In this document: piece by piece, positions 1-64,000 of the stretch
Position numbering within the stretch: position 1 is the first letter of the stretch
Layout: every line of letters begins with the position of its first letter
Assembly (NCBI GenBank): GCA_026874595.1
Contig: CM049319.1
Span: 19,013,101 to 19,077,100, forward strand
DNA length: 64,000 bases
DNA from: Sipunculus nudus
Taxonomy: Eukaryota > Annelida > Sipuncula > Golfingiida > Sipunculidae
Reading direction: 5' to 3'
Notes under the pieces: model-generated
Database searches by the model: none
Seen by the model: only the letters and a program-made list of their open reading frames with translations
Told to the model about the DNA's origin: nothing
Made by a program: the position numbers and the translations under genes

Positions 1-1394
1 CTTTGCCATCGCTCCAATATAAAGGTCAGTCGATGACATTACTTGGCCAAGACGTGATGGTCAAATCGAATATGGAATAGCAAAATCCATACAACGTTGA
101 CTTGCATAAAATTTTTCTCTCTTTGCGTACTTGACAATGGCTCAAAGTAGGATGCCATTAAAAGGACACTTCAGCTCAGTTAAAAGCACTCAAGTCGGTA
201 CAGGAATCGTTTTATATCTTCCAAACAGGACAATGTGACAAAATATCCCCACGGTAGAACATGTATAGGGTCGTACTCAAAGACCACTTTTTGTCCAGAC
301 CCAGTGTAAACCATAGGCAAAGTGTCTAGTCTTTATTGTAACAAAAGACATTATTTATCCTATATCATAATATAAGTTAAGATTGTTGGCGTGGTCCAAA
401 ATCAGCGTTTTAATAATTTGAACCTTGCCGACACACGTCCACTTGCAACCAAACCCTTTCTGCAGATGAATGTCGCTTGGACGCTTTCCTCGATTTACTT
501 TCGTCTCGTCCCCGTGCCTTTATCGAACCCTGACAGGTTTATTTCTGGACCAATCATTTGGGTTGCCATTTTGCGTATACACCAAAACACGGATGTCACG
601 GGATTTATGTCGATATGATATGTACACCGCTAGTAAATATAGCATTTAAAACACGAATATAACAGACATTTACACCTTGCTAATTTAGCCTTTTCTTTAT
701 TTCACAGCGGATAATTTTACCTCACTTATACTTATTAATTTAGTCGGTTTATAGTTTTTTTCGAATCTGAACAGACAGGGGCATTAAGCATAGAAATACA
801 ATAAAAATATCTGTTCGAAACTATACATACATACCCGGCTGCAGTCGATTAGAAGTAAAATATCTGACTTGAAGCAGAGAGACCGTAAGAACAAATCATA
901 ACCGAAGACCCAGTAATTATACCCAGTAATGTTGATGATAACCATCAGGTACGGGAGACACCGGGCCTTGGTCACAACAGTACATAAAAGAAAAATACCG
1001 AGTCCTACTGCTTTATCAAATCAAAATTGATTTCTGCGGATGACAAAGATATAGCATTACAAAAATGGGAGCTGTTAACTCAAGCATATTATAGAAAAAA
1101 ACTACACTGCATAAATGGGAAAAAAGATGTTTGGAATCAAGTGATCATTTGCTTGTGATAATGACATTAAATATTAAATACATAGACATTTATTTCCATG
1201 GAAAATACAAAATTTTCCGTTTCTTTATTAACACACTGGTATCTATACTACACTTAAGCATATATTTATATGATTCATTTGAATAAAACTTGTTTACGAC
1301 TTAGATCTGACAAAAAAAGTCAGAGTTATCATTAACTTGTGTTAAATAATAAAACAATAATGTTCTCCTTCATACCCTGTCGGACTACTTTATT
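1..1394. other. Left flank of gene A, no gene recognised
   Basis: AT-rich DNA downstream of gene A's stop codon. The small open frames at 391-618 and 784-975 resemble nothing I know and lack gene-like context. It probably holds the gene A 3' UTR and intergenic DNA. Confidence 0.5.
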
Positions 1395-1706
1395 CTAATG
1401 ATTTAAATCAAAGAGATCGGCGTATTTATCTTGTCTGATGAATGCCGACTGTTTAATATATGACGGCCTGTAGGACGCCCGTCTCTTCCGCATTCTCGCG
1501 TTCTGTGGTTCAACAAAAGCTTCTTTCTTGGTCGCCAATTTGCTTTCTTCGCTTGACGTCACATCCGTTTGGTTTGTGTTTCTTCTTTTAATGCATGGAA
1601 GGGCCAACATATCCATAAAAAATTCGAAAAATTCAAAAATAGTCAGAACAGAAAATCCTGCCAGTAATCCGAGCAGTCCTCCGACATCGGAAAATAATTT
1701 CTCCTC
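1395..1706 (-). CDS. Gene A exon 12: TM2 with G-F-S filter and cytosolic tail
   Basis: It encodes EEKLFSDVGGLLGLLAGFSV and LTIFEFFEFF, the TM2 pore helix with the G-x-S selectivity filter. The tail has a basic RKRRAS segment and ends YADLFDLNH. The stop TAG at 1397-1395 is followed two bases later by AATAAA, a possible poly(A) signal. The 312-nt length equals the last exon of gene B. Confidence 0.92.
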   Translation of the reverse strand, partial: EEKLFSDVGGLLGLLAGFSVLTIFEFFEFFMDMLALPCIKRRNTNQTDVTSSEESKLATKKEAFVEPQNARMRKRRASYRPSYIKQSAFIRQDKYADLFDLNH

Positions 1707-1952
1707 CTGAAATATGAAAAAAGTTTTTTTTAATTTTTGTCTAGAACACACAACATGTAACGAACGCACCGTCGGCCGATCTTGTCGTCAAACGATGTGC
1801 ATGACCTTTTTCTCTTTCCACATTACAGACAGTGGTAGTAAAACATAATATAATTTTAGTAGACAGATAGATTAGATAGACAGAATAGATAAATAGACAG
1901 ATAATAAAAACAGACAGAGATTAGACAAACAGATAGATAGATATATATAGAT

Positions 1953-1995
<43 letters not shown>

Positions 1996-4900
1996 CATAT
2001 TAGACAGATATATTAAATAGATAGTGAGATAAGAGAGATTAGAAAGCTAGATAGATAGATAGATAGATAAATAGATAGAAAGATGGATTTGATAGATGGA
2101 TAGCGAGAGAGATAGAGAGATTAGATAGCTGGCTAGCTAGACAGATAGCTAGATAGATAGATAGATAGACAGATATAGACATATAGCTAAATATATAGAT
2201 AGATAGACAGATATAGAGAGATAGCTAGATAGATAGACAGATAGAAAGAGAGATAACCAGCTAGACAGATAGACAGACAGACAGATGGGGTATACAGCCT
2301 TGAGAATAAGGTCAAGAACACATGTAAATAACAGGTGCAAATCGTAATATAGTAATAGTAATATTGTGCAAATATTTAAGCTTTTAAACATCAGCTGTAT
2401 TGGTTTCAACCGGAAATAGAATAACAGAAAAAATGAAAGAATAAAAATTGACATCGATGATTGAGTGGTGGCTTTGCGATTTCCTACTATAGTTTTACCA
2501 AGTGCCTTATTTCCACACAAGAACTATCATAAAAAACTCTCACACTGATAACAGCCGATCACTCTCACAACCAGGGTTAACTACTCACGCCGTAAGCTGG
2601 TTTCTCCTCTACAGATTTGAGATTCATGTCTTGGTAGTAAACATCAACTCTTAAAACGTTACGTTCGTACTTTTTGGTGTCATTTGGGTCGTTGAACAAA
2701 GTCGGTACTACTCCAGAAAACTGCTTTCTCAAAGCATCCTAAGAAAATATAACTTCTATATTATGCTTAAATAAGTCTGATATTTGTTCTTATTGGTTGA
2801 ATACTTATTGGTTTTATTAAACAATTATTCGAAGTTGAGACATTTACAATCTTCAGTTTTAAATATAAATGAATAAATAAATAAATAATGATAATAATAT
2901 CATTTGTTATAATATATCCAGATTACAAGATTACGCTCAAGACATATAAGAATACATTATATCAATCACAAACATATATATATATATTTTAATTTTCGTT
3001 ATTTATTTATTTTTTATTCATCTTAAACATTATACATCTTTAACATACATTTTTATTTGTTTAACGATGATAATTATACAAAACATTTTTCCTACCATTT
3101 AAGTAGTATATCACAGTAGAATTACCTAAAAAGTGGGTCTTAAATGCACATTCAGATTTATCAAAAGACAGGTTTCTTTTCAAATATCACCTGCCTCATT
3201 TGTTTTAAAGAATTAATTATCACGGCGCTGGTGGCAATTCTGTATTGACACCAAACAGCAATGACTTATCTGATACCTTTTGTATCTCAAGCTATCTGAA
3301 ATATTTAGGGTTTTTTTCATTCAGGTTATTAAAGAAAAAATCCCTAGCGATCGCTCGGCGATACCAGATATCTAATAATCATGTAAACCTCCTCAACTTC
3401 AGGTATAAAAGCTATACCTTTATAGTTTAGGCATCATCATACTAACAAGACTGTAAATGCTGTTTTTTATCAGGCCATGAATTATCCAGTCACTCTGGCG
3501 TCTATTTCAAGAATAATCAACTCGAAAATAAGAACGGTTTGGGGGATATAAAAATTTGTTCGGATAATTGAGGTTATGGATCCGCGAAATCAGGTTTGTT
3601 CAAAAGAAGTATACTGCTAGTACGTTGATATATACGTTGGTCATATCAATACCAACTTTCCACATGTTATTCCTGGCATACAGTTACGTTATCTCGTCAA
3701 ATAAGTTTTAATTATCGTTCATCTTATATTCCTTTCAAAAGCAGCGAAGCATTTAGTAAAGGGAAAATTTCGGTTCCTTACTTTTAATTTCGGAACAAAA
3801 AATAAGGAAATTCGAGGTCCTACTGTAGGAAATAAAACCAATCAAAGGACTCGGGGAAAAACTTGTTTTGCGCGGCTGACTGGCTGCCGGAGCACGTCTT
3901 GTGCTAAGCAAAATGTTTGGCATTGCTTGGAGGTCATCGAGAACGTGACCAGTCAAATAAAGCCTAATAAACCTGTCCCGTTCCTGGTGGTTGTGTTCTT
4001 GTTCAGACGGCCTGTGAACAGTGTATTCTTAAAATTTTGTTCGTTGGATTTGATTGCCAGTTTTCATTTCAGCTCGAAGACTTTCAGTTTTGTTATTTAT
4101 CCATGAAATAGACACCAGAGCGGCCCACTGAATGAAAGTTTGTGAAAAGCTTAGCTGAAGATGAGACATTAGACTTTGGATATTGAAATAGAGGGGGTTC
4201 ATATAAAAGAGAAAATGAAAGCGCCAAGGGGAAAGGCATGATATAGAAGCACTGTAATGCTGCAATCTGGGGTAGTAATTCGTTATTGTGTATTATTTTG
4301 TACCTCTCAGATGTTTTAGGTAAAAAAAGAGACGCGTCCCGATCTGTGCCCCCGCTAAAGCCGTCCCGTTAAACCTTATCTGTATAAGTTCGGTTGAGCC
4401 ATCAGCATTAAATCAAAGAACTTAAAAGCCTACATCCGATAGGCTGCACCAACCCGCTTCTTTAAACGCTACCTACCCTCGGCTTATATGAAATACTTAC
4501 GCGGTAAGTATCTGATGGCCAAGAGCACGCGTGTACAGTGTTTGGTAGTTAGATTCTCTATGGATAGAAAAGGATAATTTGAATAATAGTTATATTGAAC
4601 TTAAACGGAAGGCAAATTTTCAACATTATAGTCCACTGAGTTATCCCTATACGATCTATCGTTAAACCACGCCTATAAAATTACCAACTTGAAATCTGTA
4701 TGCGAGGTGGTCCCTATTGCTCCCCACACGTGTTTGCATTCACTTATTCGGCCTATATTGCGAGCTTCATTCGTGCATAGGTGCATCACTTTATATTTAT
4801 AAAAATTCATTTATGATGTTCCTGAATCCGGATGATGTGCCTATTCCACACAAAAATCTAATCGATTTTTCATTGGCCTATACAATCACCCAAAAAAAAA

Positions 4901-7900
4901 AACATACACACCCGCACCAATGGGGATGAATGCAAACTCTTCTAGTGGATGCAATAAAACGCTTAATATAATGCAATAAAGTTCAAGTTACAAAATTCAA
5001 AGCCATATACGGCCTACTGTGAAATTAACAAAATAACAAGGTTGCTTATTTTAACTTGCCTGCATGAACGGGGACATTTGCTTTTAATTTGGTTTTCCCG
5101 ATACATGTTGTTAACCTCGTATCTACAGTCATCTAAAATATAACAATATTCCTTGTGTACAATGCCTTATCTACAGGCGGTTTTAGGTAGGCAACCCAAT
5201 GACCTTACAAACCTTTAAAATATTAATTATTTTCTACAAAGTTCCAGGAATAAGTTTCAGTTGTACTGTAAAATTATAAGTACAATGCCTGGTATTATTT
5301 TCTGATATAAAAGTTTTCTTTTTAAAGCAAAGGCCCCCTTTTAAATAAATTCTAGAGCCGCCTCTATTGCGTGCTCCACAAAATAACTAAAGCCTTGAAC
5401 AGCTTATTCTTCGGACTTAAAGCTTGAATAAAATTTTCAAAATGGCATAATATCTTATTTTTACAATATCCTTTAACATGATTAAAAAAATTAACAATAA
5501 GTTGAAGAATAATTTACTTAACATTTAAAGTCAAGATAAAATAAAAATAATACGATAAAATATTTAATCTAAGCATAAACATTAAAATTCCTGTGTTGAC
5601 AAAAAATCAGAATTAATATTTGTCACACTTACAAGGGCATGCATGTATGATACATTATAAGATGCAACAAAGCTACATTATATAACTAAAATTCATTGTA
5701 TAACCAAGATACATTATCTGACTAAGCTATATGTAACATGACACTAAACAAACTATGTCAAAGTAAGAACTGCGTGCTTTCTTTCAATATCGTGCTGTAG
5801 CAAGTTATGTCGAGTTATTTTGAGGATTTAACAAATGTTGAATATAAAAACAGCTCACGTACTTTAAATCTTGAATAATAATTCAAAAGAGCTATTATGT
5901 CTTATTTTTAAAATGTTTAACATATTTGTAACAAGTTTTACAATAAATAGCAGGAAAAAAAATGCTTACAATTTCATTAACATTAATGTTGAAAAATGCA
6001 CAAAATGTTTCTTTTGAAAAATAAAAGAAATTAAGCTAAAAACAATTCCAGTTTCCAATCAGTCCTGACAAGTTTTACCTTGGGTTATATTTTTGATGTC
6101 ACACGTGCGGACGTTGTCATAGTTAAATGCGTTGCCGTATTTTGGAACCATTGATTCAGCACAACCACATCTCTTGATCACGTGACTTTGGTAACAAGTC
6201 TTAAAGCAGGCCTGAAATAATTATGATATAAAATATGCCTGCTGGCCCGTATAATTGGGTACATTATCCGCATGTATCTTGCAAGTTCAACTTCGACCGA
6301 AATAGTCTTTAGACTGATTTGATGATTATTTTTCATGTGCAGGTTAAAATATGTTAACAATCATTATACCTATACAATGTAACAACCAGACTGAATATTA
6401 CCTTAATAAGAACGTTTTTGAAGTTATTAGGGAAAACATAAACATCATACTTTTTTTATTATATTGTTAAATTATCATTAATTTGGGATTTTACTGTCAA
6501 GAAAATTGTTGTTATAGATATAGCTGAGTCGGTTTTTTTTCAGCATAGTCTCCTGGTAATACAAGGAATTAATCTAAGTAAAAAAAAATTCAATTAAGTG
6601 AAATTTCGTCCTTAACCATATTATTGTTTGCTATTCGCATTAAAAAACACACATCTTCATATATCACTATTATACTTTTGTACCTTTATACGAGGCTATG
6701 AAGAAAAAAACTTGTCTCAAGTACATTGAATGACCACTAGATGACACTGATTATAACATAAATTATTTCAGTAAAAATTAATTTTCACGATTTTAAGAAA
6801 TATCCCCTCATACAATAAAATAAAGGAACATAGCAAGCAGAGCGGCAAGGAAGAGACGTATCCAATGGAAACCAGATGTAGTAGTACATACCAAAGTACT
6901 ATATTTGACCGGGAACTGTTCCTCAAACACGTTGAGATGATGCCTGGGTAACTTTGGGTCTACACAGTCTCCGTAAGGATCCGGTATTCTGATGATCTGA
7001 ACCTGATGACCAGACAGAATTTATTGATTAACTTTTGAATTCATTCATGCAAATATTTTTTTTTAATTTTGGGGGAGGGGATGCAATAACCGCCTACATT
7101 TTTTAAAATGCTAACCTAACATAGTATATGTACATCTGCAGAATTCCTTTCGGGTTTCGGACTACATGAAACTGACAGGGCAGTATCACACGCTTCCTCT
7201 CATTTTATATCCTGGCATTAACCAGGCCCGGTAACTAATGCACCTGCGGACCCTGGGTTGATAATCGTCCCATTCCAAGATCATACCACCGAGGGACTCC
7301 CGAAAGGCGCACTCGTTTGTGAGTGAAACACGACCGTTTGGCGTGGCCTTCGCATTAAACCTGCAGAGCAATCACCCTGGGCGGGAGCCGACCATGAAAA
7401 ATTTCGCCGCCTCGGCTGGGATGCGAACTCACGATCTCCCGGCTTGAGTCCTGAGCTTTCCCGGCTTGAATCCTGCGCTCAATTCCTGAGCCACAGAAGC
7501 CGGTTTCAAAAAAACATTATATGCATGGACGGTATGGGAGCTGTGGGGGTTCCATACATCTTGAGTATATTTTCCTATTTGATTATTAACATTTAATCAC
7601 ATTATAATACATAACTATAAAATGTTCTCAATGAAATTTCTTAGTAAGGTAAACACGAACAATTGATTACAATACGATCGGGGTTTCCTCATTCTGCGTT
7701 AGTGATATGTACTAATTGCTGCTTTATTTTTTAAAGTAGTAGAAATTTTTAAAAGTTTAAAATTTGCTATATTATTATTGTATATTGTCAAAGAAATTCT
7801 ATGTCAGATTTGTTAGCTCTAAGCCGAAATCTACATAAATTAATACCTCAGAATCAACTCAGAAATGTTTTATTTTGACGATTATCAATTTGATCTTTGG

Positions 7901-10900
7901 TTAGCCCTGTCTAGCCCTGGAAGATTATATTTGAAAATGGGAAAATGTGTACCTTTTTAATGCCGACAGATGTAGCGTATCCAGGTGACACGAGAATTCC
8001 CTCCTCCTCCGGAAATGGCTTCTTGTCTTGGTCGTGAATGACGACTCTGGCTCCGGCTGAGTCTCCTATAGCCTCAACGTACTCGTCCTGGCCAATGTTC
8101 AGTACCAGGGATAAACCTAAAATAAAATTTTAAATAATCCTCAGGAAAGAGTTATTTCAAAATGGAGCTGATAAATGTACAAGTATTTGAGACAATTTAT
8201 TCTACAAGTGATTCGAAAAAATATTCCATAACAATATGTTGTCGAGAGGTGCCCCCCTACCGTTTTTCCGTCCTATCTTGCTCAAAGTGTACACAGATCC
8301 GTTTGACTTCCATCCAGAGTTAAAGATATAGCAGTTCCCATGGACAGTATTGTAGAAAAAGGTGAAAGCGCTGCATCAAATAATAATTAATTATGTTAAA
8401 TTATTAACTGGTGTAACCTATACTCAGCGAGCAGTCATTCATTTCGCAATTTGCAATGTCTTGTAAGCAATAAAATAACTAACAATACGTATGTCTTTTT
8501 TGTTTTTAACAGTTCATTTTAGACATGACCCAGTATTGCAGCAAAACCTGTGATACAAATATATAACAGTATCATATAATCTGTTTTTTTTTACGGTTCT
8601 CTATTTTCTTATAAAAAAAAGTACACTCATTGCCAGCGCACCTTCATTTCTCGCTGGAATGGTCTTTAAAACCATATATCGCCGCCTAAGAACTTGAGTG
8701 TCTGGTTATATTTTTTCCGATTACTCAAAGCAACAGGGGCAAATTCGTCGATATAGGAAACCATGATTCGTTGTGTGTTGATGCGAAACTTGAAGCGATC
8801 CACGTTTAAGTTAAAGGAATGACTCCATATTTCCGTCTGCACGGCAGTTTATAACAACTGAATGTGAATTATTGGCCGTATATGATTATACATCCTATTG
8901 AGAACGGGTATATGTGAAAGGATAAAGAAGGATAAAGGTGTAAAATTCATTACACCTTTCAACGTACTCATCTTTACAACTGGAACCATCATATTTGCAA
9001 CTCAAGATGAACTCGGACTGCCGGAAACCAAGGGCTTTCTTTTCCTCCTCCGGAAGATCGGCAGGAACCTCAGTAACTTGTTCCTCCTTTGCAAAGATTC
9101 TCTGGTTTGGATGCGTTCTGGGAACTTGCTCCCCGGTATGGGCTGCGGGCCTGGGGGATCAGTGGTTGTTTTATCTGTTGTTTCTGGGTGAGTACTCTTC
9201 ATTGTTGAAGGTTTCGTCGTCACCGTTGTACTCCTAATTGAACTTTGTTCCGTAGTTCCTTCAGTGCTTATGTAATTGGTTGTGACTTGCACGGTAGAGA
9301 GTCCCGTGGTTCTTTCAGTAGTGTGCATGGTTGAAGGGAGGGAATAAAAGCCAGTTGTCTGCATGGTAGATGGCGTTGCTGTTGCGATTGTGGTTCCGGG
9401 AACTGCAGTGACTCCTGCATTAAATTAAAGCTCTCTGTCTTTCTGCCTTCATGACTTTATGACAACTAGTATTTCTGTCAGGTAGCTCTCTGTACTTACC
9501 CATGTGTCCGTCTCCTCAGGATATAAACATCTGAGTTATCAGCCTGTCTGTAAGCAGGCCTATCAATCTGTCGTTCAAAATGATCGTCATCTTTTTATTC
9601 GTCAGTCTTTCTGAATGTCTCTGTCTACTACACTTACTTAAAAAGCCAGCGGCAGCTACGCAGTTCAATAATTACATATCAATGTTAATGTAACAACATT
9701 GTCATTAAACAGTAAAACCTAAACCTACATTCGGTAAGGGCAATCCTAGTTTGACTAACACTTAATAAGCACTGAAATTGACAAATTATCGTGCTGAGAG
9801 AACAACAATTGTCATTTTTTAAACATTGAATTAAAAAAAGATAGTATTAGGTAAAGTTTGTTTTAACTGCTTAATCCTCCGTCGTTTGTCCGCGTTTGTC
9901 CGTCCTTTCGTTCTTCCGTCCTGCCTCCTTCTTTCACCATATATCTCTACAACCCCTGCTGCTTTCCTCATCAAATGTTGTATACCTACTTTTCACATGA
10001 TTGGCGTGTCATTATATTATGTAAGTGGCGCCTTTTATGTCAAACTACTTTCTGGAATCCAAACTGACCCTTTTCCTTCAGATAAGTCAGTAAAAAAGAA
10101 ATACATTAGGTTTCAGATCATATACAAGAATTCTTTGGAGCTAAGTGAGTTAAAATGAATACTACATTGATTAGAATAGACCTTTTCGACGAGCATGCTC
10201 ATTGTCCATAACGATCTTTTGCAGGGTTCGGGTCCAATTGTCCAGCATAAAAAATTTTGTCAAAAATGAAATAAATACATACTAGAAACTCCGGGAAGAA
10301 CCTCACAGGTAAAGAAAAGCTTTTATTACTTTGAAGCCTCATAGATATAACAGGTTACACTTTTTATTTAAAAAAACCCGAACATTCAGTGTCAATTATC
10401 GACGACAGGTGTCGCATGTGTAACGGGAAAGGTCTTGTACCGTGCACAATCTTTCACCTTTCATCTATTGAACTCTTCCACTAATCATTACTAGATTTTC
10501 CTGACATATTGATCACATGATTTACCTTTCATTATAAACTGCGGGTTCAGCAACTGTCGCTGATCTAAAATAGTCGGATGATAGACACGATGAGGGGACT
10601 ATTTGAGCCTCTGTCACCTTTAATTTTAGAAATACTCATAGCCAGTGGTCATTTGTCTTTTAAATAGCATTTTTGAGTGGAAACTACACACCTATATATT
10701 TACTGCACAGTGCTAGACGGTCTTTGGAACAATCTTCCGTCTTCCATCTGTAGCTTTTCTTTGTGTCCAGAATGACGCATGAGCGTCGTCTGTCTGGCTC
10801 TCCGCTTTCCCAGTTATTATAACTAACTTGGTGTTTACCCCAGTAGTACTTGTTGTTACTTTTCTGCAGCAGTCCAATCAATGCTTTATTGGAGCTGTAG

Positions 10901-11063
10901 AATTAAAACAAAAGGATATAGTATTTTCTATGAATCGAGGAAACACAATTAATATGCCTTGTTTAGACAATAAAACATTTTGAGTCAGGATCATTTAATG
11001 AACTGGTACATATTTTGTTGTGGTTGGCTGTCCTGTGTTTTCTGATTCGTTATGTATTTGTTT

Positions 11064-11135
<72 letters not shown>

Positions 11136-12380
11136 TTAATATAATATATGATTCTATTATTATTGTTGTTAAATAAAAAAATGAGAAAAAAATTAACAGA
11201 CAAATAGAAAGTTGAAAATATGGAAGGCCCTGAATGTCTGACCGGATCAGTGTAGTTGAATAGGTGTTTATATACGTTTGTTTCATGTTCCATACTTTCG
11301 ATTATTCAAACGGTCATTATGGAAGTAAACGCATCATGGAAGAAATTTAAATACCGGCGACGTGCGCAACATCAGGAAGCATGATGAAAAAAAGTGTTAT
11401 ACGTCACATATCAGTCTCAGTATATACTACAACAGGAAATACAGGCATGCAGTTTACCCCTGTTAAAAACTGCCACAAGATCTTTGTTTGACCTACTAAT
11501 TAGTTAACATTGTCACTAGCAACCAATGATTACGTACAAACTCATTTAAGAAAGTCATTGTTTATGTGTATGTTTGTCTTAATCTGGCATTCCATCCGGA
11601 CGTTTACAACAGCAAGACATGTTATCTTAAGAAATAAACGCGCAAATATGGTTCAAAAACTTCTTTTGGTCCAGCAAAATACATCGCATCAGGAGTACAC
11701 TTTAATACGTCACTTCAATCAGCCACAGGAGGAGTTGCACATACACAGATCCTTTTGTATGTACGTTACATAATCCCTTGGCGTTACCGGGAAGACTGAA
11801 ATTTTGCTTTGGTATTTTTTCCCCGGAGTAATATTTGCTGATTGTTAAGACTTACGCCGAGAGTATTTTATTATTTACTTCACAAACTGTAACGTTATTG
11901 TGTGATTTTACATACCCTCATGTTTGTAATATTGGCTCAGGGTTTTGACTTACATTAAGGATTGCTTTTGACTTACAGGACTTTAATATTTGGTTATCGC
12001 TTTGGCTTATCTCCAGGAATAAAACTCCCCCCCCCCCATTGTTTTTTTTAAATTCCATAAACAATAATATTCGCTTTACGTTTTTACGTTTTGACTAAAT
12101 TTCCCAGAGAACGTAATGCTTGTTTGCTGACTTTCCCACGGAGATTTGACTTACATCGATGACTAATATTTGCTTAACGCTCTCAGTTACCTCGCAGACT
12201 GCAATGTTTGTTGAGTGTTTTGCCAAGCTATAGCCTCAGGCGAGTCTATAACGGCTAGAGACATTCCGATTGAGTTGCATTTGCTCAAGGCTTCATTACG
12301 TTCGTATTTCTCGTCACTGTACAGAGTATAGCAGAACCCACTTGTTGGCTCTATTGTCTGGCTGTTACAAGTCTGGACTG

Positions 12381-12445
<65 letters not shown>

Positions 12446-14770
12446 GAAATCTCTTCTGACGATCACCCCGCTGACGACCAAAACTGCTAAGACGGCCACA
12501 GTTTTAGGTCCCGCACTATTGTAAATCATCATAACAAAAACTGCTGCTAACACGACCACTTTGTCCGGTCCCGCAGTAGTTGTTTAAACAACAAACTATC
12601 TCACACGAACAAAATGAATATTATTAAACACTGAAGCATTAACATAGAATAAGTAATATTAACTTCTAGTCCGTCACTCAACTAACATCTAATAAAGGAA
12701 ACAAGTGGTTTTCTTTTTTATATATGAGTGGTAACTACTTTTTTATATTTTTATATGTGCTTAGTATCAAATAAAGGTTAATAAAATAGCTAGAATAACT
12801 ATTAATGCAATAATCGATTTTTGTTTAATGAGTGGCTTTGATTCAATATATGGATTATATCGATACATTGTTAAAGCACTAATTTTACAGGGAAAGTCCC
12901 TCTGCGGACACAATTATCACAAATTAAGGGCTATTAACCAACGCGAAAGCTCGTGATGTTGATTACGACTCTTATATGATATCTTTCTGTTACCGGCAAA
13001 CACGAAGGCTTCCAATCGATCTGTATAATGGCGATTTTTGATGAATGGTATTATTTAAGGAGGAAGCAACATCCGCCGCACGTAATAAACTTAGGTTCGT
13101 CTCAGAAAAAAAGAATTATAACGGTATGGCTTATAACCCTTTCAAATGCAATAGCTTCAGTTTCAAACAGTATAATGCACAGACAGTTCTTTTCAATATT
13201 CTCTATTTTGGGCGAAAACAACAATATGATTTAGCAAGATACCATACTGACGTGATCCACGTATTGCATCAGTCAAAAGTCACGTGGAAGACCATTTGCA
13301 TGTCCACTGACCACAATATAAGAGTGAGAATGTTTTTTTAACCATCTTATAACCAGTATTGTTTAAAATGCTTGGGTTTATTTCAATTGAATGCAGAAAT
13401 GAGCACCAGAGTAATCGAGTGCGGATATTTTTTAAGACTACTCGCATCCGAAATTAGGACTCGAGTATTCCTATATAGGCATGCATTATTTTACAGTAAA
13501 ACATATATTCTTGTACGTATTTATTATGATTGTCAAGATATTTTGTTTCTGACCACTTTGCAAAATATGCATAATCAAAGTTAGCAGCAAGTCTTTATCA
13601 GCCTTACCACCTTAAATAGTCAACCATTATATCCTCAAATATGTTAGCAGTATATAATTAATACGGTATTTAATATAATATTAATTTTTATATAGTTAAT
13701 TGCTTTTATGCTCTCACTTCCTATTTTCCTCTTTTATAATTAATATTCCCGTGGAATTCCATATTAGCATGTACTCGGACATTACGAGAATTTAAAGTCC
13801 CATATTTGTCACCCGTATAAGCACTGTATCTAATCATTTCGAAACATGTTTGCACTGTGAAAAGGGAAATAGTTAAATAGACTTACACGGGTAACTCCTT
13901 TTGACACGGCTATGTGTAACATCCCGTTTCTTTCGACTTGTACCTCCCAATACTGACAGCAGGGCCGGGCTGGTCGTGAGGGCTGACTGTTTGACAGGAC
14001 TCATGTTGCACACTGTCACGGCCGGAAAAAAAACAGCCTTCCCCTGAGGCTGGATTATGACATTTACGTTGACGTCATACCGGAAGTAAATGTAGAACAC
14101 GTTATAAACGCTGTAAGCGAACGCAGCCAGGGTGACTAATGTCACCAGAATCCAAAATACTTTCTTCACTTTTCCTAAAAAATCAAAATAAAAAAAAAAA
14201 AAACTCAGTGTCTATCACGAAGACTTTACATTCTAAACAAAATTATTTGGGTGGCCCATGTATTCTATGTCGATCAAATATAAATTATATACAAAATACA
14301 AGATAGTGTTATTATAAATTTTGTTTGCAGACTTAGAGAAACTTGGTTTCAGGAATGAACACATCACAACAAAGATCCCCCCCCCCTTTCCCGTATCGCA
14401 AATGAAGATTTCCTATGTTCCTCCCTAATTATCACTCAACTAATGTTTTGACAATAATGTGTTTAGATCCTCCTGTGATGAAAACTTGTTTTCGATTCAT
14501 TGTGAAGACAATTTATACAGGTATAATTGTTTGTCACATGTATTTGAGTATCCAAATGATGATTATTTTATCAATCGTGTCTTATTGGCACTTTTTAATG
14601 AAAGTCTTAATATTAAACTTACCCCGTGCAGTATATATATGTGGTATACCGTGTGCTGTTGTGTTCTCTTTCAGCCCTTCCAACAACCACCAAGCTTTCG
14701 TCATTTCCGGTGGATGTTTCGAGAGGGAAGAAGGGGTATGAAATTCATATCTCTGGGTATCTCTCTCCAT
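1395..14770 (-). CDS. DEG/ENaC-family cation channel with inserted C-type lectin domain and mucin-like stalk (paralog A), 12 exons
   Basis: Predicted exons, in order: 14770-14623, 14174-13887, 12377-12191, 10894-10692, 9414-8968, 8370-8261, 8116-7953, 7002-6892, 6211-6079, 5132-5056, 2738-2589, 1706-1395. All have AG acceptors and GT donors, and intron phases agree throughout if one missing T near 9092-9095 is restored. That gives about 776 codons, against roughly 500-650 for a typical ASIC/ENaC. Domain order: cytosolic N-terminus with the HG motif (residues 40-41), TM1 (about 55-76), palm strand FPAVTVCN (99-106), furin-type sites RKKR (133) and RVKR (142), a C-type lectin-like domain (about 146-273), a Thr/Ser-rich stalk (about 276-385), then the canonical finger/thumb/palm cysteines, TM2 (about 684-706, G-F-S filter at 690-692) and a 70-residue tail. 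By family it should be a trimeric plasma-membrane sodium or cation channel; the lectin domain suggests a carbohydrate or protein ligand (inference). Expression is unknown. Confidence 0.85.
1859..2284. repeat. GATA/GACA tetranucleotide microsatellite
   Basis: An imperfect (AGAT)n/(AGAC)n array fills the last intron of gene A. An antisense open frame of Leu/Ser/Tyr residues at 2149-2520 is only this repeat. Confidence 0.95.
2589..2738 (-). CDS. Gene A exon 11: pre-TM2 palm strand
   Basis: It encodes DALRKQFSGVVPTLF, then KKYERNVLRVDVYYQDMNLK and EKPAYG, matching the ENI-x-LDIFF region just before TM2. The donor is GTGAGT, phase 0. An in-frame TAG directly before the exon confirms the acceptor. 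Confidence 0.87.
2739..5055. other. Gene A intron 10
   Basis: An AT-rich intron of 2.3 kb. I see no conserved coding segment and no clear mobile element in it. Confidence 0.55.
5056..5132 (-). CDS. Gene A exon 10: KCPRSC element with one cysteine replaced
   Basis: A TATTTTAG acceptor is followed by DDCRYEVNNMYRENQIKSKC, then PRSCRQ. Gene B and the wider family have C-x-C-P-x-x-C here; in A the first cysteine is serine. The donor is GTTAAA, which is weak. The exon ends in phase 0, whereas gene B exon 10 ends in phase 2. Confidence 0.78.
6079..6211 (-). CDS. Gene A exon 9: CGC cysteine-rich thumb
   Basis: It encodes ACFKTCYQSHVIKRCGCAES, the conserved C-x3-C-x8-C-G-C thumb motif, followed by a proline-bearing strand. 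The donor is GTAAAA, phase 1. Confidence 0.9.
6892..7002 (-). CDS. Gene A exon 8
   Basis: It encodes VQIIRIPDPYGDCVDPKLPR, then LNVFEEQFPVKYSTL, which matches the family segment PYG-x-C before the cysteine-rich thumb. It is 111 nt, phase 0 at both ends, as in gene B. Confidence 0.9.
7120..7503 (-). mobile_element. tRNA-derived SINE in gene A intron
   Basis: On the minus strand a Pol III B-box-like GAGTTCGCATCC follows an A-box-like TGGCTCAGG. The body shares TTCAC(T)CACAAAC, CTCGGTGGTATGA and CCCAGGG-CCGCAGGTG with the copy at 34741-35030. Confidence 0.65.
7953..8116 (-). CDS. Gene A exon 7: GLSLVLNIGQDEY palm segment
   Basis: It encodes LSLVLNIGQDEYVEAIGDSA, GARVVIHDQ, PFPEEEG and SPGYATSVG, a core ASIC/ENaC palm block. 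The first 96 nt are identical to gene B exon 7, an unusually high match compared with neighbouring exons. Confidence 0.92.
8261..8370 (-). CDS. Gene A exon 6: GNCYIFNSG thumb/palm segment
   Basis: It encodes FTFFYNTVHGNCYIFNSGW, the very conserved GxCYTFN-type DEG/ENaC signature, then LSKIGRKNG. It is 110 nt with the same phases as gene B exon 6. Confidence 0.9.
8968..9414 (-). CDS. Gene A exon 5: mucin-like Thr/Ser stalk and re-entry into finger domain (one-base frameshift)
   Basis: A Thr/Ser/Pro-rich stretch of about 110 residues, probably heavily O-glycosylated and only weakly repetitive, is followed by PPGPQPIPG and PERI. The frame then breaks at 9092-9095, where three A on the plus strand stand where gene B implies four. 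After the break the frame reads QVTEVPADLPEEEKKALGF and SEFILSCKYDGSSC, matching gene B and the family's SC-x-F-x-G-xx-C finger motif. The donor is GTACGT. Intron phases require one more base than is present (448 rather than 447). Confidence 0.82.
10692..10894 (-). CDS. Gene A exon 4: second half of C-type lectin-like domain with EPD motif
   Basis: It encodes ALIGLLQ (a WIGL-like core strand), YNNWESGEPDRRRSCVIL and YRWKTEDCSKDRLALC, with three CTLD cysteines in standard order. The EPN/QPD sugar-specificity position reads EPD. The WND position reads WKT, so one set of the usual calcium ligands is altered. Phase 2 in, phase 1 out. Confidence 0.87.
11065..11131. repeat. (TA)n microsatellite
   Basis: An uninterrupted TA run of about 67 bp in a gene A intron. 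Overlapping frames of Tyr/Ile are artefacts. Confidence 0.97.
12191..12377 (-). CDS. Gene A exon 3: first half of C-type lectin-like domain
   Basis: The exon follows a TTACAG acceptor just inside a (TA)n tract and encodes FQTCNSQTIEP, then GFCYTLYSDEKY and EALSKCNSIGMSLAVI. This is the long-form CTLD N-terminus with an extra cysteine pair, helix 1 and the first structural cysteine. Its 187-nt length and phases (1 to 2) equal gene B exon 3. The only long open frames in this stretch are TA-repeat artefacts, so the exon is easily missed. Confidence 0.85.
12381..12443. repeat. (TA)n microsatellite abutting a splice acceptor
   Basis: A TA run of about 60 bp lies immediately upstream, in gene A's sense, of the TTACAG acceptor of exon 3. 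It takes the place of a normal polypyrimidine tract. Confidence 0.95.
13887..14174 (-). CDS. Gene A exon 2: TM1, first palm strand and furin-type sites
   Basis: A poly-pyrimidine acceptor is followed by KVKKVFWILVTLVTLAAF (TM1), then FFPAVTVCNMSP, the family's first palm strand. The exon ends with two basic proprotein-convertase consensus sites, RKKR then D and RVKR then S, nine residues apart. It closes with a strong GTAAGT donor in phase 1. Confidence 0.88.
14623..14770 (-). CDS. Gene A exon 1: cytosolic N-terminus with HG gating motif
   Basis: The start ATG is at 14770-14768, preceded by a possible acceptor (a pyrimidine-poor tract ending in AG), so the 5' UTR is probably on an upstream exon. 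The exon encodes MERDTQRYEF and ends in LKENTTAHGIP, the conserved DEG/ENaC His-Gly gating region. The donor is GTAAGT and the phase is 1. Its 148-nt length equals gene B exon 1, which supports this start in both paralogs. Confidence 0.85.
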
Positions 14771-17178
14771 TTTCTGTCTATTTAATTTAAAACGTGTTTT
14801 TTCCATAAAGACAAATCATAAAACATGCAAACTCATAAAAATGTAACAAATACTTACTGTAACAATAGAGAATAATTTGTGTTTATGACGTTAAGTTGCT
14901 ATGGTGTTAGGGATAGGCCGGGCAATTGTATGATTTTTGCTTTTTAAATACAAAAAATACCGTATGTAATATTGTTGAAATATGTTATGCTTAAATTTAC
15001 GAAATCAACAACATGTTAATATACGAATAATATCGCATACACAGAAGGTCCTACATACCCTTGAGCGTCACAGCGTCAAATTATGATGAAAGCCCAATTG
15101 GGTGTCAGTGGTGTCCAATTGTAATTCAGTTGCATAGGCAACAGCTTTTTAATCAAGGTTCACAATACCACTGCTTGCCCTCAAACATATAACAGTATGA
15201 CGTAAAATACTGTAACCCTTCGAAATTAGCTTTGCATTCACACTTTTTGTAACTAACATACAGTTGCAAACGCTCTACACAGTAACCTTGTAATCTGAAC
15301 TAGATTCATGAGCGCATTTAAGTACACTTGAGCTCAAGGGTACGCTTACTAGAATTAGTTTTAAAAAACATGAAAGGTGTAAAAGCTCCTCAACCAGTCT
15401 TTAAGACGGTGGGCCATCAAGATCTTGCTAAATCGATATGTGGATGAAAAAGTGCAAATTAGAAGTGTTTCGGTAAATACTTTACATATTGTCCGTATCA
15501 TGGGATGGAATTACTTTTCTTTTAGTTTCTTCTTCTTGACGTTCAAGCTCTGGTGTGGACATTAAAATCTTTTGAAACTCGCTATTCGGACGTAATAATG
15601 TGAAAGTGCCATTTTCAAATATTTGACAACAGCTTTCGGGCTTCTTAACGCCTTAGATAAATGAAAGCAGGGTTGAACGAATCGATTACTTCGCTGAGAA
15701 AGGGAGGGGCCACACCATCATGTACTATATAAAGTCTTATGCTTCATTGATCCGCTGAAATGCCCCATGCCGTTGCTTTGTGAATGTACCTGCATCCTTG
15801 AGAACGTGAATCATAAGAGTTCGGGAAAATGGAGCTTTCCGAGCACGAGCCTATTTTCTTTTTATTAACAATTTTTCCAATATGTTCACATGGAAAAGTC
15901 AGTTAAATGCTGACAGTGATGAATTTCAATTTAATCGAAAGATTGGTCCTGTTTATTTATTTGCAAAATATAAAAAATGTATATTACTAATTTTCTTTTC
16001 AACAAGTGTTTGATGGAAATTTTGTAATGAAGTTTGTTTAGATATGTTACAGTTTATTCTCATTTCGATCAACCATTATATTTATTTTATTTATTTATTT
16101 ATTTTTTTGCTTTTACGGAACAACTGACCTGCGAGTGAAAAAAAACATGCACAGTAAGAGATCATGAAATATCTATGTAACATTCCACACACTAGCTGAC
16201 TGAGCACATGACACTCTCGTCAAACAAACACGTAAGTTCCGGCTGATTGCACCGAGACACCTTGACCTGTATTTGTACAACCCCTCCCTTACACCTCTTA
16301 TTACCGCCAGGTAGCTGGCGGTAACAATCTAATATCTATATTTGAAGTGTCGGTGTCACTAAACCGTTGTCACGCAACTATTCAGTGGCCACGCCAAGTT
16401 CAGAAAGTAAACACACAGTATCTGTCGCCGCTGACATGTGTCGCTAGTTTGCTGTGCACGATCTATCTTGACCTACGGTTTTTAGGAGGGATCGAATGAA
16501 CACCTATGTCTCTCTGTATAGTGGTATTTGTTCCCTTGCTGTATTGAAACGTTGATCTGATCCGGATCGAAGTCATTTATTTTCTGTTTTACTTTTTTGT
16601 ATCTGTTAAATCGTCATATTAATTATACAATCTACAGTCGTCAAGCGATAATAGAACCCCTCTCCCCCTTCCCCCGGACCCGCAACTTAGCGATAATTGG
16701 GGTTCGTCTTTTGGATTTGGTTCAAGGTAAAAAATAAGTAATATGTGCAAATTTGTGACCCCCGGCTATAATTGTGCCCAAGTTAAAGCATTGGAATTTA
16801 AGCTACATTTGAGAGCTATCGCAAACGGAAAATTGGGAAGAAAGAAAAAAAATGATTCTATAGTTAAACACCGGGTGTGGAGGTGGTGGGGGGGGGGGCT
16901 AAGTAGGCATTGAATGTTCACAAACAAAAATACCCTTAGTTATTAATATAGACAGAGAAATCACATAAATTCTTTTTTCAAAAATGGACCTTTCATGCAG
17001 ACCGATACTTTATACGCAGAAAGGTTAATATCTCAAAACCCTTGCCTGATCAAACCGCATCCCATGCAAACTAAGTTACCATACAAGCAGACAAGCATAT
17101 AATGGTATAAAATTGCCTTTTGTATGTTTTTTTTAGCTTTTTGGAAATAATATACTATACTATTACACACACGTACAA

Positions 17179-17188
<10 letters not shown>

Positions 17189-17231
<43 letters not shown>
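17189..17231. repeat. (TA)n microsatellite with CA prefix
   Basis: CACACACA followed by a TA run, between genes A and B. Confidence 0.95.
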
Positions 17232-17235
<4 letters not shown>

Positions 17236-18217
17236 GCACTATAAATTAACAGTATTTAAGGACCAATACTATGTGGTTTCTCTAATGCTAAAGAGGTAAA
17301 GGTAAGGTAAATCATTAAAGAATCATGTATTAATTATGGAATCATGGAAAAATAGTACACATTGGCTTAAAAACTGCAATATATCTGTCCTCTTAGAATT
17401 TGCAGTTTAACATGTGACTTAATTCCAGCGATTCAGTCCGAGTAGGCCAGAGTTAAAACAGAAAAATGAAGCCTTTATCATTTCTGTCCAACTGAAAGCC
17501 CGCCACGTTTCTAATCCGCATGTGCAAATATCGTCTTTAACTTGTCTTGGATAAGTTAAAGGAACCTGCACTTGATTTTCCGTAACATTTAAAATATTTT
17601 TTATTCCACTTTTAAAGCTTTTCGATTTTGATAAGATCGTGTAATCCCCAAATCTTATACTGAAGCTCCATGTGACCGCACAAAAGATGCCTCATATTAT
17701 ATTAAGTTTATAAATTAACAAGATTCTTTTGTTCGCTGAAATATGAAACTCGATCACATTAATTTTCCCACGGGTGACGGCTCTTTCACGGATCTATATC
17801 CCCAACGAGAAAGAGAAAGAGGAGTAAACAAGAACGCTTTTAACCTTTGCTCGGCTCTTTATCAGCTTGGTTGACTGAACGCTCAGGGAAGTCGATATGT
17901 CTTGTAGTTAACGGTTCAGTACGTAATTACTTATGTTTCACATAAAGTGATTAACACAGATCATCGACTCAGAGCGTGGGCCTTAACAAGGTATAGTTCT
18001 TACACAATACTTGAAGCAAAATAAAGGTAACTTCTCACACTTGCGAATTTTTACTGACACGTAATCCAACAATACCGAAGACTGAATATTGAAGGTACAT
18101 TTGATCATTTCATCATCGTTGAATAGTATATTTTGATAAGCTTTTTACGTTCATTACATTCATTATTCTTATATAAACTTTACTTGTATGTACTTTGGTT
18201 GATTCATATTCGCGATG

Positions 18218-18218
<1 letters not shown>

Positions 18219-18248
<30 letters not shown>
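18219..18248. repeat. (TA)n microsatellite
   Basis: A TA run of about 30 bp upstream of gene B exon 1. Confidence 0.93.
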
Positions 18249-18251
<3 letters not shown>

Positions 18252-18804
18252 TTAATCATTTTATCAGATATAATGCTGGTTTAGATATTCCAAAGAGTTG
18301 AACAACAGCATTACTTACTTTCATCCTGTGGTTTATCCTGATGGACTTCCATCAGATCTAGTTTTGTTAGTTGGCAAATAATATGCAAATAAATATCAAA
18401 TAATAACCAAATATTAATTTCAAATTTTCTTCGAGTCAGATCCTCTCAGACAAATTTCTTGGCGGGCCCCATTGTCGGTATATTTTGATTTATTCAATAA
18501 ACGATTTAATAATATTTGACGTGGCATCATAAATATCGATTTATAAGTAAAATGAATAAAACTTTACTAAATAAAAGACGAAGCAAGAAAGAAACCGATT
18601 AATTTAACTAACAGGATATTCAGCTAGGCTATTTTTGCACCATCTTTTGCGGTATTTTAAGCTCCAAGAAAGGTGAAAACTACTTATATTTTATTGAGGT
18701 CATTTAAAATAAATTTAACGACTTCTCGACTAATAATAGTTGTTGTCCGAGATCCTGTCCTAGATGTATTTGTTTTTAAAAATTTTTTATTTTACAGCTG
18801 ACAT

Positions 18805-18952
18805 ATGGAGCGGAAAACTCATAAATATGAATTTCCTACCCCTTTCACCCTCCACAAACATCCGCCGGATGTGCCGAAAGTAGAGTGGTTGCTGGAAGGG
18901 CTGAAAGAGAACACGACTGCTCACGGGATTCCGCAAATAGATTCTGCGCGAG
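18805..18952 (+). CDS. Gene B exon 1: cytosolic N-terminus with HG gating motif
   Basis: The ATG lies eight bases downstream of a TTTACAG acceptor, implying an upstream 5' UTR exon. It encodes MERKTHKYEF and LKENTTAHGIP. The GTAGAA donor is in phase 1, with the same length as gene A exon 1. Confidence 0.85.
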
Positions 18953-20838
18953 GTAGAACTGAGTTCGCTTTCATTAGTTACTTTATAAAATAATAATGAG
19001 TTCTTTGTGGGTAAAAATGAGCAACTAGAGTCCAGCCCACATAATATATGCAATGGTTTTGTTGATAATTATGAAATGCTCACCTGTTTATTTAAAGATA
19101 TCCATTTTGATTACTAATTGTTGGGTTTATACTGTAATTACTCTCCTTGCATCAATTTGAACCTTCCCCCAGAAGTCAGGGACCTTCAATTTGCCATAGA
19201 AAGCAGTGGCTACACGAAACGATGTCAGGGACGCCTGCCGTATATACGAAACGATGTCAGGGACGCCCGCTGTGTGACGAGCGTATACTGTAAAGCACTT
19301 GTTGATGAAGTGACGTCTTCTGGTTCACCATTGGCCTTATTTCGGGTGGCGGGTGTGTGTGTTGTTTCGGGGGGGGGGGGGGGCAAGGTTTCTCCTGTCT
19401 ATGCCTGCTCCAATCGTTATTAATGAAAACGTATGCCTTTGAATGTTTAAATAATAAGTAGGATATAAATAATTAAGGGTTTACACTGAGCAAGCACTTT
19501 TGATGAAACGACGTGGTCCGAGTGAAGAAATTGAGGAGGATTTTTTAGGAAGGATTTTATTCTCTGTCTTTAGGGGAGGGTGAATTGTCCCTTGTGTGTG
19601 TTTGTGTGTGTGGGGGGGTGGGGGGTGGGGTCTGCCAGTATTGCTTTAGATTTTCCTCCTCACATTTTCTCAGCCCACCAGGCTCATATGGTTTGACGGT
19701 GCAAGTTAATAATTTATAATATTATGGTAACAGTTCCTCTAAATTTGTACTAAACGCCTGTAACAAATTGTACAATTGTTAATTAAGTCACAATGTCTTG
19801 ATATAACTATTTCTTACTTTTTTTGCATTTATTATATTTTTTTCCACAAGTTAATTTTTCCAGGAGTACTTGATTCATTCGGCGACAGTTCACTTCTCAA
19901 TGTTAAATGATTTATATTTTAAAATATCACAAAAAGTTAAGGGAATTAACCCCGATATGTATGGGACACATGTATAAGTTTTGATTTATAACATAGGCTT
20001 TAACTGATAAAAGATACTAGGATAAAAGCTCTTATATCGGACAGAGAGCGTTCTGCAAGATTCAAGCTTTCATTATTTTATTATGTCGTCTTTAATACCT
20101 CGGATAAAAATTTTTTTTTTTGCTATTATCCTTTCTTAATTTAGGGGAAATGTGTCAAGTACAAGTGCATATCAATGTCATTATTACCTGCGAAATATCG
20201 TACAAAGTGCAAAACAATCTATTTGCAGGTAAGGTCAAAAAGATCTTTTGGATAATGGTGGTTTTAGTTACACTGGCAGCATTTGGGTTCAGTGTTTACA
20301 TCCGGTATGACGTCATTGTGAATGTGATGATTTTAAGTCTCAGAGAAAAGCTGTATTTCCGGCCGTGACCGTGTGTAACATGAGTCCTGTCAAACAGCTC
20401 TATCCCTCAGCCCAGCCCTGCACTCCGTCCTGTATGGAAACAGTCGCAAGAAACGGGACGTAACACATAGCCGTGTAAAAAGGAGTTACCCATGTACGTG
20501 GTATCTGATAGTTATATATCCTTATCATATATAAGCACTTTTAAGGGACTCTGACTTTTACTCCGAAGTGGAGATAAGGACTCAAGAAATGATACAGTCT
20601 ATTTACAGTCAAGTAGTAAAGAGCTCTGTCTCATATTTTAGACATTTTTACATGCGCGAACTACCAGCGGGATGTTAGGCATACGAAAAGATTGACTTTA
20701 TTTATCTAAACTATCTGTAAGAATACATATTATACCTAAACTCTCTATTTAACGTTTCTTTTAATCGGGACACATATTAGACTCGGACTCAGACTTGGAC
20801 GCGAATTCAAAAAGACTCGGACCAGAAGCGAACTACCA

Positions 20839-20912
<74 letters not shown>

Positions 20913-21306
20913 GAAGAAAAATTATTCAGGGGAATAGGTTGGGCCGATCGAACCAATGTCGGTGGCGCACATGTCCGGCGTTCCAATCGTTTCGCTAGAA
21001 AAGCACGCTTCACTAGCGAGACAGTTCGGTCCGCTTTTATGTCACCCCGTAACACACCCCCTCTTAAGAGCGTTCTGCAATCAGAACAAGTCTAATTATC
21101 CCAGGAGTCAAATTTTGGTGAGCTTTTTCCCGGGGCCACAAAGTTTACGTTGGACGAGCACCCATTTCGTTACGGATACAAATTATTTAAGGGGAAAACA
21201 CTGGGCCGATCCCGGATTCGAACCCATTTGGCTCGCACACAAGCCCGGCGTACCAACCGCTTCGCTTTTATGTCACCCCGTAACAATATTCATATATCTA
21301 TCTATC

Positions 21307-21367
<61 letters not shown>

Positions 21368-24300
21368 TAGCGAGAGAGAGAGAGAAAGAGAGAGAGAGGG
21401 GGGGGGGGACGTTCTTGTTGTTTTATCAAGTAACAACAATATTGTAAGCATATCAGGAAATGTCATACTTACACTAATGCGTATTTTTTAATGCAGTCCA
21501 GACTTGTGATTCGCAGACAACTGAGCCAATAAATAACTATTGCTTCACTCTGTTTGACGACAATGTCTACACATACACGAATGCACTCACAAAATGTCAT
21601 TCAATCGGCATGGAGGTTGAAAAAATGCCTGAACCAGAGAAGGTAGCTTGGCAGGCTGCTGAACAAACCCCACAGTCGGCCAGGTATGGTTTTATATACT
21701 AGACCCCCCAGGCCCATTTGCCTTTGGTAACCTCATGTCTTACACAGATTCCCCTCTCTGTTAAATACTGTATGCTTTTTAACAAGCATTGATGAAGGAC
21801 AATCGTACTATGTTCCTAAAAGCAAGGCCCCCGTTGCGACGAGATCAGAACTTGCTCCCACAGGCCGCCATGCCATGTGTATCATAACTTGGAACCAGTT
21901 CCCACGTGATACGGCCATAAAATTAACGACCAACATAATCCAACGTCACAAATGATCTTTTTGGGGAGCATTACCCGGGGCGACTACCTGGCAGATTTCT
22001 ATCGTATCATGGGACAGGCTCAGGGCGCCGGGAATGCACACTCCTTTTATATTTTACCTCTATGATAAAACCAAACTAATGTGTAAATTATTTCATTTAC
22101 ATTCCTGAAACGCTAAACTATGCCAGTTTCATCTTTACTATATTATCAAACTTGAAAACAATTTATTATAGGATTTATATAAATTTGTATTATTTTAGCT
22201 ATTGGGGTATGGTACTAGTGAATAAGCAAGATATGGAATATCAAGGAACAAGCAAAGCGGGACCATTAAAAAAAACATGTAGAAATCTGCATTCTAATGA
22301 ATGCAGGCCTCCGCTTTTCAATCATGCGGGCCATATTCAGAGATAAATTCTGGCATAAGTGACCGTACAGTTGAGAATATTCCTTGATGCCGTTTCCAAA
22401 TCCAGATCAAATACCGTGTCCATACCAAAATCTAATCGATTCTTCTTTGGCCCATTCCCGAAACGCCCTTCAGCTTCATGAGATTCCATTCATGACTGCG
22501 TGAATTATATTGTGTACAAATAAACACACGACCAGGAATTAACGCATACGTTCTTGTCGGAGGTTATTACTAACTTGGGATAGTAAGTATGTTTAAATGG
22601 TTTTGTACAGTTTCCTTTGATTGCTTGAATATGATTTTTTTTATCTGTTGTAGCACGGATACCGCCTGGATCGGTGTAAAAAAATCATTCGGTAAACACA
22701 GATGGGTTATCACGGAGGCAACTAATACTAATTCGGCCAATGGACAGCCAGATACTACCAAGCCTTGTGTATACATGGACCGAACAGACAGCTATAAATG
22801 GAGAACGGACCATTGCTCCGGGCATCATTTGGCTTTATGCGGTGGTCAATTAGGTAAACAAGCCTAGAAAAATAATAATGATAAACAATATTTATATAGT
22901 GCCGAAACTAACGGATTACAGGAAAAAAAAAACTCCTTTCGAGACATTTTATAAAATCATGATGAGGAAACTCTGTCTTAAGTAAAGCATTACATTTTTT
23001 TCTGTTCCAAGTATATCGCAATATGTTTATGATGATGCGTGTATGATCACAGTTAGAAAGTAATATTTTAACAAAACACCAGAACCATCAATGCCAGACA
23101 AAGAGTTATTTAGAGTTACACCTTAACCGATATCTACCCCAAAGCAGGGTATGCTACCTGACTGCAAGGGGGAAATATTGCCTTTTTAAATGTAAATATA
23201 TATCCTTTATTTTATTTCTTATAAATTTACAACGTAAATTATGTTGGAGTTGGTGTTCAGTTTACTTTTATCACAATCATTAATGTATCATTTTATGCGA
23301 CACAGAGATGATTTTTTTAAAAATCGTACCATGATCTCTATAATGAAGATTTGCGTGTTTTACTTAATATTGCATTCATTAATAATATAATTCCTTAATG
23401 AAAATTAGGTAAATAATATTAAACAATGGGTGTATCGAAAAATAATTTTGCCAAAAAAGGTTTACATCATGTACGACTGAATGATGGTGTATTTTATTCT
23501 ACATAAGTCATATTAGAAAAAAAGTAAAGTAATTAATAGAGGAATTCGGAATTATTTTCCCTACCATCGAATTCACCTTCACTAGCGGCGCCAGCTGTTC
23601 CAACTACGCTTTCAACTACGCAAGTTACAACTGAACCAACTTCTGTTCCCACCTATCAAGTAACAACTGAACCGACAACACTTCCAACTACGCAAGTAAC
23701 AACCGAACCGACTAAACTTCCAACTACGCAAGTGACAACCGAACCGACCACGCCTCCAACTACGCAAAATACAACTGAACCAACTTCTGTTCCCACCACT
23801 CAAGTAACAACTGAACTGGCAACACTTCCAAATACGCAAGTAACAACCGAACCGACTACACTTCCAACTACGCAAGTGACAACCGAACCGACTACTTATC
23901 CAACTACTCAAATGATCACCGAACCGACCACACTTCCAACTACGCAAGTTACAATCAAACCGACTTCTGTTCCAAGCACTCAGGTAACAACCGAACAGAC
24001 TACTTATATCCAACTACTCATATTATAACCGAACCGACCACCCTTCCAATTACGCAAGTAACGACCGAACTGACCACTGTCCGAACTAATCAGGTTACAA
24101 CCGAACCGACCACTGCTCCATATACAAAAGTAACAACCGAACGGACCACTCATTCAACCACTAAATTGATGACGTCATCTTCTGCGGTAACTGCCGCATC
24201 GTTTATGACGTCACCTCCAGGACCCGAACCAATTCCAGGGAGCATGTATCCGGAGCGTATTCGTCCCAAAGAATCTTTTGTGAAAGAGGAAGATGTGACC

Positions 24301-27300
24301 GAAATTCTTGCTGACCTTAGTGAAGCAGAAAAAAGAAGACTTGGTTTTAACCAATCAGAATTTATCAAAAGTTGCAAATTCGACGGCGCCGATTGCGATG
24401 ATGAGTAAGATTTTATTATATATTATTGATTTGCATGTAATGTGTTGATATAATAATATCATCCAACGTTTGTAAATGTATACGAAAATGCGATTGAAGC
24501 AGCATGCAAAACCCGATCCAATTTACAACCTAAATGTCCATTTGACATGATTATAACAAAATAATTAAATAAACATATTTTTATTTTACGTAGTAGAAAT
24601 GTTTTAAAATTGTTATGGAAACATATACCATTATTTTCATGGGAACGGACACTATTGTATCAAATGTATGATATAATCTAGAGTATATAGGAAGAGATAA
24701 ATGGGGTTTAAACATAAAAGGGAAGTGTTAGCATATCTAGTATATTACATAATACTTGAGTGGTAATTCACCATAGATTGAAATTTTCGATATTAATCTT
24801 GTTCAGGAATTACTCTTCGTTTCAGTACTTTTACATTCTTCTACAACACTATCCACGGCAACTGTTACATATTTAATTCTGGATGGAAATCGAAAACTCG
24901 AGTACTCGGGTCCAGCAAGACTGGCCACAAAAGCGGTAGGTTCTGAGTGTTTAATTAAAAGTAATTTTTTTTTTGCCGCGGATGCACATGAGAGTAATGT
25001 TAGCTAGTTGATAAGTATACAATACATTTACTTGCGCCTAGGAGGTTATGCTTCTGTCGGCGTTATTTTTTCTGTTTTTCTGCTTGCATGTAAGCAACAT
25101 TACTCGAAAAAGTTATCGGCGGACTATTCAGGTTAGCTTGGCAATGATACAAGGAACAAAAGTTATAAAACTTGGGAGGTGATCCGGATCACTATCTTGA
25201 TCAAGGAATCTTGAAAATTGCTACATTTCTGACAATTCCATTAAAGAGTTATGCAAAAAGACCTAAGCGGAGATCTGCGCTCTCTGGTTGCTTTTCTAGT
25301 TTTGTCAAAAAATTATTTTTTGATTGGATCTTTGTCCCGACCACGCCTAGTATGCTTTCCGACAAGGAAGGTACAACGTAATCCGTTATATGACATCCTT
25401 GGTAAGAGTGGATGAGACGAGACGCATTGTAAATCATTTTAATCAACCCTCTGGATGACTGGTTGAAATAGATATGCCAAAACAGTGTTAAAAACAGACC
25501 TCAGCAATTTGATTTTGACCTTCAAGCGGCGAAAGTTTAAGAAACGTCAATCGTAGCTGTAAGCGTATATTGATGACAGCTAACTGCATGGTACCAAACA
25601 AGGCAGTAGAGATAATACGAAACTTTGTTTCTATAAAAGCTCGATTTGAAACTATAAATATGTTGAACACAACCGGTTATACGAGCCTCATGCCGTCAAG
25701 AAATAACCTGGTGATCTAAACGAATGTAGGTCCCTGTCAAACCCGAGAGTTTGACACTGCCTCACGATTGGAAGTGTTAAATGCCTTCGTCAGGTCTATA
25801 AAATGATGTATAGGTTCTGCACTGGTAGCTATTAAAATGTAAGATCATATTGATTGTGTCAATGGTGCTCTTAAGGTCGTTCTTTCCAGCAAGTAGTTTA
25901 TGATGCGGTTCAGCATTAAGAGGGCCATAATCTTTCCTTCAATGCTCAAAAAAGGATTTGCCTTTGTGGCAATATGTGTACATATGCCTTTGTAGTGGAT
26001 GATAACGAACTGTAATGTTTTGGTCATTATCTCGTCGTCTTCTAAAAACCGCTGTATCAGTTCTATCTGTCTATATAGGGGTCTGGACAGCTGAGTGGTA
26101 AAACGCTCGGCCCTCTTCCCTGGCGACCCGGGTTCTATTCCCGGCGTGGCTATGAGAGTGGGTTGTAGTTGCCTGTGCAAGGTCGGTGGTTTTCTCCGGG
26201 TCCTCCGGGTTCCTCCAACGACTATCGAGCGCCAACAACCCAGCCATGGAGAATGTCTCGTATTAGTTATCATAACTAGTTGTACAATCCATGTAAAATA
26301 AATAAAGTTTAATTAACAGACAGGACAAAGCATTATCTCTTAAGATCTCAGGGGGGGGGGGGGTGATTTCATCAGGACCCCGGGTATTCTCCACTTAGCT
26401 CTTTGACGGCCTTCTGTCCTTCTGTTGAATACACCTTTTTTGTCCTGTTTGTTTTTATACTTATGTACTGAGCAATGTGATATTAACTTAATGCGTTATG
26501 TCGTTGATGTTTTATATGCCTGCACGTATTTGGAAGAAAACTTATCAAAAATTAATGTGAAAAAAGAAAGAAGTCTACGTTGGTCAAAACTGTTCACACG
26601 CCATATATGCTCAAACAAATGCACTTGCAATTAAAAGGAACAGGTTTACAACCCATTATATCATAAGTATCATTAGATTCATTTTAACGTTCTAGCACTG
26701 CAAGATCAGCTAAAATGTTTCACGATGTTTTCAAGTTCCCCTTTCCCAGAGGGTTCTAGGTCACGCTCATCTGACATCTAAAGCCAACCTTTGCCATTGA
26801 GAAATAGAATCAGAGACAAATACCACAGATAAATATTGTTGCAACATATCATCTTGTTTTCCTTCAGGTTTATCCCTGGTACTGAACATTGGCCAGGACG
26901 AGTACGTTGAGGCTATAGGAGACTCAGCCGGAGCCAGAGTCGTCATTCACGACCAAGACAAGATGCCATTCCCGGAGGAGGAGGGAATCCTCGTGTCACC
27001 TGGATACGCTTCATCTGTCGGCAATAAAATAGTATGTACAAATGAAGGTTTACTAGAATGCAATATGATAGAAATATCTATCGGCTTTAGGAAATATGCT
27101 TCATCGAGTTGATAAACTACATTTAGCAGGGTGAGCCTCGATCAGTGCCACAGGATTGTATTTTGTTGTCACTTACTGACGACTTAAGTAGGACTATCAC
27201 ATCCCTTTAATGTTTGATCCTGAAGGTATTTTTATTTTGTTTTGAAACCCGACGATGCATCATCAACTCCCGCACGCACACCAAAACAACTGAGAATGAA

Positions 27301-30300
27301 ACGCGACTTTTGGGGATAGTCTCCCCATTAAGCCTTCCGAGCGCTCAATCTGTGTGGGAGCCTGATCGTGAAAAATCTCGATCTTTCTCAGCTGAGGTTC
27401 GAACTCACGACCTCCAGGTTTTAAGCCTTCTTATCCCCAGACCAAAGACGGTTGTAACAGAACATAACCAAAATCTCAATCAGCTCACTTTATACAAACC
27501 TTCCTATCACCTTATTCTTAATAAAAAAAATACTCCCAAGACATCTGAGAAAATATATGTAGGGAACAAAAACGAAGTCTGAAATCTGCTGACATGTCAT
27601 CGTCTTAGTTGTAACACTATCAACGCCAGACACAGATATAAATGTTCTTCGCAGGTTCTGAGCCCAACTTGTTTTAGATGAGCATTAATTACCCAGTGTT
27701 AGGCCAAACGAAGGTATGTTTTTTCAGGCACCGCCCGCGTCAACTTTTACCTCCGCAACAAAAGTGTTTATTTTGATTTTCATCTTTCAAGTAGATAAAT
27801 TAATGCAATTTTCTGCAGAAGAGAAAAAAAACAAGATGCCCATGGGCCATGACGCTCAGCTGAAATTGAATTACAAGCATGTTTTGCATGCAAAATCTAA
27901 TGATGCCACCAGTCTGCAGAAACTGATGGAACATTCCATGACCAATATCCATGAAAAGAATTATGGTGATCAATGCATTAGTTTATCAGATACTTAAGCT
28001 TTTGTATCAAATTTTCCATTATTCTTGGGGGTACTTCGGAGCCCCATAGCTCAGAGATTTTTGGTAGCAGAGACCTAATTTCAAGTTTCCATGGAGACTT
28101 TTCATGGGTCTCCCTGTCTGTCAAGAATGAAGATTCTAGGTCCAGTCGTTACAATTTGTACCCTGTTGAAAGATAACTACATCCTTAAAGGTCTCAAAAT
28201 TAGAGAAAAAAAAATTGTGAAAATTTGAAAAAATACAGGTGGCACCACCAGTCTGCAGGAACTGATGGAACACCTCTTGATCAATATGTATGCAAAAAAT
28301 CATGACCATCAGTGTTGTAGTTATTGAGATGTTGCAGTTTGTTTTTATCAAATTTTCCATTATTCTGGGGGCTAATTGGGAGCCCATCACACAGCTCAAA
28401 GTATATGGGTAACAGAGACTATATTTCAGGTTTCCATGGAGACTTTTCATGGACCTATCAGTGTGTCAAGAATGAAGATTCTAGGTCCAGTCTTTATGAT
28501 TTGTGCCCTGTTCACATTTTTAAAGGTCTCAAAAACAGAGAAAACAATTTGTAAAAATTGAAAAATACAGGTGGCGCCACCAGTCTGCAGAAACTGATGA
28601 AACATCTCATCATCAATACGTATGCCAAAAATCATGACCATCAGTGATGTAGTTAATGAGATATTGAAGTTTTTGTATGAAATTTTTGACAATTCTGGGG
28701 GGTAATTTGGGGCCCCATAGCTCGAAGGATATGGGTAACAGAGACCTAATTTCTGGTTTCCAAGGAGATTTTTCATGGACCTCTCAGAATGCCAAGTTAC
28801 AAGGTTCTAGGTCCAGCGGTTACGATTTGTGCCTGGTTAACGGACGGACAGACGGACAGACAGACAGACGGACGACGGACAAAGAGTGATCGCTTTAGCT
28901 CAGATGACTTTCAGTCAGCTGAGCTAATAAAAAATTAGAAAAAAAATTTAATTAAAAAAAAAATTTTTCTTACTTAAAAATATATATATGCATGATATGA
29001 AAGAAATCTGTCCTTTAGTTTTCAATTTATCATGCTAACAGTGCTGTCAAGTGGAAATGGTGGGGTATTAACAGTTGCAAAAGCAAGGAAACGAAACAAG
29101 GTGGCGCCACCTGTATTCTGCAGAAGAGAAAAAAAAATCCAAGATTTAAAAGAAAAAAGATTTAAATAAAAATTTAATTTTTTTAACTTAAAAATATATA
29201 TGCATGATATGAAAGAAATCTGTCCTTTAGTTTTCAATTTATCATGCTAACAGTGCTGTCAAGTGGCAATGGTGGGGTATTAATAGGAGCAGAAGCAAGA
29301 AAACGACACAAGGTGGCACCACCAGTATTAGGGTAATCGCTACTGTGACCTTGAAAAAATGCATCAAGGTCATCCATGTTCGAACTTGAGCTAGCCGTTG
29401 ATATGATGCATCAAACCTGTAGGTTTGGTTACTTTACCTCAAATTCTAACAAAGTTATTGCGTTAACATCATTTTAACAAGAAAACGACACAAGGTGGCG
29501 CCTTCTGTTTTCTGCAAAAGACAAAGCTATCCGAGATCTTTGGTCAATTTGATTTTTGGATCATTCCATGTATCCCGAACTGAGATATTAAAGTTTTTGT
29601 GTGAAATTCACCAAATATGGGAATATTCAAGGTCCAGGCCACTCTCATAGGAAAGGTCATGACCCCAATTTAAATAAACATCCCATAATCCATATCTATG
29701 TATATGCATAATATAAAAAATATCTGTCCATTGGTTTTTGACTTATAATGCTCCCAGTACTGTCAAGTGTCAATTTTGGCGGTATTAAAAGGCACGAAAA
29801 CAAGTAAAGAATAATAGGTGGCGCTACCAGTTTCTGGAACATGACAACCCTATCCATGATCTTCGATCAACTTGTTTTGGGATCAATCCATGCAAGATTT
29901 CTTGAGATATTTAAGAATTTGTGTGATTTTCCCTATTCAAGGCCAAGGAAACTCTCCAAGTAAAGGTCATGACCTCATTTTCGATAAGCGTCGTCCTCTC
30001 ACCCATATCTATACATATACCAAGTTTGGTAAAGATCCGTGAAATATTTTTTGAGTTATCGCGCCAACAAGATTTATATGCGGCGGCGGCGGCGGGACCG
30101 GTATGAAACATAGTATCCCCCGACTTCGTCTGGGGATACAATGATATTGATAATGCATGAAAATGTTATTTTGTTCATGTGCTCCGTTTCAAGTATGCTA
30201 GAACATTTTTGTATTTTGCCTTTAATCCAGTTGGCATAATTGGACGACACAAATGAAATGGTCGCCTTCCGTATGTTTCACCGAGGTTCTAACTTACAAT

Positions 30301-33300
30301 TTCTGTCATTTTCTTCGTTAACAGGTCCAGGTTTCCCGTTTGCCGGACCCTTATGGAGACTGCGTCGATCCCGCTGTTAGAAGGAGCCATCTGAACGTAT
30401 ATGAGGAAACGTATCCTGTCAAGTACAGCACGATGGTGAGTATGAAGACCTAAAACATCAAGTTATAATGTAACACATTCAATGCAGTACAACACTTAAA
30501 ATATTAAAGGGGCATATTACGATATCTGACGTCTATTAACAAAAGGTAATACCTTGAACCCTTTATTTAAAAACATATGAAAACGCCGATCCCACCGTAC
30601 GCAGGCTGTTCGTTTTGTTTATATCAACTTATTTATAACGAGGGGTCCCCTCAAAATAATAAAATGAAAAATACGTCACAGAATCGTTATAAGAACCTGT
30701 ACTGTCTCTAGAGATATTACCTTAGTCATTTAAAAGGTACACAAAGCAAACCAGAAATCGCACACCTTCCACAGAAAAGATAGATGAATATCTGGCTTAA
30801 CCACAAAGAAAAACGGACGGAAATCTGTAATTAAAGCACAATGGTTAGAATGAAGACAATATAACTGCGTTGCTTAGGAGTTTTTGCTTTTTGCTAGAAC
30901 GCTACATGTGGTCTCGGTACTCACGACACCTTACGAGATCATCGAAACAAACCGTGAATATGACAACGGTATTTGTTATGAAATTACAATATCTAGGCAA
31001 TATTGCTCCGGGTAGGTTTAAAATATGATTAAATGCAAATGTACATTAAATGCAAATGATTCAAATAAGTCATATAGATATGCACATTAAATTGAGTAAA
31101 ATCAAAACAAAGGTAAAATGAACAAATGTAAATGCAAAAAAAAACACTTTCACTAAACTTGAACTTTCTTTAAATACACAAAACAGAAACTTAATGTGGG
31201 CAAGCTCTTTTGATATAAATTATAGTGCGATGACTATTGAGAAATGACTCACAAAATTTTATATAGATTGAGCAATGAAAGTCTATAAAAAACATTTGTT
31301 GAAAAATGGAAAAGTTATTATCAAAATATATTGTAATTGCTATTGTATTTGAAACACTATTGTAACCTTACTCCAGTGCAAATGCAGCACTTATGATAGT
31401 CCTATACTTTAAAACACATATTCAGCGTATAACTTCAACTTCATCTGTGAAAACAATTACACTTGCAGTTTAACCCAAGCATTGGTAACTGATCATGCGC
31501 TAAAAACAGAATAAGTAAGCCAGCTATGTTCTTTTTAAATGATAATATAAGTTTCGCTTACTTCAGTCAGAGTGAGCATTCTAACAGTAATTGTATAATA
31601 CAAGGGGATTATATACCAATGATCTTGGATCTCTAGGATGTACTTATTGAGATCGCGTATGATACAGAGGCCCATGTATGTCTGTTCATTTCAGGCTTGC
31701 TATAAAACCTGCTACCAACGTCATGTGATCCAGAAATGTGGATGTGCGGACTCTCTTGTGCCCAAATTTGGATACGCATTTAATTACATCAAGGTCGTCA
31801 CCTGTGAGATGAGAGATATTAAACAAGGTAAAGCAGATTAAAAGTTAAGTAAAAACTTTCACTCTCCATCATTGATGACGCGAATTCTAACTTGACCTCG
31901 GGTCCACTTTAGCTCCCGCATTTGCATAACTCAACTGCCATGGCATGAACTCGGACTTGCATTCGGGCTCGGACAGTATAGACTCCACTTTACAGTCCAT
32001 GGTACCGTTTTTTTTAAACTGTATCCATTTATTACATCGATTCCAGTCAGAGCCACAAAACATCGAATTGTTCAACTAGCATCCCTTGCTAGTCGTATTC
32101 AAGGTCGGCAACGGGCCATTACATATTATAAAAAATTGATTAAAAAACTATTTATTTCAATATGTCATATTGTCACGACTTCCAAGTTCTAAAAAATGTA
32201 TTGATTTGAGATTTACTAAAGGGTTCTTGAGTAAGTTTGAACAAAAATACCACGTCAGACTTTAAAAATTAACGATTTTAATTCAAAAAGACAAAAGAAA
32301 AAATATACTCACAGATATTTTGTCCTTACACAGCCTCTTATTATTATAAGTAATAATCTGGCGAGATACAGAGTAATCTTAAATATTGAAACTTTAGTGT
32401 CCATAAAGTATTTTCACAAAGCGATCCCTTAATTCCTTTGTGGCTGATAACAATGATTACGATATGTGTACAAATGTTCGGCTTCTTCACGCACTGAGCT
32501 GTGACCTACGACCTCTAACTTGCGCTATAGCCTAGAATACGATACAGGCCATGTGACCTTGAACCCGTAGTGCCTTTTGACACAACCCGGAAACATACTA
32601 ATGTCAATGTTGTACCATGAGGTTTTCGACAACACAGTTTTATCCTTTTAGGGATTACTTTTCAAAGTCCCTGACACATGGCATGATTCTCCCTCATTCA
32701 CACTTGCCCTCACATCCATATATCAATAAATCAATGTCTATCTTAAAGGTAAGAGCAAGCAGAATGTCGTATTTCCATATACAGAGTATCTTCACGTCCA
32801 ACAGTGTCTGTCCGGTTTGACTCGTCGACACTTAACAAAGAAACGTTTAACGACTTCTCAGCACAACTGCAGACATACTGATGTACGTCATGAATCACCG
32901 TAAGTTCATTACATAACGATTAACAAATCACATATTCCAATCCCTCTTTAAAATTTTTCATACAATTCGTCAATTTTTTATACTGGACACTACGATGGTT
33001 CCCTTGGCATCTGAAACTGACTTCAAAGAGCTAACCGATGCCATCAAAGGCCCAAAATGCTTTTAAAACCTTACTTTGTCAGAACACAATATAATAACTA
33101 ATGAAGAATACATATAAAACCTACATCGTCAACACTAGCTATTGACACATATGAACAATGTATATATTATTTCACATTTTGCCATGATTTTGTCTCAAAT
33201 AGATCGATTCGTTCTTTATAAACTGAACCTTACTATGTTAATATGTTGAGCTAAAGTTTTAGTTGTTTCTTCATTACAGATGACTGCAGATACGAAATCA

Positions 33301-36227
33301 GTAAAATGTATGGAGAAAACAAAATCCAATGTGACTGTCCTCGGTCTTGCAAGTATGCCATCATTCAAATCCGTTATATCCTCAAATTAGTTTTTCTCTT
33401 AGTGTTTGATTTTCCTAGTACAAAAACCGAAACTGTAACATGATTTTAAATTATGGGATACCTAAGCATATGTCCTCATTCGTATGCCCCCCCCCCCCTT
33501 CATTGGAGACCTGGTTTTCATTGCCGTCATCGTCAGTCGTCGTCGTCAGTAGAATATCTTTTGAACGCGATAAATTTGGAAGTGCTGCAAATTTTCCTCC
33601 GAAATTTAATACACTGATTGTTACCACCTAAATCTCGGAGGAGTTCGAAACTGGGTAACCTTGACCTTCGTCTTCAAGGTCAATTATGCCAAAAAGTTTT
33701 GAAGGATATCTTTTGAACGCAATAACTTTTGAAGGGCTGCATATTTTCCTGCGAAATTTAAAGCACTGATTGTTCCTCTGAAAGTTGGTAACCCGGTGAC
33801 CTCCACGTCATCTTCAAGGTCAGATCTGCCGAAATGTAAAATTTTGCGAAGCCTTCAACATTTGAAGTATTTCACATTTTGTCCTCAAATTTGGTACACA
33901 AATTGTCATTACAACGTTCTCAAAGGAGCTTGAAAACCGGTGATCTTGACCTTCATCTTCAAGGTAAATCTGCCGAAATATAAAATTGTTTGAGTTATTT
34001 TGTGAACATGATAACTTTTGAAGTGCTGCATATATTCTGCCAAAATTTGACACTCTAATGGTTCCTTCTGAAATCTCCTAAAAAATTCTCAATGGAGTTC
34101 GAAAGCTGGTGACCTTGACCAATATCTTTGAGGTCAAATCAGCTAAATTATAGATAATGTCTTGTGAACGCGATAACCTTTGAATGGCTAGGGTTTGTCC
34201 ACCCAAATGTGAAACACTGATTGTTCCAACCAACTCTTGCATGAGTTTGGAAACTGGTTACTTCACAGGTCAGATCTCTTACCGTCTCTTCTTTGATACA
34301 ACCTATATGCAAAAGGGGGGACATCTGTTTTTGCTAGTGCGAAAACAAGCCATTCTGGTTTGAAGAAATTTTCCTTATTTAAGGGGTACGATTAGAGCTG
34401 CGTACAAGGCGGATAATATAATACCCCAACAGAATTTGTCCACAATTGTTTTTAAATCTAAAAACTCCTTTTAGAAAAGAATTTTGCTAAAAGTATCCAA
34501 ATGACACTTTACTATTTTTTTATGATTTATCATATCTGGTTGTTGACCTCGGTCGGGCCAATTGCATATCAATTTTTTTTATCAGGAACTCGTCACATGA
34601 CATGGCGCAGCAAGACTACATTTGTATGCTTGTTATGCTAAATGTACATTATATCCAAGGTGTTCAGATTGGGAGACACACATCCATGAAAGTAAGAGGG
34701 AGCTATCCTTCCTTTCATTGGGAATCTTTTATTATATAAATGGTAAAGGACTCAAAAGCCGGGAGATCGTGAGTTCGAATCTCAACCGCGGCGGTGAGAT
34801 TTTCAGTCTCCAGGCTTAATAATTGGAATACCGTGCCCCACGGCCGTGTTCAACTCACAAACCAGTTCCTCGGTGGTATGACGCGACAATGTTGTAGATT
34901 ACACACCCAGGGCCCGCAGGTGGATTAGTCACCTGGCTCAGTAAACGCCAGGATATTAAAGGAGAGGAACCGCGTGCTTTTGCCCTGTTCTGTAGTTCGA
35001 AATCGGAACTGAATTATGCAGATGTATCTCTTAGTTAAACTACCATTAAAAACGGAAGCAGTTACTAAATTATCGTATATTTATTATAGTAAGTTTGAAC
35101 GTATTTGCCTACAGGAAGGTTTGAGGAAGCGTTTTTCTGTCACCGCACCGACTTTGTTCCGAAACCAGAACGACACACGGAAATATGAACGTAACATACT
35201 GAAGGTAGACGTATTCTATAGCGACCTCTGTCTCAAAACTGTCGGGGAGGAACATGCCTACGGGGAAAGGGTTTCTCTGCTTAAAAAGAAAACTGAACAT
35301 GATTGAACATATTAAAAGTGCTCTCCACATACACCTTTTATCAGTGAATTTGGTTACAGCTGTAATTGTAATATTTTCTAGTCAGGATCAATTTTGACAT
35401 AACATTTTAAAACATAATGATATGGCGAATTGACTATATAGTCATCTGTGGAGAACACAGATATGCAATCAAACTCCCTTTGTATCCAATAACATTTTGT
35501 TTACTTTGAATTTTAACTATGTTTTATCTCATTTAAATATACAAGTCTAATGTGTCATTGCGCAATCGTATTTTATATTTTAACTGGAAAGTGTCATTCA
35601 AGATGTGTCATGAATCAGGCACTATACACATATGCTTAATATAAAAGATAGCCGTTCAAAGTATGCAATATATTAATTCTTATCTTAATATGATCATCGA
35701 ATCAAACCGAAAGAAGTTTAAGGGGCCTGCCGAGGGTTATTTTTAGAGGCGGGACCGATTTTGAGGTGAAATTTTTAAAGATAGAAATATTTGGTTGAAC
35801 CACCTAAGTCCAGCATATGCCAAGGGGCAAGCAAGCATGCCACACATTCTATGTCCGTTCAGTTCTCTTTTAGTACAATCTTATATTAATTCATAATTAT
35901 ACTTTCCAATTATAGGCGGAAAAATTACTCTCCGATGTCGGTGGATTGCTTGGATTATTAGCAGGGTTTTCTATTCTGACTCTGTTCGAGTTTGTTGAGT
36001 TTTTTATGGATCTCCTAGTCCTCCCCTGTCTTGGAAGAAAAAACAAAATACAAACAGACGTGAAAGAGGACGATATCAACAAAATGGCGATCACGAAGGA
36101 GGCCTTTACCGAAGCCCCGGTGCCACCTTTGCGGAAGCGGCGGGCGTCATACAGACCTTCTTACATTAAACAAACAGCGTTTGACAGAAGGGATCAATAT
36201 GCTGATCTCTTTGATCTCAATCATTAG
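18805..36227 (+). CDS. DEG/ENaC-family cation channel with inserted C-type lectin domain and expanded mucin repeat (paralog B), 12 exons, frame broken in places
   Basis: Predicted exons: 18805-18952, 20229-20493, 21497-21683, 22654-22853, 23586-24404, 24826-24935, 26868-27031, 30325-30435, 31695-31827, 33280-33352, 35090-35270, 35916-36227. Exon number and order match gene A, and most exon lengths and intron phases are identical. About 901 codons result if three small indels are set aside: two in the TM1 exon (about 20338-20358 and 20396-20440) and a 2-base insertion near 24009. Read literally, the TM1 exon stops at 20366-20368. The protein has the HG motif, TM1, paired furin-type sites, a lectin domain with a QPD motif, about 16 copies of a 12-residue VTTEPTTLPTTQ-like repeat, the CGC and CDCPRSC cysteine motifs, TM2 with G-F-S and a basic C-tail. 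It is either an intact gene with assembly indels or a young pseudogene. The later exons look well conserved, which favours function or very recent loss. Confidence 0.8.
20229..20493 (+). CDS. Gene B exon 2: TM1 and furin-type sites, frame broken twice
   Basis: It encodes KVKKIFWIMVVLVTLAAFGF (TM1). Six residues present in A after TM1 are absent. Compared with A there is a net loss of one base around 20338-20358 and of four bases around 20396-20440, so FPAVTVCNMSPVKQ and the RKKR/RVKR stretch lie in other frames and a stop is met at 20366. The GTACGT donor is in phase 1. Confidence 0.75.
20838..20911. repeat. (TA)n microsatellite flanking SINE units
   Basis: A TA run with one TTTA interruption in gene B intron 2. 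Confidence 0.95.
20930..21295 (-). mobile_element. Tandem tRNA-derived SINE units
   Basis: Two related units (about 20930-21060 and 21180-21290) share GGCCGATC, the CCGGCGT-CCAA-CG-TTCGC block and CTTTTATGTCACCCCGTAAC. On the minus strand the second holds a perfect Pol III B box, GGTTCGAATCC. Flanking TA/GA microsatellites are typical of SINE tails. Confidence 0.65.
21307..21409. repeat. (TA)n, (GA)n and G-run microsatellite
   Basis: A TA run is followed by (GA)n and a G run, ending about 90 bp before gene B exon 3. Confidence 0.93.
21497..21683 (+). CDS. Gene B exon 3: first half of C-type lectin-like domain
   Basis: It encodes FQTCDSQTTEP, then NYCFTLFDDNVYTY and ALTKCHSIGMEVE, a long-form CTLD start with cysteine pair and helix 1. 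It is 187 nt, phases 1 to 2, same as gene A, with a GTATGG donor. Confidence 0.87.
22654..22853 (+). CDS. Gene B exon 4: second half of C-type lectin-like domain with QPD motif
   Basis: It encodes TAWIGVKKSF, RWVITEATNT, NGQPDTTKPCVYM and YKWRTDHC, ending HLALCGG. It shows the WIG core and CTLD cysteines 2-4, plus the QPD tripeptide that marks galactose-type specificity in classical lectins. The WND position reads WRT, so calcium-dependent sugar binding is uncertain. Confidence 0.88.
23586..24404 (+). CDS. Gene B exon 5: mucin-like tandem-repeat stalk and finger re-entry, 2-base insertion
   Basis: About 16 copies of a 36-nt unit encode a 12-residue repeat close to VTTEPTTLPTTQ, typical of a densely O-glycosylated stalk. 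A 2-base insertion near 24009 shifts the frame. Past it the repeats continue in the new frame, then PPGPEPIPGSMYPERI, an acidic helix, and SEFIKSCKFDGADC. The acceptor is placed at 23585 by phase and by alignment with A; CCAG at 23591-23594 is a weaker alternative. The donor is GTAAGA, phase 2. Confidence 0.82.
23600..24165 (+). repeat. Coding minisatellite, 36-nt unit
   Basis: About 16 units close to ACTACGCAAGTAACAACCGA plus 16 further bases run inside gene B exon 5. Codon-level variants (SVP, TYP, TAP, LVT) show units at different stages of divergence. Gene A has no such regular array. Confidence 0.9.
24826..24935 (+). CDS. Gene B exon 6: GNCYIFNSG segment
   Basis: It encodes FTFFYNTIHGNCYIFNSGW and a short divergent loop. 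It is 110 nt with canonical sites (TTTCAG acceptor, GTAGGT donor). Confidence 0.9.
26083..26300 (+). mobile_element. tRNA-derived SINE
   Basis: A tRNA-like head has A box GCTGAGTGGTAAAACG and B box GGGTTCTATTCCC. A body with GGTTTTCTCCGGGTCCTCC resembles a conserved core seen in several metazoan SINEs (from memory). It ends in an AATAAATAAAG tail and lies in gene B intron 6. Confidence 0.7.
26868..27031 (+). CDS. Gene B exon 7: GLSLVLNIGQDEY palm segment
   Basis: It is 164 nt, with the first 96 nt identical to gene A exon 7 and only scattered changes after. It encodes LSLVLNIGQDEYVEAIGDSA, then GARVVIHDQ and SPGYASSVG. The donor is GTATGT. Confidence 0.92.
27233..27440 (-). mobile_element. 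Diverged tRNA-derived SINE fragment
   Basis: On the minus strand GGTCGTGAGTTCGAACCTC matches the T-arm region of the SINEs at 7120 and 34741, followed by related body sequence. It lies in gene B intron 7. Confidence 0.5.
27900..28925 (+). repeat. Tandem repeat of about 330 bp, three copies, with GGAC/AGAC tail
   Basis: CACCAGTCTGCAG(A/G)AACTGATG recurs at about 27906, 28248 and 28579, with the following 300 bp also repeated. The block ends in a GGACGGACAGAC-type tail and an AGCTCA...GAGCT inverted repeat, a combination common in molluscan repeats (from memory). Short open frames here are repeat artefacts. Confidence 0.8.
28975..30145 (+). repeat. Second repeat block with direct repeats and GTATCCCC stem-loop end
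   Basis: Two close copies of ATGATATGAAAGAAATCTGT with about 80 further bases lie at about 28990 and 29200, and a diverged third near 29710. The block ends with (CGG)n and an imperfect stem, AGTATCCCCCGAC / GTCTGGGGATAC, at 30112-30139. It is probably a non-autonomous element in gene B intron 7. Confidence 0.65.
30325..30435 (+). CDS. Gene B exon 8
   Basis: It encodes VQVSRLPDPYGDCVDPAVRR, then LNVYEETYPVKYSTM. It is 111 nt, phase 0/0, with a GTGAGT donor. The preceding intron of about 3.3 kb is filled with repeats. Confidence 0.9.
31695..31827 (+). CDS. Gene B exon 9: CGC cysteine-rich thumb
   Basis: It encodes ACYKTCYQRHVIQKCGCADS, then LVPKFGYAFNY and TCEMRDIKQ, with all expected thumb cysteines. 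It is 133 nt with a GTAAAG donor. Confidence 0.9.
33280..33352 (+). CDS. Gene B exon 10: CDCPRSC element
   Basis: It encodes DDCRYEISKMYGENKIQCDC, then PRSC, keeping the full C-x-C-P-x-x-C motif that A has lost. The donor GTATGC gives phase 2. Confidence 0.85.
33540..34290 (+). repeat. Degenerate tandem repeat of about 150 bp
   Basis: Recurrent ATCTTTTGAACGC(G/A)ATAA, CTGATTGTT and CCTTGACCTTC-TCTTCAAGGTC segments appear about five times. They lie in gene B intron 10, after a GTC trinucleotide run at 33527-33549. Confidence 0.75.
34741..35030 (+). mobile_element. tRNA-derived SINE in gene B intron 10
   Basis: The B-box-like GAGTTCGAATCTC, CTCGGTGGTATGA, CCCAGGG and the 3' segment up to GCAGATGTA match the SINE at 7120-7503. 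The 3' end lies only about 60 bp before gene B exon 11. Confidence 0.7.
35090..35270 (+). CDS. Gene B exon 11: pre-TM2 palm strand, donor uncertain
   Basis: Starting at 35090, after ATTATAG, keeps the frame from exon 10 (phase 2). It encodes NKFERICLQEGLRKRFSVT, then RKYERNILKVDVFYSDL and EEHAYG. Where A has a GTGAGT donor, B has GGGGAAAGG. The nearest GT that keeps phase is GTTTCT at 35271, a poor donor, so the 3' end is tentative. Confidence 0.72.
35916..36227 (+). CDS. Gene B exon 12: TM2 with G-F-S filter and cytosolic tail
   Basis: It encodes AEKLLSDVGGLLGLLAGFSI, then LTLFEFVEFF, and a tail with RKRRASYRPSYIKQ, ending YADLFDLNH and stop TAG at 36225-36227. AATAAA hexamers at 36461 and 36489 are candidate poly(A) signals. 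Confidence 0.92.
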   Translation, partial: AEKLLSDVGGLLGLLAGFSILTLFEFVEFFMDLLVLPCLGRKNKIQTDVKEDDINKMAITKEAFTEAPVPPLRKRRASYRPSYIKQTAFDRRDQYADLFDLNH

Positions 36228-37758
36228 CATATGACATATGATAGGTAGATGTGATGAGATTTCGATATATTGATTATCGGCCGGGGTTTCGTTATCGATA
36301 ATCGATTAAAGTAAATGTTATGGTCAGAGAATTAATAATACTAGTCATCAATCAGAAAGAAGTGAAAAAATATCGATATCTTCATGGTCATAATGAGTTC
36401 CCACTTCTTGTAGCAACACGGTTAATATATCGGCCCTATTCCGATATATAACGTCTATCAAATAAATATAATCCCTTGTTAAACCTTTAATAAAGATAAG
36501 CGAGAAACGGCTGGTCCAACTGTACACAGGCCGCTCGTTTTGTATATGCCCACGTGTCTATAGCGTGGCATGCCAGAATAATCAAAACATATTTAACAAA
36601 GGCGTCTGATGGCAAGTCAGACGAACAATATTTTTTGCAAAGGACCTGTCCACTTCTGCACATACCAAACCAACCAACTAAAGTTACCTGGTTTTTCTGT
36701 TTGGCGCATATACCGTGTTCCCTAATTACCCTTGTAGATAAACAAGCTCATATATCCGTCACAGAAGCGTTATTAGAACTTTTCTGAAGAGGAATTACCT
36801 ACAATCCATAAACTTATACGCTGAGTAAACCAGAAATAACGTAATTTGTACATAAACGATAAATGAAAAATTAAGTTAACGATTGCAGTTAATTTTTATA
36901 CCAAATCTTGTTAGGAATGTCGAATGTCTTCAGCAGAACCGATATCTGTAATGATTGTTGTCATAACCATAGAAAATCGTACTGGTCTTTTATGCATCAG
37001 GTGATCCCATGATCAAACTCCACACTAGTATAATCACATCACCAATCTACATAAAAACAAATTTGACCGTTAGTTCACACATGTGTTCTGGCATGTGTTC
37101 TGCCTGTCGATTCCAATCCTGTGTTGCCCGTCGAGTCTAACCCTGTGTTGCCTGTCGAGTCCAACACTGGGGTTCCTGTTAATTCATTTTTTTATTAAGT
37201 AAAGGGATATATATTTATATAACATGTTTTACCCTTCCTCTGCGATCTGATGCAAGAAAAACCTGAACATATTTTATCAAAATGTTTTGGAGGGTAAGGA
37301 TTATACACAAGAATTATCCATTAAATTTTGGATTAATCTGGATCTCATTTGTCTCTGCAGAGCCAACTAACCAGTGAATGGAGTTGCTTTTATTGCTGGA
37401 TAGTTTCATTTTGATCCTGGCGGATGTGACTGTGCTCTCTAACCACTTTCCTGATTCAGTCATATTTTACTAATTACTGGTAGGCAAATATCAAGAATAT
37501 TATAAATTAGTCGGCCCCACTGGAATGATTGTGGTCGCACTGGACTTTTGTCAAGGAACTCCTCAGTGACCACGCCTCAGATAAGCCCGGTTTTTATCTT
37601 AAACTGTCGGTAATGATGCAAATTGTGCCCTAACAGGCGTAATTTTTTTTATTTCTCCATAAATCAAAATTATTCTTTGACGGGATTATCGCAGGGTCAT
37701 TTATCGACAACTACGTTCTTGTTAAAAAGGCAATAAGCAGTTTTTATGCCGAATCATT
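36228..37758. other. Right flank of gene B
   Basis: It holds the putative 3' UTR with AATAAA at 36461 and 36489, then AT-rich DNA. A short tandem segment GTGTTGCC(T/C)GTCGAGTC(C/T)AA lies near 37117-37166. No gene recognised. Confidence 0.5.
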
Positions 37759-37859
37759 CACTGACACAGGCCCTCCACAGGCGAGGGGGGCGGGGAACTG
37801 TCGGTTTTCCTGTATTCCCTGTACTTAAGCTTATGGGACTATTTGGGTTTCCGCGGAGA

Positions 37860-38435
37860 CGTTTCCTTGAGAAAAAAATGGCGGGGGTGTCTGCGAATTG
37901 CTACCAAATGCGATCTGGGCGACCGGGAGAGAGGGGGCCTGGTTGTCAAAGTAGCAATTTGCGGATTTCCAAGGAAAAAAAAATGGCCAGGGGGTATCCG
38001 CAAATTGCTAGCAATTTGCAACCTGGGCCACCAGGACAGTGGGGCCAGGCTTTCAAAGTAGCAATTTGCTAGCAATTTGCGGATTTACCAGAAAAAAAAA
38101 AATTGGCCGGGGGGTATCCGCAAATTGCTAGCAATTTGCGACCTGGGCATTGAAGAGAGGGGGCCTGGTTGTCAAAGTAGCAATTTGCTAGCAATTTGCG
38201 GATTAACAAGAAAAAAAATTGGCCGGGTGGTATCCGCAAATTGCTAGCAATTTGCGACCTCGGCGACCAGGGCAGAGGGGGCCTGGGTGTCAAAGTAGCA
38301 ATTTGCTAGCAATTTGCGGATTGACCCGAAAAAAAAAAATGGCCAAGGGGTATCCGCAAATTGCTAGCAATTTGCGACCCGGGCGCCCAGGAGAGAGGGG
38401 GCCTGGCTGTCAAAGTAGCAATTTGCTATCAAGTT
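37860..38435. repeat. Palindrome-bearing minisatellite, unit of about 116-120 bp
   Basis: Units contain GGCC-GGGG-TATCCG, then a 22-bp perfect palindrome centred on TTGCTAGCAA (for example 38119-38140, 38235-38256, 38355-38376). GGGCCTGG-TGTCAAAGTAG and an A-run follow. The array is repeated at 41600-42172. Confidence 0.9.
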
Positions 38436-40761
38436 CAATAGAAAAGGTTGCAAAATTAAATATTAAAATAAAATGAATAAATAAAATATTAGGGAAAAAT
38501 GAAAAAAAAAGTTGAATAATTTAATTTTGATGACTGAAGTACATAAATACGTGCAGTACATAAATTTGCAGTCACTTGAAAATGTCAAATTTTTAAACTC
38601 CTTTATACAGGCCGCCATTTTGATGGTAAAAAATGTAGCCTTTAAAGGGAGAGGTCTTATAATAAAGCATTAAGTATGCAGGTATGGGAATCAATTCTGG
38701 ACAATTCTGTACATAGATATTGCTGCTTTTAGGCCTGGCTGGTTAAGCACGAATTATACAGACACTTTTATGAATAAATTTGAAAAACAATTTTAAGTCA
38801 TCATTTTGGAACATGTTTAAATAAAAATTAGTAATTTTAAGTGATAAAAAACGTACCAATGTAAAAAGTAAAAATGGGGCAAAAGTGTTTAAAAACTTTT
38901 TCAAATATTTTATGTACTTGAAGCACTATATTCATGCATAAAAGTTACAGTAAGCGATTAAAAGGGGTATATAATAATCGGTAAAATATATGCTATTAAA
39001 AAGTTAATAATTGAACAAATCATGATTTTCACCGAGCATTTACAAAAATGATAGTAAATACATAAGTAACCATGCCATGCTTAAGGGTGCGATTCACTGC
39101 TACTTAATTCCAATTAAAGTGGTCATCTAGAGGTAAAATATATTTAATATAACAAGCTATTTTATTAAATTGCTCCACTCATGTTTATAATATGACATCG
39201 ACGTTATTGTGATTATGATATTACTTATTACCATTATTGTTTAATAAAATCTTAAATGTAAATAAGTAAAAGCATAAAAACCTGGTTGTGTCAGTATTTA
39301 AGTTCGGAATATTAGTGGCTATGTTGAGTTCTGAATAGAAAAACCAGTACACTGTGACATATACCGATACATAAATACAAGTGGCCGAATGCATACTTGC
39401 CTAAAAATAACAACAGGCCATGAGTCCTAGTGCTCAGCTGAATTTTCCTAATATATAAATTTACCAAATCCTACCATACAGAGAAGAGGTAGTTTCTTTT
39501 TTTATATTGTTATAACTCAGGATTTACTATACATATATAAGAGAACTTAAATTTTTTTTGGAATTAAATCTTTTTTTTATATCCAAACTTTCTTTGATGT
39601 AAATTTGAAACAAAATATTGCACTATCCTATTAAAAGTTGGTTTATTCTGCCTAATGTGGCATCATAGTTAATTTCCATTATTCTGATATAGTATTTACT
39701 TATGAAGAGAGCATAAACAGTTATATTTTGGTTGTAACTTAGCTTGCACACTCAACATTAAGGCAAAAAGAGCAATATAGCATTGAACAAGTTAAGCCAT
39801 ACAAAAATACATGGTGGACAGCGAATGGCTAGGATTTTACACTAGTCAGCTCAGTTGGCAATGCAAATGAAATTTGCTGCCCATGTGCAACTCAGGAGTA
39901 AATATATATTTTATCGGAAGAGTGGGCAGTGTTTGTGGCATTATCTTTTTTGCAATATACTTTGTATTTACATTACATACATATTGACTGAATGTTTTTC
40001 ATGTTTATACCATGAAAAATGCATATGTAAATGTTCACATTTAACCAAACATAATTAAACTAAAGATGTATTGTCAAAAAAGTATGCTCCTTTTTCACTA
40101 TTCCTACTGGCTGAATAGAACATAAAGATTTGACCTTTCCATGCTGGTAATATGCTTTTAAGACAATGTTGTGTTTACATCTTTGAGCTTTAAAAAACAT
40201 TATTTTTCTCTTCGTTATATGATAATTAAAATAACACCTTTGAATAACAAAGATGTTTCCTGCTATTGCAAGATTCCTGGTGCATACTTAAAGCTTTTCT
40301 AAATGCTTAAAAACTCTCTATTCTTTTCAGATGGCAGCTGTAAATCTGAAGATCGCATTCCAGCAATCAAGTTTCATGGACATTAAAATCAAAATAAAAC
40401 AGTTCCAACACTTGATATTCTTCTTGTTAGTTGATGTGTGTTAACACTAAAGGAGAAACATCTATAGGGTTAAATTTTAACATAACTTGACATTTACATG
40501 AAATTAAATTGACTTTAAAGTGACAGCAAATTGAGAACAAATTTAGATGTCAAAACTTTTGACGTCAATTTGATCTACAAACTAAGCCTGTTCCTGACAT
40601 CATTTTGACATCAATGTTTGACATATATTTGATGCCAAAATTTTGACGTCAATTTGACTTTAAAATTAAACCTGTTTTTGACATCATTTTGACATCAATG
40701 TTTGATGTCAATTTGATGTCTATTCAACATCAATTGCCCACTGGGCAGGTGTCCACGGGGA

Positions 40762-40970
40762 AACGGAGTAGTCTGGCACCCCCGCTTTATTATGGCACCG
40801 CTGCTTATGGCCTATCTTAGACTGGTACCCTGCTCAATTAAGGCCCTAAAGCCAAGCTATGATTGACCTAGAGCAGCGGTGCCAGAATAGAGCGGAGTAC
40901 CAGTCTAGGCCAATATATGCTCGGTAAGGGCCATAATAGAGCAGGGTACCAGTCTAGAAAGCGGAGAGCA
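40762..40970. repeat. Imperfect inverted repeat, hairpin-forming, copy 1
   Basis: ACTGGTACCCTGCTC near 40831 faces GAGCAGGGTACCAGT near 40940, and GGCACCGCTGCT faces AGCAGCGGTGCC. The paired arms could fold into a long stem; a homologous block lies at about 44498-44700. Confidence 0.75.
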
Positions 40971-41599
40971 AAAGCGATCACCGCCGGGACAATACGACTG
41001 GGCAATAAAATCGGACTCTGATTTCAGAGAAGACACTCTTTTTCTTCGCCCAACAAATTTCAGATAAGTAAGTCGGTATATTTGTCATATGTGTCATTGA
41101 GCCTATCCCTTGTACCGGGACTGCGTTTTTTTTTAACATAAGCAAAACACTGATATTTTGCTCATTTTCACGTCTGTTCACGGCATATTAATTTTGAATA
41201 CATTGCCTGACTAGGAACTATTACTTCACGAAATTCCAACCCAACGAATAGAGTTTCAGGTCAAAACACGAAATTTCAAACCCACGATATTTTCTGAATC
41301 CACAGTATAACACTGCATCATAATAATGACAGGGTAACCCTATATATTAATGCGCCCCTGGTTTCGAATTTCTGTATGGGCAACTATGGAAACTCAGGTA
41401 ACATGATAATTATTATAGTTATGTATCAGCATCAACAACCCAGGGCAAGACCAGCTGGGATATGCTTATTAATGATTACATCATTTTTTAGTGGAAACAA
41501 GCTTGTTGACTGACACAGGCGAGGGGGGCGGGGAACTGTCGGTTTTCCTGTATTCCCTGTACTTAAGCTTATGGGACTATTTGGGTTTCCGCGGAGACG

Positions 41600-42172
41600 T
41601 TTCCTTGAGAAAAAAATGGCGGGGGGTGTCTGCAAATTGCTACCAAATGCGATCTGGGCGACCGGGAGAGAGGGGGCCTGGTTGTCAAAGTAGCAATTTG
41701 CGGATTTCCAAGGAAAAAAAAATGGCCGGGGGGTATCCGCAAATTGCTAGCAATTTGCAACCTGGGCCACCAGGACAGTGGGGCCCGGCTTTCAAAGTAG
41801 CAATTTGCTAGCAATTTGCGGATTTACCAGAAAAAAAAAATTGGCCGGGGGGTATCCGCAAATTGCTAGCAATTTGCGACCTGGGCATTGAAGAGAGGGG
41901 GCCTGGTTGTCAAAGTAGCAATTTGCTAGCAATTTGCGGATTTACAAGAAAAAAAATTGGCCGGGTGGTATCCGCAAATTGCTAGCAATTTGCGACCTCG
42001 GCGACCAGGGCAGAGGGGGCCTGGGTGTCAAAGTAGCAATTTGCTAGCAATTTGCGGATTGACCCGAAAAAAAAAAAATGGCCAAGGGGTATCCGCAAAT
42101 TGCTAGCAATTTGCGACCCGGGCGCCCAGGAGAGAGGGGGCCTGGCTGTCAAAGTAGCAATTTGCTATCACG
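41600..42172. repeat. Palindrome-bearing minisatellite, second array
   Basis: The copy of the 37860-38435 array inside duplication copy 2, with the same unit order and spacer variants. Confidence 0.9.
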
Positions 42173-44497
42173 TTCAATAGTAAAAAGGTTGCAAAATTAA
42201 ATATAAAAATAAAATGAATAAATAAAATATTAGGGAAAAATGAAAAAAAAAAGTTGAATAATTTAATTTTGATGACTGAAAGTACTACGTGCAGTACATA
42301 AATTTGCAGTCACTTGAAAATGTCAAATTTTTAAATTCCTTTATACAGGCCGCCATTTTGATGGTAAAAAAATGTAGCCTTTAAAGGGAGAGGTCTTATA
42401 ATAAAGCATTAAGTATGCAAGTATGGGAATCAATTCTGGACAATTCTGTACATAGATATTGCTGCTTTTAGGCCTGGCTGGTTAAGCACGAATTATACAG
42501 ACACTTTTATGAATAAATTTGTAAAACAATTTTAAGTCATCATTTTGGAACATGTTTAAATAAAAATTAGTAATTTTAAGTGATAAAAAACGTACCAATG
42601 TAAAAAGTAAAATGGGGCAAAAGTGTTTAAAAACTTTTTCAAATATTTTATGTACTTGAAGCACTATATTCATGCATAAAAGTTACAGTAAGCGATTAAA
42701 AGGGGTATATAATAATCGGTAAAATATATGCTATTAAAAAGTTAATAATTGAACAAATCATGATTTTCACCGAGCATTTACAAAAATGATAGTAAATACA
42801 TAAGTAACCATGCCATGCTTAAGGGTGCGATTCACTGCTACTTAATTCCAATTAAAGTGGTCATCTAGAGGTAAAATATATTTAATATAACAAGCTATTT
42901 TATTAAATTGCTCCACTCATGTTTATAATATGACATCGACGTTATTGTGATTATGATATTACTTATTACCATTATTGTTTAATAAAATCTTAAATGTAAA
43001 TAAGTAAAAGCATAAAAACCTGGTTGTGTCAGTATTTAAGTTCGGAATATTAGTGGCTATGTTGAGTTCTGAATAGAAAAACCAGTACACTGTGACATAT
43101 ACCGATACATAAATACAAGTGGCCGAATGCATACTTGCCTAAAAATAACAACAGGCCATGAGTCCTAGTGCTCAGCTGAATTTTCCTAATATATTAATTT
43201 ACCAAATCCTACCATACAGAGAAGAGGTAGTTTCTTTTTTTATATTGTTATAACTCAGGATTTACTATACATATATAAGAGAACTTAAATTTTTTTTGGA
43301 ATTAAATCTTTTTTATATCCAAACTTTCTTTGATGTAAATTTGAAACAAAATATTGCACTATCCTATTAAAAGTTGGTTTATTCTGCCTAATGTGGCATC
43401 ATAGTTAATTTCCATTATTCTGATATAGTATTTACTTATGAAGAGAGCATAAACAGTTATATTTTGGTTGTAACTTAGCTTGCACACTCAACATTAAGGC
43501 AAAAAGAGCAATATAGCATTGAACAAGTTAAGCCATACAAAAATACATGGTGGACAGCGAATGGCTAGGATTTTACACTAGTCAGCTCATTTGGCAATGC
43601 AAATGAAATTTGATGCCCATGTGCAACTCAGGAGTAAATATATATTTTATCGGAAGAGTGGGCAGTGTTTGTGGCATTATCTTTTTTGCAATATACTTTG
43701 TATTTACATTACATACATATTGACTGTATTTTTTTCATGTTTATACCATGAAAAAGGCATATGTAACTGTTCACATTAAACCAAACATAATGAAACTAAA
43801 GATGCATTGTCAAAAAAGTATGCTCCTTTTTCACTATTCCTACTTGCTGAATAAAACATAAAGATTTAACCCTTCCATGCTGGTAATATGCTTTTAAGAC
43901 AATGTTGTGTTTACATCTTTGAGCTTTAAAAAACATTATTTTTCTCCTCGTTATATGATAATTACAATAACAACTTTGAATAATAAAATGTTTCCTGCTA
44001 TTGCAAAATTCCTGGTGCATACTTAAAGCTTTTCTAAATGCTTAAAAACTCTCTATTCTTTTCAGATGGCAGGTGTAAATCTGAAGATCGCATTCTAGCA
44101 ATCAAGTTTCATGGACATTAAAATCAAAATAAAACAGTTCCTACACTTGATATTCTTCTTGTTAGTTGATGTGTGTTAACACTAAAGGAGAAACATCTAT
44201 AGGGTTAAATTTTAACATAACTTGACATTTACATGAAATTAAATTGACTTTAAAGTGACAGCAAATTGAGATCAAATTTAGATGTCAAAACTTTTGACGT
44301 CAATATGATCTACAAACTAAGCCTGTTCCTGACATCATTTTGACATCAATGTTTGACATATTTTTTATGCCAAAATTTTGACGTCAATTTGACTTTAAAA
44401 TTAAACCTGTTTTTGACATCATTTTGACATCAATGTTTGATGTCAATTTGATGTCTATTCAACATCAATTGCCCACTGGGGAGGTGTCCATGGGGAA

Positions 44498-44700
44498 GCG
44501 GAGTAGTCTGGCACCCCCGCTTTGTTATGGCACCGTTGCTCATGGCCAATCTTAGACTGGTACCCTGCTCTATTAAGGCCCTAAAGCCAAGCTATGATTG
44601 GCCTAGAGCAGCGGTGCCAGAATAGAGCGGGTTACCAGTCTAGGCCAATATATGCTCGGTAAGGGCCATAATAGAGCAGGGTACCAGTCTAGGAAGCGGA
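44498..44700. repeat. Imperfect inverted repeat, hairpin-forming, copy 2
   Basis: The duplicate of the 40762-40970 hairpin block, with slightly better arm pairing in places (CTGCTCTATTA against TAATAGAGCAG). Confidence 0.75.
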
Positions 44701-45289
44701 GAACAAAAGCGATCACCGCCGGGACAATACGACTGGGCAATAAAATTCCGGGGACAGCTTGTCGGACTCTCTTTGATTTCAGAGAAGACACTCTTTTTCT
44801 TCGCCCAGCAAATTTCAGATAAGTCAGTCGGTATATTTGTCATATGTGTCATTGAGCCTATCGCATGTACCGGGACTGCGTATTTTTTAACATAAGCAAA
44901 ACACTGATATTTTGCTCATTTTTCACGTCTGTTCACGGCATATTAATTTTGAATACATTGCCTGACTAGGAACTATTAATCCACGAAATTCCAACCCAAT
45001 GAATAGTGTTTCAGGTCAAAACCACGAAATTTTAAACCCACGATATTTTCTGAATCCACAGTATAACACTGCATCATACTAATGAAAGGGTAACCCTATA
45101 TATTAACGGGCCCCTGGTTTCGAATTTCTGTATGGGCAACTATGGAAACTCAGGTAACATGATTATTATTATAGTAATGTATCAGCATCAACAACCCAGG
45201 GCAAGACCAGCTGGGATATGTTTATTAATGTTTACATCATTTTTTAGTGGAAACAAGCTTCAGAAATACAAGTTTGCAATAATTGCGCA

Positions 45290-46075
45290 TAGCAATTTCT
45301 CAGTGAGGATTCAAACTTTGATAGACACTCGCGGCAAAGTTGATAAATTGCTGGTAAATTGCGTGACTGGACCGGCCGTCACAGAGAGGGCGAGAAAGTT
45401 GCAAAATTGCGGGCGAATTGCTAACAAATTTCGTGATAAGGATGGCTGTTACAAGAAGGATGGCAAAGTTGCTAAATTGCTAGCAAATTGCGTGATGGGG
45501 CCGGCCATCACAGGGAGGGTGATAAAGTTGCAAAATTGCGAGCAAATTGCTAGCAAATTGCGTGATTGGGACGGTCATTACAGGATGAGTGAGGAAGTTG
45601 CAAAATTGCGAGTAAATTGCGTGATGGGTACGGTCATTACAGGATGAGTGAAAAAGTTGCAAGATTGCGAGCAAATTGCTAGCAAAGTGCATGATAAGGA
45701 TGGCTGTTACAAGAAGGATGGCAAAGTTGCTAAATTGCAAGCAAATTGCGTGATGGGGCCGGCCATCACAGGGAGGGTGATAAAGTTGCAAAATTGCGAG
45801 CAAATTGCTAGAAAATTGCGTGATGGGGACGGTCATTACAGGATGAGTGAGAAAGTTGCAAAATTGCGAGCAAATTGCTTGAAGGGGACTTCTGTTACAA
45901 GAAGGATTGCAAAGTTGCCAAATTGCTAGCAAATCAGGTGATGGGGACGGTCATCACAGGGAGAGTGAGAAAGTTGCACAATTGCTGGTAAATTGCAAGC
46001 AAGTTTGCAGTAATTGCGTATAGCAAGTTTTGCAGTGAGGATTCAAACTTTGATAGACACTCGCGCAAGTTTGCT
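45290..46075. repeat. Minisatellite rich in GCAAATTGC units
   Basis: Irregular units combine AAAGTTGCAAAATTGCGAGC, AAATTGCTAGCAAATTGCGT, GATGGGGACGGTCAT and TACAGGATGAGTGA. Open frames on both strands (45132-45647, 45480-45932) are repeat artefacts. Matching segments with GATTCAAACTTTGATAGACA lie at both ends of the array. Confidence 0.85.
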
Positions 46076-46280
46076 AGATACTCATGCTTCAACAGAGAAA
46101 AACCGACAGTTCCCCGCCTATATGGCTCCAGGCAGACCTCGGAAGAACACTGTGAAACCCTGTGTGAAAAAATGATATGCATTCTTTTTAATAGCACATT
46201 AATTATCGCCAGGACCGTATCTGTAAACAAAACCCGTATGGATTGATGGAAAACTCAAAAAAGGTGTAGTCTGCCCTTGC

Positions 46281-46352
46281 AGGTCCCGCCGAGATTTGAA
46301 CTCGGATCGCAGGATTCAGAGTCCTGATTGCTAACCGTTACACCAAGGGACC
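46281..46352 (-). tRNA. tRNA-Gln (anticodon CTG)
   Basis: A 72-nt cloverleaf on the minus strand. It has acceptor GGTCCCT with CGGGACC, a five-pair anticodon stem CAGGA/TCCTG around loop CTCTGAA, and T arm CCGAG-TTCAAAT-CTCGG. The discriminator is T and there is no intron. Pair 7-66 is mismatched (T with C). A TTTTTT Pol III terminator lies about 15 nt downstream. It closely matches metazoan tRNA-Gln(CTG). Confidence 0.93.
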
Positions 46353-46683
46353 TCACGCATGCAGTACTCAAGCATGCAGGTAAACCAGTTTACGAGTGTA
46401 TATACATGAATCGTGTGACCATGAAAATATTTTTTTATTACACAACAAAACAACCTTACAGTACTGTGCAAACAATAAAACATGCATGACATAAAGTTTT
46501 ACATAACACCATTATACTTTGTTTACATAAAGTTTTATCACAAAAACAGACAAAAAAAAATCCACAAACATGTCTTAAAAATTTTAATTAGTTCTCCAGT
46601 AAAAATTTAATTTGTTTCTCCAATAGCACTGTATAATTTACTCCACAGATTTTTATGTACAGTTAACTTTCCTTTTGATATAG
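46353..46683. other. AT-rich stretch between tRNA and LINE remnant
   Basis: No gene seen. It may hold the 3' UTR of the LINE on the minus strand. Confidence 0.4.
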
Positions 46684-49450
46684 CTACCTCTTTTTCAACA
46701 CAATAATATCTTTAAATAAAATGTACGGCACCGTTAATAGTTTTTTGTAGTATATATATAATGTTTCATCAAAAAGAATAATTTTATCTAGCAATTTATC
46801 GGTGCTATTATTCCGAATTATTTTTTCTCTATCAAAACTCATATGTCTATTAAAACTCTTCAACCATAATGACACTTTTGTCCACAATCTTCTACTATTG
46901 TACAGTAAACAAAAACATGTAATAATGTTTCTTTATGTTGTTTACAAAAAGTACAATTTTCCTGATCTAATATTCCCGCTTTTACAAGGAAGGGATTTAA
47001 AGTTAAAATTCTATGCAATATTTTGAACTGAAAATATCTTATGTTCTTGATATAGTTATCAATCCTATGTTTCTGTAAGCTTCCTACACACTATTTTGGT
47101 TACATTCCGCCAAATCTTTTTGCCATTTTAAAATACTTTGAACTGGAGGTCTATATTTTCTTCTTATAATTTCGCTGTAAATCATCTCAACTGGTTTAGC
47201 TTTTTCCAATAACTTGTCAATATTATTTTCAAATTTTTGTTCATAAGGAAAGTCACAATGCGAAACTTTTAGTCTTTATTTCCATTTTACAGGGATTGAG
47301 TGTATAATACTGTTGTATGTCTTTTGGTGTATTTCAATACCATAAATCCTTTTTATATCCTCGAAAGTGTACCATGAGTAAGTATTGTTCACCATCTTAA
47401 TCAAATGGTATATATAATGAATCCCTGCATCATAAAATTTTTTTTATAGAAAAAACAATTTTACCATTAATTTTGATATGGGAATTTATCCATAATTATT
47501 GGTTTAGATATTCATTTGTTGTTTCTGGTATATAAAAATTATATTTGCACCATTCTTGTATTATTTCTTTCCAAAAAATGTTAACTTTCTTGAATAAATG
47601 TAACTGTTCTAGATCATCTGCCTCAATGTTACATGTAAATAAATATTGAGTTAAGTTATTATTGCTGTGATTGATTAACTGTCTCCATCCTTCATTCATA
47701 TCAGAATTCAATAATCTATTAATCCACATGATTTTGTTGCTTGTAACTTTGATCTGATATCTACCATATCTAGTCCACCATTATCTTCAGGTGCTATTAA
47801 AGTTTATCTTTTAATTTTATCTATCTTACTGTTCCATATTAAGTTGAACAGAATTGTTTCAATTTCCTCAATAATGGAGGCAGGTAGATCAGGCAAAACA
47901 GAAAGTTGATATTGTAATTGAGAGACTAGGTCAGATTTTATAACTGTAATTTTACCAATAGGGGTCAACTGTCGCTTTGACCATGTTTCCACTAGTTTAT
48001 TTATTTTTCCTATTAAAGGTCTCAAGTTGAGCTCACTGAGATTCTGGAACGTATTATTAATATTGATTCCTAAAATTGTAATTGGTCCATCTGTCCACTG
48101 TAACCCGAAATTCCTTATTTCTTCATTTCCATAATCATGATTTCCAAGAGGCATAACAGCAGTATTTTCTACATTTATTTTTAAGCCACTAACTCTATGA
48201 AATCTTTTAAACTGCTCAATGGTCTCTTCCATCACTGACCCTCCCCCTCTTATGAATAGAGTTGTATCATCTGCATATTGGGAAATTACATGTTTTGCAT
48301 TCTTTATCTCTACACCTTTAATATTTACATTTTTTTTCTAATTCTAGATGCCAAAACTTCTGCACAAATTATAAATAAATATGGTGACATGGGGCAACCT
48401 TGCCGAACTCCTCTACTTATCGGAAAGAACTTGGAGTTCCATCCATTATTAATAACACAAGATGATATGTCTGGATAAAAAATCTCAACCCACTTACACA
48501 ATGTAGTCCCAAAATTGTAATATAGAAGTGTTTCATTGATGAAAGTCCATTCTAATAGATCAAAGGCTTTTTCAAAATCAACCATTATTAAATTGGCTTT
48601 AATCTTATTTTTTCTGCAATAGTTAAGTTGTAAATTCAATTAAGGCCTTCTCCTATATAACGATTTTTTTAAAATCCAGTTTGATCTGGATGAATTATTC
48701 TTTGAAGGACTAATTGTAACCTTCGTGCTATACATTTAGTGAGCAGCTTGTGATCAGTATTAAGCCTCCAATTCATAAAGTAAAGTGGATCTTCTGCTTT
48801 CTTTGGGATCAATGTAATAATTTCTTGACGTGGTGAGATATTAAGTTTTCCTTCTGTATATGAATATTGATAAGCAGTAATCAAATCGTGTTTAATATCT
48901 TCCCAGAAATATCTATAGAATTCAACTGTTAGGCCATCTGTTTCAGGGGTTTTCCCACTTTTAAAAGATTTTAGACACTCAACGAGTTCATTTTCAGACA
49001 ATTTTTTGTTCGTCTTCTGTAAGTTTTTCTTGTGGTTGTGTACAGAATTCTGTATAATTTTTTTTATCTAAATTAGATTGTGTTGAAGTATACAAAATAT
49101 TAGAAAAATTCTCAGTTTCTCTTAAAATCTGGGGTTCTGTTACACAATGATCATTAATTTTAAGTTTAGTACTAGTATTTTTGTTGTAAAACCGTTTTTC
49201 AAGATTAAAAAAATATTTAGAAGGTCTCTCGCCTTCCTTGAACCATTTTATTTTACACCTTAACAAAGCTCCTTTTGTTTTTAATTTGACAATATTCTCA
49301 ATTTCTGATTTTTTTCTGTTTTATCTCTTCTATCACATCATCATCTTGGTTATTTGCAAATTGCTCTTAGAACTAGTATTTTTAGTCTATTTTCAAGCTG
49401 TTATCTGTTTTCTGTACATGTTCTCAAAGCCCCTTAGAAAAAAAGTATAA
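46684..49450 (-). mobile_element. L1-like non-LTR retrotransposon ORF2 remnant (reverse transcriptase and C-terminus)
   Basis: On the minus strand, reading from 49450: KGALLRCKIKWFKEGERPSK, then GKTPETDGLTVEFYRYFW, LIPKKAEDPLYFMNWRL, MVDFEKAFDLLEW, GVRQGCPMSPYLF and the YADD catalytic motif (about 48279-48268). The L1-type C-terminal C-x2-C-x7-H-x4-C block lies near 46905-46960. Several frameshifts and stops break it, and no endonuclease domain is present, so it is a dead 5'-truncated copy. The motif order and RGVRQGCP signature place it with L1-like clades. Confidence 0.88.
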
Positions 49451-49995
49451 AATCTAACCGACATAAGATGGGTTTAGGATTTGATCGTTTCCAGGTATAT
49501 TGTAATACATTTGGATGTTGTTTGCGCCATATGTCCACATGTGACATAACATGTGACATAACGTACATACATTCACACTGAACATCGCAGCACCTCTTAA
49601 AAGCATTGACACCGCACTTAAATACCGACTATCAAGGGCCAGAAAAGCCATCTTGAGCTCTATTTCCAAATCATAACTTGTATATTAAATGTGGCAAAAT
49701 AATTGATATGAATATATTTTCTCACCTCTGTTACATTAGAGTTGATTTTTTGTAATTTTGTAAAGAGTAAAAACAAGATTGTCCTTGGTAACACCATGGC
49801 CATCAGAAACTGAATCTCAAATGATTTTATTTTTATTATTATTTCAAATAAAAAAATGTTGCATCTTCCTTTTTATTTACCAGCTCTGCAATTGCATATA
49901 CCAATAAACTAATTTATTGCTATTTTATTATCAGGTTCAATGACTTTCTCGTTAATATATCTTATGGAATTTTATTTTAAAAAAATAAATAAATA
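49451..49995. other. AT-rich stretch between LINE and hAT element
   Basis: No recognisable gene or repeat. Confidence 0.4.
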
Positions 49996-50029
49996 TAAAA
50001 TAACAGGGTTGGGGCCAGGTACTTGTGAC

Positions 50030-50165
50030 AGTACCTAGGTACAGGTACAGGTACTTGCGAAATGGTCGGGTACAGGTACAGGTACAGCATTTTTGTAAAG
50101 TACCTAGGTACAGGTACAGGTACTTTAGAAAGTACCTAGGTACAGGTACAGGTACATTTTAAAGA
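50030..50165. repeat. Left subterminal GGTACA repeat of hAT element
   Basis: Repeated AGTACCTAGGTACAGGTACA units. The partner array lies at about 51370-51515. Subterminal repeats are often transposase-binding sites in hAT elements. Confidence 0.85.
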
Positions 50166-51369
50166 TATACGAACTAATGATAATTGCATTAAATTAATCT
50201 AGATATGCAATAATAAGTTATAATAGAATGGCAGAATATATCATTATAAAGCATTAAATGATCACTTCCTATGTCATTAGGAAAAATTAAGGCCTGGCAA
50301 ATGTAAATGGATTGCCTTTTACTAAATTTGATAAAGGAACAAAGCTGATAACTTTTACAAAGTTATTTATAAAGAAATATAAAACTTTCATATTATGTCT
50401 ATATTTCAAATCAAGTTTTGAGCTTCGGAGAAATGGTTTCAAGTCTAAATCTCTGGGAGCACCACACTTTAAAGTAAAAAGGCTTAATAGCTTGACTGAA
50501 AGGGAAAATGTTACAATCAATTTTATACATTTACTTAATGACAATAATACATACATAATTAGAAGTAACAATACACATGTTCATAGCAGAAAGTCGCACT
50601 GAGGATGTTTTGAGCACCAGCATGTAATGCGTGAGCTGGGATTTTTTTTTTCTGTAAAATGGGAAGTTCTGCTTTTGTTTGGCTTATGTTAATAGTTCAG
50701 AGATAAAACATGTATTTTTTTTTATTTCTACATTTATCCTACACCAATGTTCTTTATACATACAAGACAACAGGTATCTACCTGGAGCACAAGGGCAACA
50801 CTGCCTATATCATTTGCTCTGTACCCTTTATATCTTATAAAGCCACAATGAACTTCATGTGTAGTGGCTGGAGGTAGCTAGGCCAGCATGTCCACTCAAG
50901 TTCAAAGGCTGCAGGGTTATAAGCTTACCCCTGACGCTGCCTGGTTTAGATAACAGCCCTGACAGGGATGACAGCTTAGTACCTCACTTGACCAAACCTG
51001 ATGTCCAGATCCAGTATCTTACCTGTAATTCATATGACTGTGAATTGTGTGTACCTCAATACAGGTACAAGTATCTGGCCCCGACCCTGTTCAGTGTACA
51101 TACTGGCCAACTTCAGACATGGGGCATGTAGGCAACCCCCTGTATCTATCCTTTGTTGGTTGCTGTATACTTGTCCTGATAATATAATGCTGTAATGAAT
51201 TTCCTGTTTAGAGGCTGGAGGTTGACCAGCTTGCTAGCCAGGTAGCTAGCTACAAAGGCAGCAGGGAATAATGCTTTGTAATTAACCCTGCCTAAGATAG
51301 CGAACTGCCCTGACAGGGGTTAAGGCTTTGTACATGGTGTCCATTTCTAGTACCAGTATCACATTTGTA

Positions 51370-51515
51370 CCTGGAGTACCTTGTACCAGGTACAGGTACT
51401 TTAGTTCCAGGTACAGGTACAGGTACAAGGTACTTCCTACTCATGACAGCCAGGTACAGGTACAGGTACTCTGAATTGTGGACCTAGGTACAGGTACAGG
51501 TTCAGGTACAAGTAC
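51370..51515. repeat. Right subterminal GGTACA repeat of hAT element
   Basis: CAGGTACAGGTAC-type units similar to those at the left end and in the same sequence sense. Confidence 0.85.
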
Positions 51516-51538
51516 CTGGCCCAAACCCTGTAAAATAA

Positions 51539-54500
51539 TAATAATAATATTATAAATAAAAATATCCTTAAATTTGAAAATATATATTGATATATATATC
51601 ATGATGTCGACTGAACTATTTCTCAACAATATATAGTTCTGTTTATCATATAATTTAATCAATAATTTATCCTAATTATAACCTTATATACTTTAATATG
51701 CTCTGATATAAAGCCATTAAAAATTATAATTTATGTTAAATCTAATTTCATTAATGTTATTTCAGTGAATCTAATTTTTTTAATGATTAAATCAATCATA
51801 CCTTATGAGAAAATTTAATTTTATAAAGTGTGCTTTTAAAGTGAGTTTATCATTACCCAATTTAGTCCAACATAATATATTTTATATCTGATTAACAGAT
51901 TATCAGTATAATCATTATCCCTATGAGAGTTGCTACATAATAGTACAATGGCCTTGCTGTTGTATTTAGTTCACTCTAAAGAATATTAATACAGAGCAAA
52001 ACCGATTATGCCAGTTATCATAACATATCCACACATACCAATGTATAAATTTTCATCCTTAAGTTGAATCCCCTTCACTGTATGGTTAATATTGTATATA
52101 AGTATACTAGAGTAGTTGAGATCTTTAGGACTATTGATCTATAATAGTGTCATGACAGTTACGTGCATAATAATTGGACACAATCTTGATTCTAAAACTT
52201 AACTAATATACACATCTTCCTTTTTGATTCAAAATAGGTTTTAGATTTCAATATTATAACACTACAGTTTCAAAAGGAAGAAATACAACCTAACCCTCTG
52301 TGTACAGTGATTTCCATAGACCAAGCGATACGTTACTGTCAAACATGACATTATAATGAGCTTACACCTATAGGAAGAGGTGAAAGCTTTAAGTACGATG
52401 GTTCCTAAAAAGTAAATAATATGTTACATCCAAGCTTAGTATCAGAGTCAGTCCTTGTCAGGCATCTTTATGTTATTTTTATTTTGTTTTATATGCATAC
52501 ATGTTTTCTAGCTAATAAGCATATACATAGCATGGCATTACTCTATCAGAACAGAGAGAGATACAACTAAACGCTGTTACACAGGTTGATTAGCAGATAT
52601 TTGAAAAGTCATTATATTAAAACCTATCATAGTTCACTGATCACTATCCATTACATACCGCACATATTACAAAATTATTATAATAAAAGTTATCTAATTT
52701 TTCATTGTATAGTGAAACACCAAAATATCTCTATGGTTAATCAATACAACACTGTAGTATAATAACAATTCTGAACTGCTTAATGAATAATGATACATTT
52801 GAATCAGGTTATTGATCTAGGGTCCTTAATTTTTAATGATATAGGAATATCATTAATACGAGGAATAACTTTGGAATATGTCCCATCTTTTCAATTTTAA
52901 GATTAACCTTAGCACGTGAACACATATATAGTTCTGTGGTCTCAAAGTAATATATAAACCCCTCATTGACTAAATTATGTTTATCAATGTTTTGTGAATC
53001 AGCATTTATAGGTGTATTGGCACATCAGTGTGTCAAATGACGAACTTTAAAGAGAGATTCCTGCCATCAGTATAGCACAATTTTATATTCATCTGTATAT
53101 TAGCCTAATACAACATAAAGATGGCTAAAGGCTACTGGATAATTATGAAATTCATACTTTGATGAATAGTATAACCTCCAATGTGTCTCAAAAGCTATGT
53201 ATAAATCTTCGCTGTTTGATAATTAATATACATAGAAACATATTTTTTAGAAGGCACTGAATATTCAACCCTTTTGAAAGATTAAAATGATGGTGTGTCA
53301 CAGCCTTTTGCTGAAGGATAACAAGACTTTCCCCCTGAAATGGTTGAATTGGGGAGTACCAACTATTCATTATATCTTCAAATTGTAAATTAAAAAAAAT
53401 CCAATATAACAACACATCTAACATGGTGGGTAGCCATCCTTAATAGTTTGACAGTGCCTCATAACGCAAAAATCTAATGGTACCAAAACATTTAACAGAC
53501 GAAAACTATTTTATTGGGCAAATATAAATTTGTCTTTCACAAGTCAATTTATACATTCATGTTCCTTTCTCATTTTTTATAAATGAAACTTGTATCAATA
53601 TTATCAGTGCAGTTAGAAACTTCTGATTATTCATTTAGCAAAAGATATACAAAATCTGTGACACCACCCAATGATAAAAATGACTGTACTTCTCTTGACA
53701 TATTATTCTGCTTATGATGGTAGTAGTATTCAACAAAAGATGTGCAACCATAGATGAAATATTCTTCAGTCAGGTATTCCTGCTTACCAATAAATTCTCA
53801 GACTTTTTGTAAGTCTCATTAACTACATAATTAGGCATGAATATTAAGCTTGATATGCATTAAAATATAAATTTCACAGAATAAAAACCTAGATGGCGGG
53901 TAACCCATCTTCTGTACATCAATTTATCTATTGTCCGGTCAATCAATGGAGTAGTCATTTATTTTCTATCTTGATAAATCATGTTTTTTACACAGTATAA
54001 TTCATAACATACCTGCCTTGTTAGGGAATATTGGGAGTAATTTTAGTTCTTCAGTCATTACATTGGGTGATTACTAATTTTACAGTCTTTCAGTCATTAT
54101 GCTGAGTGACTACGAGTGTTTAATTTGTAAAAACTCTAAATGATATATTGTATACTAAATGTAGTACTATATTTTACACCAACTATATCCTAGTCAAAAC
54201 ATCTCAATTCATATATCAATACCCATCTTAATAGATATTACATATTAATCAACGGTCACATCTTAACCAATACAAGCTGGAGTAAGCAAAGGTCAACTAC
54301 CCACATCTGATGTTTATACAGCTCATTCTACATATATATAAAAATTGCTTCTATAAGATGAATCAGATTGTGTAGGCTGTCTTTAAATGTGCTATTTCAT
54401 GATTACTTACCTATAAAAAAATAAAAATAAGGGGGGTGGTAGGGAGGAGAGCTTCTCCTCAGAAAGAATACACAAGGTACCAATATATATTACAACCCAC

Positions 54501-55085
54501 CGATGTCAATGGACATATCGTTACATGTTTACATCCATTGAACTCACGACATTCACCAAAAGTAACAGCATTACACGACGTACGCGTCAACCCAAAACGC
54601 GATCTATCGTAATGAAATGGCTTTAAGAAAGAAAAATAGTTATCTTCAATCAGTATTAAAATGATTTTAAATTATTAAGTTATATAAATCCACCAATATA
54701 CTAGTAAAATACGTCTTGTGCAATAGCAAATATTCGGCAGAAGTGACACAATACACAGTTTAGCCGATGAACGAATAATTAAGTTGCAAAGGGAAATGTA
54801 TAAAAAAGATTTTGTACATGATATATCTCTGCAGAGTAACTTAATGTTACATTGAAAAAACATAATACAGACCAGACGGAGATGAGTTAGTGAAGATGTG
54901 TACTCTAATCCTGCTTGGTAAAAAGGCTTGTCCATCGAGCGATAATCAAGGTAAAGAAACCGTAGCACTGCCCCTAGTGGCCAATGTGCAAAATAAAGTA
55001 ATCCTGGCGAGGACACATGTGGTTCCCACGTTCACAGTGGTTTTATGTCACCTGTCCTAAATTAAGTAACTTAACTCCCGGAGTC
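51539..55085. other. Long AT-rich region without genes
   Basis: Only short random open frames, no splice-bounded conserved segments and no clear mobile element. Confidence 0.5.
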
Positions 55086-55089
55086 TTCA

Positions 55090-56085
55090 ATTTGGAACTC
55101 TCTGCCGTCGACTATTAGTCGACCTCTCCAAAATCGGCATTTCTGGTGATTCTCATGAGCTTGTTTCATTAGGGGTCCGGCTTTCTTTTTTAGTTTATAG
55201 TCTTCAGTCGTACGTTAAGTCTTCTACAAAGAAGACTCGCCCTCTACCGTTTTGATTGTCCCTTTCTCTCTGAGCCCTGAGAAGGCTGTTTCTTTGCGGC
55301 CGGCTATAAAGCTTGGCGATTACGTGTCTCTCGCCTCGGCCCCTTCTCCCGGTGCGGTGGGCATGCTCTATTGAGTTCATTATAGTTTCAAAAGACTTGT
55401 CATCAAGCAGCTTTTGTTCCTGGATTACCTAGGCCACAACTTTCCGACTATCTCCCTTCTATTCCTTAACACCAATCAGTCTGATATTAAATTCACGTCA
55501 ATGTCTCTCTATATCCATTAGTTTTTCTTTAATAAAACAAAGTTGTTCCTCTTTCTCTTTACGTTCCATTATCAGTCTCTGTATTTCGTTTTTCAGGGTT
55601 TTATTTTCTTTCTCCACCACATCGATTCTGCTCTCCATTTCCTGTACAGTATTTCGCGTGAACTCCAAACTTTTTTACTGTCGACTCTTGTTTTTTGTTC
55701 AACTCTGTATACCCAACCTCTATCTGTTTTATATCCTTTTTCAGACCTTCAATGTCACTCTGCACGGACTTTTTAAACTCCTCAATAGCCTTTGTCAATG
55801 ATAATTGTAAGTCACCACATTTCGCATCTATTGATGCAGTAATATTCTCACTTTCCATTTCTGGTGTCCGTTCACTACCCTTTCTACCTGGCTTGGCACC
55901 TTTTGTTTTTTTTTTATGTCCGTACTCCAGAAATTTTTTTTATGCTTAATTGTTCTAGCTGTCCTTGGTCACTAATACTTTTACTTTTTGACTTCGTTGT
56001 TGAACCTTCTGCCATTCCTAATTAACCACAGCTTTTTTTGGAGAGAGCTAGAAACCTGTGACCTGCTTGTCCGCCATCTTGACCA
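55090..56085 (-). mobile_element. L1-type ORF1 (transposase_22-like) remnant
   Basis: On the minus strand an ATG at about 56014 opens MAEGSTTKSK. A heptad-like coiled coil follows (VQSDIEGLKKDIKQIEVGY; later EMESRIDVVEKENKTLKNEI), then FNIRLIGV, IEHAHRTGRRGRG and FFVEDLTYD, the RRM/CTD pattern of L1 ORF1 proteins. Several frameshifts and stops make it inactive. A short possible 5' UTR with AAGATGGCGG precedes it. Confidence 0.75.
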
Positions 56086-56312
56086 AAAGTCGACAATGAA
56101 AGTTGTATGTTCCATGAAACTGGTTTCATGACAGGTATGAGCATTTCCACGTGACTGGCTATATCAAGGTATACCACAATACGGCGCTGGTTACAGCAAT
56201 CGGTTACATTTGTCGAACCTTTCAGGAAAAATAATTGTACTTCAGATTCCATGCATGAAATCTGCAAGTTGAGACTCCACCGAGCTATAGGATTTGCCAA
56301 AAAATTACCCTT

Positions 56313-56480
56313 TCACGAGCGCTTTGCGAGTCGTCAAGTGGCCATTTGGGAGTCGCTAAATGATTCTGCGAGTCGTGAAGTGGTCATTTGCGAGTCGCTA
56401 AATGATTTTGCGAGTCGTGAAGAGGTCATTTGCGTGTCGCTAAATGATTTTGCGAGTCGTGAAGTGGACAATTTTTTAGC
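56313..56480. repeat. Left subterminal array, unit of about 49 bp
   Basis: Three to four copies of GCGAGTCGTGAAGTGGTCAT followed by GAGTCGCTAAATGATT. Confidence 0.9.
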
Positions 56481-57949
56481 TTATTGGCAAATGGGAACTA
56501 AATAATTACATTAGAAACAATTTTAGGACTGATTTTAAAATCAAGGGCTTTTTGCCCCTTTAATTGCTATATAGCTTAATGGATGATTTCAGAGGTCTTT
56601 GGCCAGACGTGTTTTACTCGCTTATATAGCATTATCATGATTATTATATAAGCTAACATTGCAAGCGTGGATATTTTATTTGTGACTTATATACTTCTTA
56701 AGGAAGTACAAGCTTTCAATGACTAGACTTTTTTGTAGTGTTCATTTTTATAGAGGATTCGCTGTTTCATGGTTTCTACATGTTTTTCCTATAATTAATA
56801 TGAAATTCAAGCTATATATAAGGTTCTATATATGCACAAAATGCGGAACCAGCATGCTTTATGTATGCAGATATAAATCAATCGTAATTAAAGTGAGATC
56901 TCATGTGCACGTATCCGGCATGAGGGCTTCATATATTTCTGGCATAACGAATCGCTACATGCCCCAATTTTTACCGGTTCCCGGTGGTATACCGGATCGG
57001 ACAGCTGCTTCACCGCACCTGTATAGGTATAAGATATATATAAGAGATCTCTCAACACGCATTCCGCGTTCTGCAATCCGCATGCATGCATATGGAAACT
57101 GGGTAAATTAAGCCATTGTTTTGTAAAATGAATAACAAGGCATTTTTGAGATCTGAGATGTTGTATCTGACTCCGTAAACAGATGTATTTTACGTAGGGT
57201 GTATACACATGTAATGTTTTTGTTACGTATACTAAGGACAAGAGTAAGAACCTGACCGAAACATCGGGTGCTGGTTTGGCACTGATTCCGGTACCTTATT
57301 TAATCAGAGCTTATCTATGATAAACTCCAAAACTCGTACACGTTGAGCTACAATATCTCTCTATATAGTTTTCATCATTTACACATGACCACGGTACTGT
57401 ATACGTAAAGTAATTACGGTTTATGGATAACATACTTTTCCAGATGAATCTCATTTAAACACTGAACAACTAAACGGGAAGTATAAGGCAACTAAAAAGG
57501 CATATAATTAAGTATACGGAGGCCACCTGACAAGATATATATCTGGTGAATTTAGGATTAGAGCCTTTTCACAGATATGGAATATAACTGCATGCCATGG
57601 AATAACCCTGCATAACAAAAAATTCAATTACTAGTACATTTTGTACTTAGGCCTATGACTGGTGGTGAAACATTCAATAATGTTTTAAATTGCGTCTGTC
57701 ACTTTGTCCTTGTTTTAATTTTTTCATATGTTACAATATTTTCATATAATGAAGACTTTATTCATGCAGAGAATATATTATATAGAGGATGTGAATCTCA
57801 TCAAGTGCTGTAGTTGGTGAGAATTGTATCCTGGAAACATCGAGGGTACTATATTTATACTAGTACTACAAGAATTCCTGTTACGCCTTTTGATCTCTAT
57901 TAAGGGTGATATGATTTGGCCTTGATATGGTCTAGGCGTATCCTTGATG

Positions 57950-58180
57950 TCCGGCCGGTTAATCGTAAGCTTTGGTCCCTGCAGCTTTGGTCTGATTACG
58001 TAAGCGGCCAGGTTATGCCACCAGCCAAACGTCTGCGCAGTGACCCCTTGACCACTACTAAGGGTTAGTGACCAATAAGGCACACTAATACCCCAGATAT
58101 TTATATATTCAGCATGCTTTCTACCCAAGGATATTCCTCGTTTGTGAGCAGGTCCAAATGCCTAACTCTTCAGGCAGCAG
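57950..58180 (+). repeat. Dispersed repeat, copy 1
   Basis: It shares GATTACG(T/C)AAGCGGC, CCCCTTGACC, CAGTGACC/TTAGTGACC, AAGGCACAC and TTTGTGAGCAGGTC with 58680-58925 in the same orientation. It is probably a SINE-like element. Confidence 0.6.
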
Positions 58181-58679
58181 GTCATAAGGTAGGCCCCGTT
58201 GTCCTCCTTTTGTATATGTGTGCCGTCATTGAATTCTCGAGTTGTTAAGTGATTCAGTTAATAAATTCACCATATTACGCTCCAATTTCAATTCAACTTT
58301 AAGTTAACCATACCCAGTAATTACTTCATAGTTAGTTGAATTATTATGTGTAATGAGAGATTGAATTGTACTTGCACAAATTAAGACCAAAAAAGGCATG
58401 GTTCTCAGGCACCCCCCGCATCAAAAATTTTTATTTTGATTTTCATCTTTCAAGAAGATAAAATAATACAGAGAGAGAGAGAGAGATAAAACAAATACAA
58501 AATAAAACAAATACGCTTATACATGGCTTTTTATACTAAAATTTACTGTGTTTAGTTCCAGTTAACTTCTTTGACGAACATAGTTAAGTGAAAAAACTAA
58601 ACGTATTCGTATCCCTGGTCATATAGGTACCCGTATTGGTACCCGTTTATCAGCGTATGAATGAAAAGCCTGCTTTAAT

Positions 58680-58925
58680 GTCCAGTACGGTGACTGTCGA
58701 CACTGGTCCATGCAGTTCCGGCTGGATTACGCAAGCGGCTCGGCGAGGCCAGCGAGTTCCTCGCAGGGCTGTGATGCTGATCGCTCCCCCTTGACCCCTG
58801 CTGTGAGCAATTAATACCCATCAGTGACCATAAAGCACACAAAGATCCCATGGGGTTATATACATGCAGTGCCTTTCCTATTCATGCAGTTTCCTTATTT
58901 GTGAGCAGGTCTCAATTCCTAAATC
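58680..58925 (+). repeat. Dispersed repeat, copy 2
   Basis: The partner of 57950-58180, with the same block order and more diverged spacers. Confidence 0.6.
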
Positions 58926-59167
58926 CTACGGATATATGTATATTTGCTTACACTGATATTTTATTAACCATTCAACGGATCCCATGAATACTCTTGTTAT
59001 CTATATGTGATATCATTGCCTGAAACAAATGAAACTCTTGGAGCTTTGATAACGGCAATGCTAGAGTCGGTAGAACGCCCCTTCAAGCATGAAGCTCCTC
59101 GTGAAATGGAATATCCGACACCTGTTTCAGTCCACGAGCTGCTGGAATTTTTTTTTTAAAGTTTACC

Positions 59168-59503
59168 ATGCCACTATATCGTAATGCATCCTATGCCGCT
59201 GACAAGAACAAAGCCACCCAATTCTCTGAGGGTGGCTGCCGAAAAGTCAGAATGAGTTATTCAAGGCTTACACCCGGCTTATTCACTATTTTCTGTCATC
59301 ATGGAGTTTGTCTTGGGTTCCAGGTTATGTCGTCTGCGGAGCCTCCACGGACAGCGTTCGACATCTTTGTCCGCCGGTTTCCAAAAATGCCCACAACTGT
59401 GATTTATGACAATGTGTGTGAACTGCACGTGTTTGCACTTAACCATAAACCGCGCCGCTTAAAGAACAGGTTTTTGGTTTATAGGCTTCTATATACCGTG
59501 TAG
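59168..59503 (+). pseudogene. KDZ-like transposase fragment
   Basis: The frame encodes MPLYRNASYAADKNKA, then GLFTIFCHHGVCLGFQVM, PRTAFDIFVRRFPKMPTTVI and YDNVCELHVFALN. The (F/Y)C-x-HG(V/I)C-x-GF and YDN-x-C-x-LH pattern is one I associate with KDZ-family transposases from invertebrates, where YDN carries a catalytic acidic residue. Only about 110 residues are present and the start is arbitrary, so it is a fragment inside the element at 56286-60731. The family call rests on recall of motifs, without alignment. Confidence 0.55.
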
Positions 59504-60039
59504 GACATATATATATGTACAGCTGTACTGATGGATATATATATAATATAGACACTAGCAAAGCGGATAAATCTGTTTTGAAAATTAACACTAAGATCAA
59601 CGAACAAGCAGACGCAGCTTTGAGACGATGCAAACTCAGGTTACGTACATACCGCCATCCAATTTAATACGTCACACGTGCTGCTGTATTTTTGGCAATT
59701 CGAAATCACCTGTAATTACACACGTCCCTGCAGCATATTGACCATTATGAAGTCTCCTTTATTCAAATGATGGGCAACTTTCAGAATTTTGAGCTGAACT
59801 TGAACTTAATAAATTGATTTAACTGAATTGGAATTGATCTTATTTCTCATTTTTTTTTTTTTTTTGCTTTTTATCTTGATTAATCTCAAATAATACATAA
59901 CGACTCGCTGTTCATCACAAAACAATCTAAATATATTTTGTTCTTGTTAAAAATCATGCACGGACTCTATTATATGTATATATACTGGCGATTCTTCTGT
60001 GTATACTGAAGACTCTTTTAGCAAGTAGCTATATTATAA

Positions 60040-60715
60040 CCACTTCACGAGACTAATTTTTACTCGTTTATAGACGTTTGATTCGTGACTCGTAAATAAG
60101 AAATGACGAGTCGTTATTGACCACTCGACGAGCAGTACTCGATCTTAATGTGGTAACTCGTATTTTCATCTTGACGACTGGTTCCGACTCCTTTTTACAC
60201 GTTTGCGACTCGTAAATAAGAAATGACGAGTCGTTATTGACCACTCGACGAGCAGTACTCTTAATGTGGTAACTCGTATTTTCATCTTTACGACTGGTTC
60301 CGACTCGTTTTTACACGTTTGCGACTCGTAAATAATAAATTACGAGTCGTTATTGACCACTCGACGAGCAGTACTCTTAATGTGGTAACTCGTATTTTCA
60401 TCTTGACGACTGGTTCCGACTCGTTTTTACACGTTTACGACTCGTAAATAAGAAATGAGTAGTCGTTATTGACCACACGACGAGCAGTACTTGTCATGTG
60501 GTTACTCGTATTTGGATCTTGACGACTGGTTCCGGCTCGTTTATACACGTTACCGACTCGTAATTGACCACTTAACGAGGCGTAAATCACCCGTCAAGTG
60601 ATAACGTGGTCACTCGTATTTGCATCCTGACGACTGATAACGACTCGCTTTTGCACGTTCGCGACTCGTAATTGCCCACTAGGCGAGTCGCAAATCACTC
60701 GTCAAGTGGTCAAAA
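60040..60715. repeat. Right subterminal array, unit of about 115-120 bp
   Basis: Five to six units contain CGACTCGTAAATAAGAAATG, ACGAGTCGTTATTGACCACT, CGACGAGCAGTACT and TTGACGACTGGTTCCGACTC. Units become more diverged toward the right end. Confidence 0.92.
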
Positions 60716-60782
60716 ACTGGCAAATCCTATATATGCTCCACCTGGCGTGTCAACAGATAGAGCAGGTGTAATAGGCCAGAAT

Positions 60783-60935
60783 AACCCCCCCCCCCCCTTA
60801 TTCTATACCCGGGTATAAACTGGCCTAGGCCAAAATATACCCCGGGTATAAAACGGGCTAGGCTATTTTATACCCCGGGGTATAATCTAGCCCAGTCTAT
60901 TTTATACCCCTCTTGGCTGGATTATACCACCTTGT
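60783..60935. repeat. CCCGGG-palindrome short repeat
   Basis: A C run is followed by several TATACCCCGGGTATAA-type palindromes separated by GGCCTAGGC or GGGCTAGGC. Confidence 0.8.
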
Positions 60936-61199
60936 TGCTTCTAATATCTTTGATATATATCAATAAAAAACAGCTATGCTTAACACAATAGTTAATTTTA
61001 TATGGACTTAGTCATCGTGTCTGATAAAATAAGAACTATTTTTTAACGATATAGCAAAAACTCAGTTTTCGTGTTATGAGCGATTCATTCTATTTGCGGC
61101 ATTTATGTTAGTATGTATACTTGTAAGTTTTGTCTTGTATGAACCTAAGTAACCTTTATATGGCTGCATGATCTCATGCATGCAAGTAATAATTATAAT

Positions 61200-61655
61200 G
61201 ATTGTTTGGGGCTTCTCTGAGGCTTGAGTTTCTCTAGGAGATCGTGGTTTCTGTGAGGTGGTTTCCTTGGGGTGGGGGGGGGGGGGGTGTCCCTGAGGTG
61301 GATCGTGGGGTTGGGGGCTTCCAAAGATTGGTAATCTGAATAATACATAGACCACAATCGACATTATGGTATTAAACCTACTAAATGAATAGAGTGCATC
61401 AAAACATATATCTACATATATATACATATATACATATATATTTATGTACATACAACTATATATAAATAAACATACATATACATACATACAGATATACATA
61501 CGTGGGGATGGGGGGCTTCTCTGAGAGAACGTGCATGGTTTCTTTCTTGGATTTTCTGTGAGTTTGGTTCTTGGGGGGAGGGGTCCTTGAGGTGGGGGTT
61601 AGGGGTGGGGGGCTTCACTGAGAGAACGTGGTTTCTCTGGTTAACCTAGGGTATA
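61200..61655. repeat. G-rich minisatellite
   Basis: Repeated GGGGCTTC(T)CTGAGAGAAC, GTGGTTTCT and CTTGGGGTGGGG segments, interrupted by a (TA/CA)n-rich stretch at 61400-61500. Confidence 0.75.
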
Positions 61656-61694
61656 TATATAAGATAATCCAATGACCATAATCATGTTCCAAGC

Positions 61695-62859
61695 ATGGAT
61701 GAGACGATATACAACCAAATTGTTGACTTCCACACCTCACCAGAAAAAAAATATCCAGAGTTCATTTACCGATTACCACTTGGGAAAGAACGTATTGACG
61801 CTAAATCAAAATTTCGACAACTGGTGAAGCCATATACGGTGGAAGATGGAGTGGTCAAACGTAACAGCAAAGAAGTCTTGACCACCCGGCGGATACAGAA
61901 TGTGATGAAGCTATACCATGACAACCCGAGCAATGGAGGACATTTCGGACGAGACAAGACGTTGGCAAAAATTTCAGAGCGTTATTACTGGAAAGGTAAG
62001 TTTAACTCCTTCACCTGCATGCAGTCTATTTGATGTCTGAAATGCAGTCATATAGCCATGAAAGTTATCTTTTAATACTGCAGTGCAAAAAAAAGATATA
62101 AGGCGTGCTTGTGTAACATACCGTTATTTGAGATTAAAAAGTAAAATATATTTTATCGTTCGAAAAGGTTAAAGCATTTCAAAAGGTTTTTTTTTTTTTG
62201 GTCAATTTTATTCTCATAAGAGCCCATGTGAATATATGCCCTAAAGTTATACCCCCCCCCTTAGAAATCTAGAAATTTAGTAAATTATTATTTGGTATTA
62301 TTTGGGGAAAACGGCAAGACACAGTGAAATTGAACAAAAAGATAAACTTATAAATCATTTTAGACAATTAATTGACATGTCTTAGTTAATTATATATTGC
62401 ATTGTACATTTTTGCATCCATAATGTATATATGTTCAGTTCACTTATATATTAGAAAAGCGTGCTCATTTATTGCTAAAGAAAGTTTGAGAACAAATTAG
62501 TGACACTGTGATCATGAGGACTCTAACTATTCATAACGCACTCATGAAGCCAAACAATCAGTCACTGAGACTGATGGGCCGGTCAGTGATTGAATTAATT
62601 AACAGGCAGTCCTAATCTGGTTATCTCTCATGCGTGGGTATGCACATCAAAGACTGTCGTCCCCCCGGCCGACAAGGGTAGGGGTAATTAGCAGGGACAA
62701 TTAAGGACATCACCTGTAATTGGACGCAATTAGCTGAAGCTGCATGGACTTTAATTGTTACAAATACTAGTATTCCACATACATTTAATATACACACACT
62801 TATATATATGTATATGAAATCTTCACATGGTCTAAATTGGTTAGTGCAAGATACGGCGA

Positions 62860-62914
<55 letters not shown>

Positions 62915-64000
62915 CAATTTTGATGATTGGCTCTGGTGGCTTTTAGATGTATATTAAATCTCCCTCTCTAAATTTGAATATGAATATTTATCCGATATTT
63001 TAATATTGTGGACTATGTACATGTTTCACATACATGTGATTGTTTTTAATTCATGTTTTGCTGGAATCGTTAAAGTATCATTTAGGATTTTAATATTTTA
63101 ATATTTCATTTATGTCTCAGTAAACACATTGTAGTTCTTATTCATCTCATTCTTTTCATATATTCTATGATCTGCTCTGATGGAAAAAATGTATATGCAA
63201 AATTATAAAATATAGTTGTAATAAATAAATCAATATAAATTGTACATACAATCATCCTACATTCAATACATATATTCACTGCAAATGCCGTTCACTGGAC
63301 AAAAATATTTAAGTTGTGTCAAACTGGAAAACATTCTGGAATTTAAACTCAGGAACTTTCAAGGTTGCTTTCATGGAACAAGGGCTAAGGGATATAATTT
63401 CCCAGGTGGATGAATTGAACATTTCAGGACAAAATATGTTTTTTTTTATGTTCCAATAGATTGTCATATTTTGTTAAAAATATATATATATAATTTTTAT
63501 ATAATTAAGCACTCAGGCAAACAATCAGTCACTGAGACTTATGGGCCGGTCAGTGTTTGAATTAATTAACAGGCAGTCCTAATCTGGTTATCTCTCATGC
63601 ATGGGTATGCACATCAAAGACTGTCGTCCCCCCGGCCGACAAGGGTAGGGGTAATTAGCAGGGACAATTAAGGACATCACCTGTAATTGGTTGCAATCAG
63701 GTGAAGCTGGACTTTAAGAGTTTCAAATATTCCACATACATATATATACACCCATATATATACACACACATATATATAGAGAGAAAGAGATCATGCACAC
63801 ATATGAAGTGAATTGACATATATTCATTTACTTGCAATTAGAGTATAACCATCAAACATTCTTATTAATACTCTTTTTATATTTCAGGTATGAAATCTGA
63901 TGTGCAGAACTACATACACTCTTGTCCAAAGTGTATGCAGCATAACCAAAAACTTCCGAAGGAGGCACCACCACTTAACCCGATTCCGGTACCAAGGAAG
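61695..64000 (+). CDS. Integrase zinc-binding (H2C2) domain protein, spliced, partial at window edge
   Basis: Exon 1 is 61695-61995 (ATG to phase-1 GTAAGT donor) and exon 2 is 63888 to beyond 64000 (TTTCAG acceptor). Joined, they encode the H2C2 zinc-binding domain of gypsy-type integrases: LYHDNPSNGGHFGRDKTLAK, then ISERYYWKG across the junction, then YIHSCPKCMQHNQKLP. The zinc ligands HD...GGH and C-x2-C are present. The clean intron inside the domain and intact frame suggest a domesticated gene of the GIN1/KRBA2-like kind, not a live retroelement (inference). The catalytic core would lie past the window. Confidence 0.75.
62540..62760 (+). repeat. Intronic repeat, copy 1
   Basis: AAACAATCAGTCACTGAGAC to GACTTTAA, containing GTCGTCCCCCCGGCCGACAA and GGACATCACCTGTAATTGG. 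It is near-identical to 63513-63718. Confidence 0.92.
62862..62912. repeat. (TA)n microsatellite
   Basis: A TA run of about 50 bp in the intron. Confidence 0.95.
63513..63718 (+). repeat. Intronic repeat, copy 2
   Basis: A direct repeat of 62540-62760 at about 970 bp spacing, with few substitutions and a small deletion near its 3' end. Confidence 0.92.

Follow-up and report, generated by a model that had tools for sequence, protein, structure and literature searches.

Two genes for DEG/ENaC channels, each predicted to carry a C-type lectin-like domain (CTLD) inserted in the finger on a mucin-like stalk and belonging to a family in this genome, were found in the window, i.e. the whole stretch of 64,000 nt analysed (C14:19013101-19077100; the genome searched comprised 1.43 Gb in 153 contigs). 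In both, the finger region held the CTLD in exons 3-4 and a Thr-rich stalk in exon 5. Gene A was located on the minus strand (14806-1395, stop codon at 1395) and gene B on the plus strand (18805-36227, stop codon at 36227), in agreement with the coordinates, strands and exon order proposed in an earlier note on this DNA. Two exons missing from that note were added: exon 5b (A 8261-8370; B 24826-24935), carrying HGNCYIFNSGW, and exon 9b, a short thumb exon (A 4501-4557) that was looked for in gene B and not found there. The Met at 14806 of gene A, upstream of the likely start at 14770, corresponded to W in P3, a copy described below. The exons were as follows.

14623..14806, minus strand: A exon 1, N-terminus carrying the HG motif; Met 14770 the likely start
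13887..14174, minus strand: A exon 2, TM1 and FPAVTVCN, paired RKKR / RVKR at the 3' end
12191..12377, minus strand: A exon 3, first half of the CTLD, from phase 1 to phase 2
10692..10894, minus strand: A exon 4, second half of the CTLD, from phase 2 to phase 1
8968..9414, minus strand: A exon 5, mucin-like stalk and finger start; 1-base deletion at 9093-9095 relative to P3
8261..8370, minus strand: A exon 5b, AFTFFYNTVHGNCYIFNSGW
7953..8116, minus strand: A exon 6, LSLVLNIGQDEY
6892..7002, minus strand: A exon 7
6079..6211, minus strand: A exon 8, Cys-rich thumb, ACFKTCYQSHVIKRCGC
5060..5132, minus strand: A exon 9, GC donor
4501..4557, minus strand: A exon 9b, 1-base deletion relative to P3
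2589..2738, minus strand: A exon 10
1395..1706, minus strand: A exon 11, TM2 (GFS) followed by the C-terminus, stop at the end
18805..18952, plus strand: B exon 1, MERKT...TTAHGIPQIDSAR
20229..20493, plus strand: B exon 2, broken, TGA at the palm motif; RKKR/RVKR pair readable in another frame
21497..21683, plus strand: B exon 3, CTLD first half
22654..22853, plus strand: B exon 4, CTLD second half
23586..24404, plus strand: B exon 5, long stalk with TTQVTTEPT repeats, followed by the finger; start positioned by eye
24826..24935, plus strand: B exon 5b
26868..27031, plus strand: B exon 6
30325..30435, plus strand: B exon 7
31695..31827, plus strand: B exon 8, Cys-rich thumb
33280..33352, plus strand: B exon 9
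35115..35264, plus strand: B exon 10, donor lost (GA against GT in P2)
35916..36227, plus strand: B exon 11, TM2 and C-terminus, stop at the end

A Pfam search of the spliced protein, suggested in the earlier note, was carried out with X at the two broken places of gene A and gave an ASC match at 47-732 (E 1.2e-83), covering positions 3-455 of the 455-position profile, and a Lectin_C match nested inside it at 183-285 (profile 4-107, E 5.1e-9), both exceeding the curated cut-offs. The ASC scores were 282 bits for gene A and 304 bits for P3 against a cut-off of 23.6, and the Lectin_C scores (cut-off 22.6) were 37.3 for A, 43.5 for P3, 36.4 for G1, 43.7 for G2, 46.6 for G3 and 40.8 for P2, with 42.8 for G6 and 28.2 for G4 on the second half of the domain alone. 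The HG motif, TM1, FPAVT palm strand, Cys-rich thumb and TM2 with GxS were all observed in A and in three further copies, P1, P2 and P3; gene B also possessed the HG motif, TM1, palm strand, thumb and TM2, but its exon 2 was broken. In genes A and B the HG motif read TTAHGIPHI and TM2 carried GFS. Thus, the earlier description of a CTLD spread over two exons, a Thr/Ser/Pro stalk and an SC-x-[FY]DG-xx-C finger within an otherwise canonical channel (HG motif, TM1, Cys-rich thumb, TM2 with GFS) was confirmed, while the palm strand FPAVTVCN, which had been given for both paralogs, was present in A and out of frame in B.

Exon 6 DNA was 95-99% identical between A-type and B-type copies (window 7950-8118 and 26857-27029), and the adjoining exons 5b, 7 and 8 were only 64-71% alike in protein, a pattern that looks like gene conversion confined to one exon. 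Elsewhere in the window, inspection by eye showed minus-strand open frames at 47804-49320 with a reverse-transcriptase-like YADDTTLF, resembling a LINE-like element, and a plus-strand frame at 61668-62033 similar to the zinc-binding start of an integrase of retroelements.

The assumption that both window paralogs are sound was not supported, as gene A had two 1-base deletions and gene B five lesions. In exon 5 of A (9093-9095), TTT was read where P3 has TTTT, and in exon 9b (4501-4557) a 1-base deletion caused ALGHQ to replace the AQWPSD of P3. Relative to P2, exon 2 of B had two deletions, one of 18 and one of 4 bases, as well as an insertion of 2 bases, and it ran into a TGA at the palm motif; the frame of the B stalk changed near 24005-24012. 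Window 1-37762 aligned in inverted order, in separate blocks, to C14:18780774-18827491, the main series of these blocks being 76-97% identical with introns and flanking sequence included, from which A/B appear to be an inverted duplicate of P2/P3; the nearest gene ends of the two pairs were about 190 kb apart. P3 (coding region C14:18808428 to 18825930, plus strand) was open over 794 aa in 13 exons, with introns all GT-AG save one GC donor, and gave an ASC match at 35-720 (E 2.1e-90) with Lectin_C nested at 170-271 (E 5.9e-11). P2 (C14:18802238 to 18782371, minus strand) was open over 1044 aa in 13 exons with AG/GT borders; the start codons of both were taken as the first shared Met. P1 (C14, minus strand) was damaged, with a stop in exon 4 and an exon 1 lacking a start Met.

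In the channel exons, A-P3 gave an omega of 0.45 and B-P2, without exon 2, one of 0.37, versus 0.05-0.22 in the seven of nine pairs of other copies with finite dS, dS being infinite in two. Only P2-P3 (0.147) and G1-G2 (0.215) among these nine had dS below 1, and the five further pairs (0.05-0.14) had dS of 1.9-3.3, near saturation. The raised omega fits relaxed constraint on A and B, which look like decayed duplicates of a pair that is open in frame, although sequencing error is conceivable for A. That A and B are instead functional and their frame lesions assembly errors seems quite unlikely: one lesion of A is a difference in T-run length, a usual error of long reads, but the second deletion falls outside any homopolymer run, B carries five lesions, and omega of the two genes exceeds that of the seven other pairs.

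Several features indicated that the channel and lectin exons form one gene, as the earlier note had held, and not neighbours run together. When the borders of gene A were projected on the nine other copies, 73 of 77 acceptors had AG at the exact place and 79 of 85 donors had GT, one further donor having GC, whereas one or two bases off the place, over all ten copies, AG occurred in 3 of 348 and GT in 5 of 384 positions. This exact-place count was made since an earlier border search had permitted in-phase shifts only, and on its result a chance origin of the exon layout was rejected. In the copies other than A, four acceptors lacked AG (B exon 2 among them) and five donors lacked GT/GC, including B exon 10 and one border lying past the fetched stretch. 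Exon 2 ended in phase 1, exon 3 ran from phase 1 to 2 and exon 4 from 2 to 1, and exon 5 started in phase 1. The CTLD exon pair is thus a symmetric 1-1 phase module in the channel frame, and the phase compatibility across the insert noted earlier was borne out; with these matching phases and the open 13-exon layout of both P3 and P2, run-together genes were rejected. A lectin gene of its own, nested in a channel intron, would agree with the large introns flanking the CTLD exons on both sides. However, these exons start and end within codons in phases matching the channel exons; in the eight copies in which both CTLD exons were read, a count that includes gene A as the source of the predicted places, AG was present at 16 of 16 acceptors and GT at 15 of 16 donors; and a single open frame connected the stalk exon with the finger in eight copies (P1-P3, G1-G4, G6). 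A nested lectin gene is consequently considered highly improbable.

Lectin-free relatives in the same genome suggested how the single gene may have acquired the module. In three of them (C3a, C5b and C1a), a phase-1 candidate donor followed the TM1 exon and a phase-1 candidate acceptor preceded the finger exon, and no CTLD match was detected between the two exons; by eye, no module was seen between the TM1 and finger exons of C3a, C5b, C1a, C6 and one partly read C8 gene. A C4 relative had, by eye, a Gly/Pro/Thr-rich stretch, and a second C8 stretch, also inspected by eye, showed no finger exon. In C5a (C5:52864620-52875241), the same intron contained an extra exon of phases 1-1 that encodes collagen repeats (Pfam Collagen, E 7e-9), and phase 1 fitted around it; this is an isolated case, and the exon may be spliced in or may be left out; the nearest other genome matches to this collagen part were 39-47% identical, at C2:36.54 Mb. 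These observations fit a gain of the CTLD module through exon shuffling into a phase-1 intron. A general rule of module insertion was kept as a speculative reading only, C5a being one case. As the CTLD exon pair amounted to 390 bases in A and 387 in P3 and can be skipped in frame, lectin-free isoforms are possible, and such an isoform might be the main channel.

Searching the genome with the exons of gene A, with scores computed for 150 of 194 candidates in one search and 150 of 162 in another, revealed additional copies, on C14 as well as at 46.40-46.66 Mb of C11. CTLD exons were found in at least ten copies (A, B, P1, P2, P3, G1, G2, G3, G4 and G6), G4 and G6 being represented by the second half of the CTLD only and G5, outside the ten, by a TM1 exon only; A, B and P1 were the damaged ones, and an additional CTLD half-exon was located at C11:46510899. 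Among the C11 copies, exon 1 was searched for in G2 only and not found there, and TM2 was read in G2 only. In a channel-exon tree of 23 rows, all from this genome (10 with lectin, 1 with collagen, 4 insert-free and 8 single-exon channels), the ten CTLD-bearing copies lay on one side of a branch with support 99/98, and the same grouping appeared in 99% of 200 bootstrap trees. The tree fits one origin of the lectin-bearing channels, a conclusion confined to the copies sampled because the columns are less than half filled in B, C1a and C6, a number of rows are long, and the tree takes in only a minority of the 106 ASC matches counted in the genome; C4 and C8 lie outside it and outside the motif count given below. 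A CTLD tree recovered the pairs P3-A, P2-B, G1-G2 and G3-G4, with one of seven inner branches starred and G6 very long.

Directly before the real exon 6 of G2, about 31 tandem copies of an 81-base unit were observed (C11:46487307-46489837), each consisting of a 3' splice site and the first part of exon 6; the array contained 30 CAG|GTTTGT sites, the real one included, and the copies are possible decoy acceptors. Numerous open frames, about 360-382 aa long and with nearly equal scores for Lectin_C, were scattered over many contigs (e.g. C5:66538719, C7:25357254) and perhaps represent a mobile element carrying a CTLD. A C-terminal tail, [RK]P[SA]Y...YADLFDLNH (window 1395-1480 in A), was conserved in six of six copies with exon 11 and resembles a weak PY motif plus an adaptor-binding tail. 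These six copies had [RK]P[SA]Y where the PY motif of ENaC subunits as given in PMC8791634 would read L/P-P-x-Y.

The stalk varied widely in length, with 167 residues in P1, 337 in P2, 88 in P3, 86 in A, 111 in G3, 152 in G4 and 60 in G6, and consisted of 53-68% Thr+Ser+Pro in these seven copies measured; as judged from candidate acceptors, it was about 390 residues in G1 and only about 25 in G2, while that of B was frame-broken. The arm may fairly be read as a brush-like, ligand-bearing extension. In the CTLD, three cysteines of the second half were invariant in the ten aligned copies, and W and I of the WIG core were each kept in nine of ten. EPN/QPD and WND are motifs of calcium-dependent sugar-binding CTLDs. 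Here, [EQ]PD was present in seven of the ten aligned domains, the remaining three having QPN, QPA and HPE, and WND (calcium site 2) was replaced by W[KRSQ][TSA] in all ten; canonical calcium-dependent sugar binding is for this reason doubtful, and a protein or other ligand appears as likely. Glycan binding as the default reading was accordingly not supported.

Nonsynonymous divergence (dN) was higher in the CTLD than in the channel exons in 11 of 11 pairs, by 1.4 to 4.2 times. Since dS was raised as well in close pairs (CTLD versus channel exons, 0.145 versus 0.038 for A-P3 and 0.438 versus 0.105 for B-P2) and was infinite for the CTLD in 7 of 11 pairs, this divergence is no proof of ligand-driven selection, and diversifying selection on the CTLD was dropped as an explanation.

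Two R-x-K-R motifs exactly 9 residues apart were located at the end of the TM1 exon in 11 of 11 copies with this exon (the ten copies and G5), with 3 codons lying between the second motif and the end of the exon; CTLD exons followed in the ten. This pair, just before the CTLD exons, was absent from the earlier note and is a new observation. Between the palm strand and the finger motif, R-x-[KR]-R occurred in none of the five lectin-free relatives (C3a, C5b, C5a, C1a and C6), two of which had a looser R-x-x-R, twice in C5b and once in C5a; the sole other R-x-[KR]-R in P3 and P2 was situated after TM2. From the motifs we infer furin-type cleavage at the paired sites.

The architecture of CTLD plus stalk, its recurrence and the two open frames can be read firmly from the predicted genes. 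Whether these genes make up a subfamily of tandem DEG/ENaC channels that is furin-primed and gated or positioned by its finger-borne arm is, in our judgement, evenly balanced. The channel would be a surface trimer, in which a furin-type protease would cut both R-x-K-R sites and release the 9-residue peptide. Because the double cut would free the N-end of the CTLD, each subunit would, on this proposal, bear a lectin-like head held to the finger by the stalk alone, and binding of a protein, glycan or matrix ligand to the head might position or gate the pore through the finger. Alternatively, the arm may serve as a mechanosensory tether that anchors the channel to matrix or mucus, so that force on the stalk and not ligand chemistry opens the pore. 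Such a role is consistent with the Thr-, Ser- and Pro-rich stalk and with the account, in the part of PMC7958617 available, of DEG/ENaC and matrix as a mechanosensitive complex with N-glycans as potential tethers; a tuned force tether, though, might not tolerate stalks ranging from 60 to 337 residues in seven copies, and we regard the tether as rather doubtful. Still less probable is a non-conducting surface receptor for recognition or adhesion, for instance in immunity, with the channel part as a scaffold. Tandem copies with divergent CTLDs do resemble recognition receptors, and C-type lectins are greatly expanded in bivalves according to the portion of PMC10140915 seen, a point that counts only if the animal is a bivalve; however, TM2, GFS, the HG motif and the thumb cysteines were kept in the copies read for them, and the channel exons are under constraint. 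Of the proposals, the ligand-gated or ligand-positioned channel is judged the most likely. The outer finger is a site of regulation in DEG/ENaC channels, and a lectin head on a mucin stalk there would offer a natural test family, allowing direct tests of whether binding, pulling or cutting at the finger opens the pore.

In the literature, covered as titles and abstract starts, no lectin-bearing DEG/ENaC was found, and to this extent the earlier remark that no described channel of this layout is known was upheld; predicted-protein databases were outside the scope of the search, so the architecture may already be deposited there unnoticed. In the main text of PMC10140915 as available, which deals with bivalve C-type lectins with extra domains, the words channel, amiloride, ENaC, ASC and sodium occurred 0 times; its figures and supplements were outside that count, so an unnamed entry there is possible. 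The word 'lectin' had 0 occurrences in the accessible parts of PMC9822975 and PMC9949801.

Among solved chains, the CTLD scored best with the yolk sac IgY receptor (3.6e-18) and mannose receptor 1 (2.7e-13), these scores being summed over several CTLDs with a best single stretch of about 1e-5. The mannose-receptor family, closest by score, comprises multi-CTLD type I receptors, not channels. The Polycystin-1 family provides a channel-complex subunit with an extracellular CTLD, of a fold and topology differing from DEG/ENaC. A CTLD in the chordate 'Polycystic kidney disease protein' is mentioned in section 2.4 of PMC10140915, as far as the text was available; P3 differs in that Pfam found ASC and Lectin_C only. 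The EGAS channels of C. elegans (named in the available part of PMC10424705) likewise join DEG/ENaC to an extracellular module, which is EGF and not a CTLD; in P3, a Pfam scan up to E 1 gave ASC and Lectin_C only and no EGF family.

A further parallel was to ENaC itself. The best-scoring solved chains for the channel part were gamma-ENaC (2.4e-57), beta-ENaC (1.3e-55) and alpha-ENaC (4.4e-52). With the lectin skipped, the alignment of P3 with gamma-ENaC ran as far as query residue 115 (gamma 111) and resumed at query 174 (gamma 236), and because it breaks between gamma 111 and 236, the insert falls in the stretch that holds the GRIP domain. GRIP lies between finger helices alpha1 and alpha2 and is called unique to ENaC in the part of PMC6197857 available. 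As described in the accessible text of PMC8791634, ENaC has paired polybasic tracts with the preferred furin sequence R-x-[RK]-R, where double cleavage leads to activation (in alpha-ENaC at R178 and R204, 26 residues between), and these tracts are tied to the vertebrate move to land; the word 'invertebrate' had 0 occurrences in that text. Vertebrate ENaC (SCNN1A/B/G) and the present family are therefore alike in having paired polybasic furin-type sites between alpha1 and alpha2, as far as the available parts of PMC6197857 and PMC8791634 describe them; they differ in that the vertebrate channels have GRIP strands at that place, whereas in the present family the two sites, spaced 9 residues apart, precede a CTLD and mucin stalk. 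This comparison points to paired polybasic sites that arose independently of ENaC, with different cargo, a reading taken from the presence of the pattern in 11 of 11 copies and its absence from five of five lectin-free relatives, not from a tree including ENaC. The human kidney sodium channel is switched on through paired protease sites of this type. A wider reading, in which independent ENaC-like double-furin priming in an invertebrate lineage is combined with an unlatching lectin-on-mucin arm and the phase-1 intron acts, in this channel clade, as a docking site for foreign modules, as the collagen exon of C5a may suggest, is put forward tentatively; if true, the collagen repeats could assemble into a triple helix above the trimeric pore.
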